Assembly (NCBI GenBank): GCA_902769535.1
Contig: CACXPH010000010.1
Span: 50,515 to 114,514 of the forward strand
From: an uncultured Bacteroidales bacterium
Lineage (GTDB): Bacteria; Bacteroidota; Bacteroidia; Bacteroidales; Paludibacteraceae
DNA length: 64,000 nt
Direction: 5' to 3'
Made by a program: the position numbers and the translations under genes. Shown one piece after another: positions 1 through 64,000 of the stretch. Below the pieces are notes generated by a model, which was given only the letters and a program-made list of their open reading frames with translations, did not search any database and was not told where the DNA came from. Position 1 is the first letter of the stretch, and each line of letters opens with the position of its first letter.

Positions 1-346
1 TCTGCCGGTCTTTTTTCTTCATGCCACCGGCAATCATGGCCTGATGCGCCAACACGGATGTGAAGCGCTCGTCGTACATAGTTATCGGTTTATCGGGAAA
101 AGTCTTTTTGAAGACTCCTAAGAACGGCCGTATATAATTCATCGATTCAGACTCCTGACCGTTCATCTGCGTAGGATGGCCGATGACTACTTCGTCCACA
201 GGTTCGTGTGCGAAGTAATCCGTTAGCCAGTTCATTAAATTCTTCGTCTCGATCGTAAGCAAGGGATTAGCCGTTATACGGAGAACATCCGAAACGGCTA
301 ATCCTGTGCGTTTACGACCGTAGTCTATTGCGAGAATGCGACCCAT
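1..346 (-). CDS. ruvX: RuvX/YqgF putative pre-16S rRNA nuclease, 3' part missing
   Basis: The N-terminal ~115 residues of a RuvX/YqgF family RNase H-fold nuclease, which matures the 5' end of 16S rRNA and was earlier called a Holliday junction resolvase. The product starts MGRILAIDYGRKRTG, with the family's first catalytic Asp in AIDYG, continues with VVIGHP, and later has YDERFTS with the second acidic residue. The family is about 135-150 residues, so only the C-terminus runs off the window. Its ATG shares one base with the TAA of the upstream TPR gene (TAATG), indicating translational coupling in a gyrA-TPR-ruvX operon. Confidence 0.9.
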   Translation of the reverse strand, partial: MGRILAIDYGRKRTGLAVSDVLRITANPLLTIETKNLMNWLTDYFAHEPVDEVVIGHPTQMNGQESESMNYIRPFLGVFKKTFPDKPITMYDERFTSVLAHQAMIAGGMKKKDRQ

Positions 347-1587
347 TAGAGGTTATTGAGTTTCTCTGCGATCTCTTCGTACTTAGCGTCCATGCGGAAG
401 CGGTAGTACAGACTCTTAAGGATCTGCATGTACGAGCGCTCCGTAGGATCCATCTCGTGTGCTTTCTCGAAGTACGGGAGGGACTTCTTGAAGACGGCGT
501 TCATCTCCTCAAGGGCTTTCTTGTAAGCCTTGTTATCGGAGATCAGCGCAGCAGCCTCGTTGAGTTTGACTGCTTGGTTGTAGTATACTCTACCCTTACC
601 TGCTACCGCGTCAGCCAGCGTCGGATCGATAGCGAGTGCGTTGTCAAAGTCCTGCATCGCCTCGTCATAGTGACCGAGGTTGTCGTTGAGGTTACCTTTG
701 ATCAGGTGGTACTGTGCTACGTTCGGTTCGCGCTCGATAGCCTGAGCGAGGTAATCAACCGCCGTCTGCTCCTGACCGGAGTAGATATAATAGTTGATGA
801 GGTTCTGGAGGAACCAGGGCTCAGCCGGGAAGCGTACGATAGCCTCCTGAAGGGTCGTGATGAATTTCGCGGTATCCTTGAGCGCTACGTACTCCTGATA
901 GAGGAACTGGTTAACCGAGATAGCCTCATAGTCGCCGTTCTTGAGTTCTTCAAGCAGCGCAACAGCATCCTCATGACGCTCTGCCTGTACAGCGAAGATA
1001 GCAGCGTAGTAACGGTACTGCGTGTACGTGGTGTCACGCGGCATCTCTTTCTGAAGCTTCGGATCTTGCATCATCGCCAAGTTCGGCATGTCGGTATGCA
1101 TCTTGAAAGCCGTGAATGCGCCGTCGAAATCCTTCTGCTCGTTGAGGTAGATACCGTACTTCACCAATTCCTGCTGTTTGTAGTACTCCAGCATTTTCTT
1201 GGTGATGTTTGCGTGGGTCTTGGGGTCGGTCATCACCTCACGACCCTTCTTGTCGAGGGTCATGACGGAAGCGAGTTCGTCAGCCTTGAGCCAGTAGTTA
1301 TAACTCTCCTCCACAGCGTAACCGGCCTTGGCCTGGTTTACACCCTTACCCATCATCTGGTTGTAGTTCTCCTGAGTGAGCTCCTGATAACCGATCATAC
1401 CAGCCCAGTAGTAAGTCTCAGCGGTAGGTGCAGCCTCAATAGCCTCTTCGATAGCGGAACGAGCTGCCGAGAAGTCCGGCGTCTCAGACGTAATGTAACT
1501 CTTTGCCTTCTTTACCAACGGGTTTTTCTGTGCAAAGCAGCCTGCGCTCATGAGCACGATAACTGCCAAAATCAAACTCTTTTTCAT
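346..1587 (-). CDS. Exported TPR-repeat protein
   Basis: A 413-residue exported protein. The N-terminus is a signal peptide (MKKSLILAVIVLMSAGC) whose Cys could be a lipidation site, although SAGC is not an ideal lipobox and a CFA-Q signal peptidase I site is also possible. The rest is helical and contains tetratricopeptide repeats, clearest near residues 275-330 (EPNVAQYHLIKGNL, GHYDEAMQDFDNALAIDP), so it is probably a periplasmic or outer-membrane protein-protein scaffold. It begins 3 bases after the gyrA stop and overlaps ruvX by one base. This kind of protein is widespread in Bacteroidota; its partner cannot be told from sequence. Confidence 0.85.
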   Translation of the reverse strand: MKKSLILAVIVLMSAGCFAQKNPLVKKAKSYITSETPDFSAARSAIEEAIEAAPTAETYYWAGMIGYQELTQENYNQMMGKGVNQAKAGYAVEESYNYWLKADELASVMTLDKKGREVMTDPKTHANITKKMLEYYKQQELVKYGIYLNEQKDFDGAFTAFKMHTDMPNLAMMQDPKLQKEMPRDTTYTQYRYYAAIFAVQAERHEDAVALLEELKNGDYEAISVNQFLYQEYVALKDTAKFITTLQEAIVRFPAEPWFLQNLINYYIYSGQEQTAVDYLAQAIEREPNVAQYHLIKGNLNDNLGHYDEAMQDFDNALAIDPTLADAVAGKGRVYYNQAVKLNEAAALISDNKAYKKALEEMNAVFKKSLPYFEKAHEMDPTERSYMQILKSLYYRFRMDAKYEEIAEKLNNL

Positions 1588-1590
1588 AAT

Positions 1591-4194
1591 TTATTCGTTT
1601 GTTTCATTATTGTTTTCACCATTAAGAGCCTCCGGCTCATCATTGAGCGGCTCTGCCGCGCTCATTTCATCATTCTCATTCTCCTCTTTCGGAACGATAC
1701 AACCGCTCATAAGGGTGTCGTTACGTTTCTGGAGTTCGATGAGTTTGACGCCTTGTGCTGCACGTCCTGTCTGGCGGATGGTCGATATATCCATGCGGAT
1801 AGCCGTTCCTGCCTTGGTGATGAGCATCAGGTCATCCTCGTCGGTTACTGCGTGGATACCGATCAGTTGACCGGTCTTCTCGGTAATCTCGATGGTCTTG
1901 ACACCCTTACCGCCACGGTTCGTAACACGGTAGATTGCGTTGCCTTCCTCGTCGTCGAGGGCTGTGCGCTTACCAAATCCGTTCTCAGAAATCACAAGGA
2001 TCGTCTTGTCTGTATTCTTCTCTACACAAACTGTGCCAATCACGCGATCTTGTCCGTCTTCCTCGAGCGTAATCGCCTTCACACCTGTCGCTCCACGACC
2101 CATCGGACGTACGCCGGACTCGTTGAAACGAACGACTTTACCGTTGTAGGAAGCCACGAGCATCTCGCTCTGTCCGTCGGTCAGCGTTACACCGATCAGT
2201 TCGTCGCCTTCACGCAGACCGAGTGCGATGATACCGTTGGCACGAGGACGGCTGTATGCCTCCAGCGTCGTCTTCTTCATCAGACCGTTCTTGGTGATGA
2301 AAATCAGGTAGTGGTTCTCGATATACTCCTGGTCGTTCAGACCCTTGACGTTGATACAAGTACGTACCTTATCCCCCTTCTGGAGGTTGATCATATTCTG
2401 GATAGCACGACCCTTCGACTGCTTGTTGCCCTCCGGCAGTTCATATACCTTGAGCCAGTATAGACGACCCATCTCGGTGAAGAACATCATGGTCGAGTGC
2501 ATCGAAGCTTGGTGTACATACTCGATGAAGTCCTGATCGCGGGCAGAACCGGCTTTCGAACCGATGCCGCCGCGGCTCTGCTGCCGGAAGTCAGCCAGCG
2601 GTGTACGCTTGATATAACCAAGGTGGCTGATGGTGATAATCATGTCATCGTCCGCGTACATATCCTCCGGGTTGAACTCGGTAGCCATCTTCACGATCTG
2701 CGTACGACGCTCGTCGCCGTATTTCTCCTTGATCTCCTCGAGCTCGGCGTTGATCACGTCATAACGCATTTCCTCGCTGGCGAGCAGTTCGTTGAGGTGA
2801 GCAATGAGTTTCTCGATCTCTTCGTACTCTTGCTTCAACTCGTCGATACGCAGGCCGGTCAGGGCGCTCAGACGCATATCTACGATTGCCTTCGACTGCA
2901 GGTTATCAAGGTTGAAACGTGCCTCGAGGTTAGCCTGTGCGTCGGCCGGAGTGCGGCTCGCACGAATGATACGAACCACCTCGTCGATATTATCTACGGC
3001 GATGATCAAGCCTTGCAGGATATGTGCTTTCTCCTCGGCTTTCTTGAGCTCATAGCGTGTACGACGCGTTACCACCTCCATACGATGCTCGATGAAGTTA
3101 CCGATGAGTTGTTTGAGGTTCAGCAGCATTGGACGGCCTTTGACAAGGGCGATGCTATTCACTGCAAAGCTCGACTGCAGCGCGGTAAACTTATAGAGCT
3201 TATTGAGTACCACCTGTGCGTTCGCGTCACGCTTCACGTCAATCACGATACGGATATCACGCTTCGAGTGGTCTTGGATATCAGAGATACCTTCGATCTT
3301 CTTATCGTTAGCCAGCTCGGCAATTGCCTTAACCAGTTCGTTCTTCACCACGCCGTACGGCAGTTCGGTGATCACGATGCGCTCACGACCGTTATCATCG
3401 GTCTCGATGTCCGCATTCGAACGGATAATCACACGACCACGACCGGTCTCATAAGCGTCCTTCACGCCTTGATAACCGTATATCGTACCGCCTGTCGGGA
3501 AGTCCGGAGCCTTGATGTACTCCATCAGATCCTCTACCGTGATCTCCTCCACGAACTGGTCATGCATGCGCTCCTTAATATTACGTATGTACGCGCAACA
3601 GCCGTCAATCACTTCCGAGAGGTTATGTGTCGGCATGTTCGTTGCCATACCTACGGCAATACCGCTGGCACCGTTCACGAGCAGGTTCGGGAAACGGCAA
3701 GGCAGAACGACCGGCTCTTTGAGCGAGTCGTCGAAGTTATTCTGCATATCTACGGTGTCCTTCTCGATGTCACGCAGCATCTCTTCTGCGAGCTTCGAGA
3801 GGCGAGCCTCGGTATAACGCATAGCAGCTGCACCGTCACCATCGACCGAACCGAAGTTTCCTTGGCCGTCAACCAGGCAATAACGCATAGCCCACGGCTG
3901 TGCCATACGCACGAGCGTACCGTAGATAGAACTGTCACCGTGCGGGTGATACTTACCCATTACCTCACCGACGATACGTGCACTCTTCTTGGTCGGCTTG
4001 TCGCTCGTGTTACCGAGCTCGTTCATACCGAACAGCACACGACGGTGAACAGGCTTGAAACCGTCGCGCACGTCTGGCAGCGCACGGCTTACGATCACAG
4101 ACATCGAGTAGTCGATATACGAGGACTTCATTTCCTCATCAATCTTCACCGGAATAATGTGATCATTCTGAATCAATTCGTTGTTTTCTTCCAT
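1591..4194 (-). CDS. gyrA: DNA gyrase subunit A
   Basis: 867-residue GyrA, the breakage-reunion subunit of DNA gyrase, which introduces negative supercoils with GyrB. Visible motifs: the N-terminal DYSMSVIVSRALPDVRDG block; the quinolone-determining segment HPHGDSSIYG (residues ~83-92); the catalytic tyrosine in AAAMRYTEAR (Tyr127, equal to E. coli Tyr122); and a C-terminal beta-pinwheel with a GyrA-box-like QSRGGIG at about residue 550, which separates it from ParC. The C-terminal tail is acidic (NENDEMSAAEPLNDEPEALNGENNNETNE in overlapping pieces), as in many GyrA proteins. It is the first gene of a minus-strand operon with its own promoter at 4238-4269 and a second possible promoter about 800 bases further upstream. 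Confidence 0.97.
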   Translation of the reverse strand: MEENNELIQNDHIIPVKIDEEMKSSYIDYSMSVIVSRALPDVRDGFKPVHRRVLFGMNELGNTSDKPTKKSARIVGEVMGKYHPHGDSSIYGTLVRMAQPWAMRYCLVDGQGNFGSVDGDGAAAMRYTEARLSKLAEEMLRDIEKDTVDMQNNFDDSLKEPVVLPCRFPNLLVNGASGIAVGMATNMPTHNLSEVIDGCCAYIRNIKERMHDQFVEEITVEDLMEYIKAPDFPTGGTIYGYQGVKDAYETGRGRVIIRSNADIETDDNGRERIVITELPYGVVKNELVKAIAELANDKKIEGISDIQDHSKRDIRIVIDVKRDANAQVVLNKLYKFTALQSSFAVNSIALVKGRPMLLNLKQLIGNFIEHRMEVVTRRTRYELKKAEEKAHILQGLIIAVDNIDEVVRIIRASRTPADAQANLEARFNLDNLQSKAIVDMRLSALTGLRIDELKQEYEEIEKLIAHLNELLASEEMRYDVINAELEEIKEKYGDERRTQIVKMATEFNPEDMYADDDMIITISHLGYIKRTPLADFRQQSRGGIGSKAGSARDQDFIEYVHQASMHSTMMFFTEMGRLYWLKVYELPEGNKQSKGRAIQNMINLQKGDKVRTCINVKGLNDQEYIENHYLIFITKNGLMKKTTLEAYSRPRANGIIALGLREGDELIGVTLTDGQSEMLVASYNGKVVRFNESGVRPMGRGATGVKAITLEEDGQDRVIGTVCVEKNTDKTILVISENGFGKRTALDDEEGNAIYRVTNRGGKGVKTIEITEKTGQLIGIHAVTDEDDLMLITKAGTAIRMDISTIRQTGRAAQGVKLIELQKRNDTLMSGCIVPKEENENDEMSAAEPLNDEPEALNGENNNETNE

Positions 4195-4237
4195 TGTTAT
4201 AATTGTTTAATTAGTTGTTGCCACATATTTTGCGCTG

Positions 4238-4269
4238 CAAAATTACTACTTTTTTTTGATATGTGCAAA
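4238..4269 (-). promoter_or_regulatory. Bacteroidota promoter of gyrA
   Basis: On the minus strand TTTG (4269-4266), a 20-base spacer beginning cacatatca, then TAATTTTG (4245-4238). Both boxes match the Bacteroidota sigma consensus, about 45 bases upstream of the gyrA ATG. Confidence 0.8.
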
Positions 4270-4423
4270 TAATTTCGCATATTTTTGCATTTTTCTTTCA
4301 AATCGGCCCTCCCCCGATAGAAAAACGAAAGTCTCTTAAATCGCAAATAAATGCCCTTTCTCGTCATTTCTATCCCTCACTCGCGCGCGACTATGTGCGC
4401 TCGAACATTTCCTTGTTTGGCTC

Positions 4424-4823
4424 GGATGTTGGCGGTAGTCATCCTCGCTGTCCGCTCTCTACATGCGGACGGTTATGCTCGTCCGTCTCTATTCTTTGAA
4501 TATTCGCCCGCCCGGACTTCGATAATTGCGGGTGTAGCCCATGCGGAGTGTAGCATTTTTTTGCAAATAAATTTGCATATATGAAATTTGTTACGTAGTA
4601 ACTTAATCATGGATCACCGTTTCCGACGGGGCCAATAGGTTAAATAGCGTTTTTGCTCGGCATATTTATGTGCCGCCATTCATCTTTGTTAGGTGCGCGG
4701 GACTTCACGCGCCTTTTCTTTCTTCTTTTCCTGGCGGATTTAATCCGCCAATATAAAAGCTTTGTTTATTATCTCGGATATCATCCGAGTACTTTGTCCA
4801 TTGCGTCCGGATTTAATCCGGAC
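4424..4823. repeat. Run of short unrelated hairpins in gene-free stretch
   Basis: The gyrA-5168 intergenic region holds a series of small inverted repeats with different sequences: GTCCGC/GCGGAC (4450-4470), GTTAC/GTAAC (4590-4602), GGCA/TGCC (4659-4674), GCGCG/CGCGC (4695-4712), GGCGGAT/ATCCGCC (4733-4749), CTCGGAT/ATCCGAG (4773-4789) and GTCCGGAT/ATCCGGAC (4805-4823). No open frame with recognisable protein content is present between 4195 and 5167. The last three share the core GGATNNNATCC. Confidence 0.6.
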
Positions 4824-4853
4824 ATAATTTCGTCCTACTTGCTTCCTTTCATT

Positions 4854-4952
4854 CTCCTATCTCCCTCCTACTTGCCTCCTATGTGCCTCCTATCTGCAAT
4901 GGGTGCTCAATGGATACTGAAAGGATGCTGAATGGGTCCTCAATGGGTCCTC
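4854..4952. repeat. Tandem array of nine 11-bp units
   Basis: Nine contiguous 11-mers fill exactly 99 bases. The first four follow CTCCTAYNTSC (CTCCTATCTCC, CTCCTACTTGC, CTCCTATGTGC, CTCCTATCTGC) and the next five follow AATGGGTNCTC (AATGGGTGCTC, AATGGATACTG, AAAGGATGCTG, AATGGGTCCTC twice). On the minus strand the first block repeats AGGAGG every 11 bases. Confidence 0.85.
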
Positions 4953-5056
4953 CATCCAACATCCTTATTCTGTTAAAATGTTTTGTATGTTTTTTTTCTT
5001 AATCAAGCGATCTCCTCGCCTCGCTTCATGGCCTCATTGCTTTATCAATTTTGGTG

Positions 5057-5088
5057 CAAAGATAACACTTTTTTTTCATATTTCCAAA
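5057..5088 (-). promoter_or_regulatory. Promoter pointing into the gyrA upstream region
   Basis: Minus-strand TTTG (5088-5085), a 20-base spacer, then TATCTTTG (5064-5057). It matches the other promoters in the window in both boxes and spacing. No gene follows until gyrA at 4194, so it would make a leader or separate RNA of some 800 bases. It is back to back with the promoter of the 5168 gene. Confidence 0.6.
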
Positions 5089-5114
5089 TATTTTGCTTAC
5101 AAAATATGCAAAAA

Positions 5115-5146
5115 TTTGCACATTCCAAATATTTTTCGTATCTTTG
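5115..5146 (+). promoter_or_regulatory. Promoter of the 5168-7379 operon
   Basis: TTTG at 5115-5118, 20-base spacer, TATCTTTG at 5139-5146. The predicted transcript starts about 15 bases before the ATG at 5168. Confidence 0.8.
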
Positions 5147-5167
5147 CAACCAAAATGAATTTGCTTA

Positions 5168-5905
5168 ATGAAAAAGTGGTTTTTTCTTCTGTTATTGGCA
5201 GGCTTGGTGATGAGTGTGCCTGCAAACGCGCAGTTCTTCACGCAGATGAGCCTGATGACGCCCCATTATTACCCGGGTGAGGTCTATTTCACAGACGGCC
5301 ACCACGAGGCATTTGAAGAAGTCGAACTGCCGCGTGTCAGTAAGAGCCGGTTAGGTGTCAAAGTCCATGCTGACGACAAACGCACCTATATTGACGCCAT
5401 AGACATCGTAGCCATCAAAATCTGGCATAAGAACTTTCCAGACAAAGTGCACACTATTTACTATGTGCAGGCGAAGAAAGCGATGATGCAGGACGACAAC
5501 ATGTGGGGAACACCTATCGCCGGTAGCGACTGGGGCGTGCTCTACAAATGCGAGATGAACTACGAAATCGACAAAAAGACCGGCGAACTCAATATCGTGA
5601 AGTTCGTTGGCGGCAATGGACCTGACACCCCGACGCTCTACTATCTGAAGCGTCCGGAATGGACTGAAGCGCAATTGTTGCTCTGGAACGGCGGTTTCTG
5701 CCCGAACAAGAAGAAAGCCGCGGTGGTCTTCAAAGAGAACCTAACCATCTACGATGCCATCAAGTCCGGCAAACTCGGCCCATCGGACATGCAGTATATC
5801 TTAGACGAGATGGCAGGCGGCAAGAAACCGGAAACACCCGAACAAGCCGTACCGCAAGTACAAACAGATACTATCTCAAACGGAGTGGCAGGAGACGACG
5901 AATGA
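5168..5905 (+). CDS. Exported protein of unknown function
   Basis: 245 residues with a clear signal peptide (MKKWFFLLLLAGLVMSVPANA, cut before QFF). I do not recognise the mature part. It contains repeated W/Y-rich stretches (IWHKNFPDKVHTIYYVQAK, GSDWGVLYKC) suggestive of a beta-rich fold, and an acidic, Pro/Gln-rich C-terminus (KKPETPEQAVPQVQTD). It precedes a secreted serine protease by a single base (TGA, t, ATG), so the two are almost certainly co-transcribed and may act together outside the inner membrane; substrate or partner roles are inference. The start is fixed by the promoter just upstream. Confidence 0.75.
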   Translation: MKKWFFLLLLAGLVMSVPANAQFFTQMSLMTPHYYPGEVYFTDGHHEAFEEVELPRVSKSRLGVKVHADDKRTYIDAIDIVAIKIWHKNFPDKVHTIYYVQAKKAMMQDDNMWGTPIAGSDWGVLYKCEMNYEIDKKTGELNIVKFVGGNGPDTPTLYYLKRPEWTEAQLLLWNGGFCPNKKKAAVVFKENLTIYDAIKSGKLGPSDMQYILDEMAGGKKPETPEQAVPQVQTDTISNGVAGDDE

Positions 5906-5906
5906 T

Positions 5907-7379
5907 ATGAAAAGGACAGTTGGTTTTGTTTTTCTACTGCTATTAATAGCAGTCAACCTCTCGGCGCAAGGCTTGCGTCACAGCGTGTGCATCGTTGAGC
6001 CCGAGTTCACGGAGCAAGAGAAAGCGTTCATGAGCGACTACTCGCTCTATCTGTCCCGTGCAGGGATGAACAGCGCTTCGCGGATGTTAAGCTCGTACAA
6101 GAACGAAGGCTGTTTCGGCTCGGGTGTTGTGGTGGCTACCTCTACGGGCAAATATGTCCTGACGAACCTGCACGTAGTAGGCTATGCTCAAGCCGCTACC
6201 GTCTCGTTCCAATTGCACGACAAGACGCTTCGCTACGCACACTGTCGCGTGGCACAGACAAGTCCCGCTTGTGACTTGGCGATGGTCGAGTTACCGGCAG
6301 AATGTGACATGATTGCCCTACCCTTGTTTACCGGCGAAGTGACAGATGACATGTCGATTGCAGCGGCCGGTTTCCCGGGCTTGGCGAATAAGCCGTCATG
6401 GCAACTCACACGCGGATATGTCTCGAATGCCCGTCTGGACTTGGACGGCCACGAGCGCGCCACGCATATCATTCAGCACACGGCTTCGATTGACCCCGGC
6501 AGTAGCGGAGGTCCGCTCTTATTCAAGGACGAAGAAGGCAAATACAGCATCGTGGGTATTAATACCTGGAAAGCGTTCTACCGCGAAGGTGTCGGTCTGG
6601 CGATAGGAATAGAGGATATCACAGCGTTCGAACAGACGATGAGCACTCCTTCAGATCCCGAGTATAAGGCTTTGGAGCAACTGCAAGCCATGATTGGAGA
6701 AGACTGGTTATATGTCTTCCGCAAACTGCCGGAAGAAGAACAGAAAGCACTTCGCGAAGCAGACTGGCGCCTGCCTTTAGACCCTGCGTTACGTACGTTA
6801 GCGGTTCGTGATAGTCTGGTGAATGCGGATAGCAAAGATGCCAAGCGCTATGAACGCACGAAGAGCCGCATAGCCGATTTGGATCATTACCGTCATGTGA
6901 ATCTGATTTACAATAATTATATCGGCATGAACCAACAGGTCGGTGTGCAGTTCGGCTTTGATTGGAGAGGTTTTGTATCTACCGGTATTCAGGTAACGGC
7001 ACTCATTGCTGACATGCAGGATGGAGCCGGTTCCGCAACCCGCGCAGGCGGCATGTTCGGCGCCTATCTGGGCGGACAAGTGCCTATTGTTGTCGGCAAG
7101 CATATCTTGGCGCCGCATATCCTGCAGAGTGCAGGAGCGGGTCCGATAAAATCGAATGACTTGTTTAATGTAGCAATCGTCACGGACACGCGTATTGGTT
7201 TGGACTGGCGCATTCCGTTCTCGTCCTGCGACCTGATTCTTGGTGCGTATTACGATATTAACTGGATGTGGAGCAAAGACAAACTGAACAACATCGAACC
7301 GAATAAAACCGGAGTGTTAAATCGATTTAACCAGTACCTGCAACATGGTATCGGCGTCACCCTTGGCGTAGGTTTCTAA
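5907..7379 (+). CDS. Exported trypsin-like serine protease with C-terminal beta-rich domain
   Basis: 490 residues. After a signal peptide (MKRTVGFVFLLLLIAVNLSAQ) comes a chymotrypsin-fold protease domain with a complete triad: His in VLTNLHVV (~residue 92), Asp in SPACDLAMVEL (~118) and Ser in DPGSSGGPLL (~198). There is no PDZ domain as in DegP/HtrA. After a helical linker (~250-330), the last ~150 residues (NLIYNNYIGMNQQVG to the final GVGF) alternate like an outer-membrane or beta-barrel-type domain ending in an aromatic residue, so the protease may be anchored to or docked on the outer membrane (inference). Co-transcribed with the upstream unknown exported protein. Confidence 0.82.
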   Translation: MKRTVGFVFLLLLIAVNLSAQGLRHSVCIVEPEFTEQEKAFMSDYSLYLSRAGMNSASRMLSSYKNEGCFGSGVVVATSTGKYVLTNLHVVGYAQAATVSFQLHDKTLRYAHCRVAQTSPACDLAMVELPAECDMIALPLFTGEVTDDMSIAAAGFPGLANKPSWQLTRGYVSNARLDLDGHERATHIIQHTASIDPGSSGGPLLFKDEEGKYSIVGINTWKAFYREGVGLAIGIEDITAFEQTMSTPSDPEYKALEQLQAMIGEDWLYVFRKLPEEEQKALREADWRLPLDPALRTLAVRDSLVNADSKDAKRYERTKSRIADLDHYRHVNLIYNNYIGMNQQVGVQFGFDWRGFVSTGIQVTALIADMQDGAGSATRAGGMFGAYLGGQVPIVVGKHILAPHILQSAGAGPIKSNDLFNVAIVTDTRIGLDWRIPFSSCDLILGAYYDINWMWSKDKLNNIEPNKTGVLNRFNQYLQHGIGVTLGVGF

Positions 7380-7410
7380 ACAACTATTTACAGAGAAATC
7401 TGCAAAAAAG

Positions 7411-7440
7411 AATGGCATATGCTTGCATATGTCATTTTTT
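7411..7440 (+). terminator. Terminator hairpin overlapping the next promoter
   Basis: Arms AATGGCATATGC (7411-7422) and GCATATGTCATT (7425-7436) pair over 12 bases with one G-U pair and a 2-base loop, followed by a T-run. The right arm contains the -33 TTG and the CATATGTCA element of the promoter for the next gene. Confidence 0.7.
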
Positions 7441-7453
7441 TGTAGTATCTTTG
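7422..7453 (+). promoter_or_regulatory. Promoter of the 7481 operon
   Basis: CTTG (7422-7425), 20-base spacer beginning CATATGTCA, TATCTTTG (7446-7453), about 28 bases before the ATG at 7481. Confidence 0.82.
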
Positions 7454-7480
7454 CAGCGGATTTGAATATTCGTTCAATTA

Positions 7481-8392
7481 ATGCGCATTGCTTTTACGAC
7501 AGAATTGCCTCATGAGGGCTTTAGGCGCTTGGCAGGACACACGTTGTACGCCAAGCCGGAAGAAGCAGAGGTATTGGTAAGCACATTCGATTACAAGGTG
7601 TCGCAACAGATGATAGACGCGATGCCCCATTTGCGTCTGATAGCTAATTTCGGAGCGGGTTATAACAATATTGATCTGGAGGCCTGCAAAGCGCGCGGCA
7701 TACGCGTAACGAACACCCCTCAACCGGTGATAGAGCCTACGGCTGAATTGGCTTTTGCGCTCATGATCAACATAGCAAGGCGCGTGAGTGAGTTCGACCG
7801 GGCGATCCGCAGCGGCACAGGACAGTCCATGGCTGTGATGAACAACCTGAGCCATTCGCTCTACGGCAAAACGCTCGGAATCATCGGCATGGGACGCATC
7901 GGTCAGGCGCTGGCGAGACGAGCTGTGGCTTCCGGCATGCAAATCATCTACCATAACCGTCACCGTTTATCCGATGAAATCGAGCAAAAATACCATGCCA
8001 CCTACGTGGATTTTCAGACGGTACTGCAGGATAGCGATTTCGTGAGTCTGAACCTACCCTACACGCCGGAGGTGCATCATCTGATCGGCAAACCGGAATT
8101 GGGTATGATGAAACGCACGGCGTACCTTATCAATACTGCACGCGGCGCGCATGTGGATGAGCAAGCCTTGGTGGAGGCACTCAAGAGCGGTATTATCGCA
8201 GGCGCAGCGCTTGATGTGTATGAGCACGAGCCTACGATTTCATCGGAACTTTTGACGCTTCCGAACGTGCTACTCAGCCCGCATACCGGTACCGGTACAT
8301 GGGAAGGACGCATCGCTATGTGCGGGAACGTGTGCGATAATATCCTCGCCTTTGCCCAAAACGAAACAGATAAAATGAATATAGTATTATGA
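7481..8392 (+). CDS. D-2-hydroxyacid dehydrogenase (NAD-dependent)
   Basis: 303-residue oxidoreductase of the D-isomer-specific 2-hydroxyacid dehydrogenase family, which interconverts 2-keto and D-2-hydroxy acids. It has the nucleotide-binding [15 protein letters not shown] (~residue 130), and the catalytic Arg ([10 protein letters not shown]), Glu (DVYEHEP) and His (LSPHTGTGT). Similarity is closest in feel to glyoxylate/hydroxypyruvate reductases, but the substrate cannot be fixed by reading alone. No ACT domain is present, so it is not a full-length SerA. Its stop overlaps the start of pepT by four bases (ATGA). Confidence 0.88.
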
Positions 8393-9567
8393 CCCTTGTT
8401 GAACGTTTTTTGAAGTACGTTTCTTTCTGCACTACCAGCGATGAGAACACCGGCATGACGCCGAGCACACCGGGACAGATGGAGTTTGCTCGGTATCTGG
8501 CGGAGGAGTTGAGCACCATCGGCCTCAGTGAGGTTTCGCTCGATTCCAACGGATATATCATGGCTACGCTGCCGGCGACGGAAGACGGCCATCCCGTGAT
8601 TGGTTTTATTGCGCATATGGACACCTCGCCGGACGCAAGCGGCAAACATATTAAAGCGAGTATCGTAAATGCAGACGAGGCGTGGCTCGAAGCGAATGAA
8701 TTCGTGGATAAGCGCTATATAGGTCAGGAGCTTATTGTGACCGACCACACCACCCTTCTTGGTGCAGACGACAAAGCCGGTATCGCAGAAATCGTCACCG
8801 CCATGGAATACCTCATCCAGCACCCGGAGATCAAGCACGGCAAGGTGCGTATCGGCTTCACGCCGGACGAAGAGATCGGCTGCGGTGCAGACCATTTCGA
8901 CGTAAAGGCTTTCGGTGCCGATTTTGCGTACACGATGGACGGTGGTGCTATCGGCGAGTTGGAGTACGAGAACTTCAACGCCGCGGCTTGTAAGATTCGC
9001 GTGCACGGCTATAACGTCCATCCGGGCAGTGCGTACCATAAGATGATCAACTCCATGCGTATCGCCTATCAGTTGGCCGTTATGTTACCGCGTTGGGAGA
9101 CGCCGGAGCACACGCAGGGTTACGAGGGTTTCTATCATCTCATCGGTATGAACGGTACGGTGGAAGAGACAACGCTCAGTTATATCATCCGCGACCATGA
9201 CAAAGCCCGTTTCGAGAGCCGTAAACGCGAGTTGGAGCACCTGGTACGTAAGGTTAACCGCGAGTACGGAGAAGGAACGGTTGAGATTGAGATGCGCGAT
9301 CAATATTATAACATGCGCGAAAAGATAGAACCCGTCATACACATCATCGACCTCGCAAAATCTGCGATGAAATCGGTAGGAGTGACACCAATAATAAAAC
9401 CTATTCGTGGCGGCACGGACGGAGCGAGACTGAGTTTTGAAGGTCTTCCCTGCCCCAATATCTTTGCCGGTGGCGAGAATTTCCACAGCCGGTACGAATA
9501 TCTTCCGATTCCATCGATGCAAAAAGCGATGGAAGTCATCCTCGAAATCATTAAAATGGCTAAATAA
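8389..9567 (+). CDS. pepT: Peptidase T (tripeptide aminopeptidase)
   Basis: 392-residue zinc metallopeptidase of the M20B family that removes the N-terminal residue from tripeptides in the cytoplasm. Metal and catalytic motifs are all present: HMDTSPD (first His and Asp), [12 protein letters not shown] (bridging Asp), TPDEEIG (general base Glu), the MDGG segment with a metal-binding Asp, and the C-terminal [14 protein letters not shown] and NFHSRYEY with the last His. Length matches the family. It is translationally coupled to the preceding dehydrogenase and is followed by gcvT after 16 bases. Confidence 0.95.
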
Positions 9568-9583
9568 TTAAATATTAGATACA

Positions 9584-10690
9584 ATGGAAAATGATCAAAT
9601 GGTAAATCTGAAACGGACTCCGTTTACAGACATTCACATCGCACTCGGTGCCAAAATGGCAGAGTTTGCAGGCTTTTACATGCCTATACAGTACCCGACG
9701 GGTATTAATCAGGAGCACATGATCGTTCGTGAAGGCGTAGGTGTGTTCGATGTAAGTCACATGGGTGAGTTCTGGGTTAAAGGCGAAAAAGCCCTCGATT
9801 TTCTGCAGTACATTACCACCAACGACCTGTCTGTTATTGCTGCCGGTAAATGTCAGTACACTTGCATGCCGAACGGAAAAGGAGGTATCGTAGATGATTT
9901 AATCATCTATAAATACTCGACGACCAAGTACCTCATGGTGGTCAACGCCGGTAATATCGACAAAGATTGGAATTGGGTCAATGAGGTAAAGGCTTCCAAA
10001 CCTGAATTCGCAGACGTCAGTCTCGAGAACGCTTCCGAGCGCTACGGCCAATTGGCTGTACAGGGTCCGAAAGCGACGGAGATGCTCCAACTGCTGACCG
10101 ACGCCGACCTCAAGTCTATTGACTACTATGCGTTCCGCGAGTGGAGTTTTGCAGGCGTTCCGGGTGTTATTCTTAGTAATACAGGCTACACCGGAGCCGG
10201 TGGATTCGAGCTTTACTTCCCTGCAGAGCGCGGTATAGAGATCTGGAATGCGCTGTTTGAAGTAGGCAAACCGTTCGGTCTAGCGCCTATTGGTTTGGGT
10301 GCTCGTGACAGTCTGCGTCTGGAGAAATGGTACTGCCTCTACGGCCATGACATCGACGACACGACTTCTCCGCTCGAGGCTGGTCTTGGATGGATCACCA
10401 AACTTGATGCCAAGGACTTTATCGACCGTGATTTCCTCAAAGCCCAGAAAGCAGAAGGCGTTAAACGCAAACTCGTGCATTTCGAATGTCTCGAGCGTGC
10501 TATCCCGCGTAACGGCTACGAAATATGCGATGAATCCGGCAATATTATCGGTAATGTAACCTCCGGTATTATGCTGCCAAACACCAAAGTAGGTATCGGT
10601 ATGGGTTACGTACAGACACCGTACGCCAAGAAAGAGAATATCATCTATATCAAGATTCGTGAGAAACTCGTTCCGGCGAAGGAAGTGTAA
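9584..10690 (+). CDS. gcvT: Glycine cleavage system T protein (aminomethyltransferase)
   Basis: 368-residue T protein, which transfers the methylene group from aminomethyl-lipoyl H protein to tetrahydrofolate, releasing ammonia. Motifs: [20 protein letters not shown] at the start, [11 protein letters not shown], the folate-binding [14 protein letters not shown], and [17 protein letters not shown]. The first ATG (9584) adds five residues before a second in-frame ATG at 9599; family members usually begin close to the second, so either could be used. The rest of the glycine cleavage system (P and H) is not in the window. The stop codon lies in a small tandem repeat shared with the next gene's start. 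Confidence 0.95.
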
Positions 10691-10713
10691 GGGTGTAAGG
10701 TGTATAGTGTATG
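10685..10713. repeat. Short tandem array GTGTAAG-type
   Basis: GTGTAAGG, GTGTAAG, GTGTATA, GTGTATG in series (8+7+7+7 bases). It contains both the gcvT stop codon and the patatin start codon. Confidence 0.7.
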
Positions 10714-11640
10714 AATAAACACGTAGCACTTGTGTTGGGTTCCGGCGGTGCACGCGGATTAGCGCACATCGGAGCCATCGAAGCCCTCGAGGAACGAGGT
10801 TATAACATCAGCAGCATAGCCGGTTGTTCGATGGGTTCTATCATCGCGGGAATGTATGCTGCCGGTCAACTCAAAGAAGCTAAAGAATGGTTCCTGCAGG
10901 TTGACAAGCAGCTCATTCTCCGCATGATGGATATCAATCTATTGAGTGGTAATTCACTGGTGAAAGGCCAGAAAATCATTCAAGAATTAGAGAAGATAGT
11001 TCCCGACCGACCGATGGAACAACTGAACATCCCGTGTACGATCGTCGCCTCGGACATGATCAGTACTGAAGAGGTGGTGTTCCGTTCCGGAAGTCTCTTC
11101 GAGGCCGTGCGGGCATCCATCTCTATTCCGCTCTTCTTCCAGCCCGTTCAGATAGGCGAAAAACTTCTTATTGACGGTGGCATCCTTAACCCGCTTCCGC
11201 TCCATATTGTAGCGCGCACCGAGGGTGACATACTCGTAGCCATGGATATCAGCGGTAAGGATGCCATGCCTGTGAACACCGATTACGAACCAATTGATGT
11301 AGAAGGCAGACTAACTGATTTGAAAGCCCGTGGCATCCCCGTTCCCAAGTCCGTAGAACACCAATTACGTCAGTTAGGTAAACGTGTGGACGGTATTCTG
11401 GAACGCAGAGCGCAAGATCTGGGCAGAACTGTTAGTTTCATGAGCATGCTCGACCGGATGAGTGACATGCAAATCCAGCAGAACACCATTCTGGCTTGTC
11501 GCCTTACTCCGCCGGATATACACGCCGTCATGCGTCAGTATGCCTATAACACCTTCGATTTTGACAAGGCAGAGCAGATTATTGCCGATGGTAAACGGCT
11601 GATGAATGAGGCGCTGGATGCGTATGAAAGACAGGCGTGA
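10711..11640 (+). CDS. Patatin-like phospholipase
   Basis: 309-residue patatin-family serine acyl hydrolase (lysophospholipase RssA-like). The catalytic dyad is visible: the oxyanion loop GSGGARGLAHIG at residues ~10-21, the nucleophile elbow GCSMGS (Ser ~42), and the Asp of DGGILNP (~155). No signal peptide is seen, so it is probably cytoplasmic, and no POTRA or barrel domain follows. The C-terminal ~100 residues are helical. It overlaps the TetR regulator start by 17 bases and lies two genes upstream of two acyl-CoA ligases, consistent with a fatty-acid release and activation module (inference). Confidence 0.9.
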   Translation: MNKHVALVLGSGGARGLAHIGAIEALEERGYNISSIAGCSMGSIIAGMYAAGQLKEAKEWFLQVDKQLILRMMDINLLSGNSLVKGQKIIQELEKIVPDRPMEQLNIPCTIVASDMISTEEVVFRSGSLFEAVRASISIPLFFQPVQIGEKLLIDGGILNPLPLHIVARTEGDILVAMDISGKDAMPVNTDYEPIDVEGRLTDLKARGIPVPKSVEHQLRQLGKRVDGILERRAQDLGRTVSFMSMLDRMSDMQIQQNTILACRLTPPDIHAVMRQYAYNTFDFDKAEQIIADGKRLMNEALDAYERQA

Positions 11641-12217
11641 AAATATTATCCGCAAAGCCATGGAGTTGTACGCACTCAAGGGCTTTCATAACGTGAGCAT
11701 CACGGATCTGCAGTTCGCGCTGGATATAGGACGCGGTACACTCTATTATTATTTTAAGGATCAGGACGAGTTGTTGCTCACGTGCATGGAGAAATACTTC
11801 ATCGAACCCAAACAACGCGCGCTGAACGCCGTACCGGACGGTGCGGGAATAGATCGAATGATCGAAGCCATGATGGGTTATCTGCACAGCTTGGAAGACG
11901 CGCTCTTGACCTTTGACAACAAGTCCATCAACACCTCCAATGTGAACAATCTGATGTTCACGGCCTACACCCAATTCCCTTCCCTGCGCCGCAAAGCACA
12001 ACGTCTGGCGCTCAAAGAACTCGAGTTATGGCGTAAGGCGCTGTACAATGACCAGCGTGCCGGTCTTATACGTCAAGACATCGACCGTGACCAAGTGGCA
12101 TTGATGTTCTCGCACGTCAAGAGCACCTACGATACCGGCTTAGGTCAGACCCAAATGGACTTTTCTATTTTACTGAAAACATATTCAGAATTGCACAAAA
12201 TGCTAAAAATAGAATGA
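11624..12217 (+). CDS. TetR/AcrR-family transcriptional regulator
   Basis: About 197 residues from the chosen ATG (MKDRRENIIRKAMELYALKG). The N-terminal helix-turn-helix is typical: AMELYALKGFHNVSITDLQFALDIGRGTLYYYFKDQDELLL. The C-terminal ligand domain is divergent and unassigned. An earlier in-frame ATG at 11606 would overlap the patatin gene more. It is followed directly by two acyl-CoA ligase genes, so it is likely a fatty-acid or acyl-CoA responsive repressor like FadR/YsiA (inference). The inverted repeat TCGT-8-ACGA at 12223-12238 just downstream is a candidate operator. Confidence 0.87.
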   Translation: MKDRRENIIRKAMELYALKGFHNVSITDLQFALDIGRGTLYYYFKDQDELLLTCMEKYFIEPKQRALNAVPDGAGIDRMIEAMMGYLHSLEDALLTFDNKSINTSNVNNLMFTAYTQFPSLRRKAQRLALKELELWRKALYNDQRAGLIRQDIDRDQVALMFSHVKSTYDTGLGQTQMDFSILLKTYSELHKMLKIE

Positions 12218-12221
12218 TTTT

Positions 12222-12264
12222 TCGTATTTTCGAACGATTATTCAAAAATAATATAGTACTTTTG
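12222..12264 (+). promoter_or_regulatory. Promoter region of the first acyl-CoA ligase, possible TetR operator
   Basis: TACTTTTG at 12257-12264 is a good -7 box, but the expected TTG 20 bases upstream is replaced by AACG, unlike the other promoters in the window. The inverted repeat TCGT/ACGA around a central TTCGA lies just where the -33 should be. A weak -33 overlapped by an operator would suit a regulated promoter; this is inference. Confidence 0.45.
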
Positions 12265-12286
12265 CACTCGCTAAAAAAACAGAATT

Positions 12287-13936
12287 ATGGCAACAAAACA
12301 TTATTTATCGTATCTGCAGGAGACAATGCACTCCAGATGGGATAAATTAGCAATGAAAGATTTGGACGGTGTCAATTCGTACACCAATGCAGAATTGGCA
12401 ACAGCGATTGAAAAACTTCATGTCACATGGCATGAAATGGGCATCAAGGAGGGTGATAAGATTGCTCTTTGCGGTCGTAACTGCGCAAATTGGGGTCTTC
12501 TCTTTCTCGCAGTAACCAGTTATAAAGCAGTCGTAGTTAGTATTCTTCCGGATTTTACGGCGGAAGGTATATATAGTTTGGTGGACCACTCCGAGGCTGT
12601 ATTGTTATATGTAGGTCCGAATGTTAAGAAAAAAATTGACACGACTCAAATGAAGGGGTTGAAGGCGACCATCTTCATGGACGACATGACGATTGTCTCG
12701 GCCGAACCGAAAATCCAGAAGGCATTCGAGGGGGCAGATGAAACGTTTAAGAAAGCTTTCCCGAATGGCGTAAAGCTGGAGGACGTTAACTATCCTACTG
12801 ATAATTTTGATGACCTGGCTGTAATCAACTACACTTCCGGTTCAACGGGTAATCCGAAGGGTGTAATGCTTACGCATCTCAACCTGAGTGGAAACGTAGA
12901 GTTCGCAAGTATCCGTATCCCGCATAAACCTGGTGACACCGTGCTGTCTATGCTTCCTATAGCACACATGTTCGGACTCATGTTTGAGTTCCTCTATCAG
13001 GTGTGCGAGGGCGCAGAGGTATATTTCCTTACGCAAGCTCCTACACCGACGGTGCTCATGAAGGCCTTCGCGCAAGTAAAACCGTTCATGATCCTCACCG
13101 TGCCTCTTGTCATCGAGAAAATCATCAAGAAAGGTGTGCTGCCTAAAATCAGCAGTCCGATGGCTAAGATTATGTGGAAGACGCCGTTCATCAAGAATGT
13201 TATCCGCGGTAAGGTCAAAGAGGGTTTGGACAAGACCTTTGGTGGACGTCTCCGTTACCTCATTATCGGTGGTGCTGCGCTCAACGGTGAAGTAGAACAA
13301 GTACTGCATGATATCAAATTCCAGTACTGCGTAGGTTACGGCATGACGGAGTGTGGTCCGCTGATCAGTTATGAGGATTGGTGGTTATACACCTTCCATA
13401 GTTGCGGAAAAGAGATTCCTCAGTGCCACGTACGCATTGACTCTGAGAATCCGACCAAAAAAGACGGTGAGATCCAAGTAAAAGGTATCAACGTCATGAA
13501 GGGTTATTATAAGAACGAAGAGGCCACCAAGGCTGTATTCACCAAAGACGGTTGGATGCGAACTGGTGACCTTGGCATAATGGATAAAGACGGTAACATC
13601 TTCATCCACGGTCGTTCAAAGAACATGATCCTTGGTCCCTCCGGTCAGAATATCTACCCGGAGGAGTTGGAAGACAAACTGAACTCGATGCCGTGCGTAG
13701 TAGAGTCTATCGTTGTGGATCGCGATCATAAACTCGTAGCACTCGTCTATCCGGATACTTCGGCTGACGGTAAGAAGATCTTGGGCAACAAGACCATCGC
13801 CGAGCAAATGGAAGAGAACCGCATTGCGGTGAACAAAGAACTGCCGGTATATAGCCCGATTAGTGCAATAGAATTAGTCGCTTCGGAGTTTGAAAAGACG
13901 CCGAAACGGTCTATCAAACGTTACTTGTATAAGTAA
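12287..13936 (+). CDS. AMP-dependent acyl-CoA ligase (long-chain fatty acid type), copy 1
   Basis: 549-residue adenylate-forming enzyme that activates a carboxylic acid, probably a fatty acid, to its CoA thioester. Motifs: P-loop-like INYTSGSTGNPKGVMLTH (~residues 180-198), GYGMTECGPLIS (adenine-binding), the hinge MRTGDLGIMDKDGNIFIHGRSKN, and the C-terminal catalytic Lys in FEKTPKRSIKRYLYK. No signal peptide. It is closely related to the next gene (same start TKHYLxYL, same end PKRSIKRxLYK), indicating tandem duplication followed by clear divergence. Confidence 0.9.
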   Translation: MATKHYLSYLQETMHSRWDKLAMKDLDGVNSYTNAELATAIEKLHVTWHEMGIKEGDKIALCGRNCANWGLLFLAVTSYKAVVVSILPDFTAEGIYSLVDHSEAVLLYVGPNVKKKIDTTQMKGLKATIFMDDMTIVSAEPKIQKAFEGADETFKKAFPNGVKLEDVNYPTDNFDDLAVINYTSGSTGNPKGVMLTHLNLSGNVEFASIRIPHKPGDTVLSMLPIAHMFGLMFEFLYQVCEGAEVYFLTQAPTPTVLMKAFAQVKPFMILTVPLVIEKIIKKGVLPKISSPMAKIMWKTPFIKNVIRGKVKEGLDKTFGGRLRYLIIGGAALNGEVEQVLHDIKFQYCVGYGMTECGPLISYEDWWLYTFHSCGKEIPQCHVRIDSENPTKKDGEIQVKGINVMKGYYKNEEATKAVFTKDGWMRTGDLGIMDKDGNIFIHGRSKNMILGPSGQNIYPEELEDKLNSMPCVVESIVVDRDHKLVALVYPDTSADGKKILGNKTIAEQMEENRIAVNKELPVYSPISAIELVASEFEKTPKRSIKRYLYK

Positions 13937-14072
13937 GTCTTGGCGACTTGCTCGCACAAGACACACTTAGGTACAAACGTACCAAAGTAACAACCCGCAT
14001 TACGGGGTGGTGCCCGTAATGTTCTGTAAATAATAAGTGAGTAAGTATGGGACTCCTTCGGGAGTCGAAGCT
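13937..14072. repeat. Chain of four small hairpins between the ligase genes
   Basis: Consecutive inverted repeats of unrelated sequence: GTCTTG/CAAGAC (13937-13962, with GCGA/TCGC inside), GGTAC/GTACC (13970-13983), CATTACGGG/CCCGTAATG (13998-14021) and GACTCC-TTCG-GGAGTC (14051-14066). They are followed directly by the terminator. No coding content is seen. Confidence 0.7.
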
Positions 14073-14108
14073 AGCGCGTGATTGTGAAACCACGCGCTTG
14101 TTTTTTTC
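14073..14108 (+). terminator. Rho-independent terminator of acyl-CoA ligase 1
   Basis: AGCGCGTG (14073-14080) and CACGCGCT (14091-14098) form a perfect 8-bp stem followed by TGTTTTTTT. Confidence 0.8.
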
Positions 14109-14115
14109 ATTTTTT

Positions 14116-14147
14116 CTTGCATATGTCAGAAAAAAGCAGTACCTTTG
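14116..14147 (+). promoter_or_regulatory. Promoter of acyl-CoA ligase 2
   Basis: CTTG (14116-14119), 20-base spacer beginning CATATGTCA, TACCTTTG (14140-14147). It rules out a longer in-frame start at 14145, which would lie inside the -7 box. Confidence 0.85.
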
Positions 14148-14171
14148 CCGCCGCAAAGGTATCAAACAAGT

Positions 14172-15812
14172 ATGACGAAGCACTATTTAAATTATCTGAC
14201 AGAGGTCATGAACCATCAGTGGAATGATGCCGCATTGACCGATTACAACGAGAATCACGAGTACACCTTTGGTGAGTTAGCCATCGAGATGTTACGCCTT
14301 CATATGCTCTTCGAACAAATGGGCATCAAGCCGGGAGACAAGATCGCCCTAGCCGGTCGTAACTGTGCCAATTGGGCTGTCGCGTATCTGGCAATAGCCG
14401 CCTACGAGGGTGTATGCGTAAGTATATTACAGGACTTCACGGCTGAAGATATCTCGCACTTGCTGGAGCATTCCGATAGCGAGTTGCTGTTTGTCGGTCC
14501 ATACGTATGGAAAGAATTGCAGCACCAGACCTTGCCGGCCAAGTTGAAAGCCGCTTTGTCACTCGAGGACTGGCGCACTTTATACATCGCGCAAGGTCAA
14601 GAGGTACCGACCAAGGAGCAAATCGACAAACTCTTCAAGACCAAATACCCGCAGGGTATTGAGCCGGAAGACATCTATTTCTCGGCAGATGTGCAGAAAC
14701 TGTCGCTCATCAACTACACAAGCGGTTCTACAGGAAGTCCGAAGGGCGTCATGCTCAACGGCCGTTCGATCAGCAATAATATCGAGATCGGTATGAAGAT
14801 TTTACCGGTAGAACCTGGACAGCGCCTGGTATCGATGCTTCCGCTCGCGCATATGTTCGGTCAGGTTTGCGAACTACTCTACCCGCTCTGCGCCGGTACG
14901 CACATCTATTTCTTGACCAAGAGTCCGACGCCGTCTATCCTGCTCAAAGCATTAGATGAAGTGCAGCCGTACTTGGTAGTCACCGTGCCGTTGGTGATTG
15001 AGAAGATCTACAAGACCAAGCTCGACCCGATGCTCAGCAAGCGTGTCATTCGTGCCTTCTGGTACACACCGATCATCAGTTCGATCCTCAAGAGTCGCGT
15101 CAAGAGCGGCCTGAGAAAAGCTTTTGGTGGCAAGTTACGTTACTTCATCTGCGGCGGTGCAGCAATGAACCCGATCGTAGAGAAATGTCTGATGGATATC
15201 CATTTCCCGCTCTCTATCGGTTATGGTATGACCGAGTGCGGTCCGCTGATTGGTGGTAACCCGCCTAAGTATTTCAAGGCCCGTACAGGTGGTGTGCCGG
15301 TAATGGGCATGGACGTGAAGATCGACAATCCGAACGAAGCCGGAATAGGCGAGATCCTCGTCAAAGGCGAAAATGTCATGCTCGGTTACTACAAGAACCC
15401 GGACGCCACCAATGCGGCTTTCACAGAAGATGGTTGGCTCCGCACAGGTGACCTTGGACGACTCGACAAGAAGAAAAACATCTACATCAAGGGCCGTTGT
15501 AAGACGATGTTTTTGGGTGCTTCCGGACAGAATATATACCCGGAAGAGATCGAGGACAAACTGAACAACCAAGAGGCCGTAGGTGAGTCGCTCATCGTAG
15601 AACGCGAAGGTAAATTGGTAGCGCTTGTCTTCCCGGATGAGACGCTGACCAAGCGAATGAGTCTTGAGCAGATCCAGGAGCTGATGAAAGCCAACCTCGC
15701 CAAACTCAACAGTCTTATTCCTTCTTACAGCAAAGTCTCGAATATCGAGGTACAAGAAAAACCGTTTGAGAAGACGCCGAAACGCTCCATCAAACGATTC
15801 CTCTACAAATAA
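14172..15812 (+). CDS. AMP-dependent acyl-CoA ligase, copy 2
   Basis: About 546 residues from the ATG at 14172 (MTKHYLNYLTEVMNHQ), chosen by alignment with the neighbouring paralogue and by the promoter position. The adenylation motifs are INYTSGSTGSPKGVMLN, GYGMTECGPLIGG and LRTGDLGRLDKKKNIYIKGR, with the catalytic Lys near the C-terminus in FEKTPKRSIKRFLYK. It has its own terminator-promoter unit, so unlike copy 1 it appears to be expressed from a standard promoter. Substrate unknown; fatty acid is likely from family and from the patatin/TetR context. Confidence 0.9.
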   Translation: MTKHYLNYLTEVMNHQWNDAALTDYNENHEYTFGELAIEMLRLHMLFEQMGIKPGDKIALAGRNCANWAVAYLAIAAYEGVCVSILQDFTAEDISHLLEHSDSELLFVGPYVWKELQHQTLPAKLKAALSLEDWRTLYIAQGQEVPTKEQIDKLFKTKYPQGIEPEDIYFSADVQKLSLINYTSGSTGSPKGVMLNGRSISNNIEIGMKILPVEPGQRLVSMLPLAHMFGQVCELLYPLCAGTHIYFLTKSPTPSILLKALDEVQPYLVVTVPLVIEKIYKTKLDPMLSKRVIRAFWYTPIISSILKSRVKSGLRKAFGGKLRYFICGGAAMNPIVEKCLMDIHFPLSIGYGMTECGPLIGGNPPKYFKARTGGVPVMGMDVKIDNPNEAGIGEILVKGENVMLGYYKNPDATNAAFTEDGWLRTGDLGRLDKKKNIYIKGRCKTMFLGASGQNIYPEEIEDKLNNQEAVGESLIVEREGKLVALVFPDETLTKRMSLEQIQELMKANLAKLNSLIPSYSKVSNIEVQEKPFEKTPKRSIKRFLYK

Positions 15813-15815
15813 ATT

Positions 15816-15843
15816 AAAGCGGAGCACAAAAGCTCCGCTTTTA
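15816..15843. terminator. Terminator hairpin between convergent genes
   Basis: AAAGCGGAGC (15816-15825) and GCTCCGCTTT (15832-15841) pair perfectly over 10 bases, followed by TTATTTTT on the plus strand. It ends the ligase 2 transcript; with A-rich sequence on its left it may also act for hppA. Confidence 0.85.
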
Positions 15844-15859
15844 TTTTTCGTAATAACGT

Positions 15860-15879
15860 GATTACGTAATTACGTAATC
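15860..15879. repeat. Perfect 20-bp palindrome over the hppA stop
   Basis: GATTACGTAATTACGTAATC is its own reverse complement and is built from ATTACGTA repeated. It overlaps the hppA stop codon. It could aid termination on the minus strand; no other role is evident. Confidence 0.55.
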
Positions 15880-18091
15880 ATAAGAGATGATACGTTACCG
15901 TCAAGCCTGCCATCACGATGGAAACCATCGACATGAGCTTGATGAGGATATTCAAGCTCGGGCCGCTCGTGTCCTTGAACGGATCACCTACGGTGTCGCC
16001 TACTACGGTTGCCTTGTGGCAATCAGAGCCCTTGCCGCCGAAGTGACCTTCCTCAACGTATTTCTTCGCGTTATCCCACGCACCACCGGCATTCGCCATG
16101 AACACTGCCAGCACAAAGCCTGTCGCCAAACCACCGATAAGCAGACCCAGCACACCGGCTACACCGAGAACGAGACCCGTGATGATTGGGACTACGATAG
16201 CCAAGATAGACGGTAACAACATTTCCTGTTGTGCACCCTTGGTCGAGATCTCTACGCAGCGTGCGTAGTCCGGATCAGCCTTGCCTTCGAGAATACCCTT
16301 GATCGTCTGGAACTGACGACGCACCTCTTCTACCATCTTCTGCGCCGCGCGTCCAACAGCATTCATTGTCAAACCGCAGAACAGGAAGGCCATCATCGAA
16401 CCGATAAAGATACCTACCAGCACGATCGGGTTCATCAAGTTCACATTATATGCGTCCATGAAGTCCACAAGCGTTGCCTTTGCGGCCTCTACCCCGTTCG
16501 GCAAGGCTTCACCCGTACGGATGAGCGCGATCTTGATCTCCTCTACATAGGAAGCCAAGAGTGCGAGTGCGGTAAGTGCTGCCGAACCGATGGCAAAACC
16601 TTTACCGGTAGCAGCAGTCGTGTTTCCGAGTGCATCGAGAGCATCCGTACGTTGACGTACTTCAGCAGGCAGACCCGACATTTCCGCGTTACCACCGGCA
16701 TTATCAGCGATCGGACCGTAAGCGTCTGTAGCCAGCGTTATTCCTAAGGTCGAGAGCATTCCGACAGCGGCGATACCGATGCCGTACAGACCCATACTGA
16801 GGTTCTGTGCACTGAACTCGATTGCAAAACCATTCGCGCAGAGGTAAGCCAGCACGATAGCCACACCTACGGTAACCACCGGAATAGCCGTCGAGAGCAT
16901 ACCAAGACCCAGACCACTTATGATAACGGTAGCTGCGCCGGTCTGCGAACTCTCGCTCACTTTTTGCGTCGGTTTATAACTCTGCGAGGTGTAGTACTCC
17001 GTCGATTGACCGATGATCACACCGGCAGCCAAACCAACGACTACCGACAGACTCACCTGCCACCATTGGCTAGTCTCTGTGCCGAACAACCATGCGAAAA
17101 TACCGAAAGTCACTGCCGCTATCAGCACTGCGGCGGTGTTCGTACCGATAGCGAGCGCACGGAGCAGCTCTTTCATACCTGCACCCTCTTTGGTCTTGAC
17201 CAGATAGATACCGATCAGCGAAAGCAGCACACCGCATGCAGCAATAAGCGAAGGGGCTAAAACGGCTTTCATTTGCATCCCTTCGACGGCTGCGCCGGCA
17301 AAAGCCGAAGCACCAAGCGCCATCGTAGCCAGGATAGATCCGGCGTAACTCTCATACAAGTCCGCACCCATGCCGGCGACGTCTCCGACGTTATCACCTA
17401 CATTATCAGCGATCGTAGCAGGGTTGCGCGGGTCATCCTCAGGGATGTTATACTCGGTCTTTCCGACAAGGTCAGCACCTACATCAGCAGCCTTCGTATA
17501 AATACCTCCGCCTACACGTGCAAACAAGGCCTGCGTCGAAGCACCCATACCGAACGTCAACATGGTCGTCGTGATAGTAATAAGGTCTGCGTCTGCGCCT
17601 ACGAGCGAGAGAAGACCGGTCTTTTGCAGCACCAGGAACCAACCGGATATATCCAGCAACGCCAAACCAACCACCGTCAGACCCATTACGGCACCCGAAC
17701 GGAAAGCCACCTGCAGACCGGCATTCAAGCTTTGACGAGCCGCATTAGCCGTACGCGCCGAAGCGTAGGTCGCGGTCTTCATACCGAAGAAACCCGCCAG
17801 ACCCGAGAAGAAACCTCCGGTCAGGAAGGCAAACCATACAATTCCGTTTTGGAGCTTGAAATACGCCATAATAGCGAAGATAGCGGCCAGAATGACGAAG
17901 ACGATCGTCACTACTTTGTACTGCTGTCGCAGATAAGCCATCGCACCTTTACGTACGTGCGAGGCAATCGTTTTCATGAGATCTGTTCCCTCATCTTTGC
18001 CCAACATGGAGCGGTAGAAAAAGAACGCAAAACTCAAGGCCAGAACCGATGCCGCCAAAACGACATACATTAGAACTGTTAAATCCTCCAT
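15878..18091 (-). CDS. hppA: Membrane-bound ion-pumping pyrophosphatase (K+-dependent type)
   Basis: 737-residue M-PPase, an integral inner-membrane enzyme that couples pyrophosphate hydrolysis to H+ and/or Na+ export. About 16 membrane segments; the conserved loops include [20 protein letters not shown] and [20 protein letters not shown] (Mg-PPi binding) and [12 protein letters not shown]. The segment [10 protein letters not shown] has Ala where K+-independent enzymes have Lys, pointing to the K+-dependent class. In Bacteroides relatives such enzymes can pump Na+ as well as H+, so the ion is not settled. It pairs metabolically with ppdK at 46.8 kb in PPi-based energy use. Confidence 0.95.
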
Positions 18092-18140
18092 AGAATAGTG
18101 TTTTTAGTTAGTATTAGTTTGTTTTTCACATTTTGCGACG

Positions 18141-18172
18141 CAAAATTACTCAAAATAATTGATATATCCAAA
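18141..18172 (-). promoter_or_regulatory. Promoter of hppA
   Basis: Minus-strand TTTG (18172-18169), 20-base spacer beginning gatatatca, TAATTTTG (18148-18141). It is divergent from, and only 5 bases away from, the -33 of the 18229 gene. Confidence 0.8.
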
Positions 18173-18177
18173 TAAAT

Positions 18178-18209
18178 CTTGCATATTTGAGAAAAAAGTA
18201 GTACTTTTG
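18178..18209 (+). promoter_or_regulatory. Promoter of the 18229 gene
   Basis: CTTG (18178-18181), 20-base spacer beginning catatttga, TACTTTTG (18202-18209), 20 bases before the ATG. Confidence 0.8.
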
Positions 18210-18228
18210 CAGGCGATTTTAAACAGAA

Positions 18229-19515
18229 ATGAAGGTCTTTTTATTCATATTAGCATTTGTCAGCACCTTTGCGGGACGTGTTATCGACCAAAAAGGCGAA
18301 CCGATTGCCTATGCGACGGTGTATCCGGAAATCGCTCCCGAGTGGGGCACCGCCACCAATAACGACGGTTTTTTTCGCTTTGACGCCAACCTCACCAAAG
18401 ACAGCCGTATTATCGTCAGTTATATCGGTTACGAGAAGAAGGTGGTGTTAGCCCAGACTCTGCAGACGGACTCCGTCATTGTACTCACCGAACAACCGAT
18501 AGCCCTCGAAGAGACGGTCGTAGCGGCTAAGGCAAGCAAGCAGCGCAACAAACGCAAACAGATGGCCTCCCTACTCCACGCCGTGTATGTGAAGCTCGAG
18601 GAGGAGTTCCCGGACAATAACGCGCAGTATCAAGTCGTGAGCGACGTGCGCATGAACTGCGGAGCAAATCGTGCCCTTGAGGCTAAGAATGCGGAAGGCA
18701 GCACGTGGGGCATGGAGCAGATGATCGCGAATATCGTCGTCCTCCCCGAGCAAGGTGCACAGGGACGCGACTCCGTGCAGTTCCAAGGCCGTTTCTGCAA
18801 GCGTTTCTTCGATGCCCGTAAACGTGCCGAGGCGGACTCTCTCCTTGCCGGTGACGCACTCGAGCGCATGGAGAAAAAGAGTGCCCCAAAAGGCACTCCC
18901 GCCAACATGCTGCGCCGTGCTGCTAACGCTGTGGATAGCGGTGTAGTCGTGCATTATGCCCTCTTTGCCATCGGTAACATGCGTTACGATTTCGAGCAAG
19001 CCATGACCGACACCAAACATTGGACGGTAAGTAACGAGTCGGAAGGAGAGACAGTACTCACGCACACGCGGACCGTCAGCCGCTACCTTGGGTGCTTCAA
19101 AATGACCTTCCAACGCCATTATATAGTGGACTCGCGCACGTACGCTGTGCGGCGATTCTCAGAACACGCGGAAGTCAAGGTCACCATTCCCTTCGGCATC
19201 AAGCTCAACCAAGACCAACTGCAGATGCTTAACCTTGTCAACATGAGCGAGCAGCAGATCGAGAAATTCCGACTCAAGAAACTACGCGGGAATATAGACC
19301 TCAACACCATCTACCAGCGCCAGGACGGGCATGTATATACGCTCGAGCGTAACATGATCTGCAACGCACATATCCTCGGTTCCAAGAACACAGAAATCCC
19401 GCTCATCATCAAAGCGACCCAACGTGTGACCGACCTGCAGACCCAAAACGTCAAACCCCTTCCCCGCTCTCAAATCACCCGCCGCCTCAAACGCGAGATC
19501 GTGGAGATTTATTAA
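18229..19515 (+). CDS. Exported protein with CarboxypepD-regulatory-like domain
   Basis: 428 residues. A short hydrophobic start (MKVFLFILAFVSTFA) acts as signal peptide and is followed at once by a carboxypeptidase-regulatory-like Ig fold: GRVIDQKGEPIAYATVYPE, NNDGFFRFDANL, IIVSYIGYEKK (residues ~16-95), the module that begins many Bacteroidota TonB-linked and surface proteins. The remaining ~330 residues are unassigned and have no plug or barrel motifs of a full TonB receptor. It may be an outer-membrane-associated protein. It stands alone between hppA (divergent) and the tRNA-Gly/rnpB unit. Confidence 0.72.
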   Translation: MKVFLFILAFVSTFAGRVIDQKGEPIAYATVYPEIAPEWGTATNNDGFFRFDANLTKDSRIIVSYIGYEKKVVLAQTLQTDSVIVLTEQPIALEETVVAAKASKQRNKRKQMASLLHAVYVKLEEEFPDNNAQYQVVSDVRMNCGANRALEAKNAEGSTWGMEQMIANIVVLPEQGAQGRDSVQFQGRFCKRFFDARKRAEADSLLAGDALERMEKKSAPKGTPANMLRRAANAVDSGVVVHYALFAIGNMRYDFEQAMTDTKHWTVSNESEGETVLTHTRTVSRYLGCFKMTFQRHYIVDSRTYAVRRFSEHAEVKVTIPFGIKLNQDQLQMLNLVNMSEQQIEKFRLKKLRGNIDLNTIYQRQDGHVYTLERNMICNAHILGSKNTEIPLIIKATQRVTDLQTQNVKPLPRSQITRRLKREIVEIY

Positions 19516-19529
19516 ATTATGCAAAATAA

Positions 19530-19561
19530 TTTGCATATATAAAAAAAATATTGTAATTTTG
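19530..19561 (+). promoter_or_regulatory. Promoter of tRNA-Gly and rnpB
   Basis: TTTG (19530-19533), 20-base spacer beginning catatataa, TAATTTTG (19554-19561), about 10 bases before the tRNA. Confidence 0.8.
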
Positions 19562-19571
19562 TGCCCGAATT

Positions 19572-19642
19572 GCGGTGTTAGCACATCGGTAGTGCATCGG
19601 CTTCCCAAGCCGAGGAGGCGGGTTCGATTCCCGTACACCGCT
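19572..19642 (+). tRNA. tRNA-Gly (CCC)
   Basis: Cloverleaf with acceptor GCGGTGT / ACACCGC, anticodon stem TCGGC/GCCGA with loop TTCCCAA (anticodon CCC), T arm CGGGTTCGATTCCCG. No encoded CCA. It lies 3 bases upstream of rnpB, so both are probably cut from one transcript. Confidence 0.93.
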
Positions 19643-19645
19643 CTT

Positions 19646-19956
19646 AAGTAGGTCGGTCTGCCGCTGCGCAGGGAAAGAAAAGCATACGTGCTTTAATCTC
19701 ATTCGCAGAGGAAAGTCCGGGCAGCAAAGAGCACCACAACGGTTAACGGCCGTCAGGCAGCGATGTTTGGTCACTACTACAGAGACGAGTAATGTGAAAC
19801 GAGTACACTGTGGGCTGCAATTCCAAGTAAACCGACGTTTGAGCGCTGCTCGCGTGAGTCGGAGGGTAGGAAGCGAGAGAAGCACGTGGTAACATGCGAC
19901 TCGAGATTAATGGCAGACGCCCGTAAGGGTACAGAACCCGGCTTATAGACCTACTT
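19646..19956 (+). ncRNA. rnpB: RNase P RNA
   Basis: The catalytic RNA of RNase P. Hallmarks: GAGGAAAGTCCGGGC near the 5' end (CR I), ACAGAACCCGGCTTATAG near the 3' end (CR V), and the P1 helix AAGTAGGTC (19646-19654) pairing with GACCTACTT (19948-19956). It is co-transcribed with the tRNA-Gly it would process. Confidence 0.95.
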
Positions 19957-19967
19957 TATTTTTGACC

Positions 19968-21284
19968 ATGAAGAAATTTTCCCAAATAGTACGATTTATA
20001 CGCTACGATATGTGGCGACGGACGACGACGGAGTTAGATACGTGGTACAAACGGCTCGGCTACCGTATTATCCGCACGATCGTGCTGGTGGTTCGCGGTT
20101 TCACGAGCAAGAACCTCAATGACACCGCCAAGGCCCTCACCTTCTCTCTTATCTTTGCTGTCGTACCGATTTTGGCGATGGTGGTAGCCGTTGCTAAAGG
20201 GTTCGGCGTAGCGGACATCATTGAGAAGCAACTCAACGCCTCGTTCTTAGGCGAGACAAATATGGTGCCGACCATCATGGCGATGGTAGAAAGATACCTG
20301 GAAACGGCACAAGGCGGCGTGTTTATCGGAATCGGCATTCTTATCCTGCTGTGGGCGGTGTATTCGTTCTTTCAGTCTGTGGAAACCGCATTTAACCGCA
20401 TCTGGAACGTCAAGAAATCACGTTCTATCCTCCGTCAGGCGACCACTTACATCGCTATCGTGGTTCTCATCCCTGTGCTAATCGTTTGTTCGGCCGGTCT
20501 GAATATCTTCGTTCGCTCGACGGTAGAAAGTGCCATTCAAGCTACCGCATTCTTAGAGTTTCTCCAGACAGGTGGCGTGAAATTCCTGCAATTCTTGATG
20601 TGCTGGTTGCTCTTCACGGTCATGTACATCGCCGTACCGAACACCAAAGTGCGCTTTATGAGTGCACTCATACCGGGTATCCTCATGGGCACTTTGTTCC
20701 AGTTACTGCAGATGCTCTCCGTCTATTTGATAGCCCTCTTAAGCCGCACGAGTATCGTGTATGGAGCATTTGCGACGATACCTATCTTGATGACCTGGTT
20801 GCAATACACGAGTCTGCTCATCCTTATCGGTGCGCAGATGTCTTACGCCATCCAGAACAACGAGGAATTCGAGTACGAGCAAGACCTGAACACGATGTCC
20901 AGACGCTATAAAGACTTCATTATGCTCTATCTGCTCTCGACAATTATTAAGCGTTTTGAGGCAGACGAAGCACCTCTCACGGCGCACGAACTTGCCATTC
21001 GCGACCATTTACCTATCCGATTAGTCAACCGTTTGTTAGGACGTATGGTGGAGACAGGTATCCTGCGCGAGGTGTATAATGAAGGAGATGAAGACAAGTG
21101 CTATCAGCCCGCGTTAGACACGCATAAAATTAGCGTGGGCATGGTTATGGAGCGCATTGATGCACAAGGAACGGAACTCTTCCTGCAAGCTCCATCACCT
21201 GAAATGCAGTCCTTCTGGGAGAGTTACACCAAAGTCAAAGAGACGAATAAAACATTGAACCAAATATTAGTGAACGAATTATGA
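19968..21284 (+). CDS. YihY/virulence factor BrkB family membrane protein
   Basis: About 438 residues from the ATG at 19968; a TTG two codons earlier is also in frame. Six hydrophobic segments between residues ~45 and 295 (for example FSLIFAVVPILAMVVAVA, GVFIGIGILILLWAVYSFFQ, LLILIGAQMSYAI) fit the YihY family, once wrongly named RNase BN; its function is unsettled, with a role in envelope lipid transport proposed for relatives. The C-terminal ~130 residues form a soluble, winged-helix-like tail (ELAIRDHLPIRLVNRLLGRMVETGIL). It lies 11 bases after rnpB and overlaps the amylase gene by 4 bases. Confidence 0.88.
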   Translation: MKKFSQIVRFIRYDMWRRTTTELDTWYKRLGYRIIRTIVLVVRGFTSKNLNDTAKALTFSLIFAVVPILAMVVAVAKGFGVADIIEKQLNASFLGETNMVPTIMAMVERYLETAQGGVFIGIGILILLWAVYSFFQSVETAFNRIWNVKKSRSILRQATTYIAIVVLIPVLIVCSAGLNIFVRSTVESAIQATAFLEFLQTGGVKFLQFLMCWLLFTVMYIAVPNTKVRFMSALIPGILMGTLFQLLQMLSVYLIALLSRTSIVYGAFATIPILMTWLQYTSLLILIGAQMSYAIQNNEEFEYEQDLNTMSRRYKDFIMLYLLSTIIKRFEADEAPLTAHELAIRDHLPIRLVNRLLGRMVETGILREVYNEGDEDKCYQPALDTHKISVGMVMERIDAQGTELFLQAPSPEMQSFWESYTKVKETNKTLNQILVNEL

Positions 21285-23134
21285 AAAAACACAGTTTTGT
21301 ATTGGCAGCCGTTCTGCTTATAGGTCAATTGGCTTTTGCGGCACCGAAGATTGAACAAGTGGAACCGCTGTGCTGGTGGACCAACATGAACACACCGCTG
21401 ACGGTGATGTTCCACGGTCAAGACCTTAAAGATGCACAAGTGAGCGTACAACAAGTGCTGAACGGTAAACTCATGCGTGGCGAGTGTCACGGCTTAGTGG
21501 TCCGCGGTCAGCATAATGCCGAGAGCCCGAATTACCTGTTTGTGGACTTTGGTGTATTCCAGGCAGGTACCTATCGTATCACGCTTAAGAAAGGCAAAAA
21601 CAAAGTGACCTATGACTATGTCATAGCAGAGCGTCGTAAAGGTAGCCGCGAGCGTCAGAGTTTCGATGCGTCAGACGTTGTGTACCTGATCATGAGCGAC
21701 CGGTTCGTGGACGGGGACGCTACGAACAACAGCACAGCTAACACCCGCGAGAAAGCCGATAAGAGCAATGTGAACGGTCGTTTCGGTGGTGACATCCAGG
21801 GCATTATCAACAGTTTCGATCATATCGTCAAGTTAGGTTGTACGGCTATCTGGCCGACGCCGATGTTAGGAGATGACGAAGCGGCTTGGTCTTATCACGG
21901 CTACGCTTGCTCGGACTACTATCACATCGACCCGCGTTACGGCTCCAACTCCAAATACGTGGAGATGGTACAGAAAGCCCACGAGAAAGGTCTCAAGATC
22001 CTCATGGATATGGTACCGAACCACTGTGGCGCAGCACACTGGTGGATGAAAGATCTGCCGTACCAAAACTGGATTAATCAGTTCCCGCAGTTCACCAACA
22101 CCAATAACTGCTTCACGGCGAACTACGACATCAACGCGTCCCAATATGACCGTCAGCTCTCTAACCGCGGTTGGTTTGACAGTCCGATGCCCGACATGAA
22201 CCTCGAGAATCCCGACCTGCTCAAGTACTTCCAGCAGTGGGCCATCTGGTGGGTTGAATACGCGAACCTCGACGGTCTGCGCGTGGACACCTATCCGTAT
22301 ATCGAGAAGATCCCGGGCAGCGAATGGCTCGCAGCTATCCGTGCTGAGTACCCGAACCTCAACATTGTTGGTGAGTGCTGGACACGTCCGGCTCCGGCTG
22401 TTGCTTACTGGCAGAGCGGTACGCAAAACTTCGACGGTTTTGACAGTAACCTACCCTGCGTCATGGACTTCCCGACCGAAGAGGCTATTCGTCAGGCGCT
22501 CGAGAACGACGGTAACTACTGGGGTGGCGGACTGACACGCGTCTATGATGCCCTCACCATGGATTATATGTACGGCGACGTGAACAACCTGCTGACCTTC
22601 CTAGGCAACCACGACATGGGTCGTATCACGGACGTTGTGAAAGACAAAGACCCACGTCGTGTGAAGTTAGCGTACGTGCTGCTGGCTACCATGCGTGGTA
22701 TTCCACAAGTCCTTTACGGCGACGAGTACGCGATGACCTCCAAGAACAAAGACAACCCGAATGATCACTCGTATCTGCGTGCACCGCTGCCCCTAGGCAA
22801 CCAAGTAACACCGGAGATGCAGGATATGTTCGATTTCCAAAGCAAGCTCTTCAACTGGCGTAAAGGAGAGAAAGTGCTGCATTACGGTAAGACCATGCAT
22901 TTCATGGCACGTAACAACACCTACGCTTTCTTCCGTTACAATGACGAAGAGGCAGTATTCGTATTCGCCAACGCCTCGGACGAGCCGCGTAGAGTGCCGA
23001 TCGAGACCTACGAAGAGATCCTCAGCCAGTACAATCCTGTCGGCATCGACCCGCTGACCGGTGAGTCCATCGACTTAGGTCAGGCTATGGAAGCCAAGGA
23101 ACTGAGCACTATCATCGTTAAACTGACTAGATAA
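21281..23134 (+). CDS. Exported GH13 alpha-amylase (neopullulanase/SusA-like)
   Basis: 617 residues: signal peptide (MKKHSFVLAAVLLIGQLAFA), an N-terminal beta-sandwich (~22-115, PKIEQVEPLCWWTNMNTPL) as in neopullulanases and cyclomaltodextrinases, then the GH13 barrel. Catalytic residues are visible: nucleophile Asp in DGLRVDTYP, acid/base Glu in NIVGECW, transition-state Asp in FLGNHDMGR. It is probably periplasmic and acts on imported malto-oligosaccharides like SusA. There is no SusC/SusD pair in the window, so it is not within a typical Sus locus. Coupled by ATGA overlap to the YihY gene, which is an odd partner. Confidence 0.9.
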   Translation: MKKHSFVLAAVLLIGQLAFAAPKIEQVEPLCWWTNMNTPLTVMFHGQDLKDAQVSVQQVLNGKLMRGECHGLVVRGQHNAESPNYLFVDFGVFQAGTYRITLKKGKNKVTYDYVIAERRKGSRERQSFDASDVVYLIMSDRFVDGDATNNSTANTREKADKSNVNGRFGGDIQGIINSFDHIVKLGCTAIWPTPMLGDDEAAWSYHGYACSDYYHIDPRYGSNSKYVEMVQKAHEKGLKILMDMVPNHCGAAHWWMKDLPYQNWINQFPQFTNTNNCFTANYDINASQYDRQLSNRGWFDSPMPDMNLENPDLLKYFQQWAIWWVEYANLDGLRVDTYPYIEKIPGSEWLAAIRAEYPNLNIVGECWTRPAPAVAYWQSGTQNFDGFDSNLPCVMDFPTEEAIRQALENDGNYWGGGLTRVYDALTMDYMYGDVNNLLTFLGNHDMGRITDVVKDKDPRRVKLAYVLLATMRGIPQVLYGDEYAMTSKNKDNPNDHSYLRAPLPLGNQVTPEMQDMFDFQSKLFNWRKGEKVLHYGKTMHFMARNNTYAFFRYNDEEAVFVFANASDEPRRVPIETYEEILSQYNPVGIDPLTGESIDLGQAMEAKELSTIIVKLTR

Positions 23135-23325
23135 TGACAAATCACAAATCACCAATAGAAAAGACGTGTCCGCGATGCGGAGCGTCTTTTCTTTGTACTC
23201 ACGATGAACTCTGTCAATGTGTAGGCGTGCCGCTAAACGAAAAAGCGCGCGCATACTTGCGCACGCATTATAAAGATTGCTTATGCAGGGCTTGCTTACT
23301 GCAAGTGAGCCGCGAAATGCAATAG
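23134..23325 (+). CDS. Small cysteine-rich CWC-type protein
   Basis: 63 residues with eight cysteines: KTCPRCGASFLCTHDELCQC, then LRTHYKDCLCRACL. The spacing fits the Cys-rich_CWC family of small, probably metal-binding proteins of unknown role. Its start shares one base with the amylase stop (TAATG). Its first ten codons (TNHKSPIE) are a tandem 7-bp array. Its last 30 bases run antisense to the 3' end of btuF, so the two genes overlap tail to tail. As I recall, such proteins are often found next to B12 uptake genes in Bacteroidota; that would fit its position here. Confidence 0.8.
   Translation: MTNHKSPIEKTCPRCGASFLCTHDELCQCVGVPLNEKARAYLRTHYKDCLCRACLLQVSREMQ
23137..23157. repeat. Heptamer array at start of the CWC gene
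   Basis: ACAAATC, ACAAATC, ACCAATA: three 7-bp units directly after the ATG, read in frame. Confidence 0.7.
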
Positions 23326-24348
23326 ACTATCGGGGGCGTTATTCAGCATATGAATTACGTCCTCGAGCATTTCTTCGGGGTGCACTACCCCACGCTCCCA
23401 GAAATTATTCGCACCGGAAGGCTTGGTTTGTTTGCGCCAGTTATAGACGCGACCGTCTTGGTAAGCCTTGAACCAGGTGTGTTTCTCATCCATCTCCGCC
23501 AGTTCAGCCAAGGTATTACCGTTCGCACCAACCCATACATCCGCTTCGTGGAAATAACGAATCGTCTCTTCGATGGTCAGCGGGATTGAGGTCTCACGCT
23601 CGTCCTCGTAGAAGGGATAGTCCGCACCGGCATCCTTGAAGAGGTACGCCAGGTAGTTCTTGCCACTCGGCACATACCAGGTACCTCTAAAATTATTGCC
23701 GGACATAATTTTAGGGGATTGATGATTTATGATTGTAGATTGAAGATTTTTAAACTCCTCATACTTCTCCTCCACTTCCGCGAAGACGGAGTCGGCTTGG
23801 TGCAGACGACCGGTGAGGGCACCGAGGACACGAATCCACTCGGCACGCGCTAAAGGCGAACCTTCCTGCCACTCGTTGATATAGATAGTAGGAATACCGA
23901 GTTTCTCCAGCCGCACGGCTTCAAGGTTGTCGTACTGACCGTAGTTAACCGCCAGCAACATATCTAGCCCGGCTTGTAAAGCTCGCTCTGCCGATGGTTT
24001 CATCGAGTCACCCAAGTCTATCTCATCGCCTTTGACCGGCGTGTAGATCAGTTCAGGATTACACACGGCAACCAAGCAATCCATCGCATCGAGGGCATAG
24101 AGAAAACCCACCTGCACAGTGCTCATGGTGCCTAACCGACGCAGCGGTTCACGCACACAGAGACGCTTGTAGGGTTGGAAGACCTCTACGACCGTACCGC
24201 TGTCGGTCTGGGTTATCTGAAAGCCCGTCGCGTACTTGTTCCCTGCCGGTACAGAGCTCTGCTCCGTAGGCTGTTTGGCACAGCCCACGAAGCAAAGCAG
24301 CAGTACATTAAAGCTCAGTACCCAGAATATTGAATACCTTCTCACCAC
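23296..24348 (-). CDS. btuF: BtuF-like cobalamin ABC transporter substrate-binding lipoprotein
   Basis: 350 residues from a GTG start. A lipoprotein signal (SFNVLLLCFVGC) precedes a periplasmic binding protein of the BtuF/FhuD type: LRRLGTMSTVQVGFLYALDAMDCLVAV, LGIPTIYINEW, DVWVGANGN. It would bind B12 in the periplasm for a BtuCD importer, which is not in this window. The first 41 bases overlap the end of the upstream DUF4465 gene. A stretch near residue 200 (NLQSTIINHQSPKI) is encoded by a five-unit heptamer array and probably forms a surface insertion. Fourth gene under the cobalamin riboswitch. Confidence 0.85.
   Translation of the reverse strand: MVRRYSIFWVLSFNVLLLCFVGCAKQPTEQSSVPAGNKYATGFQITQTDSGTVVEVFQPYKRLCVREPLRRLGTMSTVQVGFLYALDAMDCLVAVCNPELIYTPVKGDEIDLGDSMKPSAERALQAGLDMLLAVNYGQYDNLEAVRLEKLGIPTIYINEWQEGSPLARAEWIRVLGALTGRLHQADSVFAEVEEKYEEFKNLQSTIINHQSPKIMSGNNFRGTWYVPSGKNYLAYLFKDAGADYPFYEDERETSIPLTIEETIRYFHEADVWVGANGNTLAELAEMDEKHTWFKAYQDGRVYNWRKQTKPSGANNFWERGVVHPEEMLEDVIHMLNNAPDSLLHFAAHLQ
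23714..23748. repeat. Heptamer array inside btuF
   Basis: Five 7-bp units of the form NNNGATT (GGGGATT, GATGATT, TATGATT, GTAGATT, GAAGATT), read in frame in btuF. Confidence 0.8.
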
Positions 24349-25843
24349 GGATAATCACTACTTGACCGTTGCGAATTACTTTGACAGCCTTGATAGCAGC
24401 ATTGGTATTCTCAATACCCTCACGAACCGGGAACTCGGCCATAGCCGGTGCTACATAACCTTCCGGCATTGCTGCACCGAAGTTATCCATTGCGAAGTAA
24501 GCCGGTGTGTTCATTCCCCAATCACCCGTGTCGCTACTGCTCATGGTGAAGGTGAGAGCATCCATCTCACCGAATTGAGTCAGGTCCACATAGGTCCACT
24601 GGTTGATATACTTACCGTCCTTAGCCAGGTCAACTACTACTTGGGTATCGATACCATCGCCATTCAGGTAACCGTTGATGGTCAGCTTGAACCAGTCGGT
24701 GTGGCCAAAGGCTTTTGCGAAGCCGTCACCGTTGACCATCGAGTTGACAGCATAAGCGGTGTTGTTGATCCAGAAGCCCGGAACGACTTGTGCTGCAAAA
24801 GTAACAGTGTCAGAACCATAGTAGTTCATGTTCCAAACAACGAAGTTGTTGCCCTCGTAAGCACCACCCGATGCAGAATGATAAGCATCTTGCAGGCCCT
24901 CGAAGGTGTTCGCCGTCTGGTTCGAAACAGTGAATGCCGAATAGTAGTCGCTTCCGTAACCATTGTCATAATAGGTTTGGAAATTGTAGGTTCCGCTGGT
25001 CCAGTTGTTCCAACCGAGAACAGGAGCGTCAGCACCTTGCCATACAGTGTCAGCCTTAGCCAGCGTGATATCCTCGAAGCCGGCAACTACCTCCGGACGG
25101 GAGATCTTCAAGCCATCCAGTGCAAAATAGAGTGCGGTGTTGGAACCCCAATCACCTACGTCACTCGTCTTCATCGTGAAACGCAGACCGTAAACCTGGC
25201 CCAGCGCGGTCAGGTCACATTTCTCCCATCCCTTGTTGAGCGTCCAGTCTGCCTCGTTGGCACTGCGGTAGTCAGCCAAGAAGAAGGTTACTTGCTTACC
25301 TTCAATCGCCTCACCGGAAGCATCGAGACCTTCGATAATAACTACGAGGCTGTCACCGGCAGCAAAGGTATGACCTGCGCCACCAACCGTTACGTTGTGC
25401 AAAGCCCACGCCTCGTTGCAGAAATAAATCTCCTCAGCCTGCCAAGGATCGTTGTCGGTAGTGAAATACACATCACAAGGCGAAACCGGGCCCATACCTT
25501 CCATCGCATAAGCGATAATGTACGGAGTTCCCTTACCTGCCAATCCACCACCGGCTGCACAACGGAATTGGTCGGTCATGCCGGTGTAGGCAGTGTCGGT
25601 ACAGCTTGCCAGTGAAAAACCGTACCAGAAGTCCCAATCTGCCATTGCGTCATGGAAGAACGAAAATCCCTGGAAATCAATGGTAGCGTAGTCATCCTCG
25701 TTGTACACACCGTCCCAAACGCCATTGGCGTCATACACGGGAGTTGCCGGGTTCAACGGATGAGCCACATCCAAGGTCAGCGTCTTAGCCTGCATAGTGC
25801 AAGCCAGTGCTACTGCTCCAAAAAGTAGAAATAATTTCTTCAT
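24308..25843 (-). CDS. Secreted DUF4465 protein, tandem domains, BtuH-like with T9SS-type tail
   Basis: 511 residues with signal peptide (MKKLFLLFGAVALACTMQA). Two homologous halves are visible (about 25-245 and 250-465); each has ATIDFQGFSFFHDA or APVLGWNNWTSGTYNF early and the signature DVGDWGSNTALYFALDGL or DTGDWGMNTPAYFAMDNF at the end. This matches DUF4465, the domain I associate with the Bacteroides B12-binding surface protein BtuH. The last ~35 residues (VKVIRNGQVVIIRGEKVF, then NILGTEL) look like a type IX secretion C-terminal sorting tail, and a T9SS plug gene lies at 57 kb. Role in surface capture of B12 is inferred from context. Confidence 0.8.
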   Translation of the reverse strand: MKKLFLLFGAVALACTMQAKTLTLDVAHPLNPATPVYDANGVWDGVYNEDDYATIDFQGFSFFHDAMADWDFWYGFSLASCTDTAYTGMTDQFRCAAGGGLAGKGTPYIIAYAMEGMGPVSPCDVYFTTDNDPWQAEEIYFCNEAWALHNVTVGGAGHTFAAGDSLVVIIEGLDASGEAIEGKQVTFFLADYRSANEADWTLNKGWEKCDLTALGQVYGLRFTMKTSDVGDWGSNTALYFALDGLKISRPEVVAGFEDITLAKADTVWQGADAPVLGWNNWTSGTYNFQTYYDNGYGSDYYSAFTVSNQTANTFEGLQDAYHSASGGAYEGNNFVVWNMNYYGSDTVTFAAQVVPGFWINNTAYAVNSMVNGDGFAKAFGHTDWFKLTINGYLNGDGIDTQVVVDLAKDGKYINQWTYVDLTQFGEMDALTFTMSSSDTGDWGMNTPAYFAMDNFGAAMPEGYVAPAMAEFPVREGIENTNAAIKAVKVIRNGQVVIIRGEKVFNILGTEL

Positions 25844-25900
25844 TTTGTTTGTTGTTTTAATTGTTAATAAATATGTTAATATAAAAAAGTGTTGTTGGCA

Positions 25901-27778
25901 CTATGGTTCAATATGTAAATCTATCGCACCGGCGACCTCAGTGCTTAACTCACCGGTTTGCGGCAGGATTTCATCCACCGCACAATAGACGCGGATAAAG
26001 TCCACCTTCTCCAGCGTGACAGGTTGTCCGCTTGCGTCCACTGCCCAAGAGAGGTCAAAGGACGTACCCTCGAGGTCTGTATTGGGTTTGTTGTCCACAT
26101 AACCGAAATCGAGTATGCGCTGAACGTTTTGGTTGTTGATCTTCGCCGACTGAGGCGGGAGTAATGCACCGTTAAGCGTGTACTCATCGGCTGTAAGCCA
26201 CTGCGGATAGTACGGGTGCTTATGGAAGGGGTTCTGTAGCGTGTCGCCCTCGCGCGTATAGGTCACAGCATGGTTATGTTCGGTCTGCGGATCGTCGTAG
26301 AGACAGCCTTTGAGTTCATACCAGGTGTCGTCGGGCAGGCCGTTGCCATTCGTATCTTGGCTCACCAGCACAATACCGGGTTCAGAACTACCGTACTCAT
26401 CACTACCGGTCATGTAGAAGGCATTGCCGAGGATCTGCAGGTCACGTCCTTCTTTGTTCTCTACCGCATGGTCAAAACCGAAGGTCACATAACCACCCCA
26501 ACCTCCTAAGGAAATCATGCCTCCGGCATTATTGGCAATGGCTTTTTCGCACTTACGGCACATAGATTCCGCATCATCTCCTTCCTCGTATTTAGGCAGT
26601 TCATTGACGAACTGACCCATGCCGGGCACGAACTCGTATACGCGATTGATATACGGCGAGTACGTCGCAGTTGTGTCATGGTGCGTGGTGTCGCCGTGCA
26701 GGTCATAGGCACCGGTCACAAGGCATAAGTGACCCGGTATATCGCCGGTCTTCGCTGTCCAGCACTCCTGTCCCGTAAGGCTATAGCAATGCAGCACACC
26801 AGACGAGACGTAGTTCTTCGCGTCGGTAATATAGAGGGCATCCTCTGTTAGAAGCAGCCCGTACGGGTGCTCGTACGTGCTCAGTGAGAGCGTTGAAAGC
26901 GATTTGTAGTCGGCCGTCGAGAAGGAACATAAGGCTTTGTTCTCTCCATCGAGAATACCCACCGTGCTGCCGCAAACAGATATATTCGCACACGGCATTT
27001 CGATGCGATGCACGATTTGTTCGTTTTTGAGCACCACCACTTGTGGCTTGACGTCTTTGTAGTTTCCTTGACAGCACACCCAGAGTTGGTTATGGTCGTC
27101 TTTGCGGAGACGTGTCGGGTTCAGACCGACCGATATACGGCGAACCTCTTGGAACGAATGGAGGTCCACAACCGAGATAGTCGAGTCGTACTGATTTACC
27201 AGATAGCCTCCGGAATTGACCACATAGAGTTGGTCTCCTATGACACACAACTCGTCCGGTTGGTGACCTACTTTCACTTCGCGGGTGATCTGAAGCGTGG
27301 CGGTGTCTACTTCGTAGACAGATCCTAACAGTTCGGGATTCGCCACAGAACCTACATACGCACTGACATAGAGTTTGTCACCGTGAAAAGCCATGTACCG
27401 GCAATTAGAGATCTCCACTTGGCCTATATGTCGTGCTTGGATATCCATTACTTCGACCTTATGCGAGCAGTTGATTACCGCATAGAGGCGTCCTCCGTGT
27501 TGCTGCACATCGTTACCTACATCGCCCAACTCTTTGAGTTGGTTCGGGTTTTGTGCACCGTACCAATTGCTATAATAATCGCCTTTCTCGAGGTTCATGT
27601 AGTCCAGTCGTGCCTTATTCGAACCCATGTTTCCCTCGCAGAGGATATACAAACCACCCTTCCCCGTCAGGTCCGTGACATGCGTACCGATGGTGGGGTA
27701 AATCACTTCGTCGCCTCTACAAGACCATAGAAGCAAAGAACAAAGAGCAAAGACTAATATCTTACGGCTAATGTGCAT
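25901..27778 (-). CDS. Surface lipoprotein: BtuG-like beta-propeller fused to a C-terminal domain
   Basis: 625 residues. Lipobox LLLWSC with Cys20. Residues ~35-370 show YncE/DUF5074-type propeller blades (GGLYILCEGNMGSNKARLDYM, VGHQPDELCVIGDQLYVVNSGG, ISVGLNPTRLRKDDHNQLWVCC), as in BtuG, the surface protein that binds B12 very tightly and caps BtuB. Residues ~385-625 are a second domain (GGYVTFGFDHAVENKEG, YGSSEPGIVLVSQDTNGNG, DFIRVYCAVDE) of a kind usually found as a separate surface protein. It overlaps btuB by 25 bases, consistent with a BtuBG complex. The fused architecture is the unusual part. Confidence 0.8.
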   Translation of the reverse strand: MHISRKILVFALCSLLLWSCRGDEVIYPTIGTHVTDLTGKGGLYILCEGNMGSNKARLDYMNLEKGDYYSNWYGAQNPNQLKELGDVGNDVQQHGGRLYAVINCSHKVEVMDIQARHIGQVEISNCRYMAFHGDKLYVSAYVGSVANPELLGSVYEVDTATLQITREVKVGHQPDELCVIGDQLYVVNSGGYLVNQYDSTISVVDLHSFQEVRRISVGLNPTRLRKDDHNQLWVCCQGNYKDVKPQVVVLKNEQIVHRIEMPCANISVCGSTVGILDGENKALCSFSTADYKSLSTLSLSTYEHPYGLLLTEDALYITDAKNYVSSGVLHCYSLTGQECWTAKTGDIPGHLCLVTGAYDLHGDTTHHDTTATYSPYINRVYEFVPGMGQFVNELPKYEEGDDAESMCRKCEKAIANNAGGMISLGGWGGYVTFGFDHAVENKEGRDLQILGNAFYMTGSDEYGSSEPGIVLVSQDTNGNGLPDDTWYELKGCLYDDPQTEHNHAVTYTREGDTLQNPFHKHPYYPQWLTADEYTLNGALLPPQSAKINNQNVQRILDFGYVDNKPNTDLEGTSFDLSWAVDASGQPVTLEKVDFIRVYCAVDEILPQTGELSTEVAGAIDLHIEP

Positions 27779-29784
27779 CGTACATTTGTTTTAGGCATCG
27801 GGTAATTCTGGATTACTTCGTAATCCTGCCCGAGCAGGTTATTGATTTCAATATTGGCTTTCAGCCAAACGGGCTGTTTGTCTTGCTCAGCTCTAAGCTG
27901 CCACTCTCCATACACGCTCAAGTCGTGCGTATACCAGGGCTGGACGTAGTTATAGATGGTGTTCTCTTGCTGGCAATACCGCTCACCAACATAGATGAAC
28001 GAATAATTGAGTCCATAATGATCTCCACGCTTACTTGTCCAATCAAGTCCCACCACTACACTCCCGCTGTGCCACGGGATATACGGAATCTGGTGACCAT
28101 AATAGGTGTCATTTGGATTGGTTATGTCAATCGCCGTCTGGTACGTATAGTTAAGTCGTGTACGCAGTACAAAGCGCAAGGGCAGATAGAACGACAGATC
28201 AGCCTTGGCATCTACGCCGTTGATCTTCACCGTACCTAAATTGAGCATTGTCCACCTAAACTGCTGTCCCTTCGGGTAGGCGATGATTTTATCCGTCACG
28301 CGGTTATAGTAATACGAAGCAGACGTCTGAATACTGAAAACTGAATTCTGTATTCTGTAATCTAAAGAAACCGAGTGCTGCCGTGCCAACTCCGGACGGA
28401 GGTTCGCATTACCGAGATCTGTATAATAGAGGTCATTGAAAGTCGGATAGCGATAACTCTGCTTATAGAACGCATTCAAACTTAAGTCAATCTTCGGGTA
28501 CGGTCTAAAGGAAACGAAAATACCTGGCGTTATTTTCGGATTTGTGATTGGTGATTGGTGATTGGTGATTTGGGTCATGAGCACGCTTGCTTGCACGCGT
28601 AGATATTCCTTGACGTTGAATGCTGTTGCTGCAGAAAGCCAATGCGAATGACGATTGAAATGCTCCGGCGCAGCCTCTAAAAGCAAATTCTCCCTTGCAA
28701 GCGTGTTAAACTGGTAGTCATAGGCCAGCGAAGCGTCCCACCAATTGAAGATCTGCACCTTATTCGCAAACGACAGATACACCTCTTGCTGTAGGTACTC
28801 ATTATTAGACGGCAGCAGTCGGTCATCGTAGTTCCAGTAATGCGTGTAATCATTCGCGTACTTGACCAGCACACGCGTTGACCATCGGTTAAACCACTCG
28901 TCCTGCCATTCGCCTTGCACAAATGTATTCCTGTCTCGTAACCGTTCACCATTACGCCAGACGTTATTGACAATCGCTCCAGGTATACCGCGCTCCGACC
29001 AATAGTTATACGCATGCAGACGCCAGAAACCCGTTGTGCGGTAGTAATGGTGCAGGCCTAATTCCGTACGCACCGCATTAATATCTCCGTTTTGCCGTAC
29101 GGCCGTCGTGTCATAGGCTGTCTCACCGGTAGGAAGCACACGTTTATAGCGGAAAGGATACTTACCGTCTGAATAGACGTATTCGGCATCGAGTGTGAGG
29201 GACAGAGCGTCCGTCAGTTTGACATCCACGCCTATATTCGGATTAGCTAATGCAAACGAACCGAAACGCATCTGCGCGTGCGCATGTACGCGCTCGCCCG
29301 TTTTAAAATAAGGTTTGCGCGTAGTAAGATACACGTTTCCTGCCGAACCAAACTCGCGTGCCGACTGGAATATATCCGATTTCTGACCATTGAACAATTG
29401 GATCTGCTCCATGTTATCGAGCGAGAAGCGCCCGAGATCCACTTGACCGTTTTGCGCATTCCCTAACTGCACGCCGTTATAATAGACAGCCGTGTGCTGG
29501 CTACCCATAGAGCGGACGTTGATGGTCTTGATACCACCTACTCCGCCATAGTCCTTGAGTTGAACGCCCGAGAAATACCGCAACGCGTCTGCCACAGACA
29601 GGGCATTAAGTCGCTGCAGTTCCGCACCTTTGAGTGTCTGCGGGATAATCACATCCTTCGTCAAGGCACGCGCAGTAACTTCCACCTCCTCTATTTGGAA
29701 GCGGTTATACAGCGTGTCCGGCTCTGCAAATAGAGCCACGGCACAAAGTGCGAAGATAAATATGAATAGTTTGCGTCTTACCAT
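27754..29784 (-). CDS. btuB: TonB-dependent cobalamin receptor, BtuB-like
   Basis: 676-residue outer-membrane receptor. Signal peptide (LFIFIFALCAVALFA), a TonB box-like IEEVEVTARAL, a plug domain (LNALSVADALRYFSGVQLKDYGG, INVRSMGSQHTAVYYNGVQLGN), then a 22-strand barrel ending in aromatic-terminated TLAVRY. The cobalamin riboswitch directly upstream identifies the substrate. Two heptamer arrays are read in frame: one gives NSVFSIQTSA, the other ITNHQSPITN, in regions expected to be extracellular loops or strand edges. First gene of the B12 operon. Confidence 0.93.
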   Translation of the reverse strand: MVRRKLFIFIFALCAVALFAEPDTLYNRFQIEEVEVTARALTKDVIIPQTLKGAELQRLNALSVADALRYFSGVQLKDYGGVGGIKTINVRSMGSQHTAVYYNGVQLGNAQNGQVDLGRFSLDNMEQIQLFNGQKSDIFQSAREFGSAGNVYLTTRKPYFKTGERVHAHAQMRFGSFALANPNIGVDVKLTDALSLTLDAEYVYSDGKYPFRYKRVLPTGETAYDTTAVRQNGDINAVRTELGLHHYYRTTGFWRLHAYNYWSERGIPGAIVNNVWRNGERLRDRNTFVQGEWQDEWFNRWSTRVLVKYANDYTHYWNYDDRLLPSNNEYLQQEVYLSFANKVQIFNWWDASLAYDYQFNTLARENLLLEAAPEHFNRHSHWLSAATAFNVKEYLRVQASVLMTQITNHQSPITNPKITPGIFVSFRPYPKIDLSLNAFYKQSYRYPTFNDLYYTDLGNANLRPELARQHSVSLDYRIQNSVFSIQTSASYYYNRVTDKIIAYPKGQQFRWTMLNLGTVKINGVDAKADLSFYLPLRFVLRTRLNYTYQTAIDITNPNDTYYGHQIPYIPWHSGSVVVGLDWTSKRGDHYGLNYSFIYVGERYCQQENTIYNYVQPWYTHDLSVYGEWQLRAEQDKQPVWLKANIEINNLLGQDYEVIQNYPMPKTNVRCTLAVRY
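28327..28368. repeat. Heptamer array 1 in btuB
   Basis: Six 7-bp units: CTGAATA, CTGAAAA, CTGAATT, CTGTATT, CTGTAAT, CTAAAGA, in frame with btuB on the other strand. Confidence 0.8.
28543..28570. repeat. Heptamer array 2 in btuB
   Basis: Four units: TGTGATT, then GGTGATT three times. Same NNNGATT theme as the btuF array. Confidence 0.85.
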
Positions 29785-29908
29785 TGTTCGTCCTATTCCA
29801 GGAGGACTCTCAATTGCGCGAGGGGGAAGCGATCTGGCTTAGACCCTTAGGTCATCACAGTTGCCGGTCAGTCCGGGATTCGCACCCGAGTTCTCTTCCT
29901 TCCTTGCG
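29785..29908 (-). promoter_or_regulatory. Cobalamin riboswitch
   Basis: The minus-strand leader of btuB contains the cobalamin-riboswitch core: GGGTGCGAATCCCGGACTGA, then CCGGCAACTGTGAT, and the B12-box-like AAGCCAGATCGCTTCC. Downstream, GTCCT...AGGAC close to the btuB start could form the regulatory hairpin that hides the ribosome site when B12 binds. It starts directly after the DUF1846 stop, so transcription may come from read-through or from a promoter inside that gene; no consensus promoter was found. Confidence 0.92.
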
Positions 29909-31390
29909 TTATTTTTTAGCGGGATCTGTTGTCAAATCAATTCCTAATTTTTTAAATGTTCGCCAGTCCACTTCCTTGAGCATAACCGTCGAGTGTGCCT
30001 GACAGCCCTTGAGAAGCGGTAATGTATCGAGTGCCTTGCGGCAGTTTTCATCTTGGAGCGAGAGGACAGACAGTGCCACCAGCACCTCATCTGTATGCAG
30101 ACGCGGATTCTGACCGTGCAGATAACTGATCTTGGTTTGCTGGATCGGTTCTATGAACTTCTCCGGAATGAGTCGCACCGCATGATCTATACCGGCTAAC
30201 TCTTTCATCGCATTGATGAGTAGCGCAGCCGATGAACCCAACAGATGTCCGGCCTCGGCCGTGATGATACGTCCGTCCGGCAGTTCGATAGCTGCACAGT
30301 GAGCAAACACACCATCGTGCAATGCACCCGACAACGCTCTGCGCTCACGGGCTGCTACCGTCGTACGGCGGTACGCCGTGTTGATACCTAACTGTTGCTG
30401 CAGCAGTGCCAGTTTCTTGATCTCAGCATCATTACATTTGCCGTTAGCCAAATGGCACAAGGCCTGGAAATAACGACGGATGATCTCTTGCTTGCTCGCC
30501 TCACGCACCGCCTTGTCGTCGCTAATACAGAAACCGACCATGTTAACCCCCATTTCTGTAGGCGAGTGGTAAGGGCTTGTTCCGTATATCGAAGTAAACA
30601 ACGCATCCAACACCGGATAAATCTCAATGTCACGGTTGTAGTTCACTGCAGTCTTACCGGTTGCCTCCAGATGGAAGGGATCGATCATATTCACATCGTT
30701 CAGATCCGCTGTCGCCGCTTCGTATGCCACGTTCAGCGGGTGCTTGAGCGGCAAGTTCCAAACCGGGAAAGTCTCGAACTTCGCATATCCTGCCTTACGA
30801 CCGTGTTTCTGCTCGTTATAGAGTTGACTCAGGCATACAGCCATCTTACCGCTTCCGGGACCCGGAGCTGTCACTACTACCAACGGACGGGTTGTCTCCA
30901 CGAAGTCATTTCTACCAAACCCTTCTTCCGAAGCAATCAGATCCACGTTATGCGGATAGCCCTCAATGATGTAATGGTAGTACACACGGATGCCCTTGCG
31001 CTCCAAACGTTGACGGTATGCATCCGCCGAGCGTTGACCGGAGTAATGGGTAATAACCACCGAAGAGACAAAGAAACCGCGGTTCATAAACTCTTCGCGC
31101 AGACGGAGTACGTCTTCATCGTAGGTAATACCCAGGTCCTGGCGCACCTTGTTTCGCTCTATATCTTCGGCCGAGAGCACGATCAGGATTTCCAGTGAGT
31201 CCTGCAGTTGCGTTAACATCTGCAACTTACTGTCCGGCATGAAGCCCGGCAGTACACGACTCGCGTGCAGGTCATCGAACAGCTTGCCGCCTAACTCCAG
31301 GTAGAGCTTGTTATCGAACTGCCCTATTCGCTCGCGGATATTCTCCGACTGGATACGAATATATTTGTCATTATCAAAAGCCGTTGTCAT
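29909..31390 (-). CDS. DUF1846 family protein
   Basis: 493 residues, full length for the DUF1846 family of soluble cytoplasmic proteins with unknown function: DKYIRIQSENIRERIGQFDN at the start, VVTAPGPGSGKMAVCLSQLY (a P-loop-like segment, residues ~165-185), SPTEMGVNMVGFCISDD, and RRYFQALC. It is last in the capsule operon, 20 bases after wzc, across a heptamer array. There is no evident link to polysaccharide export, so its place may be incidental. Confidence 0.9.
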   Translation of the reverse strand: MTTAFDNDKYIRIQSENIRERIGQFDNKLYLELGGKLFDDLHASRVLPGFMPDSKLQMLTQLQDSLEILIVLSAEDIERNKVRQDLGITYDEDVLRLREEFMNRGFFVSSVVITHYSGQRSADAYRQRLERKGIRVYYHYIIEGYPHNVDLIASEEGFGRNDFVETTRPLVVVTAPGPGSGKMAVCLSQLYNEQKHGRKAGYAKFETFPVWNLPLKHPLNVAYEAATADLNDVNMIDPFHLEATGKTAVNYNRDIEIYPVLDALFTSIYGTSPYHSPTEMGVNMVGFCISDDKAVREASKQEIIRRYFQALCHLANGKCNDAEIKKLALLQQQLGINTAYRRTTVAARERRALSGALHDGVFAHCAAIELPDGRIITAEAGHLLGSSAALLINAMKELAGIDHAVRLIPEKFIEPIQQTKISYLHGQNPRLHTDEVLVALSVLSLQDENCRKALDTLPLLKGCQAHSTVMLKEVDWRTFKKLGIDLTTDPAKK

Positions 31391-31397
31391 ATGCTTT

Positions 31398-31425
31398 TAG
31401 TATTCAGTAATCAGTTTTCAGTCTT
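31398..31425. repeat. Heptamer array over the wzc stop
   Basis: TAGTATT, CAGTAAT, CAGTTTT, CAGTCTT: four 7-bp units that include the last codons and stop of the wzc-like gene. Confidence 0.75.
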
Positions 31426-34089
31426 ATTTTTCTCCTGCGCCTCCTCATCGTCCTCGTCATGGTGATAGTAGTAATACGAGCGATAAGCCTTGTCATCCTT
31501 GACAAGTTTGCCATAGAGCTTACCGTATATCTTACCATAACGTGTGGAGTTACTGTGCTTACCGCCGTAACCGTAACCATAACCGCCGTAACCACCGTAA
31601 CCGAGGTGTCCGTAACCGTAACCGCCGTAACCACCGTAACCGTAACCGTAACCGGAACCGTACGAGTGACGTCCTTCGGTCGGAATATCCGAGAGGATGA
31701 TCTGCACCTTCTCCGGTTGATCCACTACTTCCGTCATCTGCTCGAGTGTCTGCTTGCAGTAGGACTTATTGGTCTGCATACAACGGATAACGAACAGACA
31801 CATATCGCTATGCTCAATAACGGCATACGCATCCGGTACCAGACCGATAGGCGATGTATCTATCACGATATAATCGTACTTCTCGCGCAACTCCGCAATC
31901 GTCTTACCGAGTTTATCAGCGTGTACCAACTCACCCGGGTTAGGCGGGATATTTCCGGCACGCACGAAATCAAATCCGAACGGTGTGTCCTTGACCATCA
32001 CATCCTCCAACTCACAGTCGCCAATGAGGTAGTTGCTCATACCGTTACCATTCTCCAGACCTAACTTGGTGTGGATATTCGGTTTACGAAGGTCAAGGTC
32101 GATCAGCAACACCTTACGTCCGGTCATACCGTACAAGGCAGCGAGGTTCGTAGACAGGAAGGTCTTACCGTCACCGGACTCCGTGGAGGTAATGCAGATG
32201 ACCATCTTGTCCTTACGCCTAAGCACGAACTCTATACGTGTACGGATAGCACGGAGCATCTCCGCGTAACTGGAACGAGGCGAAGCACGTACCAGCGTCG
32301 GGTTTTGGTTCTTCGCGTGACGCAAGGTTCCGATAAGACGGAAGTATTTCAGTTTCACTACATCTTTCGGCGAGCGGATCTTGTTATTGAGCAACTCGCT
32401 GAGGATAATCAGTACTAACGGAATCAAGAAACCGACAATCAGATAGGTCGTAGTCGTCTTGGACTTCGCCTTGGCGTTCATGATAGCCGTTGTACGCGCC
32501 TTATCCATGATAGAGTTATCCGGCGTGTTAGACGCTTTCTGGATCTCGGCTTCCGCACGTTTCTGCAGGAAAAAAGTGTAGTAGTTATCGTCGATGCGGT
32601 AGTTACGCTCGATACCTACCATTTGCAACTCTTTCTCCGGCAGTTTCTTTAGATCACGTTCCACCTCTGCGATGCGCTGCTGCAGGTCGGCTTTTTCTAT
32701 CTCCAGGCTCGCACGCATCGAGGTGACTACCTCTTCGATAGATGTCTTGACGTTTTCGATATCCTTCGTATATTTCGCGTAGTACACGTTCTTCTCGGTC
32801 AACTCACCGCGTTGCAGACGCAGGTCGTTGAGTTGCTGAACGAGTCCCATCAGGATCGGTTCGTTCACTCCCATCGTGGTCGGCGCAATGACTGCTCCGG
32901 TCTCTATATTCTGATGGATATACGAGATGAGGTAGTCGAAATAGGTCTCACGCAAACGTAACTCCATGGTCTGCTGGTCATAAGCCGAGATACGTGCCAT
33001 CAACTGTCCGGCATACGAACTAACGTCCACGAACTTGTTCTCCTGACGAAAATTGGTCATCGCACCTTCGCTCACCTCCAAGGAAGATTGCAGATTCTCC
33101 AACTGTTGGTTGATGAAGCGGATGGAGTTCTCTGCCACCTCGTTCTTTTGCTCGAGGTTTTGCAGCAGGTAGATCTTAGCCAGCATGTCGATGAACTCAC
33201 AGTCACGTTGCGGCGTCTCACTGGTCAGCGATAGCGCTAAGACTGTCGATCCTTCCGTCACAAAGCTCAACTGCAGACGACTCATGAACTCATCCACCAG
33301 CGACTCGTGCGTACGGAAACGGAAATAGATCTTACCGCTATTGACCATCAACTCGGTCGGCCAGAAGGTTGCCTCGAACAGGTGACACTTGACCGGTTCT
33401 CCGTATTTGACGTTCAACTCAAGCGGCACATCCTCTTCGGTCGAAGAGATATGCAGCGTACCGTCGTTACGGAAATTGATCTGATACAACATGCCGTAAG
33501 CTCGTGCATCTACGAACGTCGGCTCGATGAGAACCGGTGTCTGACGGTATAACTGACGGGTCTTAAAACGACCTTGCGTGATATACTCCACGTTGAGGAA
33601 CGGCAGACTGTCCACTACTCTACTCATCAAGTCGTACGAACCGAGCATGATCATCTGGTTGTTCACGTTCTTATAGCCCGGATCCACACCGAAACCCTGC
33701 ATCAACGTCGAAGCGGTACCTCCGTAGGTACTACTCTCTTTGATGACGATCGTGCCTTGCGAATAATACGAAGGAATCCAGCGACGGTTCTTAAGCATCG
33801 CGAGACTCATTGCGATCACCAACGCTATCACGAACAGGTACCAATAATGAAGGAAGGTTAAGAACCACTCGAGCGGGTTGAAGTTCACCATTCCCTCTTC
33901 GTCATCACCGTCTTTCTGCGGATCGGCCTGATAATACTGCTGGTTGCCACCGGCCTGGTAATAGTTGTTATTACCGTAAGGCTGATAGTATGGATTACCT
34001 CCGTGATTGTAATAGTTGTTGTTACCTCCGGGGGTGTAATAATTGTTATTACCACCCGGGTTGTAATACTGATTATTGTTTTTATTCAT
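31411..34089 (-). CDS. Wzc-like polysaccharide co-polymerase / tyrosine autokinase
   Basis: 892-residue BY-kinase that controls chain length and export of capsule or exopolysaccharide. Order: an Asn/Tyr/Gly-rich cytoplasmic N-terminus (residues ~1-60, repeated GGNNNYY), first membrane segment (LHYWYLFVIALVIAMSLAML), a periplasmic Wzz domain with coiled coil (~100-530), a second membrane segment (TTYLIVGFLIPLVLIILSEL), then the kinase with Walker A TSTESGDGKTFLSTNLA (~640), Walker A' VLLIDLDLRKPN and Walker B DYIVIDTSP. The C-terminal ~70 residues are an extreme Gly/Tyr tail (repeated GYGGYGYG) followed by RSYYYYHHDEDDEE, more tyrosines than usual for autophosphorylation. It pairs with the two Wza-like proteins encoded upstream. 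Confidence 0.93.
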   Translation of the reverse strand: MNKNNNQYYNPGGNNNYYTPGGNNNYYNHGGNPYYQPYGNNNYYQAGGNQQYYQADPQKDGDDEEGMVNFNPLEWFLTFLHYWYLFVIALVIAMSLAMLKNRRWIPSYYSQGTIVIKESSTYGGTASTLMQGFGVDPGYKNVNNQMIMLGSYDLMSRVVDSLPFLNVEYITQGRFKTRQLYRQTPVLIEPTFVDARAYGMLYQINFRNDGTLHISSTEEDVPLELNVKYGEPVKCHLFEATFWPTELMVNSGKIYFRFRTHESLVDEFMSRLQLSFVTEGSTVLALSLTSETPQRDCEFIDMLAKIYLLQNLEQKNEVAENSIRFINQQLENLQSSLEVSEGAMTNFRQENKFVDVSSYAGQLMARISAYDQQTMELRLRETYFDYLISYIHQNIETGAVIAPTTMGVNEPILMGLVQQLNDLRLQRGELTEKNVYYAKYTKDIENVKTSIEEVVTSMRASLEIEKADLQQRIAEVERDLKKLPEKELQMVGIERNYRIDDNYYTFFLQKRAEAEIQKASNTPDNSIMDKARTTAIMNAKAKSKTTTTYLIVGFLIPLVLIILSELLNNKIRSPKDVVKLKYFRLIGTLRHAKNQNPTLVRASPRSSYAEMLRAIRTRIEFVLRRKDKMVICITSTESGDGKTFLSTNLAALYGMTGRKVLLIDLDLRKPNIHTKLGLENGNGMSNYLIGDCELEDVMVKDTPFGFDFVRAGNIPPNPGELVHADKLGKTIAELREKYDYIVIDTSPIGLVPDAYAVIEHSDMCLFVIRCMQTNKSYCKQTLEQMTEVVDQPEKVQIILSDIPTEGRHSYGSGYGYGYGGYGGYGYGHLGYGGYGGYGYGYGGKHSNSTRYGKIYGKLYGKLVKDDKAYRSYYYYHHDEDDEEAQEKNKTEN
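31560..31660. repeat. Imperfect 9-bp repeats encoding the Gly/Tyr tail
   Basis: Plus-strand CCGTAACCA-type 9-mers repeated with variation encode Gly-Tyr and Gly-Gly-Tyr on the minus strand. Units are multiples of three, so copy number could change without frameshift. Confidence 0.75.
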
Positions 34090-34116
34090 AACTCTAACCT
34101 TTAACCTATAACTTTT
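34089..34116. repeat. Heptamer array between wza-like and wzc-like genes
   Basis: TAACTCT, AACCTTT, AACCTAT, AACTTTT: four 7-bp units filling the intergenic gap. Confidence 0.75.
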
Positions 34117-34882
34117 ACTTATAGATGTATGCCACGTAGTTAAGTACTGTCGTCAGGAGTGCCACCGAACTGGTAATCAGACCGATGAAGCCTGAGTAGT
34201 TCTGCACGGTGTAGAAGCTGTTCTTCGTGCGGGCTACATAGATCACGTCGTTCGGATAGACGTAGTAGTATTTAGAATCGATAATACTGTTGGTTCGCAT
34301 ATCAAACTCCAGAATCTCCGGTTCTTCGCCGTTATCTCGCGGACGGATGATACGGATATGCCTACGGTCACCGCTGTTCATCACATCGCCGGTCATGGCG
34401 AGCGCCTGGAAGATATTCATCTTCTCCTTGTAGATATAGAACTGTCCGGCATGCGCATCTCCGATCACCGAGAAATACTTATTGTACAACGACACTTTCA
34501 CATCGGCGTCAGGAATGATCTCGCGGAAAGCGGCCTTCAGGGTATCCTGCGCCTCTTTCTCCGTCAGGCCTTGTACTTTCACCGGCTTGAGGAACGGCAG
34601 ATCAATCGTGCCATCCTCATGGACGCGGTAGGAATTGGCGTACTGACCGGACGTATAGGTATTTGTACCGAGCATCTTACTCATCGTCTCATCCATAGAA
34701 ATAAGACGATAGATGATCTCGTCGTTCACACGAATACGGTAGGGTTCATACGGCACGGAGTCGTAAACCGGCAGTTTGTTGGTCTTCGTCGGTTCTTGCA
34801 GATAACCGATCACACGATGACTGTAACAACTGCTCATCAACACGGCAACGAGGCCGAAAAGGACTACTTTTATCGTTTTCAT
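34115..34882 (-). CDS. Wza-like polysaccharide export lipoprotein, copy 2
   Basis: 255 residues with lipobox LMSSC. Polysaccharide export (Poly_export) domain: YEPYRIRVNDEIIYRLISMDE and YRVHEDGTIDLPFLKPVKVQGLTEKEAQDTL, then an SLBB-like segment (YFSVIGDAHAGQFYIYKEKMNIFQALAMTGD). A C-terminal hydrophobic stretch (FIGLITSSVALLTTVLNYVAYIYK) is the outer-membrane helix expected of Wza. It starts 4 bases inside the end of copy 1, and both may form one hetero- or two separate export pores. Confidence 0.9.
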   Translation of the reverse strand: MKTIKVVLFGLVAVLMSSCYSHRVIGYLQEPTKTNKLPVYDSVPYEPYRIRVNDEIIYRLISMDETMSKMLGTNTYTSGQYANSYRVHEDGTIDLPFLKPVKVQGLTEKEAQDTLKAAFREIIPDADVKVSLYNKYFSVIGDAHAGQFYIYKEKMNIFQALAMTGDVMNSGDRRHIRIIRPRDNGEEPEILEFDMRTNSIIDSKYYYVYPNDVIYVARTKNSFYTVQNYSGFIGLITSSVALLTTVLNYVAYIYK

Positions 34883-35763
34883 TGCTTACCTCCTTCCCCT
34901 GTTGATGATCCTGAACCACCGTTTCCATAATATTTATTCACGTGATTGATACCCGTCTGCACGATCGAATAGATGAACACACCGAACGAGATCGTCGCGG
35001 CTGTCACACCAATCACGGTCGTCACGTGGTTGATACCAAAGCTATAACCGGGTATCTGGCGGATATAAATAATATCATTCGGCTCGATGTAATAATACTC
35101 CGAGTTGATAATATCTTCCGAACGAGCATCAAAAGTCTTAATGGTCGTCACACCATTCTTCTCACGGATAAGCTTGATCTCCTTACGGCTGTTGAATTCT
35201 TGCAGGTCACCTACCATCGCGAGTGCCTCGAAGATGGTCATCTTCTCCTTGTTGATCGTGTAGCGGCCACTCTGCGCACCAATGACAGAGAACGAGCGGT
35301 TCACGATATTCACCTCCACGGAAACCATGGAATAGCCCGGAATCTCTTTGAGCAACGTACCCAACTCTTCTTCCAGCATATACTTCACCTCACGGGTCGT
35401 CTTGCTCTGCACATACAACTTACCGATCGTCGGGAACTCAATATATCCCTCTTCATCCACCAGATACGTGTACAGATCGTACGAACCGTACATACCACCC
35501 TGTCCCATTTGCTGACGCATCTGCGACGCATTCGTTCCTCCGGCATTGTACATCTTCATGATGCTCTCGTCTAACGAATAGACATACACATATAATCGGT
35601 CTCCTATTCGCAGCTGGTAATCCTCAAAACTCAAAGTGTCCGCGTAATGAGGAATCTGCTTGTCAGGCTGTTGCATGTAGTTCACTTTCCGCGCCGTCAC
35701 ACAGGAAGACAGCGCAAAGCCAACTACTGCCAGAATGAATAAATATTTAAATTTTAAAATCAT
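34879..35763 (-). CDS. Wza-like polysaccharide export lipoprotein, copy 1
   Basis: 294 residues, lipobox ALSSC. Poly_export domain (LSFEDYQLRIGDRLYVYVYSLDE, YLVDEEGYIEFPTIGKLYVQSK), SLBB-like segment (RSFSVIGAQSGRYTINKEKMTIFEALAMVGD) and a C-terminal hydrophobic segment (TTVIGVTAATISFGVFIYSIV), followed by a Gly/Ser-rich end. It resembles copy 2 in order and key phrases, so the two come from duplication. It would form the outer-membrane channel for the polymer handled by the Wzc-like protein. Confidence 0.9.
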   Translation of the reverse strand: MILKFKYLFILAVVGFALSSCVTARKVNYMQQPDKQIPHYADTLSFEDYQLRIGDRLYVYVYSLDESIMKMYNAGGTNASQMRQQMGQGGMYGSYDLYTYLVDEEGYIEFPTIGKLYVQSKTTREVKYMLEEELGTLLKEIPGYSMVSVEVNIVNRSFSVIGAQSGRYTINKEKMTIFEALAMVGDLQEFNSRKEIKLIREKNGVTTIKTFDARSEDIINSEYYYIEPNDIIYIRQIPGYSFGINHVTTVIGVTAATISFGVFIYSIVQTGINHVNKYYGNGGSGSSTGEGGKQ

Positions 35764-35782
35764 AAATCTTAAATCTTAAATT
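35755..35782. repeat. Heptamer array before the wza-like genes
   Basis: TAAAATC, ATAAATC, TTAAATC, TTAAATT: four 7-bp units in the gap upstream of the first wza-like start. Confidence 0.75.
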
Positions 35783-35786
35783 CGCG

Positions 35787-36782
35787 TTAGCGACGCTCGT
35801 CCCAACCGAATGGGTGTTTTGCTAATGGAAGTTTAGCGAGCGGATGGTAGTCACCTACCAGTCCGATCGGTTCGCAGTTACGGATCTGCGCCACGGTCTC
35901 GATGCACGGACGAGCTTCGCTGATACGGAAACCGTTTCCGGCAAGGATCTGCTTGTAACTCTCTGTATGCAGCTCGGTAAATCCGGCACTGAACTCAAAC
36001 TCTTCGCCGTCGATACTCAGCGTGCGGTAAGTGCGTTTCTCACCTTGCACCGCATTCGCCGGCAGACACTCCGCGTTGATACTTAAGAAATAACGTACAC
36101 GCGCGTGCTCGAGTTCCAGGTAGCCTGCTACACGGTCAAAAGACATCACATGCACGATGTTTTGTTTCACCGCACCAAACACCCACTGGAGCATGTCGTA
36201 GAAATGCACACCGATATTGGTTGCGATTCCACCACTCTTATGCACATCGCCTTTCCAACTGCTGTAGTACCATTTACCGCGGCTCGTGATATACGTCAAG
36301 TCCACGTCGTAGATCTTCTTCGGGTCTTTGGCCGTCTCCTGCTCCACTTTCGCCTTTAACTCACGGATCTTCTCGTGCAGACGCAACTGCAAAATCGTGT
36401 ACGCCTTGTGTCCTGTCTCCTTCTCCAACTCCAGCAAGTTATCGATGTTATAGGGATTAAGCACCAGCGGCTTCTCGCAGATCACATCGCATCCCAGACG
36501 CAGACCGTAACGAATGAACGCATCGTGCGTGTAATTCGGCGTGCAGATAGAAAGCCAATGAAGCGGGTTATCCGTACGCATCTGCTTCGAGCAGAAACGG
36601 TCGAACTGCTCATTCTCCGTGTAGAACGAACAATCCGGGAAAGACGAGTCTAAACGACCTACCGAGTCGAACTTGTCATAGGCCACCAACAGGTTGTTGC
36701 CCGTGTCTGCAATCGCCTTAATATGTCGCGGCGCAATATATCCCGCCGCTCCGATCAATGCAAAATTCAGTTTCTTATCCAT
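35787..36782 (-). CDS. Gfo/Idh/MocA-type sugar dehydrogenase, WlbA-like
   Basis: 331 residues. Nucleotide-binding start NFALIGAAGYIAPRHIKAI, the EKP motif in CDVICEKPLVLNPYNIDNL (~residues 105-122), and the family C-terminal domain with SSWKGDVHKSGGIATNIGVHFYDML. The IAPRH start is typical of WlbA/WbpB enzymes, which oxidise UDP-GlcNAcA at C3 on the way to diacetamido-uronic acids. The partner aminotransferase (WlbC) and acetyltransferase (WlbB) are not in the window, so the exact reaction is inferred. Confidence 0.85.
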   Translation of the reverse strand: MDKKLNFALIGAAGYIAPRHIKAIADTGNNLLVAYDKFDSVGRLDSSFPDCSFYTENEQFDRFCSKQMRTDNPLHWLSICTPNYTHDAFIRYGLRLGCDVICEKPLVLNPYNIDNLLELEKETGHKAYTILQLRLHEKIRELKAKVEQETAKDPKKIYDVDLTYITSRGKWYYSSWKGDVHKSGGIATNIGVHFYDMLQWVFGAVKQNIVHVMSFDRVAGYLELEHARVRYFLSINAECLPANAVQGEKRTYRTLSIDGEEFEFSAGFTELHTESYKQILAGNGFRISEARPCIETVAQIRNCEPIGLVGDYHPLAKLPLAKHPFGWDERR

Positions 36783-36811
36783 TTATCTTATATCACTATA
36801 TACATTTCTCT

Positions 36812-36908
36812 GCTAAAAAGTTATTCTCTCGGAGGCGTCTCGAGCGGGTTGGGGGCGCGAGAGTCGTCGAGCATGGGGCGAGTTACTCCGAAGAATAAGC
36901 TTTTTAGC
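36812..36908. repeat. Palindromic element at the 3' end of the deacetylase-like gene
   Basis: GCTAAAAAG-TTATTCT-CTCGGAG at the left (from 36812) and CTCCGAAGAATAAGCTTTTT plus AGC at the right (to 36908) are near-perfect inverted repeats of about 23 bases around a GC-rich centre of ~50 bases. The left arm contains the gene's stop codon, so the element is read in frame as the protein's last residues. Confidence 0.7.
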
Positions 36909-37658
36909 TATATTTTTGCAATTTTGTAAAACCAACTCTTTCCACCACTCGCTCGTGCTGTCTGTCCAGCGCTGCGGATGAGTGGTTATCATCACGTGCT
37001 TCGGGAACCGTCCGGCATGGATAGCCACCAGCACCTCGTGCGTATCGTTCCATGTTAGTCCGGCTTTGGTCCATTCTTCCTGATAACCGGGTATCTTATC
37101 CCGCACGCTCACCTTGTATCCGTCCCAGCAACGACCGGTGTCCGTCAGGTAGAACACATCGCTGAAATCCGTGTCCATGTACGGTTCGCCGATCACTCCG
37201 AGCGTCTTATAATCGTATTTTTTCCACAGATCCTTGCTATCCCACTTACTCGTTGGCGCACCGTGCATGCAGATCGTCTCCACCGCATAATACTGCCGGA
37301 AATACTCCAGCCAGGTCTGGAAATGCGTCCACGCCTTCTCTACATCGCCGTTGCACAGACTCATGTCCTCGTAATGGTACCCGATCTCGTGACCCAGCTG
37401 AACAATCGCCTTGATCACTTCCGGCACGTTACTCTCCTTTCCCACGCGGAAATAATACGTCGCTTTCGCACCCAAAGAGGCCTCTATCTGTGCCGTCTTG
37501 AGGCTGTTCCAAGGCTTTGCATCCACGTCGTGACGGAGAATAACGAATTTCTCCGGACGCTTCTTTGCAAAATAGTCCGCATAGGAGATCAGCTTGTACC
37601 CTTGCCGTTGCAAGGTCTCCAGCAACTCTCGATATATGTCAAGAGAGAAATCTCTCAT
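36813..37658 (-). CDS. Polysaccharide deacetylase-like protein
   Basis: 281 residues. KFVILRHDVDAKPWNSLKTAQIE (residues ~35-60) and YYFRVGKES fit a NodB-like fold; HEIGYHYEDM carries the His residues, but the classical paired motifs are only partly kept, so enzymatic activity is not certain. It starts directly after the fcl stop. The last ~30 residues (RSNSPHARRLSRPQ then PARDASERITF) are encoded by a palindromic element rather than by family-like sequence, suggesting the original C-terminus was replaced. Probably modifies the capsule sugar; substrate unknown. Confidence 0.75.
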   Translation of the reverse strand: MRDFSLDIYRELLETLQRQGYKLISYADYFAKKRPEKFVILRHDVDAKPWNSLKTAQIEASLGAKATYYFRVGKESNVPEVIKAIVQLGHEIGYHYEDMSLCNGDVEKAWTHFQTWLEYFRQYYAVETICMHGAPTSKWDSKDLWKKYDYKTLGVIGEPYMDTDFSDVFYLTDTGRCWDGYKVSVRDKIPGYQEEWTKAGLTWNDTHEVLVAIHAGRFPKHVMITTHPQRWTDSTSEWWKELVLQNCKNIAKKLILRSNSPHARRLSRPQPARDASERITF

Positions 37659-38603
37659 TTATCGTTCCGCCCGCATCGGGTTCTCCAAAAAATCTTTATA
37701 CGCCAAACGAATACCGTCTTCGAGTTCGGTCTTATAGGTCCATCCGAGTGCCGTTGCTTTGCTTACATCGAGCAGTTTACGCGGGGTGCCGTCCGGACGG
37801 GTGCTATCCCACAGGATCTCGCCTTCGTACCCTACTACCTTCGCTACCAGTTCCGTCAGTTCCTTGATACTCAACTCCTTGCCCGTACCGGCATTGACAG
37901 TCTCGTTGCCCGAGTAGTTATTCATGAGGAACACGCACAGGTTCGCGAGATCGTCCACATACAGGAACTCACGCAGCGGTTTGCCGGTTCCCCAGCAGGT
38001 CACAGACTTAGCACCACTTACCTTCGCCTCGTGGAACCGTCTTATCAGCGCCGGCAGTACGTGGCTGTGTTCCGGGTGGTAGTTATCGTTCGGTCCGTAG
38101 AGGTTCGTCGGCATGACGCTTATATAATCCGTGCCGTACTGACGATTCAAAAACTCGCAGTACTTCAAACCGCTGATCTTTGCGAGCGCATAGGCCTCGT
38201 TGGTCTTCTCCAACTCACCCGTCAGTAGACAACTCTCCTGCATCGGCTGCGGAGCCAGACGCGGGTAGATACAACTCGAACCCAGGAACTCCAACTTCTT
38301 GCAACCGTTCTTCCACGCCGCGTGAATGACGTTCATCTCGAGGATCATGTTGTCGTACATGAAATCCGCGAGCGCATTCTGGTTCGCTACAATTCCTCCC
38401 ACCTTGGCGGCAGCCAGGAACACATACTCCGGCTTCTCCGTTTCAAAAAAACGCTCTACATCTTCCTGACGGCACAAATCGAGTTCTTTATGCGTGCGGG
38501 TGACGATATTCGTGTACCCTTGCCGTTGCAGTTCACGCACGATAGCACTACCTACCATGCCTCTGTGGCCTGCAACGTATATCTTTGAATTCTTCTCCAT
38601 CAT
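37659..38603 (-). CDS. fcl: GDP-L-fucose synthase
   Basis: 314-residue SDR-type epimerase/reductase converting GDP-4-keto-6-deoxy-mannose to GDP-L-fucose with NADPH. Motifs: [19 protein letters not shown] (nucleotide binding), [18 protein letters not shown] (Ser and the CIYP hallmark), and the catalytic [16 protein letters not shown] Tyr-Lys pair (~residue 135). Its start overlaps the gmd stop by 4 bases, so both steps of GDP-fucose synthesis are translated together in the capsule operon. Confidence 0.95.
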
Positions 38604-39700
38604 TTTACAATGCCCTTCTCTAAGTATTCTGCGAGGTTAAAGTGCTCGCGCGTCACCTTCTGCATATCGTGTTTCACCATCAGTTCTACCAACTCCTCAA
38701 AACTCGTGCTCTGCGGATTCCATCCGAGCTCTCTCTTTGCTTTCGAAGGATCACCCAACAGGTTCACCACATCCGTCGGACGGTAGAAGTCCGGACTAAC
38801 CGCCACAACAACCTGACCTACCGTAACCGGTAACCCGTTACCCGTAACCGCTGCTACAATTCCCTTCTCGTCTACACCCTTGCCTTCCCAGCGCAGTTCG
38901 ATACCTGCGTGCTTGAAGGCGAGCGTCGCGAACTCACGCACACTATGCTGCACACCCGTGGCAATCACGAAATCCTCCGGCGTATCGTGCTGCAGGATGA
39001 GCCACATGCACTCCACGTAATCCTTCGCGTAGCCCCAGTCTCGCAAACTATCCAGGTTGCCCAAGTACAGACAATCCTGCATGCCGTGTGCGATACGTGC
39101 AGCTGCCAACGTGATCTTACGGGTCACAAAGGTCTCACCGCGGCGCTCGGACTCGTGGTTGAACAGGATACCTGAGCAGCAGAACATGTTATACGCCTCG
39201 CGGTACTCCTTGATGATCCAATAGCCGTACAGTTTGGCTACCGCATACGGCGAGTACGGGTGGAACGGTGTGGTCTCGTTTTGCGGCACCTCTTCCACCT
39301 TACCGTAGAGTTCCGATGTCGACGCTTGGTAAATCTTACAGGTCTTCTCTAAATGGTTCGTACGAACAGCCTCCAATACACGCAGTACACCTACCGCATC
39401 TACGTCAGCCGTGAACTCCGGAGCATCAAAACTAACCTGTACATGACTTTGCGCAGCAAGGTTATAAATCTCATCCGGCTGCACTTTGCCCACCAGTTTT
39501 ACCAGCGACATCGAGTCGCTCATGTCGGCATAATGCAGGTGGAAATGCGGGGTGCCCTCCAAGTGCGCGATACGCTCACGGAAGTCCACCGAGCTACGAC
39601 GGATGATGCCGTGCACCTCGTATCCTTTCTCCAATAAAAACTCCGACAGATAACTGCCGTCCTGACCCGTTACACCGGTTATTAATGCGATTTTTGCCAT
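38600..39700 (-). CDS. gmd: GDP-mannose 4,6-dehydratase
   Basis: About 366 residues from the ATG at 39700 ([22 protein letters not shown]). The enzyme converts GDP-mannose to GDP-4-keto-6-deoxymannose. Motifs: [37 protein letters not shown], the catalytic [14 protein letters not shown] Tyr-Lys, and [16 protein letters not shown]. Longer in-frame starts are excluded because the promoter lies at 39756-39787. Near residue 290 the usual short loop is replaced by [15 protein letters not shown], encoded by a heptamer array. First gene of the capsule operon, coupled to fcl. Confidence 0.95.
38821..38848. repeat. Heptamer array inside gmd
   Basis: CCGTAAC, CGGTAAC, CCGTTAC, CCGTAAC: four 7-bp units, in frame in gmd. 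Confidence 0.8.
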
Positions 39701-39755
39701 ATACTTTATTTTCATTAGGCGCGCACGCAAAGAGCGCACACGCGCAAATCGGCTG

Positions 39756-39798
39756 CAAAAGTACAAAAAAAAAATGACATACGCAATAGCGTATGCCA
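39756..39798 (-). promoter_or_regulatory. Capsule operon promoter with overlapping hairpin
   Basis: Minus-strand ATTG (39787-39784), 20-base spacer beginning CGTATGTCA and running into ten T, TACTTTTG (39763-39756). The bases TGGCATACGC / GCGTATGTCA (39798-39775) form a hairpin followed by a T-run, so it can end the upstream barrel gene's transcript while carrying the -33. Confidence 0.8.
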
Positions 39799-39825
39799 CT
39801 TTTTCGCATTTTATGCCGTTTTTTT

Positions 39826-40314
39826 TTAGAGTTTGTAACGAACAGCCAATGCCAAATTCCAATCGAAGAAGCTTCCTCCATAAGCGGTATTGAAGAGCAT
39901 ACCGTAACCCGGACGGAAGTCAAAAGCCAGCACAATCGGAGCCGACGGAATCTCATAAGCCAAACCGGCAACAGCCTTAACACCGAATTTACCAACAACA
40001 CCGCTACCGCCGATACCACCTGCCATACCGAGGTTCACACCACCACCGGTATAGACCTTCAAATCAGAAATAATGTCAAAGTGATAGAGGAAGTTCGGGT
40101 TAACAGTAAAATCCCACAGACCCATACTACCACCGTTGAAAGCAGCTTGAGTCAGACCAACTGCAAGGTCTCCCTGGAGAGCCATCTTGTCGTTGAACCA
40201 GTACTTAACACTCGCACCGTTGAGACCACCAACGATACCACCGACTTCTAACTGAGCCTTAGCTGTGGTAACAGCTGTCAGGACAACCAAACAAAGCGTA
40301 AAAAATTTCTTCAT
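39826..40314 (-). CDS. Small outer-membrane beta-barrel protein, copy 1
   Basis: 162 residues: signal peptide ([21 protein letters not shown]) and an eight-stranded-looking barrel rich in Gly and aromatic residues ([56 protein letters not shown]), ending in the alternating pattern of outer-membrane proteins. Function unknown, probably an OmpA/OmpW-like porin-type barrel without enzymatic motifs. The neighbouring gene has the same signal, length and flanking DNA, so the pair is a tandem duplication. Confidence 0.8.
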
Positions 40315-40363
40315 AATTGTTTGTTATTAAAGGGTTAATAAATGAACTTTCCCATTTCGGCTG

Positions 40364-40406
40364 CAAAGGTACGAAAAAAAAATGACACACGCAAGAGCAC
40401 ATGCCA
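40364..40406 (-). promoter_or_regulatory. Promoter and hairpin of barrel gene copy 1
   Basis: Minus-strand CTTG (40395-40392), 20-base spacer beginning CGTGTGTCA, TACCTTTG (40371-40364). TGGCATGTGC/GCGTGTGTCA forms a hairpin with several G-U pairs in the transcribed orientation and a T-run after it. Confidence 0.8.
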
Positions 40407-40433
40407 CTTTTTCACATTTTATGTCGATTTTTT

Positions 40434-40931
40434 TTAGAATTTGTAGCGAACACCGAGTTGGATACCACCCCACAGACCCGGGATGTTGAAACCGAGGTTG
40501 CCGCTGTTGGTACCTACACCAAGGCTCGGACGCCAATCCAGAGACAGTTGGAACGGGAACCAGAAATCGTACTCAATTCCGATATGACCGGCTACACCGG
40601 CATACCACCAACCATTGTAGTTGCTTGTCGGGAATACGAAACCACCGGAACCACCGACACCCATATACCAGTGCCACTCACCCTTGTTATTCCAAGGAAC
40701 AGGGGCATTGAACGGATCAATCCAATCGTACGTCACATGTCCACCGACACCGACACCGCTGTTAATAGGCAGGATCACGTTAGCGGCTACATCCAACATG
40801 TTGCTCTCACCAAAGCCGTGTTGATAAGAGATCGAAGACCAAGCACCGAGGTTAACACCCACAGCACGCGGTTGTGCATAAGCAGTAATACTTGCTAAAG
40901 CAAGAACAGCTACAAAAAGAACTTTCTTCAT
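40434..40931 (-). CDS. Small outer-membrane beta-barrel protein, copy 2
   Basis: About 166 residues from the ATG at 40931 (MKKVLFVAVLALASITAYAQ); a longer frame upstream crosses the promoter and is rejected. The mature part is a Gly/Trp-rich barrel (GVNLGAWSSISYQHGFGES, WHWYMGVGGSGGFVFPTSNYNGWWYAG, LSLDWRPSLG) ending in LGVRYKF. Same design as copy 1 but clearly diverged. Its upstream and downstream flanks resemble those of copy 1. Function unknown. Confidence 0.8.
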   Translation of the reverse strand: MKKVLFVAVLALASITAYAQPRAVGVNLGAWSSISYQHGFGESNMLDVAANVILPINSGVGVGGHVTYDWIDPFNAPVPWNNKGEWHWYMGVGGSGGFVFPTSNYNGWWYAGVAGHIGIEYDFWFPFQLSLDWRPSLGVGTNSGNLGFNIPGLWGGIQLGVRYKF

Positions 40932-40999
40932 ATGTTTGTTAATAAGTTTTAAAAAAAATGATTTATCGCATTTCATGAATGCTTTTTCCATTTCGAGTG

Positions 41000-41045
41000 C
41001 AAAGATACAAGAAATTAATGACACGCGCAAGAGCGCATGCCACTT
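41000..41045 (-). promoter_or_regulatory. Promoter and hairpin of barrel gene copy 2
   Basis: Minus-strand CTTG (41031-41028), 20-base spacer beginning CGCGTGTCA, TATCTTTG (41007-41000). TGGCATGCGC and GCGCGTGTCA form the same kind of hairpin, although no minus-strand gene lies directly upstream to be terminated. Confidence 0.78.
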
Positions 41046-41117
41046 TTTCACATTTTATGCAATTCCCGTTACTTTTTTAATAAAAAAAGACCCTTTGATA
41101 AACTCAGATAAACTCAG

Positions 41118-41187
41118 AATTACCTACCAATTACCTATGCGTCCCCAAGGATCACCCAAAGATCATCCAAGGATCGCCCAAGGATGG
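41118..41187. repeat. Second region of 11-bp tandem units
   Basis: AATTACCTACC and AATTACCTATG (41118-41139), then after five bases four 11-mers: CCCAAGGATCA, CCCAAAGATCA, TCCAAGGATCG, CCCAAGGATGG (41144-41187). A duplicated 10-mer GATAAACTCA lies just before. The gene-free stretch 41046-41264 holds this array, an AT-rich run and nothing else recognised. Confidence 0.8.
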
Positions 41188-41264
41188 ATGCCGATTTTTG
41201 ACAAAAGTGTGCTTTATATGTATATATACTAAGTATATATACAGTTTTTGTTCATTATTTTATA

Positions 41265-41296
41265 TTTGCACATGTCAAAAAAAAGTTGTACCTTTG
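41265..41296 (+). promoter_or_regulatory. Promoter of uvrA
   Basis: TTTG (41265-41268), 20-base spacer beginning cacatgtca, TACCTTTG (41289-41296). AAAGGAG at 41313-41319 is a strong Shine-Dalgarno 5 bases before the ATG at 41325, unusual in Bacteroidota. Confidence 0.83.
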
Positions 41297-41324
41297 CAGC
41301 CTGATTGGCTACAAAGGAGTGTTG

Positions 41325-43988
41325 ATGGCGAAAGACGAAGGACATATCGAAGTAATTGGGGCACGGGTGCATAACCTGAAGAATATCAGTGTGTCCATTC
41401 CGCGAAAGAAGTTGACGGTGATCACGGGCTTGAGTGGTTCGGGAAAATCGTCGTTGGCTTTCGATACGATCTTTGCGGAAGGTCAGCGTCGGTACATGGA
41501 GACCTTCTCGTCCTACGCACGGGGATTTATCGGTCAGATGCAGCGTCCGGACGTAGATAAGATAACGGGTTTGAGTCCGGTTATTTCCATCGATCAGAAG
41601 ACCACCACCAAGAACCCTCGCTCTACCGTCGGAACTATCACGGAGACTTATGATTTTCTGCGACTACTGTTTGCAAGAGCCGGAGAGGCCTATTCGTACC
41701 TATCCGGACTGAAGATGGTGCAATACACGGACGAGCAGATTATTGACCTGATCATACAGGAATACGCGGGGAAGAAGATATACATTCTGGCGCCGTTAGT
41801 GAGCAACCGCAAGGGTCATTACAAGGAGCTTTTCGAGACGATGCGCAAGAAGGGATTCCTGTACGTGCGGGTGGATGGCGAGATACGCGAGTTGGTGATG
41901 GGCATGAAGGTGGATCGGTACGTCAATCATACGATTGAGGTAGTCGTTGACCGGTTAAAACCTTCAGCTGTCAGTGATCAGTCTTCAGAAGACCTACGAC
42001 GCATGCGGCAGAGCGTCGATAAAGCCATGACGCAAGGCAACGGAATGATGATGGTGGCTCTCAGTGATCAGCCATCAGAATTCAGATATTTCAGTCGGAA
42101 CAGGATGTGTCCGGAGACGGGATTGAGTTACGCCGAACCGGCACCGCATACCTTCTCTTTCAACAGTCCGAGTGGTTGGTGTCCGTGCTGTAAGGGACTG
42201 GGTCGCCTAAAGGCGAGCGAATTAATGAATGAAGGAGTTAGAGAATTAGGGAATGAGGGGATTGACGAACTCATTAAGGAGGATGATTGGTTAGAGGAGT
42301 TGAAGGAAGTGTTAACGAATGAACGAATGAACGAATTAACGGATGAAGGGGATGAGGAGAAAGACGAATGGGTGGTTTGTCCGGAGTGCAAGGGTAAGCG
42401 CTTGAACAAAGAGGCACTGAGTTACCGGATAGGGAAATATAATATCAACGAGCTGGCAGAAACCGACATAGACGAATTGCTTCGGATTCTATCCGAGTTA
42501 TCCGAAAATTCCGAATTATCGGAGAAGCAAAAATCCATTGCGGCACCGATACTGAAGGAGATATGTGCGCGATTACGGTTCATGCAGTCCGTAGGACTGA
42601 GTTATCTGAGTATGAACCGCAGCAGTGAGAGTCTGTCGGGAGGCGAGAGTCAACGTATCCGTCTGGCGACGCAGATAGGTTCGCGCCTCGTGAACGTGCT
42701 GTATATATTAGACGAACCGAGTATAGGTCTGCACCAACGCGATAACGAGCGCTTGATCAACAGTCTGAAAGAGTTGCGCGACATGGGTAACTCGGTGATT
42801 GTGGTGGAGCACGACGAGCAGATGATGCGTGAGGCGGACTGGATTGTGGATATCGGTCCGAAAGCCGGACGGTTAGGCGGCAAGGTGATGTTCAGCGGCA
42901 CGCCGGAAGAATTGCTGAAGACGGACACACTCACGGCACAGTATTTGAAGGGAAAACTGCAGATCGAAGCCAATAAATCTGAAATCATAAATCATAATTC
43001 TAAAATAGAGAACCGTCTGGTTCTCTCCGGCTGTACGGGGAATAACTTGAAGAACGTGACGCTGAAGTTGCCGCTGGGGAAGATGATATGTGTGACGGGA
43101 GTGAGTGGAAGCGGTAAGAGTAGTCTGATCAACCAGACGCTGTACCCTATTCTCTCGCAGCATTTCTACCGCAGCAAGAAGCAACCGCTGCCGTACAAGG
43201 AGATCACGGGTCTGACGAATATCGACAAAGTGATCAACGTTGATCAGTCGCCGATAGGTCGTTTGCCGCGTTCGAACCCTGCGACGTACACAAAGGTGTT
43301 CGACGACATACGCGACTTGTTTGCACACTTGCCCGAATCAAAGATTCGGGGATGGAAGGCAGGACGGTTCAGTTTTAACATGAAAGGTGGGCGCTGTGAC
43401 GAGTGCATGGGTAACGGCTATAAGATCATCCAGATGCACTTCATGCCGGATGTGTTCGTGCCGTGCGAGGTTTGCGGTTGCACACGTTACAACCGCGAGA
43501 CGCTCGAGGTGCGGTTCAAGGGAAAGACGATTGCTGACGTACTGGATATGACGGTGAACCAAGCCGTGGAGTTCTTCGAGAGCCAACCGACCATCCTGCG
43601 AAAGATCAAGACGATCCAGGATGTAGGATTGGGTTATATCAAGCTCGGTCAGAGTTCGACGAGTCTGTCCGGCGGTGAGAGTCAGCGTATCAAGTTAGCA
43701 ACCGAACTGAGTCGACCGAGTACAGGCAAAACGCTCTATATTCTCGACGAACCGACAACGGGTCTGCATTTCGAGGATATCCGCGTGCTGTTAGGAGTGC
43801 TGAGGAAGTTAGTCGATAAAGGCAACACGGTGCTGATCATCGAGCATAACACGGATGTGATTAAGGCATGCGACTGGATCGTGGACATGGGTGTAGAAGG
43901 CGGCAGAGGAGGCGGCAGGATCGTCGCGGAAGGCACGCTGGAGGATATTCGCAAGAGCAAAGAAAGTATAACAGGAAAATATATTTGA
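41325..43988 (+). CDS. uvrA: Excinuclease ABC subunit A
   Basis: About 887 residues from the ATG at 41325, chosen because the promoter excludes an upstream in-frame TTG and because of the AAAGGAG site. UvrA is the damage-recognition ATPase of nucleotide excision repair. Two ABC modules: Walker A GLSGSGKSS (~35) and GVSGSGKSS (~593), signatures LSGGESQRIRLATQIG and LSGGESQRIKLATELS. Zinc modules: first MCPETGLSY...SGWCPCCKGLG (the first pair has lost one Cys), second GGRCDECMGNGYK...CEVCGCTRYNRETLEV. Five tandem arrays of 7-9 bp are read in frame (residues ~214-224, 246-256, 300-345, 389-401, 550-563), giving repetitive peptides such as NERMNELTDEG and LSELSENSELSE. No frameshift. Confidence 0.95.
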   Translation: MAKDEGHIEVIGARVHNLKNISVSIPRKKLTVITGLSGSGKSSLAFDTIFAEGQRRYMETFSSYARGFIGQMQRPDVDKITGLSPVISIDQKTTTKNPRSTVGTITETYDFLRLLFARAGEAYSYLSGLKMVQYTDEQIIDLIIQEYAGKKIYILAPLVSNRKGHYKELFETMRKKGFLYVRVDGEIRELVMGMKVDRYVNHTIEVVVDRLKPSAVSDQSSEDLRRMRQSVDKAMTQGNGMMMVALSDQPSEFRYFSRNRMCPETGLSYAEPAPHTFSFNSPSGWCPCCKGLGRLKASELMNEGVRELGNEGIDELIKEDDWLEELKEVLTNERMNELTDEGDEEKDEWVVCPECKGKRLNKEALSYRIGKYNINELAETDIDELLRILSELSENSELSEKQKSIAAPILKEICARLRFMQSVGLSYLSMNRSSESLSGGESQRIRLATQIGSRLVNVLYILDEPSIGLHQRDNERLINSLKELRDMGNSVIVVEHDEQMMREADWIVDIGPKAGRLGGKVMFSGTPEELLKTDTLTAQYLKGKLQIEANKSEIINHNSKIENRLVLSGCTGNNLKNVTLKLPLGKMICVTGVSGSGKSSLINQTLYPILSQHFYRSKKQPLPYKEITGLTNIDKVINVDQSPIGRLPRSNPATYTKVFDDIRDLFAHLPESKIRGWKAGRFSFNMKGGRCDECMGNGYKIIQMHFMPDVFVPCEVCGCTRYNRETLEVRFKGKTIADVLDMTVNQAVEFFESQPTILRKIKTIQDVGLGYIKLGQSSTSLSGGESQRIKLATELSRPSTGKTLYILDEPTTGLHFEDIRVLLGVLRKLVDKGNTVLIIEHNTDVIKACDWIVDMGVEGGRGGGRIVAEGTLEDIRKSKESITGKYI
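41965..41992. repeat. uvrA array 1 (heptamer)
   Basis: CAGCTGT, CAGTGAT, CAGTCTT, CAGAAGA. Confidence 0.75.
42062..42089. repeat. uvrA array 2 (heptamer)
   Basis: CAGTGAT, CAGCCAT, CAGAATT, CAGATAT; same CAG-headed family as array 1. Confidence 0.75.
42312..42351. repeat. uvrA array 3 (octamer)
   Basis: TTAACGAA, TGAACGAA, TGAACGAA, TTAACGGA, TGAAGGGG. The same octamer family occurs at 63711-63742 in a different gene and strand. Confidence 0.8.
42490..42525. repeat. uvrA array 4 (nonamer)
   Basis: TATCCGAGT, TATCCGAAA, ATTCCGAAT, TATCGGAGA, encoding the peptide LSELSENSELSE. Confidence 0.75.
42975..43009. repeat. uvrA array 5 (heptamer)
   Basis: AAATCTG, AAATCAT, AAATCAT, AATTCTA, AAATAGA; encodes SEIINHNSKIEN between the two ATPase halves. 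Confidence 0.78.
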
Positions 43989-43989
43989 T

Positions 43990-44418
43990 ATGAAAAGAAT
44001 GATAAATGTAGTCATCTGCGTGATGATCGCGATGACAGGGATGGCACAGAGTCTGTTGACGCCGGAGCAGTTGGCACGGCGAGAGAAACGCAAGAACCTG
44101 ACAGTGAAAGAATGGAATACGGACGCGCAGAACAAAGCGCGTTGGTTGGACCACGTGAAGGTGTATGACAGTCAGGGACGCTGCATCGAGGAGATCGAGT
44201 ACGCGTCGTACGGTCAGAAAAGTCGCGTGACGAGTACGTATGACGACGTGACGGGTAAGGTAGTGGAAGAAGTGGAATACAACGACCGTAACCGCGTGGT
44301 ACGTGTGCGTAAATACGAGTGGAACGCAGATGGCACCAAAGCCAAGCAGTATAATTACTTGCCGAACGGCAAACTGTACTCGATTAAAGTCTTCGAATAC
44401 ATTTTCTCAGACAAATAA
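43990..44418 (+). CDS. Small exported protein of unknown function
   Basis: 142 residues. Signal peptide MKRMINVVICVMIAMTGMAQ. The mature part contains repeated beta-hairpin-like phrases: VYDSQGRCIEEIEYASYG, STYDDVTGKVVEEVEYND, YNYLPNGKLYSIKVFEY, recalling YD-type or MORN-like repeats found in secreted Bacteroidota proteins. I do not recognise a specific family. It follows uvrA by one base, so it is co-transcribed despite no evident link to DNA repair. Confidence 0.7.
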   Translation: MKRMINVVICVMIAMTGMAQSLLTPEQLARREKRKNLTVKEWNTDAQNKARWLDHVKVYDSQGRCIEEIEYASYGQKSRVTSTYDDVTGKVVEEVEYNDRNRVVRVRKYEWNADGTKAKQYNYLPNGKLYSIKVFEYIFSDK

Positions 44419-44422
44419 AAAA

Positions 44423-44446
44423 AGAGCCGCATTGATTTGCGGCTCT
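44423..44446 (-). terminator. Terminator hairpin between convergent genes
   Basis: AGAGCCGC (44423-44430) pairs perfectly with GCGGCTCT (44439-44446). On the minus strand it is followed by a run of seven T, making it the terminator of the EF-G2 gene; on the plus strand it may also serve the 43990 gene. Confidence 0.8.
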
Positions 44447-44449
44447 TCT

Positions 44450-44484
44450 CTTTCAACTTTCAACTTTCAACTTTCAGCTTTCAT
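44450..44484. repeat. Heptamer array CTTTCAA
   Basis: CTTTCAA three times, CTTTCAG, CTTTCAT: five 7-bp units filling the gap between the terminator and the stop of the EF-G2 gene. Confidence 0.85.
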
Positions 44485-46640
44485 TACTCTTCTTCGGTTT
44501 GCGAAGCAGCGTAAGCAGCAAGCAGTTTCTCCTGAACGTCTGCCGGAACGAGCTGATAGCTGTTGAACTGCATCGTGAACGTAGCACGGCCACCGGTGAG
44601 CGAACTGAGCGTCGTAGAGTACGAAGCGAGTTCTTTCAGAGGCACTTGTGCTTTGAGGCGGGTGAACGATTTCTCGGTCTCCATACCCATTACCATACCG
44701 CGACGACCGTTGATGTCACTCATCACATCACCCATGATCTCCGACGGAACGAACACCTCAAGGTCATAAACCGGTTCGAGCACCTTCGGATTCGCCTCTT
44801 TGAAGGCGGTTGCAAAGGCATTACGTCCAGCGAGACGGAAGGATATCTCGTTCGAGTCAACCGGGTGCATCTTACCATCGTAGATGATGACGCGTACGTC
44901 ACGAGCGTACGAACCGGTCAACGGTCCTTGCTCCATACGATCCATGATACCCTTGACGATAGCCGGGATGAAGCGTGCATCGATAGCGCCACCGACGATG
45001 GAGTTGATGATGATGAGCTTACCACCCCACTCGAGGTTGATCTCCTGTTGGTCCTTAACGGAGATCTTGTACTCCTGGTTACCGAACTTATAGGTCTCCT
45101 TAACCGGTTGGCCATCCTCGTACGGCTCTACGATCAGGTGTACCTCACCGAACTGACCGGCACCACCGGACTGTTTCTTATGGCGATAGTCGGCACGAGC
45201 TGCCTTGGTGATGGTCTCACGATACGGGATCTTCGGTTCCTCAAAGTTGATCATCATCTTATCGTTGTTCTCCAGACGCCATTTGAGGGTACGGAGGTGG
45301 AACTCACCTTGTCCGCTAACGATCATCTGACGGAGCTCTTTACTCTGCTCTACGATCCATGTCGGGTCTTCCTCGTGCATACGAGTGAGCAGTGCAGCAA
45401 GTTTCTCCGCATCGGACTCAGTTACCGGCTTGATAGCACGACGGTAACGCGGCTGCGGATAGCTGATCGGAGCATACTGCAGGTCACAGCCCTTGGCGTT
45501 CAGCGTGTTACCCGTACGGGTATCTTTCATCTTCACGGTTGCACCGATATCACCGGCTGCCAGTTCATCTACCGGCACGCGGATCGAACCGGCTACCTGA
45601 TAGAGCTGCGAGATACGCTCCTTCGAGCCACGCTCCATGTTCTCCAGGTCGTCACCGTTATGAACGGTACCTTGCATTACGCGGAAGTAGTTCACCTCAC
45701 CGATATGCGGTTCCACAGAAGTCTTGAAGACATACAGGCTGGTCGGCGCTTTCGGATCCGGAGTAACGGTCTTACCGTCCACGGTCGGATAACTGAACTG
45801 CGCAGGACTCGGCGCCATACCGTTGAGGAAGTCCATCAAACGACGAACGCCCATGTCTTTTGCACCCGAGCAGCAGAGAACCGGATACATCGAACCGTCC
45901 GCATAAACGCTCTTCAGACCTTGCATGATCTCTTCGTCCGTCAGGCCTTCGCCTAAGAATTTATCAAGCAGTGTCTCGTCTGCCTCTGCCGCTTGCTCTG
46001 CAAGCGCAGCACGCATCTCTTCTACTTTGTCTGCATACTCAGCCGGGATTTCCTTGAGTTCCGGCGCACCACCTTCTGCTTTCCAAACGAGCATCTTACC
46101 CTTGAGCACATCGACAACGGCATTGAAACCTGCACCAGCATTAACCGGGAACTGGATGAGCGTGCACTTGTTACCGAAATTCTCCTTGATCTGGTTGAAC
46201 GTACGCTCGAAATCAGCTGCCTCATGGTCGCACTTGTTGATAACGAATGCGAGCGGTTTCTTTGCTTTCTCTACGAGACGGAAGTTGTTCTGAGTTCCTA
46301 CCTCAACACCACCGTTCGCGCTCAGCACGATCAGCGCCGAACCGCACATCTGGAGTGCAGCTACCGTACCGCCGCAGAAGTCATCGGAACCGGCACAGTC
46401 GATGATATTCAACTTCTTGTTCTCAAACTCGAGGTTACAAACCGTCGAGAAAACGGAATAACCGTACTCTTTCTCAACCGGGAAATAGTCGCACACCGTC
46501 GATTGAGCCTCAATCGAACCGCGGCGCTTGATCACCCCGCACTCGAACAACATCGACTCCATGAGAGTCGTCTTACCCGATCCCGAACCGCCTAACATAG
46601 CGACGTTCTTGATCTCATTTGCTTGATAAACTTTAGCCAT
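44484..46640 (-). CDS. fusA2: Elongation factor G paralogue (EF-G2 type)
   Basis: 718-residue translational GTPase-fold protein with all EF-G domains. It differs from canonical EF-G in the switch regions: the P-loop is GGSGSGKTT (residues 17-25) instead of HIDAGKTT, and the switch II motif is DCAGSDDF (81-88) where EF-G has DTPGHVDF, so the catalytic His is Ser. NKCD (135-138) is retained for guanine binding, and domain IV keeps KKQSGGAGQFGEV. This agrees with the Bacteroides EF-G2, reported to support translocation without GTP hydrolysis during nutrient limitation. Monocistronic; a canonical fusA is expected elsewhere. Confidence 0.9.
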   Translation of the reverse strand: MAKVYQANEIKNVAMLGGSGSGKTTLMESMLFECGVIKRRGSIEAQSTVCDYFPVEKEYGYSVFSTVCNLEFENKKLNIIDCAGSDDFCGGTVAALQMCGSALIVLSANGGVEVGTQNNFRLVEKAKKPLAFVINKCDHEAADFERTFNQIKENFGNKCTLIQFPVNAGAGFNAVVDVLKGKMLVWKAEGGAPELKEIPAEYADKVEEMRAALAEQAAEADETLLDKFLGEGLTDEEIMQGLKSVYADGSMYPVLCCSGAKDMGVRRLMDFLNGMAPSPAQFSYPTVDGKTVTPDPKAPTSLYVFKTSVEPHIGEVNYFRVMQGTVHNGDDLENMERGSKERISQLYQVAGSIRVPVDELAAGDIGATVKMKDTRTGNTLNAKGCDLQYAPISYPQPRYRRAIKPVTESDAEKLAALLTRMHEEDPTWIVEQSKELRQMIVSGQGEFHLRTLKWRLENNDKMMINFEEPKIPYRETITKAARADYRHKKQSGGAGQFGEVHLIVEPYEDGQPVKETYKFGNQEYKISVKDQQEINLEWGGKLIIINSIVGGAIDARFIPAIVKGIMDRMEQGPLTGSYARDVRVIIYDGKMHPVDSNEISFRLAGRNAFATAFKEANPKVLEPVYDLEVFVPSEIMGDVMSDINGRRGMVMGMETEKSFTRLKAQVPLKELASYSTTLSSLTGGRATFTMQFNSYQLVPADVQEKLLAAYAASQTEEE

Positions 46641-46701
46641 AATTTGTATTATTTAAGGTATTTAAATTGCTTTTGTAAAGTTAAGTTGACAAAAACCGGG
46701 G

Positions 46702-46733
46702 CAAAGGTACAAAAAATATTTTATATACGCAAG
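46702..46733 (-). promoter_or_regulatory. Promoter of EF-G2 gene
   Basis: Minus-strand CTTG (46733-46730), 20-base spacer beginning cgtatataa, TACCTTTG (46709-46702). Confidence 0.82.
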
Positions 46734-46769
46734 AATAATCACAAAAAAAATAAGAAAAATGCGCGCGCG

Positions 46770-46801
46770 CTTGCATATGTCAAAAATATTTCGTAAATTT
46801 G
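46770..46801 (+). promoter_or_regulatory. Promoter of ppdK
   Basis: CTTG (46770-46773), 20-base spacer beginning CATATGTCA, TAAATTTG (46794-46801). A GCGCGCGC run precedes it, extending the alternating purine-pyrimidine tract. Confidence 0.82.
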
Positions 46802-46840
46802 CACCCAAATTGCAAAATACGTTAATTTAAACACATAATC

Positions 46841-49459
46841 ATGGAAAAGAAAAAAAGAGTTTACACCTTCGGTAACGGAAAAGCTGAGGGTAATGCACAA
46901 ATGCGCGAGCTGCTTGGCGGTAAGGGCGCTAACTGTGCTGAGATGAACTTGGTTGGAGTTCCTGTTCCTCCGGGATTCACCATCACGACGGAAGTATGTA
47001 ACGAGTACTACCAGGTAGGTCAAGAGAAGATCGTGGCTGAGTTGACCGAAGAGGTGAACGCAGCTGTTGCGCACGTAGAGGGTCTGATGAACTGCAAGTT
47101 CGGTGATCCGAAGAACCCGCTGTTAGTATCCGTTCGTTCGGGTGCGCGCGCGTCCATGCCGGGTATGATGGATACGATCCTTAACCTTGGTTTGAACGAT
47201 GTAGTAGCAGAAGGAATGGTCGCTAAGACCCAGAACCCGCACTTCGTTTATGACTCCTATCGTCGTTTCGTACAGATGTACGGTGACGTGGTACTCGGTA
47301 TGAAGCCGGTGAACAAGACCGATATCGATCCGTTCGAGGCGATCATCGACGAGGTAAAAGAGATTCGTGGCGTGAAGCTGGATAAGGACCTCAACGTAGA
47401 GGAACTCAAGCTCCTCGTGGCTCGTTTCAAAACCGCTATCAAAGAGCGTACCGGTAAAGATTTCCCGGATGATCCGATGGAGCAACTGTGGGGCGCTATC
47501 TGTGCTGTGTTCCGTAGCTGGATGAACGAGCGCGCTATCCTCTACCGTAAGATGGAAGGAATTCCTGACGAGTGGGGAACGGCCGTTTCGGTTATGGCGA
47601 TGGTATTCGGTAACATGGGTGACACCTCCGCAACGGGTGTTTGCTTCAGCCGTGATGCCGGTAACGGTGAGAACCTCTTCAACGGTGAGTACCTTGTTAA
47701 CGCACAGGGTGAGGACGTGGTAGCAGGTATCCGTACGCCGCAACAGATCACCAAGATCGGTTCGCAGCGTTGGGCAGAGCGCGCCGGTATCAGCGAAGCT
47801 GAGCGTCTGGCTAAGTATCCGTCTATGGAGGAGGCTATGCCTCAGATGTACGCTGAGTTGAACGCTATCCAGCAGAAGCTCGAGGATCACTACCGCGACA
47901 TGCAGGATATGGAGTTCACTGTGCAGGAAGGCAAACTCTGGTTCCTCCAGACCCGTAATGGTAAGCGTACCGGTACCGCGATGGTGAAGATCGCGATGGA
48001 TATGGTTCGTGAGGGCAAGATCTCCGAGAAAGAGGCTATCATGCGCTGCGAGCCGCAGAAACTCGATGAACTGCTCCACCCTGTCTTCGACAAGGACGCA
48101 CTCAAGAAAGCCAAAGTGATCACCCAAGGTCTGCCTGCTTCTCCGGGTGCAGCTTGCGGTCAGATCGTCTTCCATGCTGATGACGCTCAGGAGTGGCACG
48201 CAAACGGCCACAAGGTAGTCATGGTTCGTATCGAGACCAGCCCTGAAGATCTCGCAGGTATGTCGGCTGCCGAAGGTATCCTCACCGCTCGTGGTGGTAT
48301 GACTTCGCACGCTGCTGTGGTGGCTCGTGGTATGGGTAAATGCTGCGTTTCGGGTGCAGGTGCCATCCAGGTGGATTACAAGGCCAAGACCGTGAAGATC
48401 GAAGGCGTTACCTACAAAGAGGGTGACTATATCTCGTTGAACGGTACAACCGGACAGGTTTACGCAGGTGAGATTCCGACCAAGGCTGCTGAGCTCAGCG
48501 GTGACTTCAAGGCACTCATGGATCTCTGCGACAAATATACCAAACTCCAGGTTCGTACGAACGCTGACACCCCGCACGACGCTGCTGTAGCACGCGCTTT
48601 CGGTGCCAAGGGTATCGGTCTGACCCGTACGGAGCACATGTTCTTCGACGACCAGAAGATTATCGCTATGCGTGAGATGATCCTCGCCAAGGACAGCGAG
48701 GGCCGCGAGAAAGCGCTGGCTAAACTGCTGCCGTACCAAAAGGCTGACTTCAAAGGTATCTTGGACGCTATGGACGGCCTGCCTGTGAACATCCGTCTGC
48801 TCGACCCGCCTTTGCAGTTGGGTCACCGCGGATGCCGTCTGGGTATCACTTTCCCGGAAATCACCGCTATGCAGACACGCGCTATCCTCTCCGCCGCTTG
48901 CGAACTCAAGAAAGAGGGCAAGAACCCGATGCCGGAAATCATGGTTCCGCTGATCGGTATCCTCTACGAGCTCAAGCAACAGAAAGAGATTATCCAGCGC
49001 GTGGCGAAAGAAGTATTCGCTGAGTATGGCATCGAAGTAGAGTTCGAGATCGGTACGATGATCGAGATCCCGCGTGCAGCCCTGACAGCTGACCGTATTG
49101 CTACGGAGGCTCAGTACTTCAGCTTCGGTACCAACGACTTGACCCAGATGACGTTCGGTTACAGCCGTGACGATATCGCTTCCTTCTTGCCGGCTTACCT
49201 CGAGAAGAAGATCCTCAAAGTGGATCCGTTCCAGGTACTCGACCAGAATGGTGTGGGTCAGCTCATTAAGATGGCCGTAGAGAAAGGTCGCGCTGTCCGT
49301 CCGGGTCTGCGTACCGGTATCTGCGGCGAGCACGGTGGTGAACCGAGCTCCGTTAAGTTCTGCGCACGTGTAGGCATGAACTACGCTTCCTGCTCACCGT
49401 TCCGCGTACCTATCGCACGTTTGGCAGCTGCACAGGCAGCAGTAGAAGATGAGCAATAA
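46841..49459 (+). CDS. ppdK: Pyruvate phosphate dikinase
   Basis: 872 residues. PPDK interconverts pyruvate + ATP + Pi and PEP + AMP + PPi, used in anaerobes for glycolysis or gluconeogenesis. N-terminal ATP-grasp domain (LLGGKGANCAEMNLVGVPVPPGF, SVRSGARASMPGMMDTILNLG), the phosphohistidine swivel domain with catalytic His490 in GGMTSHAAVVARG, and the C-terminal PEP-binding barrel with the catalytic Cys828 in TGICGEHGGEP. Full length. It links to hppA through PPi metabolism. It overlaps the next gene by 11 bases. Confidence 0.97.
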   Translation: MEKKKRVYTFGNGKAEGNAQMRELLGGKGANCAEMNLVGVPVPPGFTITTEVCNEYYQVGQEKIVAELTEEVNAAVAHVEGLMNCKFGDPKNPLLVSVRSGARASMPGMMDTILNLGLNDVVAEGMVAKTQNPHFVYDSYRRFVQMYGDVVLGMKPVNKTDIDPFEAIIDEVKEIRGVKLDKDLNVEELKLLVARFKTAIKERTGKDFPDDPMEQLWGAICAVFRSWMNERAILYRKMEGIPDEWGTAVSVMAMVFGNMGDTSATGVCFSRDAGNGENLFNGEYLVNAQGEDVVAGIRTPQQITKIGSQRWAERAGISEAERLAKYPSMEEAMPQMYAELNAIQQKLEDHYRDMQDMEFTVQEGKLWFLQTRNGKRTGTAMVKIAMDMVREGKISEKEAIMRCEPQKLDELLHPVFDKDALKKAKVITQGLPASPGAACGQIVFHADDAQEWHANGHKVVMVRIETSPEDLAGMSAAEGILTARGGMTSHAAVVARGMGKCCVSGAGAIQVDYKAKTVKIEGVTYKEGDYISLNGTTGQVYAGEIPTKAAELSGDFKALMDLCDKYTKLQVRTNADTPHDAAVARAFGAKGIGLTRTEHMFFDDQKIIAMREMILAKDSEGREKALAKLLPYQKADFKGILDAMDGLPVNIRLLDPPLQLGHRGCRLGITFPEITAMQTRAILSAACELKKEGKNPMPEIMVPLIGILYELKQQKEIIQRVAKEVFAEYGIEVEFEIGTMIEIPRAALTADRIATEAQYFSFGTNDLTQMTFGYSRDDIASFLPAYLEKKILKVDPFQVLDQNGVGQLIKMAVEKGRAVRPGLRTGICGEHGGEPSSVKFCARVGMNYASCSPFRVPIARLAAAQAAVEDEQ

Positions 49460-50252
49460 GCCATCCGCTACATACGCAATAGTAACCGGTGCCTCTTCAG
49501 GCATCGGTTACGCTTTTGCGCAGGCCTTAGCCAAGAGAGGCTACAACCTCCTTCTCGTCAGCAATGTCCCGGAGATCCATGAGGCGGCAGAGAAAATAAA
49601 ATCTTCAATTTCCAATCTCCAATCTCCAATCGAGGTCGTGGGCCTCGTTCTCGATCTCGGTCAACAGTCCTCTGCGCGCGAATTATATGAATACGCGCAC
49701 GCGCATGAGATGGAGGTAGAGGTGTTGGTCAACAATGCCGGTGTCTATCATGATAAGGACATACTCGACGACAGCGAAGGTTTCACGAGTCTGATCATGA
49801 ACCTGCATATGTACACTCCGGCGATGCTCTGTTATCTGTTCGGTCAGGACATGAAGCAGCGCCGTAAGGGATATATCCTCAATGTCTGCTCGGTGACGAG
49901 TAAGATGGCAGCACAGCGTCTGGGTACGTACGGCAGCACGAAAGCGTTCCTTTGTAATTTCACCCGTGCCTTGCATATCGAGTTGCGCAAGTACGGCGTG
50001 AACGTGACGGATGTCAGTCCGGGTGCCGTAGATACAGGACTCTACTCTATTCCTCCGTTCATGACCAAGCTCGGCAAGTGCCTGGGTATCATCGTCAGTC
50101 CTGAGACCTTGGCCAAACGGGGATTATGGGCGCTGTTCCATGGATGCGCCAAAACAACAATACCCACCGTTTTCTGGCGGGTACTGTGTTTGCTTATTCT
50201 GCTCACACCGACGTGTGTGCTGCGATTGATCAGAAGATTAGGATGGTTCTAA
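49449..50252 (+). CDS. Short-chain dehydrogenase/reductase
   Basis: 267 residues. Classical SDR motifs: TGASSGIGYAFAQALAKRG (cofactor binding), LVNNAGVYHD, catalytic Ser in CSVTSKMA and YGSTKAF Tyr-Lys (~residue 160), then DVSPGAVDTGL. The C-terminus is hydrophobic (VLCLLILLTPTCVLRLIRRLG), suggesting membrane association as in some ketoreductases. Substrate unknown. Residues ~50-60 (SSISNLQSPIE) come from a heptamer array in a loop that is variable in SDRs. Its stop codon lies within the terminator stem. Confidence 0.87.
   Translation: MSNKPSATYAIVTGASSGIGYAFAQALAKRGYNLLLVSNVPEIHEAAEKIKSSISNLQSPIEVVGLVLDLGQQSSARELYEYAHAHEMEVEVLVNNAGVYHDKDILDDSEGFTSLIMNLHMYTPAMLCYLFGQDMKQRRKGYILNVCSVTSKMAAQRLGTYGSTKAFLCNFTRALHIELRKYGVNVTDVSPGAVDTGLYSIPPFMTKLGKCLGIIVSPETLAKRGLWALFHGCAKTTIPTVFWRVLCLLILLTPTCVLRLIRRLGWF
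49603..49630. repeat. Heptamer array inside the SDR gene
   Basis: CTTCAAT, TTCCAAT, CTCCAAT, CTCCAAT: four 7-bp units in frame. Confidence 0.82.
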
Positions 50253-50265
50253 ACCATCCTTTTTT
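50241..50265 (+). terminator. Terminator of ppdK-SDR operon
   Basis: GGATGGTT (50241-50248), loop CTA, AACCATCC (50252-50259), then TTTTTT. The SDR stop codon is in the loop. Confidence 0.85.
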
Positions 50266-50266
50266 A

Positions 50267-50959
50267 TTACTCAAGAAAATAATCCACTGTCGTTACGACG
50301 CGTACGTGTTTCACCCAAGGCTGGTACTCATCGGACTCGATGCTGAACTGACCTTGGCTCGCACGACGGATCGATCCGAGGCTGCACTGTGCGTCATCGG
50401 CGAACTTCTGTGCCACGGCACGTGCATTCTGCGTAGCCTCCTCGATCATCGACGGTTTCAACTCCGGCAGACCATTGAACTGATAATCCAGGTTCCATTT
50501 CTCCGTCGTTACAATCAAACCCTCTTTGAGCAGCGAAGACTCTTTGCCTTGACTGGCCACAACGAGTTGTACCTTGTCGGTCGATACAATGAGCGACGTG
50601 CTCAGCGTATATTTAAACTCAGGACGACTTCCATAGTAACTGTCCCAGTTATTGCTAACCGACACACTACCTTGACGGAAGTCAGACTCCTCAAAACCGA
50701 GTGCCAGCAGATGCTTCTTCACGCGTGCCGAGACTTGCTCGAGCTGCGCATAGAGTGCCGGCAGGTCATTGCCGCTCAAAGAATAAGATAACGGCCATAC
50801 CGCATAATCCGCTTCCACCTCACGGGTGCTGAGACCCTTGACAGAAACGGCGCGATCTTTATTCGCGAACTTACTGATACCACAGTAGATAAACAGACCT
50901 GATAAGGTCAAACCCAGCGCCACAAGGGCTCCGGCTAATAAATTATTCTTCATATCCAT
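50267..50959 (-). CDS. SIMPL-domain (DUF541) exported protein
   Basis: 230 residues. An N-terminal membrane anchor or uncleaved signal (LLAGALVALGLTLSGLFIYCGIS) is followed by the SIMPL/DUF541 domain: RAVSVKGLSTREVEADYAVWPLSYS, and ARAVAQKFADDAQCSLGSIRRASQG near the C-terminus. The family forms periplasmic oligomers of unsettled function, linked to oxidative or envelope stress in some bacteria. Two ATG codons, 50959 and 50953, are equally possible. It follows the Na/Pi transporter by 29 bases in the same operon. Confidence 0.85.
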   Translation of the reverse strand: MDMKNNLLAGALVALGLTLSGLFIYCGISKFANKDRAVSVKGLSTREVEADYAVWPLSYSLSGNDLPALYAQLEQVSARVKKHLLALGFEESDFRQGSVSVSNNWDSYYGSRPEFKYTLSTSLIVSTDKVQLVVASQGKESSLLKEGLIVTTEKWNLDYQFNGLPELKPSMIEEATQNARAVAQKFADDAQCSLGSIRRASQGQFSIESDEYQPWVKHVRVVTTVDYFLE

Positions 50960-50988
50960 AGCGATTTTTGCCTCCGGATGCTATCCGG

Positions 50989-52695
50989 TTACTTGTCATG
51001 TTTGTGTTCATATAAAGCCTCTTCTACATTGATGATATAATCACCCATCTTCTCGAGCTCGAGGATAATATCCATGTAATTGACGCCTACGCCGTAGTCG
51101 TATTCTTTCTCGGTGACGCTGAGCATGTTCTGGTTCTTGAGTTCGTCACGGAAATTATTGATTTCGTTCTCCATGTTCGTCATCTCAAAGAACTCATCGG
51201 ACGTGATGTTAACACGCTCAAGGGCCTCTACCATTTTTACTTGCGCACCCGTCAATAGGTACATCATCTGCTCCACGTTCTTCTCCTGTTTCTCGGAGTA
51301 TTGGATCTTTGCGTCGAACTTATGCTTGATATAACGCGATAGGTTAAAGTTGGCGTCACCCACCGACTCCAGCTCACTCACGATACGGAGCATCTTGTGC
51401 ACCTCGTGCTTGGACTGATCGGACAAACGACCATCTGCCACCTCGTTCAAGTACTGCGCAATTTCGTACTCCATTCGGTCACATATACCCTCGTACTTCT
51501 CGATGCGGCTGTATATCTTCGTGAACTGCTGCGTGTCGGTCTCATAGAACAGGTCATGCACCATACCGAGCATGCGTTGCGCACGAATAGCGAACACATG
51601 CACCTCTTTCCAAGCCTGCAAGATAGAGAGCTCGGACGTGGACATAAGGCCACCCGAGATGAACCGCAGCTGGCTGTCCGTGTCGCGCTGTTCCGGTTTG
51701 GACGGAATGATCCACATCACCAGTTTCTCCATATACTTGATGAAACCAATCAAGATACAGGTATTGAGCACGTTGAACGTGGTGTGGAAGGTAGCCAATA
51801 TCGCATTGAGCTTGTCCGGCGAGACGTCAGACGGGATACCCGGTTTGAACTCAACACCCCATAACTCGCACACACCACCGACGAACCAACGGAACACACA
51901 CAGCACCCATATCACACCGAACAGGTTGAACACCAAGTGCGCCATGGCGGCACGTCTGGCCTGAACGGAAGCCGACAACGCTACGATATTCGAGGTGATT
52001 GTCGTACCGATATTCTCACCCAAGACGAGCGAGATACCCATATCGATCGGCAACACGTGCGTCGAGCAGAGCGTCATGGTGATTGCCATGATAGCCGCTG
52101 AACTCTGTACGGCAAAGGTCAATATACCACCTACGAGCAGGTAGAGAAAATAACTGCCGTAACCCCAACTGGAGGTAGCGATGAAGAAGTTACGCACGGC
52201 GCTGATCTGATCCAGGTGCATCTCCGTCGCGTTGATCTTCAAGGTCGTCAAGCCTAGGAGCATCAACGACAGACCAATTAGGAAATCACCGAGGTTGGCG
52301 TTTTTCTTCGTGTAGATAAGCGCGACAGCCAGTACGATCGTCGCGTAGACCACGAGTCGCAAGTCAAACGATCCACCACCCAGCACCATGATCCAGGCTG
52401 TGAACGTCGTACCGATATTCGCACCCATGATCACCGAGATGGCTTGCACCAGACTTAAGATTCCCGCTGAAACGAAGCTCACCGTCATCACCGTCGTAGC
52501 AGTAGAAGACTGAACCGCTGCCGTGATGAACGCACCGGTCAATACACCCGAGAAACGGTTGGTAGTCATCGTGCCGAGCACATTGCTTAACTTACTACCC
52601 GCCATCTTCTGCAGGCCTTCACTCATCACCTTCATTCCGTACATCAACATCGCCACGGAACCGATGAGCGTGATAATTTGCAGTACTAATTGCAT
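50989..52695 (-). CDS. Na+/phosphate cotransporter with PhoU-like domain
   Basis: About 568 residues from the ATG at 52695; an upstream TTG lies at the predicted transcription start and is rejected. Eight or more membrane segments with the NptA-type paired repeats GAFITAAVQSSTATTVMTVSFV and GGILTFAVQSSAAIMAITMTL (QSS motifs), followed from about residue 350 by a helical PhoU-like domain (EYEIAQYLNEVADGRL, MLRIVSELESVGDANFNLSRYI). It probably imports phosphate with Na+, though related proteins may export phosphate. Its own promoter lies at 52725-52756. Confidence 0.9.
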   Translation of the reverse strand: MQLVLQIITLIGSVAMLMYGMKVMSEGLQKMAGSKLSNVLGTMTTNRFSGVLTGAFITAAVQSSTATTVMTVSFVSAGILSLVQAISVIMGANIGTTFTAWIMVLGGGSFDLRLVVYATIVLAVALIYTKKNANLGDFLIGLSLMLLGLTTLKINATEMHLDQISAVRNFFIATSSWGYGSYFLYLLVGGILTFAVQSSAAIMAITMTLCSTHVLPIDMGISLVLGENIGTTITSNIVALSASVQARRAAMAHLVFNLFGVIWVLCVFRWFVGGVCELWGVEFKPGIPSDVSPDKLNAILATFHTTFNVLNTCILIGFIKYMEKLVMWIIPSKPEQRDTDSQLRFISGGLMSTSELSILQAWKEVHVFAIRAQRMLGMVHDLFYETDTQQFTKIYSRIEKYEGICDRMEYEIAQYLNEVADGRLSDQSKHEVHKMLRIVSELESVGDANFNLSRYIKHKFDAKIQYSEKQEKNVEQMMYLLTGAQVKMVEALERVNITSDEFFEMTNMENEINNFRDELKNQNMLSVTEKEYDYGVGVNYMDIILELEKMGDYIINVEEALYEHKHDK

Positions 52696-52724
52696 AAAAA
52701 GAAATGTATTAGCCAATTTGGGTG

Positions 52725-52756
52725 CAAATTTACGAAAATATTTTCATATATGCAAG
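52725..52756 (-). promoter_or_regulatory. Promoter of the Na/Pi transporter
   Basis: Minus-strand CTTG (52756-52753), 20-base spacer beginning catatatga, TAAATTTG (52732-52725). A GCGCGCGC tract lies just upstream. Confidence 0.8.
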
Positions 52757-52791
52757 CGCGCGCAATTTTTTTGTGCATTTTTGCCTAATCC

Positions 52792-52823
52792 CTTGCATAT
52801 GTCATTTTTTTTGTGTACCTTTG
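52792..52823 (+). promoter_or_regulatory. Promoter of lysS operon
   Basis: CTTG (52792-52795), 20-base spacer beginning CATATGTCA, TACCTTTG (52816-52823), about 60 bases before the ATG. Confidence 0.85.
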
Positions 52824-52882
52824 CAGCCGCAAAGGTGTGGGCTTTCCACAAGCATAATAAAAAGACTAAAATTGAACATAAT

Positions 52883-54406
52883 ATGGAATTAAGTGAACAA
52901 GAATTGGTACGTCGGCAGAGTCTGCAAGCCATGCGTGATCTGGGAATCGATCCCTATCCTGCTGCCGAGTACGTCGTAACAGGTTATTCAACGGACATCA
53001 AGGCCGATTTTGAGAATTGGGACGGTAAGCCTGTCCGCATTGCAGGACGACTAATGTCCAAGCGTATCATGGGTAAGGCATCGTTCATCGAGTTGCAGGA
53101 CTCCAAGGGCCGTATTCAGGTCTATGTATCGCGCGATGACATCCAGGCGCCGGTTGCCGAAGGCGAGCAGCCTACCACCATCGAGCAACAGATGTACAAC
53201 GTCGTATTCAAGAAACTGCTGGATATCGGTGATTTCATCGGTATCGAAGGCTTCGTCTTCCGTACCCAGATGGGTGAGATCTCTGTGCATGCCAAGAAGT
53301 TGACTGTCCTCGCCAAATCGCTCAAGCCGCTGCCTATCGTCAAGTACAAAGACGGTGTGGCATATGATGGCTTCAACGATCCCGAACAGCGTTATCGTCA
53401 GCGTTATGTCGATCTGGTGGTGAATGAAGGCGTGAAAGACACCTTCTTAAAACGCGCGACGATCCTGCGCACGATGCGTCAGGTGTTCGACGAAGCCGGA
53501 TATACAGAGGTGGAGACACCTATCCTGCAGCAGATTGCCGGTGGCGCGTCCGCTCGTCCGTTCATTACCCATCATAACACGCTCGACGTGGATATGTACC
53601 TGCGTATCGCGACGGAACTATACCTCAAGCGCCTTATCGTAGGTGGTTTTGAGGGTGTCTATGAGATCGGACGTAACTTCCGAAACGAAGGTATGGATCG
53701 TAGCCACAACCCCGAGTTCACCTGTATGGAGTTGTATGTGCAGTACAAGGATTATAACTGGATGATGACCTTCACCGAGCAGCTGCTCGAGAAGATCGCT
53801 ATCGCTGTGAACGGCACAACGAAAGTGCAGATAGGCGATCATGAGGTGGATTTCAAAGCGCCTTACCGTCGTCTTCCTATCCTCGATGCCATCAAAGAGA
53901 AGACCGGTCTCGACCTGGCTTCCATGGACGAGGATGCTATCCGCTTAGAGGCGAAGAAACTCGGAGTGGAAGATACCGAGCACATGGGTCGCGGCAAACT
54001 CATCGACGAGATCTTCGGTGAGACCTGCGAGGGTGCGTTCATCCAACCGACCTTCATCACCGACTACCCTGTCGAGATGTCGCCGCTCACCAAGATGCAC
54101 CGCTCCAAACCCGGTCTGACCGAACGTTTCGAGCTCATGGTGAACGGCAAAGAGTTAGCTAACGCATACTCCGAGCTCAACGACCCGATTGACCAATACA
54201 ACCGCTTCGTAGAGCAGATGAAACTCGCCGACAAAGGTGATGACGAAGCGATGGTCATCGATCAGGACTTTATGCGTGCCCTTGAGTACGGTATGCCTCC
54301 TACATCCGGTATCGGCATCGGTATTGATCGTTTGGCGATCCTCATGACCGGTCAACCGACCATCCAGGAAGTACTCTTATTCCCAACAATGAAACCGGAG
54401 GCATAA
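52883..54406 (+). CDS. lysS: Lysyl-tRNA synthetase (class II)
   Basis: About 507 residues from ATG 52883 (MELSEQELVRRQSLQAMRDLG); the open frame extends much further upstream, but across the promoter. An OB-fold anticodon-binding domain (residues ~55-165) precedes the class II catalytic core: motif 1 FLKRATILRTMRQVFDEAGYTEVETPIL, motif 2 FRNEGMDRSHNPEFTCMELY, motif 3 GMPPTSGIGIGIDRLAILMT. It charges tRNA-Lys in the cytoplasm. First of four genes running to 57189. Confidence 0.97.
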   Translation: MELSEQELVRRQSLQAMRDLGIDPYPAAEYVVTGYSTDIKADFENWDGKPVRIAGRLMSKRIMGKASFIELQDSKGRIQVYVSRDDIQAPVAEGEQPTTIEQQMYNVVFKKLLDIGDFIGIEGFVFRTQMGEISVHAKKLTVLAKSLKPLPIVKYKDGVAYDGFNDPEQRYRQRYVDLVVNEGVKDTFLKRATILRTMRQVFDEAGYTEVETPILQQIAGGASARPFITHHNTLDVDMYLRIATELYLKRLIVGGFEGVYEIGRNFRNEGMDRSHNPEFTCMELYVQYKDYNWMMTFTEQLLEKIAIAVNGTTKVQIGDHEVDFKAPYRRLPILDAIKEKTGLDLASMDEDAIRLEAKKLGVEDTEHMGRGKLIDEIFGETCEGAFIQPTFITDYPVEMSPLTKMHRSKPGLTERFELMVNGKELANAYSELNDPIDQYNRFVEQMKLADKGDDEAMVIDQDFMRALEYGMPPTSGIGIGIDRLAILMTGQPTIQEVLLFPTMKPEA

Positions 54407-54407
54407 T

Positions 54408-55397
54408 ATGTATCGGAAAGTAGCTATTTTAGGTTCGGGTTCGTGGGCAACTGCCTTGGCGAAGATCGTCATGCAGAATCAAGGTGAGATCAACTGGTTC
54501 ATCCGTCGCCAAGAGGTGATTGATGAGTTTATCTCCACCGGAAAGAACCCCTCCTATCTTGGTGCGGCAGAATTTGAAGTGAGCCGCATCCATTTCTCGT
54601 CGGACATCAACCAGACGGTGGCGCAGTCCGATGTGCTTATCCTTGCTATCCCATCGCCGTACGTCAAGCAATCGCTCAATAAGATCCGTCGCGACATGAC
54701 CCATAAGGTCGTTATCTCGGCTGTCAAGGGTATGATCCCGGACGAGAACGTGATCATCACCGATTATCTGCATAACCGCTTCGGTATCGCTTATGACCAA
54801 CTCGGTGTCATAGCCGGTCCCTGCCATGCAGAAGAGATCGCGCTCGAGCGTCTGAGTTACCTTACCATCGGTTGTGAGAACCGTGCCAACGCGGAGACAT
54901 GGGCAAAACTGTTCCAGACTTCGTACGTGCACACTACCGTCTCCAGTGACGTTATCGGACTGGAATACAGCTCCGTCATGAAGAATATTTACGCGATCGC
55001 TGCCGGTATGTGTCAAGCTCTCCATTACGGCGATAACTTCCAAGCCGTATTGCTCAGTAACGCCATCCAGGAAATCCAGCGATTCGCGACAGCTATGAGT
55101 AATGTGCCGCGTGACATCACCGCATCCGGATACCTCGGAGACGTACTCGTCACCGGTTATTCGCAGTTCAGCCGTAACCGTCAGTTCGGCCAGATGCTCG
55201 GACTCGGTTATTCCGTCAAAGCGGCGCAAATGGAGATGGAGATGGTTGCCGAAGGTTATTACGGCACGAAGGCTATCTATGAAGCCAACCGCCGCATGAA
55301 AGTGGCGCTGCCGATCGTGGACGCCATGTACGAGATTCTCTACAACCGCCAGAAGGCGAAACCTATCATCAAGTCATTAACTACTAAATTACAATAA
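54408..55397 (+). CDS. gpsA: Glycerol-3-phosphate dehydrogenase [NAD(P)+]
   Basis: 329-residue GpsA, which reduces dihydroxyacetone phosphate to sn-glycerol-3-phosphate for phospholipid synthesis. Motifs: [17 protein letters not shown] (cofactor binding), [20 protein letters not shown], catalytic Lys in [17 protein letters not shown], and [23 protein letters not shown]. It begins one base after the lysS stop. Confidence 0.95.
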
Positions 55398-55399
55398 TT

Positions 55400-56743
55400 A
55401 TGCAACTATGTTTGAAGAACGCTGCGTCGTTTGTGGACGCTGCTGCGTTGAAACAATTAGAGTCAGCCACCGAAGCGGCTAACCTCCTGCTCGAGAATGG
55501 CAAAGGTGCCGGAAATGACTACATCGGTTGGGTGCATCTACCCTCCTCTATCACCGACGCTTTCCTTGCTGAAGTACAGGCCTGTGCAGACGAACTGCGC
55601 AAGCGTTGCGAGGTGGTGATCGTAGCTGGTATCGGTGGTTCATACCTTGGTGCTCGCGCTGTGAATGAGGCTCTCAGCTCGGCTTTTGATGCCTTCGTAG
55701 CCAAAAACCGCACGAATCCGTACGTGGTGTATGCAGGAAACAACATCGGTGAGGACTACCTCGCTGAACTCATGGAGTTCCTCGCAGACAAGCAGTTCGG
55801 TATCATCAATATCTCCAAATCCGGTACGACGACGGAGACAGCGCTCGCTTTCCGTCTGCTTAAGACCATGCTCGAGAAGCAAGTAGGCAAAGAGGAAGCA
55901 AAACATCGTATCGTAGCTGTAACGGACAAGGCCAAAGGTGCACTCCGCAGTCTCGCTACCAAAGAAGGATACAAGACATTTGTCATTCCCGACAACGTAG
56001 GTGGACGTTTCTCGGTACTCACACCGGTAGGTCTGCTGCCGATCGCTGTGGCTGGTGGTGACATCAAAGCCCTCGTCAAAGGAGCACAAGACATGGAGAA
56101 AGCAACGGACGTATCTGTTCCGTACGCTCAGAACCCGGCTTGCCAATATGCAGCCATCCGTAATGCCCTCTATCGCGGTGGAAAGAAGATCGAAATCCTC
56201 GTCAACTTCAATCCGAAACTGCATTATTTCAGCGAGTGGTGGAAACAACTCTACGGCGAGTCAGAAGGCAAAGACCATAAGGCAATCTTCCCGGCATCCG
56301 TAGATTTCACAACAGACTTGCACTCGATGGGTCAGTGGATCCAGGACGGTGAGCGTACGATCTTCGAGACGGTGATCTCCATCGAGAAAGCCAACAAACA
56401 AGTGCTCGTTCCGATGGACGAAGAAAACCTCGACGGACTCAACTTCCTTGCAGGAAAGCGCGTAGATGAAGTGAATAAGATGGCTGAACTCGGTACACAA
56501 CTCGCTCACGTAGACGGTGGTGTGCCCAATATCCATATCAGTTTCGAAAGAATTGACGAGTATAACATCGGCCAGTTCATCTATTTCTTCGAGCGTGGCT
56601 GCGGTATCTCGGGTTATGTACTTGACGTCAATCCGTTCAACCAACCGGGTGTAGAAGCTTACAAGAAGAACATGTTCGCGCTCCTCGACAAACCCGGCTA
56701 CGAAGCTGAATCCAAAGCCATTAAAGAACGTTTAGCAAAATAA
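55400..56743 (+). CDS. pgi: Glucose-6-phosphate isomerase
   Basis: 447 residues, the shorter bacterial form. It interconverts glucose-6-phosphate and fructose-6-phosphate. Motifs: [21 protein letters not shown] (sugar-phosphate binding), [36 protein letters not shown] with the PGI signature, and a C-terminal [13 protein letters not shown] with the catalytic Lys. It is two bases after gpsA. The lysS-gpsA-pgi order is common in Bacteroidales. Confidence 0.96.
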
Positions 56744-56748
56744 CTCAT

Positions 56749-57189
56749 ATGAAAAAAATTACGATTATTGCACTCTTAATGAGTGTCTGCGTGCTAGGCG
56801 CATTCGCTAAGAAAGGCAGACAGCCGATCGCCTTTAAGGAACTTCCGAAAGTGGTAAAGAAAGAGGTAAAGCAAATTTACACTCCAAAGGAAGTGCAATT
56901 GATTACCAGCGAGAAGAAAGCATTTAGACACTATGAGTTCACGCTCATACTGGACGATGGTTCACAGGTGGTTTTCAACGAGAAAGCACAAGTCATAAAG
57001 GCGAAAAGTGAACAAGGTGTCAAGGATATTTTTATCCCGACAGAGATTGCTGAGTACATCAAGGCTACTTTCCCGCACGCAGTTATAACCGAATACGAGA
57101 AGGATTCCAACAAACAAGTGATCGTACTGAACGATACGATGACACTTGTCTTTAAGAAAAACGGAAAATTCCTGCGTATAGACGACTAA
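56749..57189 (+). CDS. Exported PepSY-like protein
   Basis: 146 residues with signal peptide (MKKITIIALLMSVCVLGAFA). The mature protein matches the PepSY-like/BLIP-like small domain common in Bacteroidota: LPKVVKKEVKQIYTPKEVQLITSEKKAF, FTLILDDGSQVVFNEKAQ, IPTEIAEYIKATFPHAVITEYEKD. Such proteins are periplasmic, and their ligand is unknown. Five bases after pgi. Its stop codon overlaps the stop of the convergent T9SS plug gene by four bases. Confidence 0.83.
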   Translation: MKKITIIALLMSVCVLGAFAKKGRQPIAFKELPKVVKKEVKQIYTPKEVQLITSEKKAFRHYEFTLILDDGSQVVFNEKAQVIKAKSEQGVKDIFIPTEIAEYIKATFPHAVITEYEKDSNKQVIVLNDTMTLVFKKNGKFLRIDD

Positions 57190-58460
57190 CGCGCATTCGA
57201 ACGAATAGTCTTTACGCCAACAAGGCGATCATAACGGCTTCCAAACGGACGCCACCAGACGAAAATCGTATATTCGTTCTCCGTCTGCCAATAACTACCA
57301 TCCACTCGTTGGGTGGTAGTTTTTCTATCACCTCTAACCTCTAACCTCTCACCTGTTTTTGGTACAAAAACATACTGGTAGTCATACCCACCCTGTTTCA
57401 CCAGCGCTGTTAGCCAGTAACATTTGGCATCATTGTCATACTGCATGCGGTTATGCAGATCCAAGGTGTTGTAAAACAAGTCTCCGTCCACGTAGAGCGA
57501 ACCGTCGAAGAAAGGCTTCTCCACTGGCAGCGTCCAATGCACCCACATATACTCCGCTTCCGTATCGCTGTCGCTCGTGCGTTCGGCATTGACTACAAAC
57601 CGTCCGTTGCTGTCGAACTCATGGATATACTGACCTTCCGTCACTTCGTTCGGAAACAACAGCGCGTGATAGTCACCCATCTCATGCACTACCCTGTCTA
57701 TTCCCGTACCGGCATAGAAACAACTGAACGCATCGAAATGGTGGTACTCATTACCTCCCTCAAAAATCAAAGCCTTGTTATTGATATATCGCAACCTATT
57801 CGGCTCTACAAATGTTGGCTTGTCCAGCGTCACCGCATTGTCCGTCCGGTTGTTCTGCATCACCACCACCCTAAACTCTGAAGCCTGTCCGCTCATCGCT
57901 AATCGCTCATCGCTCATCGTTATGTCCACGTCGATTTGCTGATACCTTCCATTGAACTCAATATCCGTGTTTGCTCTTACGCTCGCGTCTATCTTCACGA
58001 TCGGCTCAACTATGCAGAAATCCACTTCAGCCACCTTCTTATCCGTATCTCCGTCCTCGTATATCGTCAGACGATAATTGCCGCTCTTGGTCAATTGCAT
58101 GTCCTCGTTCGGAAACTCAAACCAGTAATGCGTGTACTCCCTACTTGTATTGATCGAGTGCTCATACTCCGTGATGTCCCTCGTCGTAAATCCCTGCAAG
58201 TACTCGCTGCTAAGCATTCCATCATTAACCTCTAACCGCTCACCTCTCACCTCTAACGCTTGTACAGTATAACTGTACATGTGTACATTATGACTCATCT
58301 CGTCGAACGAGATTTGCAGCGGTTCCTGTTCGTCTAACACCAGCACCTCACGCGCCACGCGCAACGTGCGTATGTTCTCATTATATACTCGCACATGGGT
58401 CTGAGCAACCAAACTCGTTACCAGACTCAAAAAAAACACTATGAACGCTATTTTTTTCAC
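57186..58460 (-). CDS. Type IX secretion system plug protein (DUF5103)
   Basis: About 425 residues from a GTG at 58460 (VKKIAFIVFFLSLVTSLVAQ signal peptide); no ATG fits better. DUF5103 features: RVYNENIRTLRVAREV, EPLQISFDEMSHNVHMYSYTV, YLQGFTTRDITEYEHSINTSREYTHYWFEFPNEDMQLTKSGNYRLTIYEDGD in pieces. The family Plug closes the SprA channel of T9SS from the periplasmic side. Three heptamer arrays are read in frame, giving LEVRGERLEVN, SDERLAMSGQ and ERLEVRGDRKTT, so one protein carries three such insertions. The start lies within the divergent tRNA-Thr promoter region. Confidence 0.87.
   Translation of the reverse strand: MKKIAFIVFFLSLVTSLVAQTHVRVYNENIRTLRVAREVLVLDEQEPLQISFDEMSHNVHMYSYTVQALEVRGERLEVNDGMLSSEYLQGFTTRDITEYEHSINTSREYTHYWFEFPNEDMQLTKSGNYRLTIYEDGDTDKKVAEVDFCIVEPIVKIDASVRANTDIEFNGRYQQIDVDITMSDERLAMSGQASEFRVVVMQNNRTDNAVTLDKPTFVEPNRLRYINNKALIFEGGNEYHHFDAFSCFYAGTGIDRVVHEMGDYHALLFPNEVTEGQYIHEFDSNGRFVVNAERTSDSDTEAEYMWVHWTLPVEKPFFDGSLYVDGDLFYNTLDLHNRMQYDNDAKCYWLTALVKQGGYDYQYVFVPKTGERLEVRGDRKTTTQRVDGSYWQTENEYTIFVWWRPFGSRYDRLVGVKTIRSNAR
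57324..57351. repeat. Plug gene array 1 (heptamer)
   Basis: TCTATCA, CCTCTAA, CCTCTAA, CCTCTCA. Confidence 0.78.
57890..57917. repeat. Plug gene array 2 (heptamer)
   Basis: CGCTCAT, CGCTAAT, CGCTCAT, CGCTCAT. Confidence 0.82.
58226..58260. repeat. Plug gene array 3 (heptamer)
   Basis: TAACCTC, TAACCGC, TCACCTC, TCACCTC, TAACGCT; same family as array 1. Confidence 0.8.
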
Positions 58461-58466
58461 AAATAA

Positions 58467-58498
58467 TTTGCGTATATCAATTTTTTGTAGTACCTTTG
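58467..58498 (+). promoter_or_regulatory. Promoter of tRNA-Thr
   Basis: TTTG (58467-58470), 20-base spacer beginning cgtatatca, TACCTTTG (58491-58498), 80 bases before the tRNA. Confidence 0.8.
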
Positions 58499-58578
58499 CA
58501 CCCGCTTTTGAAAAACAGAGCAAATTCTATGCCAGCACGATGTGCTAAGTTCTTGGCAAAATGTTGCCGGCGAACTTC

Positions 58579-58642
<64 letters not shown>

Positions 58643-58651
<9 letters not shown>

Positions 58652-58720
58652 CTAAACGGATGGTTCTTCTTTTGGAGGGGCATCCGTTTAAGTTTCTTTC
58701 CGGACGAGCAGAGTCCGGGA
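58643..58720 (+). repeat. 78-bp direct repeat, copy 1 (starts in the tRNA 3' end)
   Basis: Begins GAAGTGGCTCTAAACGG in the tRNA acceptor arm and ends GAGTCCGGGA. It contains the hairpin AAACGGATG (58654-58662) / CATCCGTTT (58681-58689), the likely tRNA terminator. Identical to 58795-58872. Confidence 0.85.
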
Positions 58721-58794
58721 GAATTGCGAAGCAATAATCGACAGAGCGTAGCGGCGGAGAAGTGGCTCCTGCCAAATCGTGCCCTTGCGGCTAA

Positions 58795-58872
58795 GAAGTG
58801 GCTCTAAACGGATGGTTCTTCTTTTGGAGGGGCATCCGTTTAAGTTTCTTTCCGGACGAGCAGAGTCCGGGA
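58795..58872 (+). repeat. 78-bp direct repeat, copy 2
   Basis: Base-for-base copy of 58643-58720, starting with the tRNA-Thr acceptor sequence. A third fragment, GAAGTGGCTC, lies at 58759-58768 between them. The region 58652-58885 has no gene. Confidence 0.85.
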
Positions 58873-58885
58873 CTACATTTTTTTA

Positions 58886-59034
58886 TGTTTATGGCTTTTG
58901 AAGGCTTTTACCTGATAAGGTCTGGAATTGGATGGTAAAAAGTATCTTAGAGTTTACTATCAAGGACTTTTTAGCAGCTAATTACAGGTAGAGCGTAACT
59001 CAAAAGCATTCAAAAGGGTTTTATATGTTTTTTT
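58886..59034 (-). ncRNA. Structured ~150-nt element A
   Basis: Related to 62478-62628. Both read, on the minus strand, from AAACATATAAAAC to GCCATAAACA. The outer helix here is CTTTTGAATGCTTTT / AAAAGCCTTCAAAAG; inner helices GAGT/GCTC and TAAAAAGT/ACTTTTTA. It begins one base after the stop of the permease gene at 59038. It may be an RNA structure in the 3' untranslated region or a small hairpin-type mobile element. Confidence 0.55.
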
Positions 59035-59037
59035 CTA

Positions 59038-59892
59038 CTAAATAGTGTCGATAAAATATTTCTGCTTCCGGTTGAACATCGCTATGCCCATCACCAGCAG
59101 CACCGCAATCACTCCTGCGCTATAACCCAACGCTGTCCAACTGAACTCACCCGCGCCGTACGCGCCGTATTTAAACGTCTCGATGATTGCTGTCATCGGG
59201 TTGAACAGCATGATCTTATGTAGCGTCTCATTCGTCACGTAACTCAACGGATATACAATCGGCGTCGCGTACATCCAGAGCGACACGAACACCCCAAAGA
59301 AATTCGTCAGATCCCGATACTTCGTCGTCAGCGAAGAAATAATCAGTCCCAAACCCAACGCCAGACACTGCATCATCAATAACAGCACCGGGAATAACAG
59401 AAGATACCAGTTTGGACGTAAATTCACGCCCTTCGCAACGAACAGCACATATACAATCACAAACGTACTCAACTGCAAGCCGAACCTGAATAACTTCGAC
59501 ACTACCTTCGATATCGGACTAACCAATCTCGGAAAATAGACCTTACCGAACAACGCTGCATTCGTCTGGAACGTACCGGCTACCTCAGTCAAGCACGTCG
59601 AGAAATACTCCCACAGACAGATACCGCTCAAGTAGAACACCGGCTGCGGAACGTCATCCGTCGGGATTCCGGCGATGCGACCGAACACCACGATATACAT
59701 GAACATCGTGAACAACGGCGAGATAAAATACCATCCCATACCGAAGATCGTCTGCTTGTACTGCACCGTGATATCGCGTTTCACAAACAGCCAAATCAGG
59801 TACTTCTTCTGCCATAGTTCCTTCAGTCCCAACCCCTTCGAAAACGTCGTCGGGCTTATCTCTGTTGTCCAATATGATTTATCAATAGCCAT
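59038..59892 (-). CDS. ABC-2 polysaccharide export permease, copy 2
   Basis: 284 residues, six membrane segments, Wzm/KpsM-type: VKRDITVQYKQTIFGMGWYFISPLFTMFMYIVVFG at the N-terminus and a C-terminal NPMTAIIETFKYGAYG. Together with an ATPase (Wzt) it would move lipid-linked O-antigen or capsule across the inner membrane. No ATPase gene is in the window. Clearly homologous to the neighbour encoded at 59966-60817, from which it is separated by a 73-base T-rich gap without a consensus promoter, so the two are probably co-transcribed. Confidence 0.87.
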   Translation of the reverse strand: MAIDKSYWTTEISPTTFSKGLGLKELWQKKYLIWLFVKRDITVQYKQTIFGMGWYFISPLFTMFMYIVVFGRIAGIPTDDVPQPVFYLSGICLWEYFSTCLTEVAGTFQTNAALFGKVYFPRLVSPISKVVSKLFRFGLQLSTFVIVYVLFVAKGVNLRPNWYLLLFPVLLLMMQCLALGLGLIISSLTTKYRDLTNFFGVFVSLWMYATPIVYPLSYVTNETLHKIMLFNPMTAIIETFKYGAYGAGEFSWTALGYSAGVIAVLLVMGIAMFNRKQKYFIDTI

Positions 59893-59965
59893 TGATAAAC
59901 AAAAAATGTTTTTTTCTTAAATCGTTTTCTTTTTTGTTTTCTTATAAGCGATAGCGCGTTTTCGG

Positions 59966-60817
59966 TTACACTGTATCCATAAAACTCTTCTGAACTTTAT
60001 TGAATAACATAAGACCGATAATGAGCAGAAACATCGTAAACAACGCGCTGTACCCGAGCCATAACCAACTGAACTGCCCTTGTCCGAGCAGCGAGTACTT
60101 GATCGCCTCCATCACCGGTGTCACCGGATTCAAGCTCATCGCCAGATGCAACTTCTCATTCGTCACCAGGCTTAGCGGATAGATCACCGGCGTGATATAG
60201 ACCCAGAGCGAGATGATCTTCGCCAGCATGATCTGCAAATCACGGTACTTCGTCGTCATAGACGAGAAGATCATACCGAAACCAACTGCCATAAACGCCA
60301 ACAGCAGTATCAGCACCGGAAACAGCACGATCTGCCAGTGTATCGCCAACTCCGTTCCCGTTGCGGCATAATAGATATAGAATACCGCAAAAATCGCTAA
60401 CTGGATTGCAAACGACAACAAGTTCGTCGTCACTGCGACGAGCGGCATGATGATTCTCGGAAAATAGACCTTACCGAAGATATCGGCATTACTCACAAAC
60501 GAGTTAGAAGTTGCGCTCAAGCAACTCGAGAAATAACCCCACACCGATATACCCAGCAGATAGAACAAGATCGGAGGAATACCGTCCGTCGGGATATTCG
60601 CGATACCGCCAAACACCGTCACATACACGATTACACTCAGCACCGGCGTGATGATGAACCATAGCGGACCCAAGATCGTCTGCTTGTACGCCACCCGAAA
60701 AGCACGCTCCACAAACAGCACGAACATATCGCGATACCGCCATATCTCCTTCCAATCCACCGCCAATAACTTATCCTTCGGCGTGATCGTCATATCCCAT
60801 TTCTCGTCCTTTTCCAT
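59966..60817 (-). CDS. ABC-2 polysaccharide export permease, copy 1
   Basis: 283 residues with the same design: VERAFRVAYKQTILGPLWFIITPVLSVIVYVTVFGGIANIPTDG, FGKVYFPRIIMPLVAVTTN, and MSLNPVTPVMEAIKYSLLG at the end. It has its own promoter at 60839-60870. Two adjacent half-identical permeases could form a heterodimer or serve two polymers; an ATP-binding partner must be encoded elsewhere. Confidence 0.87.
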   Translation of the reverse strand: MEKDEKWDMTITPKDKLLAVDWKEIWRYRDMFVLFVERAFRVAYKQTILGPLWFIITPVLSVIVYVTVFGGIANIPTDGIPPILFYLLGISVWGYFSSCLSATSNSFVSNADIFGKVYFPRIIMPLVAVTTNLLSFAIQLAIFAVFYIYYAATGTELAIHWQIVLFPVLILLLAFMAVGFGMIFSSMTTKYRDLQIMLAKIISLWVYITPVIYPLSLVTNEKLHLAMSLNPVTPVMEAIKYSLLGQGQFSWLWLGYSALFTMFLLIIGLMLFNKVQKSFMDTV

Positions 60818-60838
60818 TCAGCGTGCATAAAACTGCCG

Positions 60839-60870
60839 CAAAGGTAATACTTTTTTTTGAATTATACAAA
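60839..60870 (-). promoter_or_regulatory. Promoter of the permease pair
   Basis: Minus-strand TTTG (60870-60867), 20-base spacer beginning tataattca, TACCTTTG (60846-60839). Confidence 0.78.
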
Positions 60871-60885
60871 AAATTTCAAAAAAAA

Positions 60886-60934
60886 CCTATAACCTATAAC
60901 CTATAACCTATAACCTATACACTATACACTAAGC
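60886..60934. repeat. Heptamer array CCTATAA
   Basis: CCTATAA five times, CCTATAC, ACTATAC: seven contiguous 7-bp units between the sugar transferase stop and the permease promoter. Longest heptamer array in the window. Confidence 0.88.
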
Positions 60935-62443
60935 CGAGTGCGTCTTTCGCGTTAGTATGGAGCGCATCGTCAGGAAGAAATACTTGATATCCGTCCGTAC
61001 CGGATGCGCCAGGTACTCCGTCAAGTATTTATCCTCGCTCGCGAACAACTCCTCAAACGTGTCCGGATGGTCGATATAGAACGGAGGAATCAGTCCCGGC
61101 TTGCATTTCGTCCGCTTCTCCTGCAACCACTCCGGATAGTTAGCAAACATCGTCTTACTGATCGGCCGGACACCCACTAACTTCACATCCCGCTTGAACC
61201 AGTTGATCAGCATCGGCAGCTCGTCCAACCAGTACTTACGCATGAACTTACCCCACGTCGTGATACGCCAGTCGTCGTTACTCTTGTCCGCGATATCCAT
61301 ACCTCCACGCGCATCAAACACGTATTTCTGGATGTACTCTGCATACGGGTGCATCGTCCTAAACTTATAGAAATACTTGATCTCTTTGTTCTTGCAGACG
61401 CGCGGCAACTTAATCAGCGGACCATATACCTTGATCTGCTCCTGCGGATACGGCTGCGACTTACGATGCGCGAACACATACTCGATATGTCCCATCGGCA
61501 CGATCTCATCCACCTCAAACCCGCAGTAATACAACCGTCCCAGCACTTCCGTCTTGCTCAGCATACGCTTCCTACCCTTCGTTAGGTCGTAGTACAATCG
61601 GCTCGTCAGCATCAACCTTGGCCATACGCGCTTCGTCCAGAAATACAGCGCATACACGATCCAGTTGATTCCCCACGGATACCGCGCTAATATCTTCTGC
61701 TTGATATACTCCTGCGGACGGTAGCAGCATACATAGCGTCCCTCGTCCGGCAGTTTCTGATTGATGATGCAGAACCGTCTGTTGATACCCTTCGCGTCGT
61801 TCAGCAGCGTCAAGTCCACAATCGTCTCATACTGATAATCCTGTATCTGCAGGAAAGCGAACCGACTCCTGTCGCATACTGCTTTCGTCAGCCGCGAGTC
61901 CAGTCGTGCTTTCTTGCGCAGCATGTAGTAATCAGCTTCTGTCGTCACACTCAGCACAGCCTGATGCACCGACTCGATCGACGATTTGCTCCGTTTCTCG
62001 TCTTCGCGCGACACATGTGCGTTCTCGCGTTGCTCAATCGTCATCGCCGGAACCGTCATGTTCGTCGCGTACTTCCAGTAATGCTCCATCACCACCACTA
62101 CCGTCTCCAACGCACCCACGATCAGTATCGTCCACATCGCTACGCGTGGAGACAGGTTATACGGCAACTGCGGCAATGCCCACCAGCATAATCCGATCAG
62201 TATACCCGCATCCAGCACCAATGACACCATCGATTGCCAGAACCATGCCTCTTTGTACGAACGGTACAACTGCACCACAAACCCGACAATCACCCATGCC
62301 ACAGCCAACGCGCCAAATAGTGCCCAATAATGCACCAACTCGCTCTTATTAGCCACCCATCGCCAAAGCATACACAGCAATGCTGCAATGACCCATACCA
62401 TCACATCCACCGCTATCCGCCTATGCCATCCTTCTCGTATCAT
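60929..62443 (-). CDS. Bacterial sugar transferase (initiating glycosyl-1-phosphate transferase, divergent)
   Basis: 504 residues. Four hydrophobic segments in the first ~130 residues (VDVMVWVIAALLCMLWRWV, WALFGALAVAWVIVGFVV), a long unassigned middle part, and a C-terminal catalytic region with YKFRTMHPYAEYIQKYVFD, LDELPMLINWFKRDVKLVGVRPISKTMF, matching the KFRTM and DELPxxxN...LVGxRP blocks of WbaP/PglC enzymes. The usual membrane-dipping helix with KRxxDxxxS just before KFRTM is not recognisable. It would start the lipid-linked polymer. The gene ends in a heptamer array. Confidence 0.85.
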   Translation of the reverse strand: MIREGWHRRIAVDVMVWVIAALLCMLWRWVANKSELVHYWALFGALAVAWVIVGFVVQLYRSYKEAWFWQSMVSLVLDAGILIGLCWWALPQLPYNLSPRVAMWTILIVGALETVVVVMEHYWKYATNMTVPAMTIEQRENAHVSREDEKRSKSSIESVHQAVLSVTTEADYYMLRKKARLDSRLTKAVCDRSRFAFLQIQDYQYETIVDLTLLNDAKGINRRFCIINQKLPDEGRYVCCYRPQEYIKQKILARYPWGINWIVYALYFWTKRVWPRLMLTSRLYYDLTKGRKRMLSKTEVLGRLYYCGFEVDEIVPMGHIEYVFAHRKSQPYPQEQIKVYGPLIKLPRVCKNKEIKYFYKFRTMHPYAEYIQKYVFDARGGMDIADKSNDDWRITTWGKFMRKYWLDELPMLINWFKRDVKLVGVRPISKTMFANYPEWLQEKRTKCKPGLIPPFYIDHPDTFEELFASEDKYLTEYLAHPVRTDIKYFFLTMRSILTRKTHSA

Positions 62444-62446
62444 AAT

Positions 62447-62467
62447 TTAAATCTAAAATCTAAGAAA
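62447..62467. repeat. Heptamer array upstream of the sugar transferase
   Basis: TTAAATC, TAAAATC, TAAGAAA just before the minus-strand start codon; same theme as 35755-35782. Confidence 0.6.
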
Positions 62468-62477
62468 ATTTTATTTC

Positions 62478-62628
62478 TGTTTATGGCTTTTAAATGATTT
62501 GGCTCGTTAGAGTGCGAGATTTGGTAGTAAAAACTATCTAAAAGTTTACTTTTAAGTAGGTTTTAGTAGCAAAGATCATAAGATGTGTAACATCTAAATC
62601 ATTTAAAAGTGTTTTATATGTTTTTTTT
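62478..62628 (-). ncRNA. Structured ~150-nt element B
   Basis: Second copy of the element at 58886-59034, with the same ends (AAACATATAAAAC and GCCATAAACA on the minus strand) and nearly the same length. Outer helix CTTTTAAATGATTT / AAATCATTTAAAAG is perfect (62487-62500 with 62596-62609). Inner helices GATGT/ACATC, TAAAACCT/AGTTTTTA and CTCG/CGAG. It follows the stop of the FemAB-like gene by about ten bases. Confidence 0.55.
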
Positions 62629-62637
62629 ATTTACTTC

Positions 62638-63897
62638 CTAACCTTTAAGCAACCGTACTGCAAACACACCTAATCTATATAGGATAGGTTTCGTAATGCA
62701 CAGGAACCGTCCCTGCTCCACTAATTCTCCTCCAAACTCTGCCTTAAAGTCTCGTACCCCATACGGTACTCCCGGCACTCCGGCTCCCATCACATCAAAT
62801 CGCGCCAAACCATGCTCATTCGCATACTCCATCGCAGCCCAAGTTGCCATCACAGACGGATACTGCTCCCTATATTCATTGTCTAACCCGCATATATACC
62901 ACTCATAGATTGTTCGGCCATCCATAATAGGACAGATCATGCCTCCTATTACTTTGCCCCTGTACTTCATCAACAGGTATTTTCCGATGTCCTTTCGGTA
63001 GAACGACAGGAAAAACTCCAACGGAAACAGCGGTGTTTTCACCTTCTTAGCATATAGATCTTTTAGTATCTGATACCATTCTCTAATCTCTGCTTCACTG
63101 ATCCCCTCGCTCTTTATCTCCACGCCATTTGAGATGGCTTTCTTCACTTGTCTCCTTCTTACCTCACTCAATCGCTCCCACATTGCCTCCTTATCCGTAC
63201 AATCGATATGGAAATTCAAATGCCTCATATATTCAAATCTCGCCTTCTCAAATGCCCCACGCCACTTCGAATAATCATTAAAATTCCTCGTCTCTATATA
63301 GATGGGGCAGAGATTGCGTAGTCTTTTTTTGGTGTTTTTTGTGAGCATGGAGAAGCCAATTGACTTTTGGCTTCGAACAGGGAAGGTAGTCGGGGAGACT
63401 GAACCGACCGAGAGTGAATGTTTTTGTGAGGAATCCTGCAGGGACTCTGTTCCTGCGGCACAGGATTGAGTGGTAGTCTGTCCGAAAGCTTGTTTTCGAG
63501 CAGACTGCGATTCAATGCTGGGTAGGTCGTTGTCAGACGATTGCAGATGCCGTGTTTTTGTTTTCACTGCCTCTAATAATGCGATGACTTCTGCGTCTGT
63601 GGCATCGTCCGCCAATACCGGTCCACCTTGTATTATTGCTCTTCTCGTAAAATACTGCTTCAACCCACTCCGCTCTTTCGTCACATACCCCACACATACC
63701 CCGCGTAGCTTTCGTTCATTCGTTAACTCGTTCACTCGTTCAACGGCTATTGCAAAAGGCATGAATAAATCAGGCATTGAAGCAAATAGCATATACGCCT
63801 CCGGACTCTGAAACCACGTTCCCGTCTCACTCTCCCGTACCAGCCTTCCCCACTCCGTCCGGTCTATCGCATCATATGTAAGTATCTTATAGGTCAC
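62638..63897 (-). CDS. FemAB-like acyl/aminoacyl transferase with in-frame insertion
   Basis: 419 residues from a GTG at 63897. GNAT-fold FemAB/FemX-type protein, often found in polysaccharide clusters: WGRLVRESETGTWFQSPEAYMLF, CPIYIETRNFNDYSKW, HLNFHIDCTD, RRRQVKKAISNGVEI, KYRGKVIGGMICPIMDGRTIYEWYICGLDNEY, VPGVPYGVRDFKAEFGGELVEQG. Between the helix ending LLEAVKTK and CPIYIE lies an alien Ser/Gln-rich stretch of roughly 80 residues (QSSDNDLPSIESQSARKQ and on), encoded by palindrome-rich DNA. Residues ~52-63 (ERVNELTNERK) come from an octamer array. The reaction here is unknown. Confidence 0.8.
   Translation of the reverse strand: MTYKILTYDAIDRTEWGRLVRESETGTWFQSPEAYMLFASMPDLFMPFAIAVERVNELTNERKLRGVCVGYVTKERSGLKQYFTRRAIIQGGPVLADDATDAEVIALLEAVKTKTRHLQSSDNDLPSIESQSARKQAFGQTTTQSCAAGTESLQDSSQKHSLSVGSVSPTTFPVRSQKSIGFSMLTKNTKKRLRNLCPIYIETRNFNDYSKWRGAFEKARFEYMRHLNFHIDCTDKEAMWERLSEVRRRQVKKAISNGVEIKSEGISEAEIREWYQILKDLYAKKVKTPLFPLEFFLSFYRKDIGKYLLMKYRGKVIGGMICPIMDGRTIYEWYICGLDNEYREQYPSVMATWAAMEYANEHGLARFDVMGAGVPGVPYGVRDFKAEFGGELVEQGRFLCITKPILYRLGVFAVRLLKG
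63352..63505. repeat. Palindrome-rich insertion inside the FemAB-like gene
   Basis: Hairpins in series: GAAGCCAA/TTGGCTTC (63352-63374), AATCCTG/CAGGATT with GCAGG/CCTGC inside (63432-63467), and GTCTG..CGAAA/TTTTCG..CAGAC (63476-63505). All lie within the non-conserved protein segment. Confidence 0.65.
63711..63742. repeat. Octamer array in the FemAB-like gene
   Basis: TTCGTTCA, TTCGTTAA, CTCGTTCA, CTCGTTCA; reverse complement of the octamers in uvrA (42312-42351). Confidence 0.78.
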
Positions 63898-63905
63898 GTT
63901 TATGG

Positions 63906-64000
63906 TTACTCCCTCTCCGTCACAATCAGCCGCGCATTCTCCGGCTCCTCATACGCATTGCACGCCAATAGATACCGATTTATCGCCTCATAATCAAAGC
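63906..64000 (-). CDS. C-terminal end of an unidentified protein
   Basis: Only the last ~31 codons are in the window (ending NAYEEPENARLIVTERE, stop at 63908-63906). An open frame continues beyond the window. No family can be assigned. It lies 8 bases upstream of the FemAB-like start, so it belongs to the same operon; GAGGGAG in its last codons can serve as ribosome site for the GTG. Confidence 0.6.
   Translation of the reverse strand, partial: FDYEAINRYLLACNAYEEPENARLIVTERE

Follow-up and report, generated by a model that had tools for sequence, protein, structure and literature searches.

The window, a stretch of 64,000 nucleotides from an uncultured Bacteroidales bacterium, encodes among others a periplasmic binding protein, a TonB-plug receptor, a GDP-mannose dehydratase, a UvrA paralogue, EF-G, a short-chain dehydrogenase and a T9SS plug-domain protein. 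Degenerate tandem arrays with a unit of 7 bp are located at the junctions of genes and in frame within them (Table 1), as a preliminary description of this DNA had claimed, and the in-gene arrays keep the reading frame, giving peptides such as ITNHQSPITN, GERLEVRG and ISNLQSPI.

Table 1. Period-7 arrays of the window (window positions; scores are those of ungapped lag-7 segments)
Array	Position	Strand	Location	Score
GTGTAAG (borderline)	10692-10712		same-strand junction 9584-10690 / 10711-11640	8
AATCACA type	23133-23156		starts at stop codon of gene 21281-23134(+)	11
GATTNNN, in frame (LQSTIINHQSP)	23717-23748	-	periplasmic binding protein gene 23296-24288(-), Peripla_BP_2	10
CAAAGAR	27734-27753		gap between 25901-27706(-), array upstream of it, and 27754-29739(-)	10
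CTGAATN, in frame (sense peptide DYRIQNSVFSIQ)	28327-28363	-	TonB-plug receptor gene (Plug domain)	15
GATTGGT, in frame (sense peptide ITNHQSPITN)	28539-28570	-	same TonB-plug receptor gene	22
CAGTNNT (borderline)	31399-31422		near junction 29909-31390 / 31411-34089	8
TAACCTT (borderline)	34095-34112		junction 34089 / 34115	8
TAAATCT	35757-35781	-	same-strand junction, takes in start codon of gene 34879-35763(-)	15
CCGTAAC, in frame	38823-38849	-	GDP-mannose dehydratase gene (GDP_Man_Dehyd)	11
AAATCAT, in frame (EANKSEIINHNSKIEN)	42975-42997	+	uvrA paralogue (UvrA domains)	10
CTTTCAA	44450-44483		between EF-G stop codon (44484-46640, -) and terminator-like hairpin (by eye)	24
AATCTCC, in frame (ISNLQSPI)	49606-49631	+	short-chain dehydrogenase gene (adh_short)	16
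ACCTCTA, in frame (GERLEVRG)	57330-57354	-	T9SS plug-domain gene (T9SS_plug_1st)	15
CGCTCAT, in frame (MSDERLAMS)	57890-57919	-	same T9SS plug-domain gene	17
ACCTCTC/TAACCGC, in frame (EVRGERLEV)	58226-58254	-	same T9SS plug-domain gene	13
AACCTAT to ACACTAT (mosaic)	60884-60931		gap ahead of start of gene 60929-62410(-)	35

Of all lags from 4 to 24, lag 7 shows the strongest over-representation in the window: nine ungapped segments of this lag reach a score of at least 12, compared with 0.05 in 20 shuffles, and the runner-up, lag 14 (n = 5), is an echo of 7. Dinucleotide shuffling yields 0.43 (maximum 3) and the codon-preserving control 0.23 (maximum 2), each in 60 runs, against the 14 lag-7 segments found at a score of at least 9, and the proposed period-7 excess is thus real. 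Thirteen of the 18 sites listed in the preliminary description score 10 to 35; three (10685, 31398 and 34089) are borderline with a score of 8, 1.4 segments per window being expected by chance at 8 or above, and two (41965 and 42062) score 5, where 57 segments are expected, so that on this measure they are not distinguishable from chance. The 14th segment, 27734-27753, was absent from that list; it would be intragenic if the gene 25901-27706(-) began at 27778. In Tandem Repeats Finder, 16 of the 18 sites gave a period-7 row, the exceptions being 41965 and 42062; its other rows include 8-bp repeats at 15849, 42227, 42314 and 63712 and a 9-bp repeat at 10767.

The excess extends beyond the window. 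A sample of 464 kb, about one quarter of this genome (a rumen Paludibacteraceae relative, called the home genome here), contains 74 period-7 arrays at score 12 and none in ten shuffles, and outgroup stretches sampled in the same way (20 stretches, one per genome, 274 kb in total, two of them shorter than 1.5 kb) contain two. The arrays of the home genome are found in gaps between same-strand genes, where they often touch stop or start codons, and in frame inside genes, which hold 38 of the 74. Segments with a score of at least 11 in its coding sequence comprise 46 of period 7, six of period 6 and three of period 9; the preference of intragenic repeats for unit lengths divisible by three, a trend reported in a section of PMC4679880, is therefore not seen here. 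Genes were called with a small hexamer script of our own and no published gene finder, and the lack of stops in the in-gene arrays is partly due to genes having been called as open frames. With regard to array length, the excess is flat across three to five units and drops at six in the home genome and its relative G033, and it declines steadily in G013, about half of the two-unit class being missed at a unit divergence of 8%.

Comparison of orthologous loci for array presence and unit number, a check suggested with the first description, revealed replacement of words and periods. The comparison retained 123 of 411 arrays, those flanked on either side by sequence of at least 80% identity; partners of equal length that were at least 99.9% identical probably come from the same genome and were left out, whereby true identical orthologues are also lost, and some genome pairs are counted in both directions. 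At 68 of the 123 sites the partner carries another array or none, although in a few of the partners scored as lacking an array the same word is still present as a decayed array (L041 15892, L232 16290, L234 5532), and the word or period is swapped or the array missing at flank identities of up to 98%. The UvrA paralogue is an example, as its loops in relatives contain different words or no array (the partner in L088 has another word), and the site 3' of the EF-G gene likewise carries other words or none in the relatives listed. Where the word is retained, lengths differ mostly by whole units: among 51 coding and intergenic arrays, the length is equal in 42 and differs by 7 in six, by 21 in two and by 1 in one. 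The length difference at coding sites is a multiple of three in 58 of 59 cases (20 of 21 without zeros), and of 27 in-gene arrays that keep their word in the orthologue, 26 are of equal length and one differs by 21, which does not correspond to the fast, frame-switching changes in unit number of phase-variable contingency loci. An in-gene array of L006 (9499) exceeds a 1.6-unit seed in L005 by 21 bp within flanks that are 98% identical. Where the partner site has no same-word array, it contains the word to within one mismatch in 35 of 68 cases, compared with 17.4 for exchanged words (maximum 27 of 300); the exact word is less clearly enriched, being present at six of 49 array-less partner sites (control mean 2.0, maximum 7 of 200).

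Words, defined as array consensus with rotation and strand collapsed, differ inside the window, as had been stated, but the same words recur at genome scale. The 74 arrays of the home genome use 47 distinct words, which form 42 identical-word pairs where 2.8-4.3 are expected; the word class AATCACC, to which the array at 28539 belongs, accounts for five of the 74 arrays. Within genomes, 185 identical-word pairs were counted against a permutation mean of 80 (maximum 114 of 5000), which is far above the between-genome level, and the share of unit words found in 29 random arrays was 47%, 66% and 59% for the same genome and 9-25% for other genomes. The same words are used in coding sequence and intergenically (AATTCAC in G033, six arrays each). 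In ten of 18 mosaic arrays of the home genome, that of the window among them, both end words are also used by other arrays of that genome, and the same holds for three of seven in G033 and three of nine in G013; against the vocabularies of the other two genomes, the corresponding numbers are 2 and 1, 2 and 0, and 0 and 0, respectively. As single 7-mers outside arrays, the words are not enriched in the genomes they come from (relative frequency 0.89-1.23), which speaks against seeding by abundant 7-mers.

The idea of a fixed period with free sequence holds only in part, since words recur within genomes without any enrichment as singletons and the period itself varies between relatives. Period 7 is the maximum in the home genome, G033 and G013; 400 kb of the congener G010, however, contain 38 arrays of period 11, 21 of period 8 and only five of period 7, and in smaller samples of G027 and G032 period 7 is not the commonest unit length. 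In G033, one word is common to 12 of the 20 period-8 arrays. The period goes with the word: the 38 period-11 arrays of G010 include 14 identical pairs.

We tentatively favour the reading that these degenerate heptanucleotide arrays are a form of long simple sequence repeat and that they quite possibly arise by a slippage-type process and are seeded from other arrays of the same genome. Local tandem duplication, by replication slippage or re-copying of the template, would create and resize arrays in steps of 7 nt, and also of 8, 9 or 11, that are presumably too long to be removed by MutS, and arrays would persist only in freely varying DNA, such as intergenic gaps and protein loops in which the frame is kept in sum and no stop arises. 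The seed of a new array would often be a short stretch of an array elsewhere in the genome, obtained through microhomology-driven template switching and then amplified in place to about three to five units, and the period would thus be carried by the word rather than set by an enzyme. Seeding from other arrays is proposed because plain slippage does not give a genome-specific vocabulary; slippage-type arrays as such are already a known kind. Several observations count against the proposal. The flat excess across three to five units in the home genome and G033 is not what simple stepwise birth and death predicts, and same-word arrays cluster locally only weakly, the observed value being reached by 270, 170 and 13 of 2000 permutations in the home genome, G033 and G013, respectively. 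Copying of long blocks should leave variant units in a shared order, but this signal is weak and inconsistent: compared with only six unit shuffles, 31 pairs share at least 18 bases in the home genome (shuffles 16-23), nine at least 21 (6-10) and two at least 25 (3-7), the corresponding values being 106 (101-112), 50 (36-47) and 31 (22-28) in G033 and 12 (13-19), four (5-14) and two (1-6) in G013. No donor-recipient pair for the spread of a word was caught, and the exact word shows no clear excess at array-less partner sites. In G010, seven of the 14 same-word pairs of period 11 also have their flanks in common (different-word pairs: 67 of 678), as do seven of the 132 of period 7 in G033 (different-word pairs: 75 of 2707), so that part of the word sharing in these two genomes is dispersal of larger elements; none of the 42 same-word pairs of the home genome share flanks, and a larger mobile element around its arrays was rejected.

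Pure slippage in situ, in which period 7 reflects the length of duplex gripped by the DNA polymerase and no exchange between sites occurs, appears rather unlikely. It would account for the period-7 maximum of three genomes, for whole-unit length differences and the birth of an array from a seed, and for the near-words at array-less partner sites; however, congeners with presumably similar replicases differ in dominant period, 7-mer composition fails to account for the genome-specific vocabulary, and G010 has identical 11-mer words at separate places, though half of these share flanks. A selected function is improbable, be it as binding sites or as spacers for translation coupling (stop/start modules in same-strand gaps, unstructured mRNA) with period and word under selection. 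Same-strand gaps are indeed richer in arrays (13.8, 18.6 and 7.7 per 10 kb in the home genome, G033 and G013) than divergent ones (2.3, 4.5 and 3.5), arrays adjoin or overlap stop and start codons, words missing one of G and C are in excess (53 of 74 in the home genome versus 35 expected; 98 of 160 versus 82 in relatives), and the published TAACTGA repeats are described in part of PMC4679880 as lying mostly just upstream of start codons. Convergent gaps are rich too in the home genome and G033 (8.9 and 9.9 per 10 kb; 1.4 in G013), though, unrelated coding sequences hold the same words, orthologous sites swap word or period or lack the array, and the G-rich strand has no consistent orientation to transcription, for which a fixed orientation was rejected. 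That the arrays are an artefact of assembly or binning can practically be dismissed: the records listed by title are metagenome-assembled genomes or uncultured bacteria, with no isolate among those examined, but arrays including their unit variants are identical in separately named assemblies of 96% overall identity (regions of L005 and L006), those in conserved genes remain in frame, and the outgroup stretches, sampled alike, are nearly free of them.

A dedicated enzyme is very unlikely, whether an error-prone Y-family polymerase, a REP-type (Y1) transposase or a reverse transcriptase that uses a short RNA template, even though the concentration of the excess at three to five units in the home genome and G033 would suit bursts. 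RVT_1 was found in two of 12 genomes, the array-bearing G061 and G062, and not in the home genome, G010, G013 or G033, and a telomerase-like origin was rejected; likewise, Y1_Tnp (E ≤ 0.001) is present in 16 of 37 genomes but in none of the seven deep-sampled ones, rich or poor, the home genome included, which led to the rejection of a REP-type transposase. The preliminary description had suggested a linked polymerase, and a striking pattern is seen in the seven deep-sampled genomes, where a Y-family polymerase is present in the three richer (1.59, 1.90 and 0.89 arrays per 10 kb) and missing in the four poorer ones (0.12, 0.00, 0.21 and 0.27). This link is unsupported in a set of 80 genomes of unstated completeness, which partly overlaps with the seven (G033 = L033): densities are 1.11 arrays per 10 kb with PF00817 (n = 65) and 0.85 without (n = 15), and 1.33 versus 1.12 and 0.59 versus 0.70 inside two EF-G groups, which follow list rank, so that the near relatives L057 and L067 sit in the second. 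L005 has no Y-family polymerase match, though its 96%-identical sister L006 has one. Loss of mismatch repair was rejected, as MutS is present in 36 of 37 genomes (the home genome and congeners), the sole miss, G017, being 54% complete. Loops of 7 nt would probably go unseen by MutS.

For bacteria, the heptamer excess goes back to a 2007 survey, credited with the single idea that 7 nt reflects the grip of the polymerase. The genus studied here offers a natural test, as its related genomes presumably have similar replication proteins but differ in dominant period and each have a vocabulary of their own. If the period is carried by the word and not by the enzyme, no transposase is needed for a short sequence to spread through a genome, and such words would supply operon spacers and new loops of conserved proteins, UvrA for example, with raw material. 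More speculative, and on balance unlikely, is the further idea that words form a heritable, competing vocabulary, in which 7-, 8- or 11-mers spread to separate gaps and protein loops as short seeds of existing arrays, are amplified in place and displace older words, sister species acquire dialects of different period, and operon spacers and enzyme loops are rewritten without a dedicated mobile-element enzyme. For annotation, ITNHQSP or GERLEVRG peptides in these proteins are repeat-derived and not conserved motifs.

Among known systems, the short tandemly repeated repetitive (STRR) sequences of cyanobacteria are also degenerate heptanucleotide arrays with several words per genome; they belong to another phylum, and the likeness is one of description only. 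Rickettsia palindromic elements, which are longer and palindromic, resemble the arrays in being tolerated in frame in housekeeping proteins, whereas the units found here are short and tandem. Three Calothrix heptanucleotides are mentioned in a passage of PMC4692102 (Rehm et al. 2015), whose excerpted text also describes the Xanthomonas GGGAATC and Nostoc GGGGA(C/T)T repeats as degenerate heptamers with fixed and variable positions that likewise vary in length and sequence between close species; GGGAATC has four units in the majority of cases and is 7-11% intragenic in two Xanthomonas genomes. Those repeats are G-quadruplex candidates of one word type, whereas the home genome uses many words, most of which lack a G tract of at least three in each unit; at least four of its 74 arrays have a GGG tract (AACCCAT and AACCCGT, two each), and GGGTTAC-type arrays also occur. 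No described mechanism for Bacteroidales had been known to the authors of the preliminary description, but the abundance of heptanucleotides and the slippage hypothesis are already published, and the parts of MacGregor 2015 (PMC4679880) at hand report TAACTGA heptamer repeats in Beggiatoaceae, Cyanobacteria and five Bacteroidetes. As described there, TAACTGA is a genome-marking word with a patchy distribution, as are the words found here; it is not among the 40 of 47 home-genome words listed, and, unlike those repeats, the present arrays comprise tens of words per genome and include coding sequence. Passages of PMC4679880 and PMC4692102 credit Mrazek et al. 2007 with the finding that heptanucleotides are the commonest of the 5-11-nt repeat class and with the hypothesis of slippage and polymerase contact. 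The long simple sequence repeats of Mrazek, Guo and Shah (2007), as outlined in these passages, are the closest in kind, having tandem units of 5-11 nt, most commonly 7, with slippage proposed and lengths beyond what chance allows, as is also true of the home genome (74 arrays versus none in shuffles); in contrast to that outline, about half of the arrays described here are intragenic despite a unit length not divisible by three, each genome has its own vocabulary, and the dominant period shifts within one genus.

Tandem repetition with a unit of seven bases is in clear excess in the window. Lag 7 is the most strongly over-represented of the lags 4 to 24, and 14 ungapped lag-7 segments reach a score of at least 9, against 0.43 (maximum 3) in 60 dinucleotide shuffles and 0.23 (maximum 2) in 60 codon-preserving controls; the excess thus stays above both kinds of control. 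Thirteen of the 18 period-7 sites named in the preliminary description score at least 10 and three score 8, while those at 41965 and 42062, with a score of 5, are at chance level. The excess extends to the rest of the genome (1.887 Mb in 39 contigs, completeness 85%): a sample of 464 kb, consisting of the window and 20 further stretches, contains 74 period-7 arrays at a score of at least 12, compared with none in shuffles. Periods 8 and 11 are represented there by 8 and 13 arrays, and other periods by few. Extrapolation from this sample gives about 300 period-7 arrays per genome. Relatives were reached via EF-G and are uncultured Bacteroidales from rumen and gut samples, many of them Paludibacteraceae; 80 of their EF-G loci hold 160 arrays. 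In listed order, the first 52 of these loci have 1.31 arrays per 10 kb, and the remaining 28 have 0.62. In other families of the order, 2 arrays were found in 274 kb (20 stretches).

As had been noticed at the outset, arrays with different words are present both at gene junctions and in frame inside genes. Coding sequence contains 38 of the 74 arrays (0.9 per 10 kb), same-strand gaps 27 (13.8 per 10 kb), convergent gaps 6 (8.9) and divergent gaps 2 (2.3), and one array is unassigned. The densities in the relative G033 are similar (0.93 coding, 18.6 same-strand, 9.9 convergent and 4.5 divergent per 10 kb); those in another relative, G013, are 0.2, 7.7, 1.4 and 3.5. In the window's genome and in G033, many junction arrays open at the stop codon or inside it and run on to the next start codon, ending close to it or inside it; among same-strand gaps of 25-50 bp, 14 of 49 and 16 of 42, respectively, carry an array of period 6-12. 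Inside genes the arrays pass a frame filter: 36 of the 38 assigned to coding sequence are read in frame without a stop, and the two exceptions (L116 10678 and L129 1458) straddle a gene start or end. Host genes in the window encode a UvrA paralogue, a TonB-plug receptor, a periplasmic binding protein, a GDP-mannose dehydratase, a short-chain dehydrogenase and a T9SS plug-domain protein. Relatives do not conserve the in-gene arrays inspected as protein sequence, and in the variable loops of UvrA other words or none occupy the same places among the matches listed.

The formula of a fixed period with free sequence, by which the arrays had been characterized, is only partly right. The 400 kb sampled from the congener G010 (completeness 98%) contain 38 arrays of period 11, 21 of period 8 and 5 of period 7. 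In three further relatives, period-7 arrays number 0 in 140 kb (G027), 3 in 140 kb (G032) and 2 in 75 kb (G012), and period-11 arrays in the same samples number 2, 9 and 2. At one orthologous site with flanks of 94% identity, L225 has period 7 and L224 period 8. The words, compared after collapsing rotation and strand, recur: 42 of 2701 array pairs in the window's genome have an identical word, where random 7-mers drawn from its DNA give 2.8 such pairs and random words matched for composition 4.3 (maximum 12 of 200). When it is pooled with two relatives (74, 76 and 30 arrays), 185 identical pairs fall within genomes, where 5000 label permutations average 80 and never exceed 114; with G033 alone the count is 174 (mean 100.5, maximum 142). 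The vocabulary is therefore genome-specific, and 47%, 66% and 59% of unit words are matched in 29 arrays taken at random from their own genome, against 9-25% in as many from other genomes. Coding and intergenic sites draw on the same words (AATTCAC is used 6 and 6 times in G033), and 53 of the 74 words in the window's genome lack either G or C (35 expected). In G033, 12 of 20 period-8 arrays share a word; the period-11 arrays of G010 have a common word in 14 of 703 pairs. Half of these G010 same-word pairs also have common flanks, so part of the sharing is dispersal of larger composite elements, and the composites have the look of a dispersed element assembled from arrays.

Other repeats and features of host genes are given in the table. 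The palindromic CCTAGGT core of the period-10 arrays behaves as if under constraint in the sequences compared, and the Gly/Tyr-rich repeats seem to be repetition at the level of the protein, of another kind than the heptamer arrays.

Composite elements, neighbouring repeats and host features
Feature	Location	Observation
Period-11 composite elements of G010: array, AGCATACGATA-type core, array	L188:2467-2597, 11145-11256; L193:1-132, 16012-16057	Both orientations, several places
Period-10 arrays CCTAGGTNNA	L007/L027 junction; L230:7542-7589; L234:12733-12766 with L235:12725-12767	L234 and L235, sister genomes, share the CCTAGGT core and differ in the two or three spacer bases
Palindromic element CACGATTATTTGGCAAAGCCAAATT	L198:9973-9997; L207:3679-3703	Directly adjoins heptamer arrays, at loci unrelated to each other; an L051 site has a similar stretch
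Dispersed palindrome GTGCCCGGAGGCACC		Occupies gaps and in-frame protein loops that hold heptamer arrays in sister genomes (L022:4829 region; partner sites L043, L091, L222, L227)
Dispersed palindrome CCCTCCC...GGGAGGG	L022:4829 region; partner sites L043, L091, L222, L227	As for GTGCCCGGAGGCACC
Gly/Tyr-rich repeats	Window 31561-31662, 33994-34068	CCGTAA units; 27-bp units; near both ends of gene 31411-34089 (AAA_31/CbiA ATPase domain)
Two UvrA paralogues of the window's genome	Window 41325-43988; G000:C5:64278-65837	In the alignment, residues 297-348 of the window copy, including two 8-bp arrays, replace about 118 residues of solved UvrA 9gxk
Arrays beginning directly at a terminator-like hairpin or T-tract (by eye)	Window 15849, 44450, 57324	Likewise at EF-G site equivalents in L014, L033, L057

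Orthologous sites reveal turnover. A usable partner site in another genome exists for 123 of 411 arrays: 55 carry the same word, 19 a different array and 49 no array at the threshold used. Where the word is the same, so is the length at 26 of the 27 coding, 16 of the 24 intergenic and all 4 mixed sites, and the remaining differences are mostly whole units (7 in six cases, 21 in two, 1 in one). At coding sites, the two lengths differ by a multiple of 3 in 58 of 59 cases, or in 20 of 21 once equal lengths are set aside; a difference of -11 is the one that breaks the rule. Words can also be replaced at unchanged length (L041 against L044), and the array at L006 9499 is 21 bp longer than its counterpart in L005, a seed of 1.6 units. 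In the closest pair of genomes (96.0% over 73.6 kb), word and length are kept in 10 of 13 and 9 of 17 period-7 arrays with a partner site, counted by genome; thus, arrays are neither hypervariable nor frozen.

How such arrays arise can be weighed against these patterns. The suggestion of a linked polymerase was not borne out: no enzyme tested tracks the arrays, and a link to Y-family polymerases seen in 7 genomes was gone in 80. RVT_1 and Y1_Tnp were not found in the window's genome or G033, and none of the 42 same-word pairs of the former has common flanking sequence. Formation in place is addressed by the 68 partner sites without a same-word array, of which 35 hold the word within one mismatch (17.4 expected), and by the 49 array-less sites, of which 6 hold it exactly (2.0 expected, although chance reached 7); these figures speak for birth or decay in place at some of the sites and do not account for the others. 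Slippage would be the step that resizes arrays. Mismatch repair would be blind to 7-nt loops; 36 of 37 genomes have MutS. New sites may be seeded from arrays elsewhere in the same genome, which is both the new and the weakest part of the mechanism. Counted as single 7-mers outside arrays, the words have a relative frequency of 0.89-1.23 in their own genome, which is no enrichment. Unit order common to arrays, as block copying might leave it, shows, against only six shuffles, a slight excess at 18 bases in the window's genome and at 21 and 25 in G033 and none in G013, and local clustering of same-word arrays is weak, G013 excepted.

With coding and intergenic arrays summed, the control-subtracted excess in the window's genome amounts to about 7, 37, 36, 33 and 4 arrays of 2, 3, 4, 5 and 6 units. 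A shortage of 2-unit arrays is likely rather than certain, since simulated arrays of this size, at 8% divergence, were picked up in about half of the cases. The distribution in G033 is roughly alike, and that in G013 declines steadily from 3 units. Searches of an open-licence library turned up no paper on heptamer tandem repeats in Bacteroidales and none whose text names Paludibacteraceae; nor was any account met there of a multi-word genome-specific vocabulary, of a period change within a genus or of an in-frame load in conserved enzymes. Heptanucleotide repeats as a kind are already known: in the passages of MacGregor 2015 (PMC4679880) and Rehm 2015 (PMC4692102) concerned with them, Mrazek et al. 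2007 are credited with finding that, for the majority of genomes, heptanucleotides are the commonest such repeat category, and with proposing 7 nt as the length that interacts with the polymerase. In Xanthomonas, as described in the corresponding part of Rehm et al. (PMC4692102), the majority of heptamer repeats have four units.
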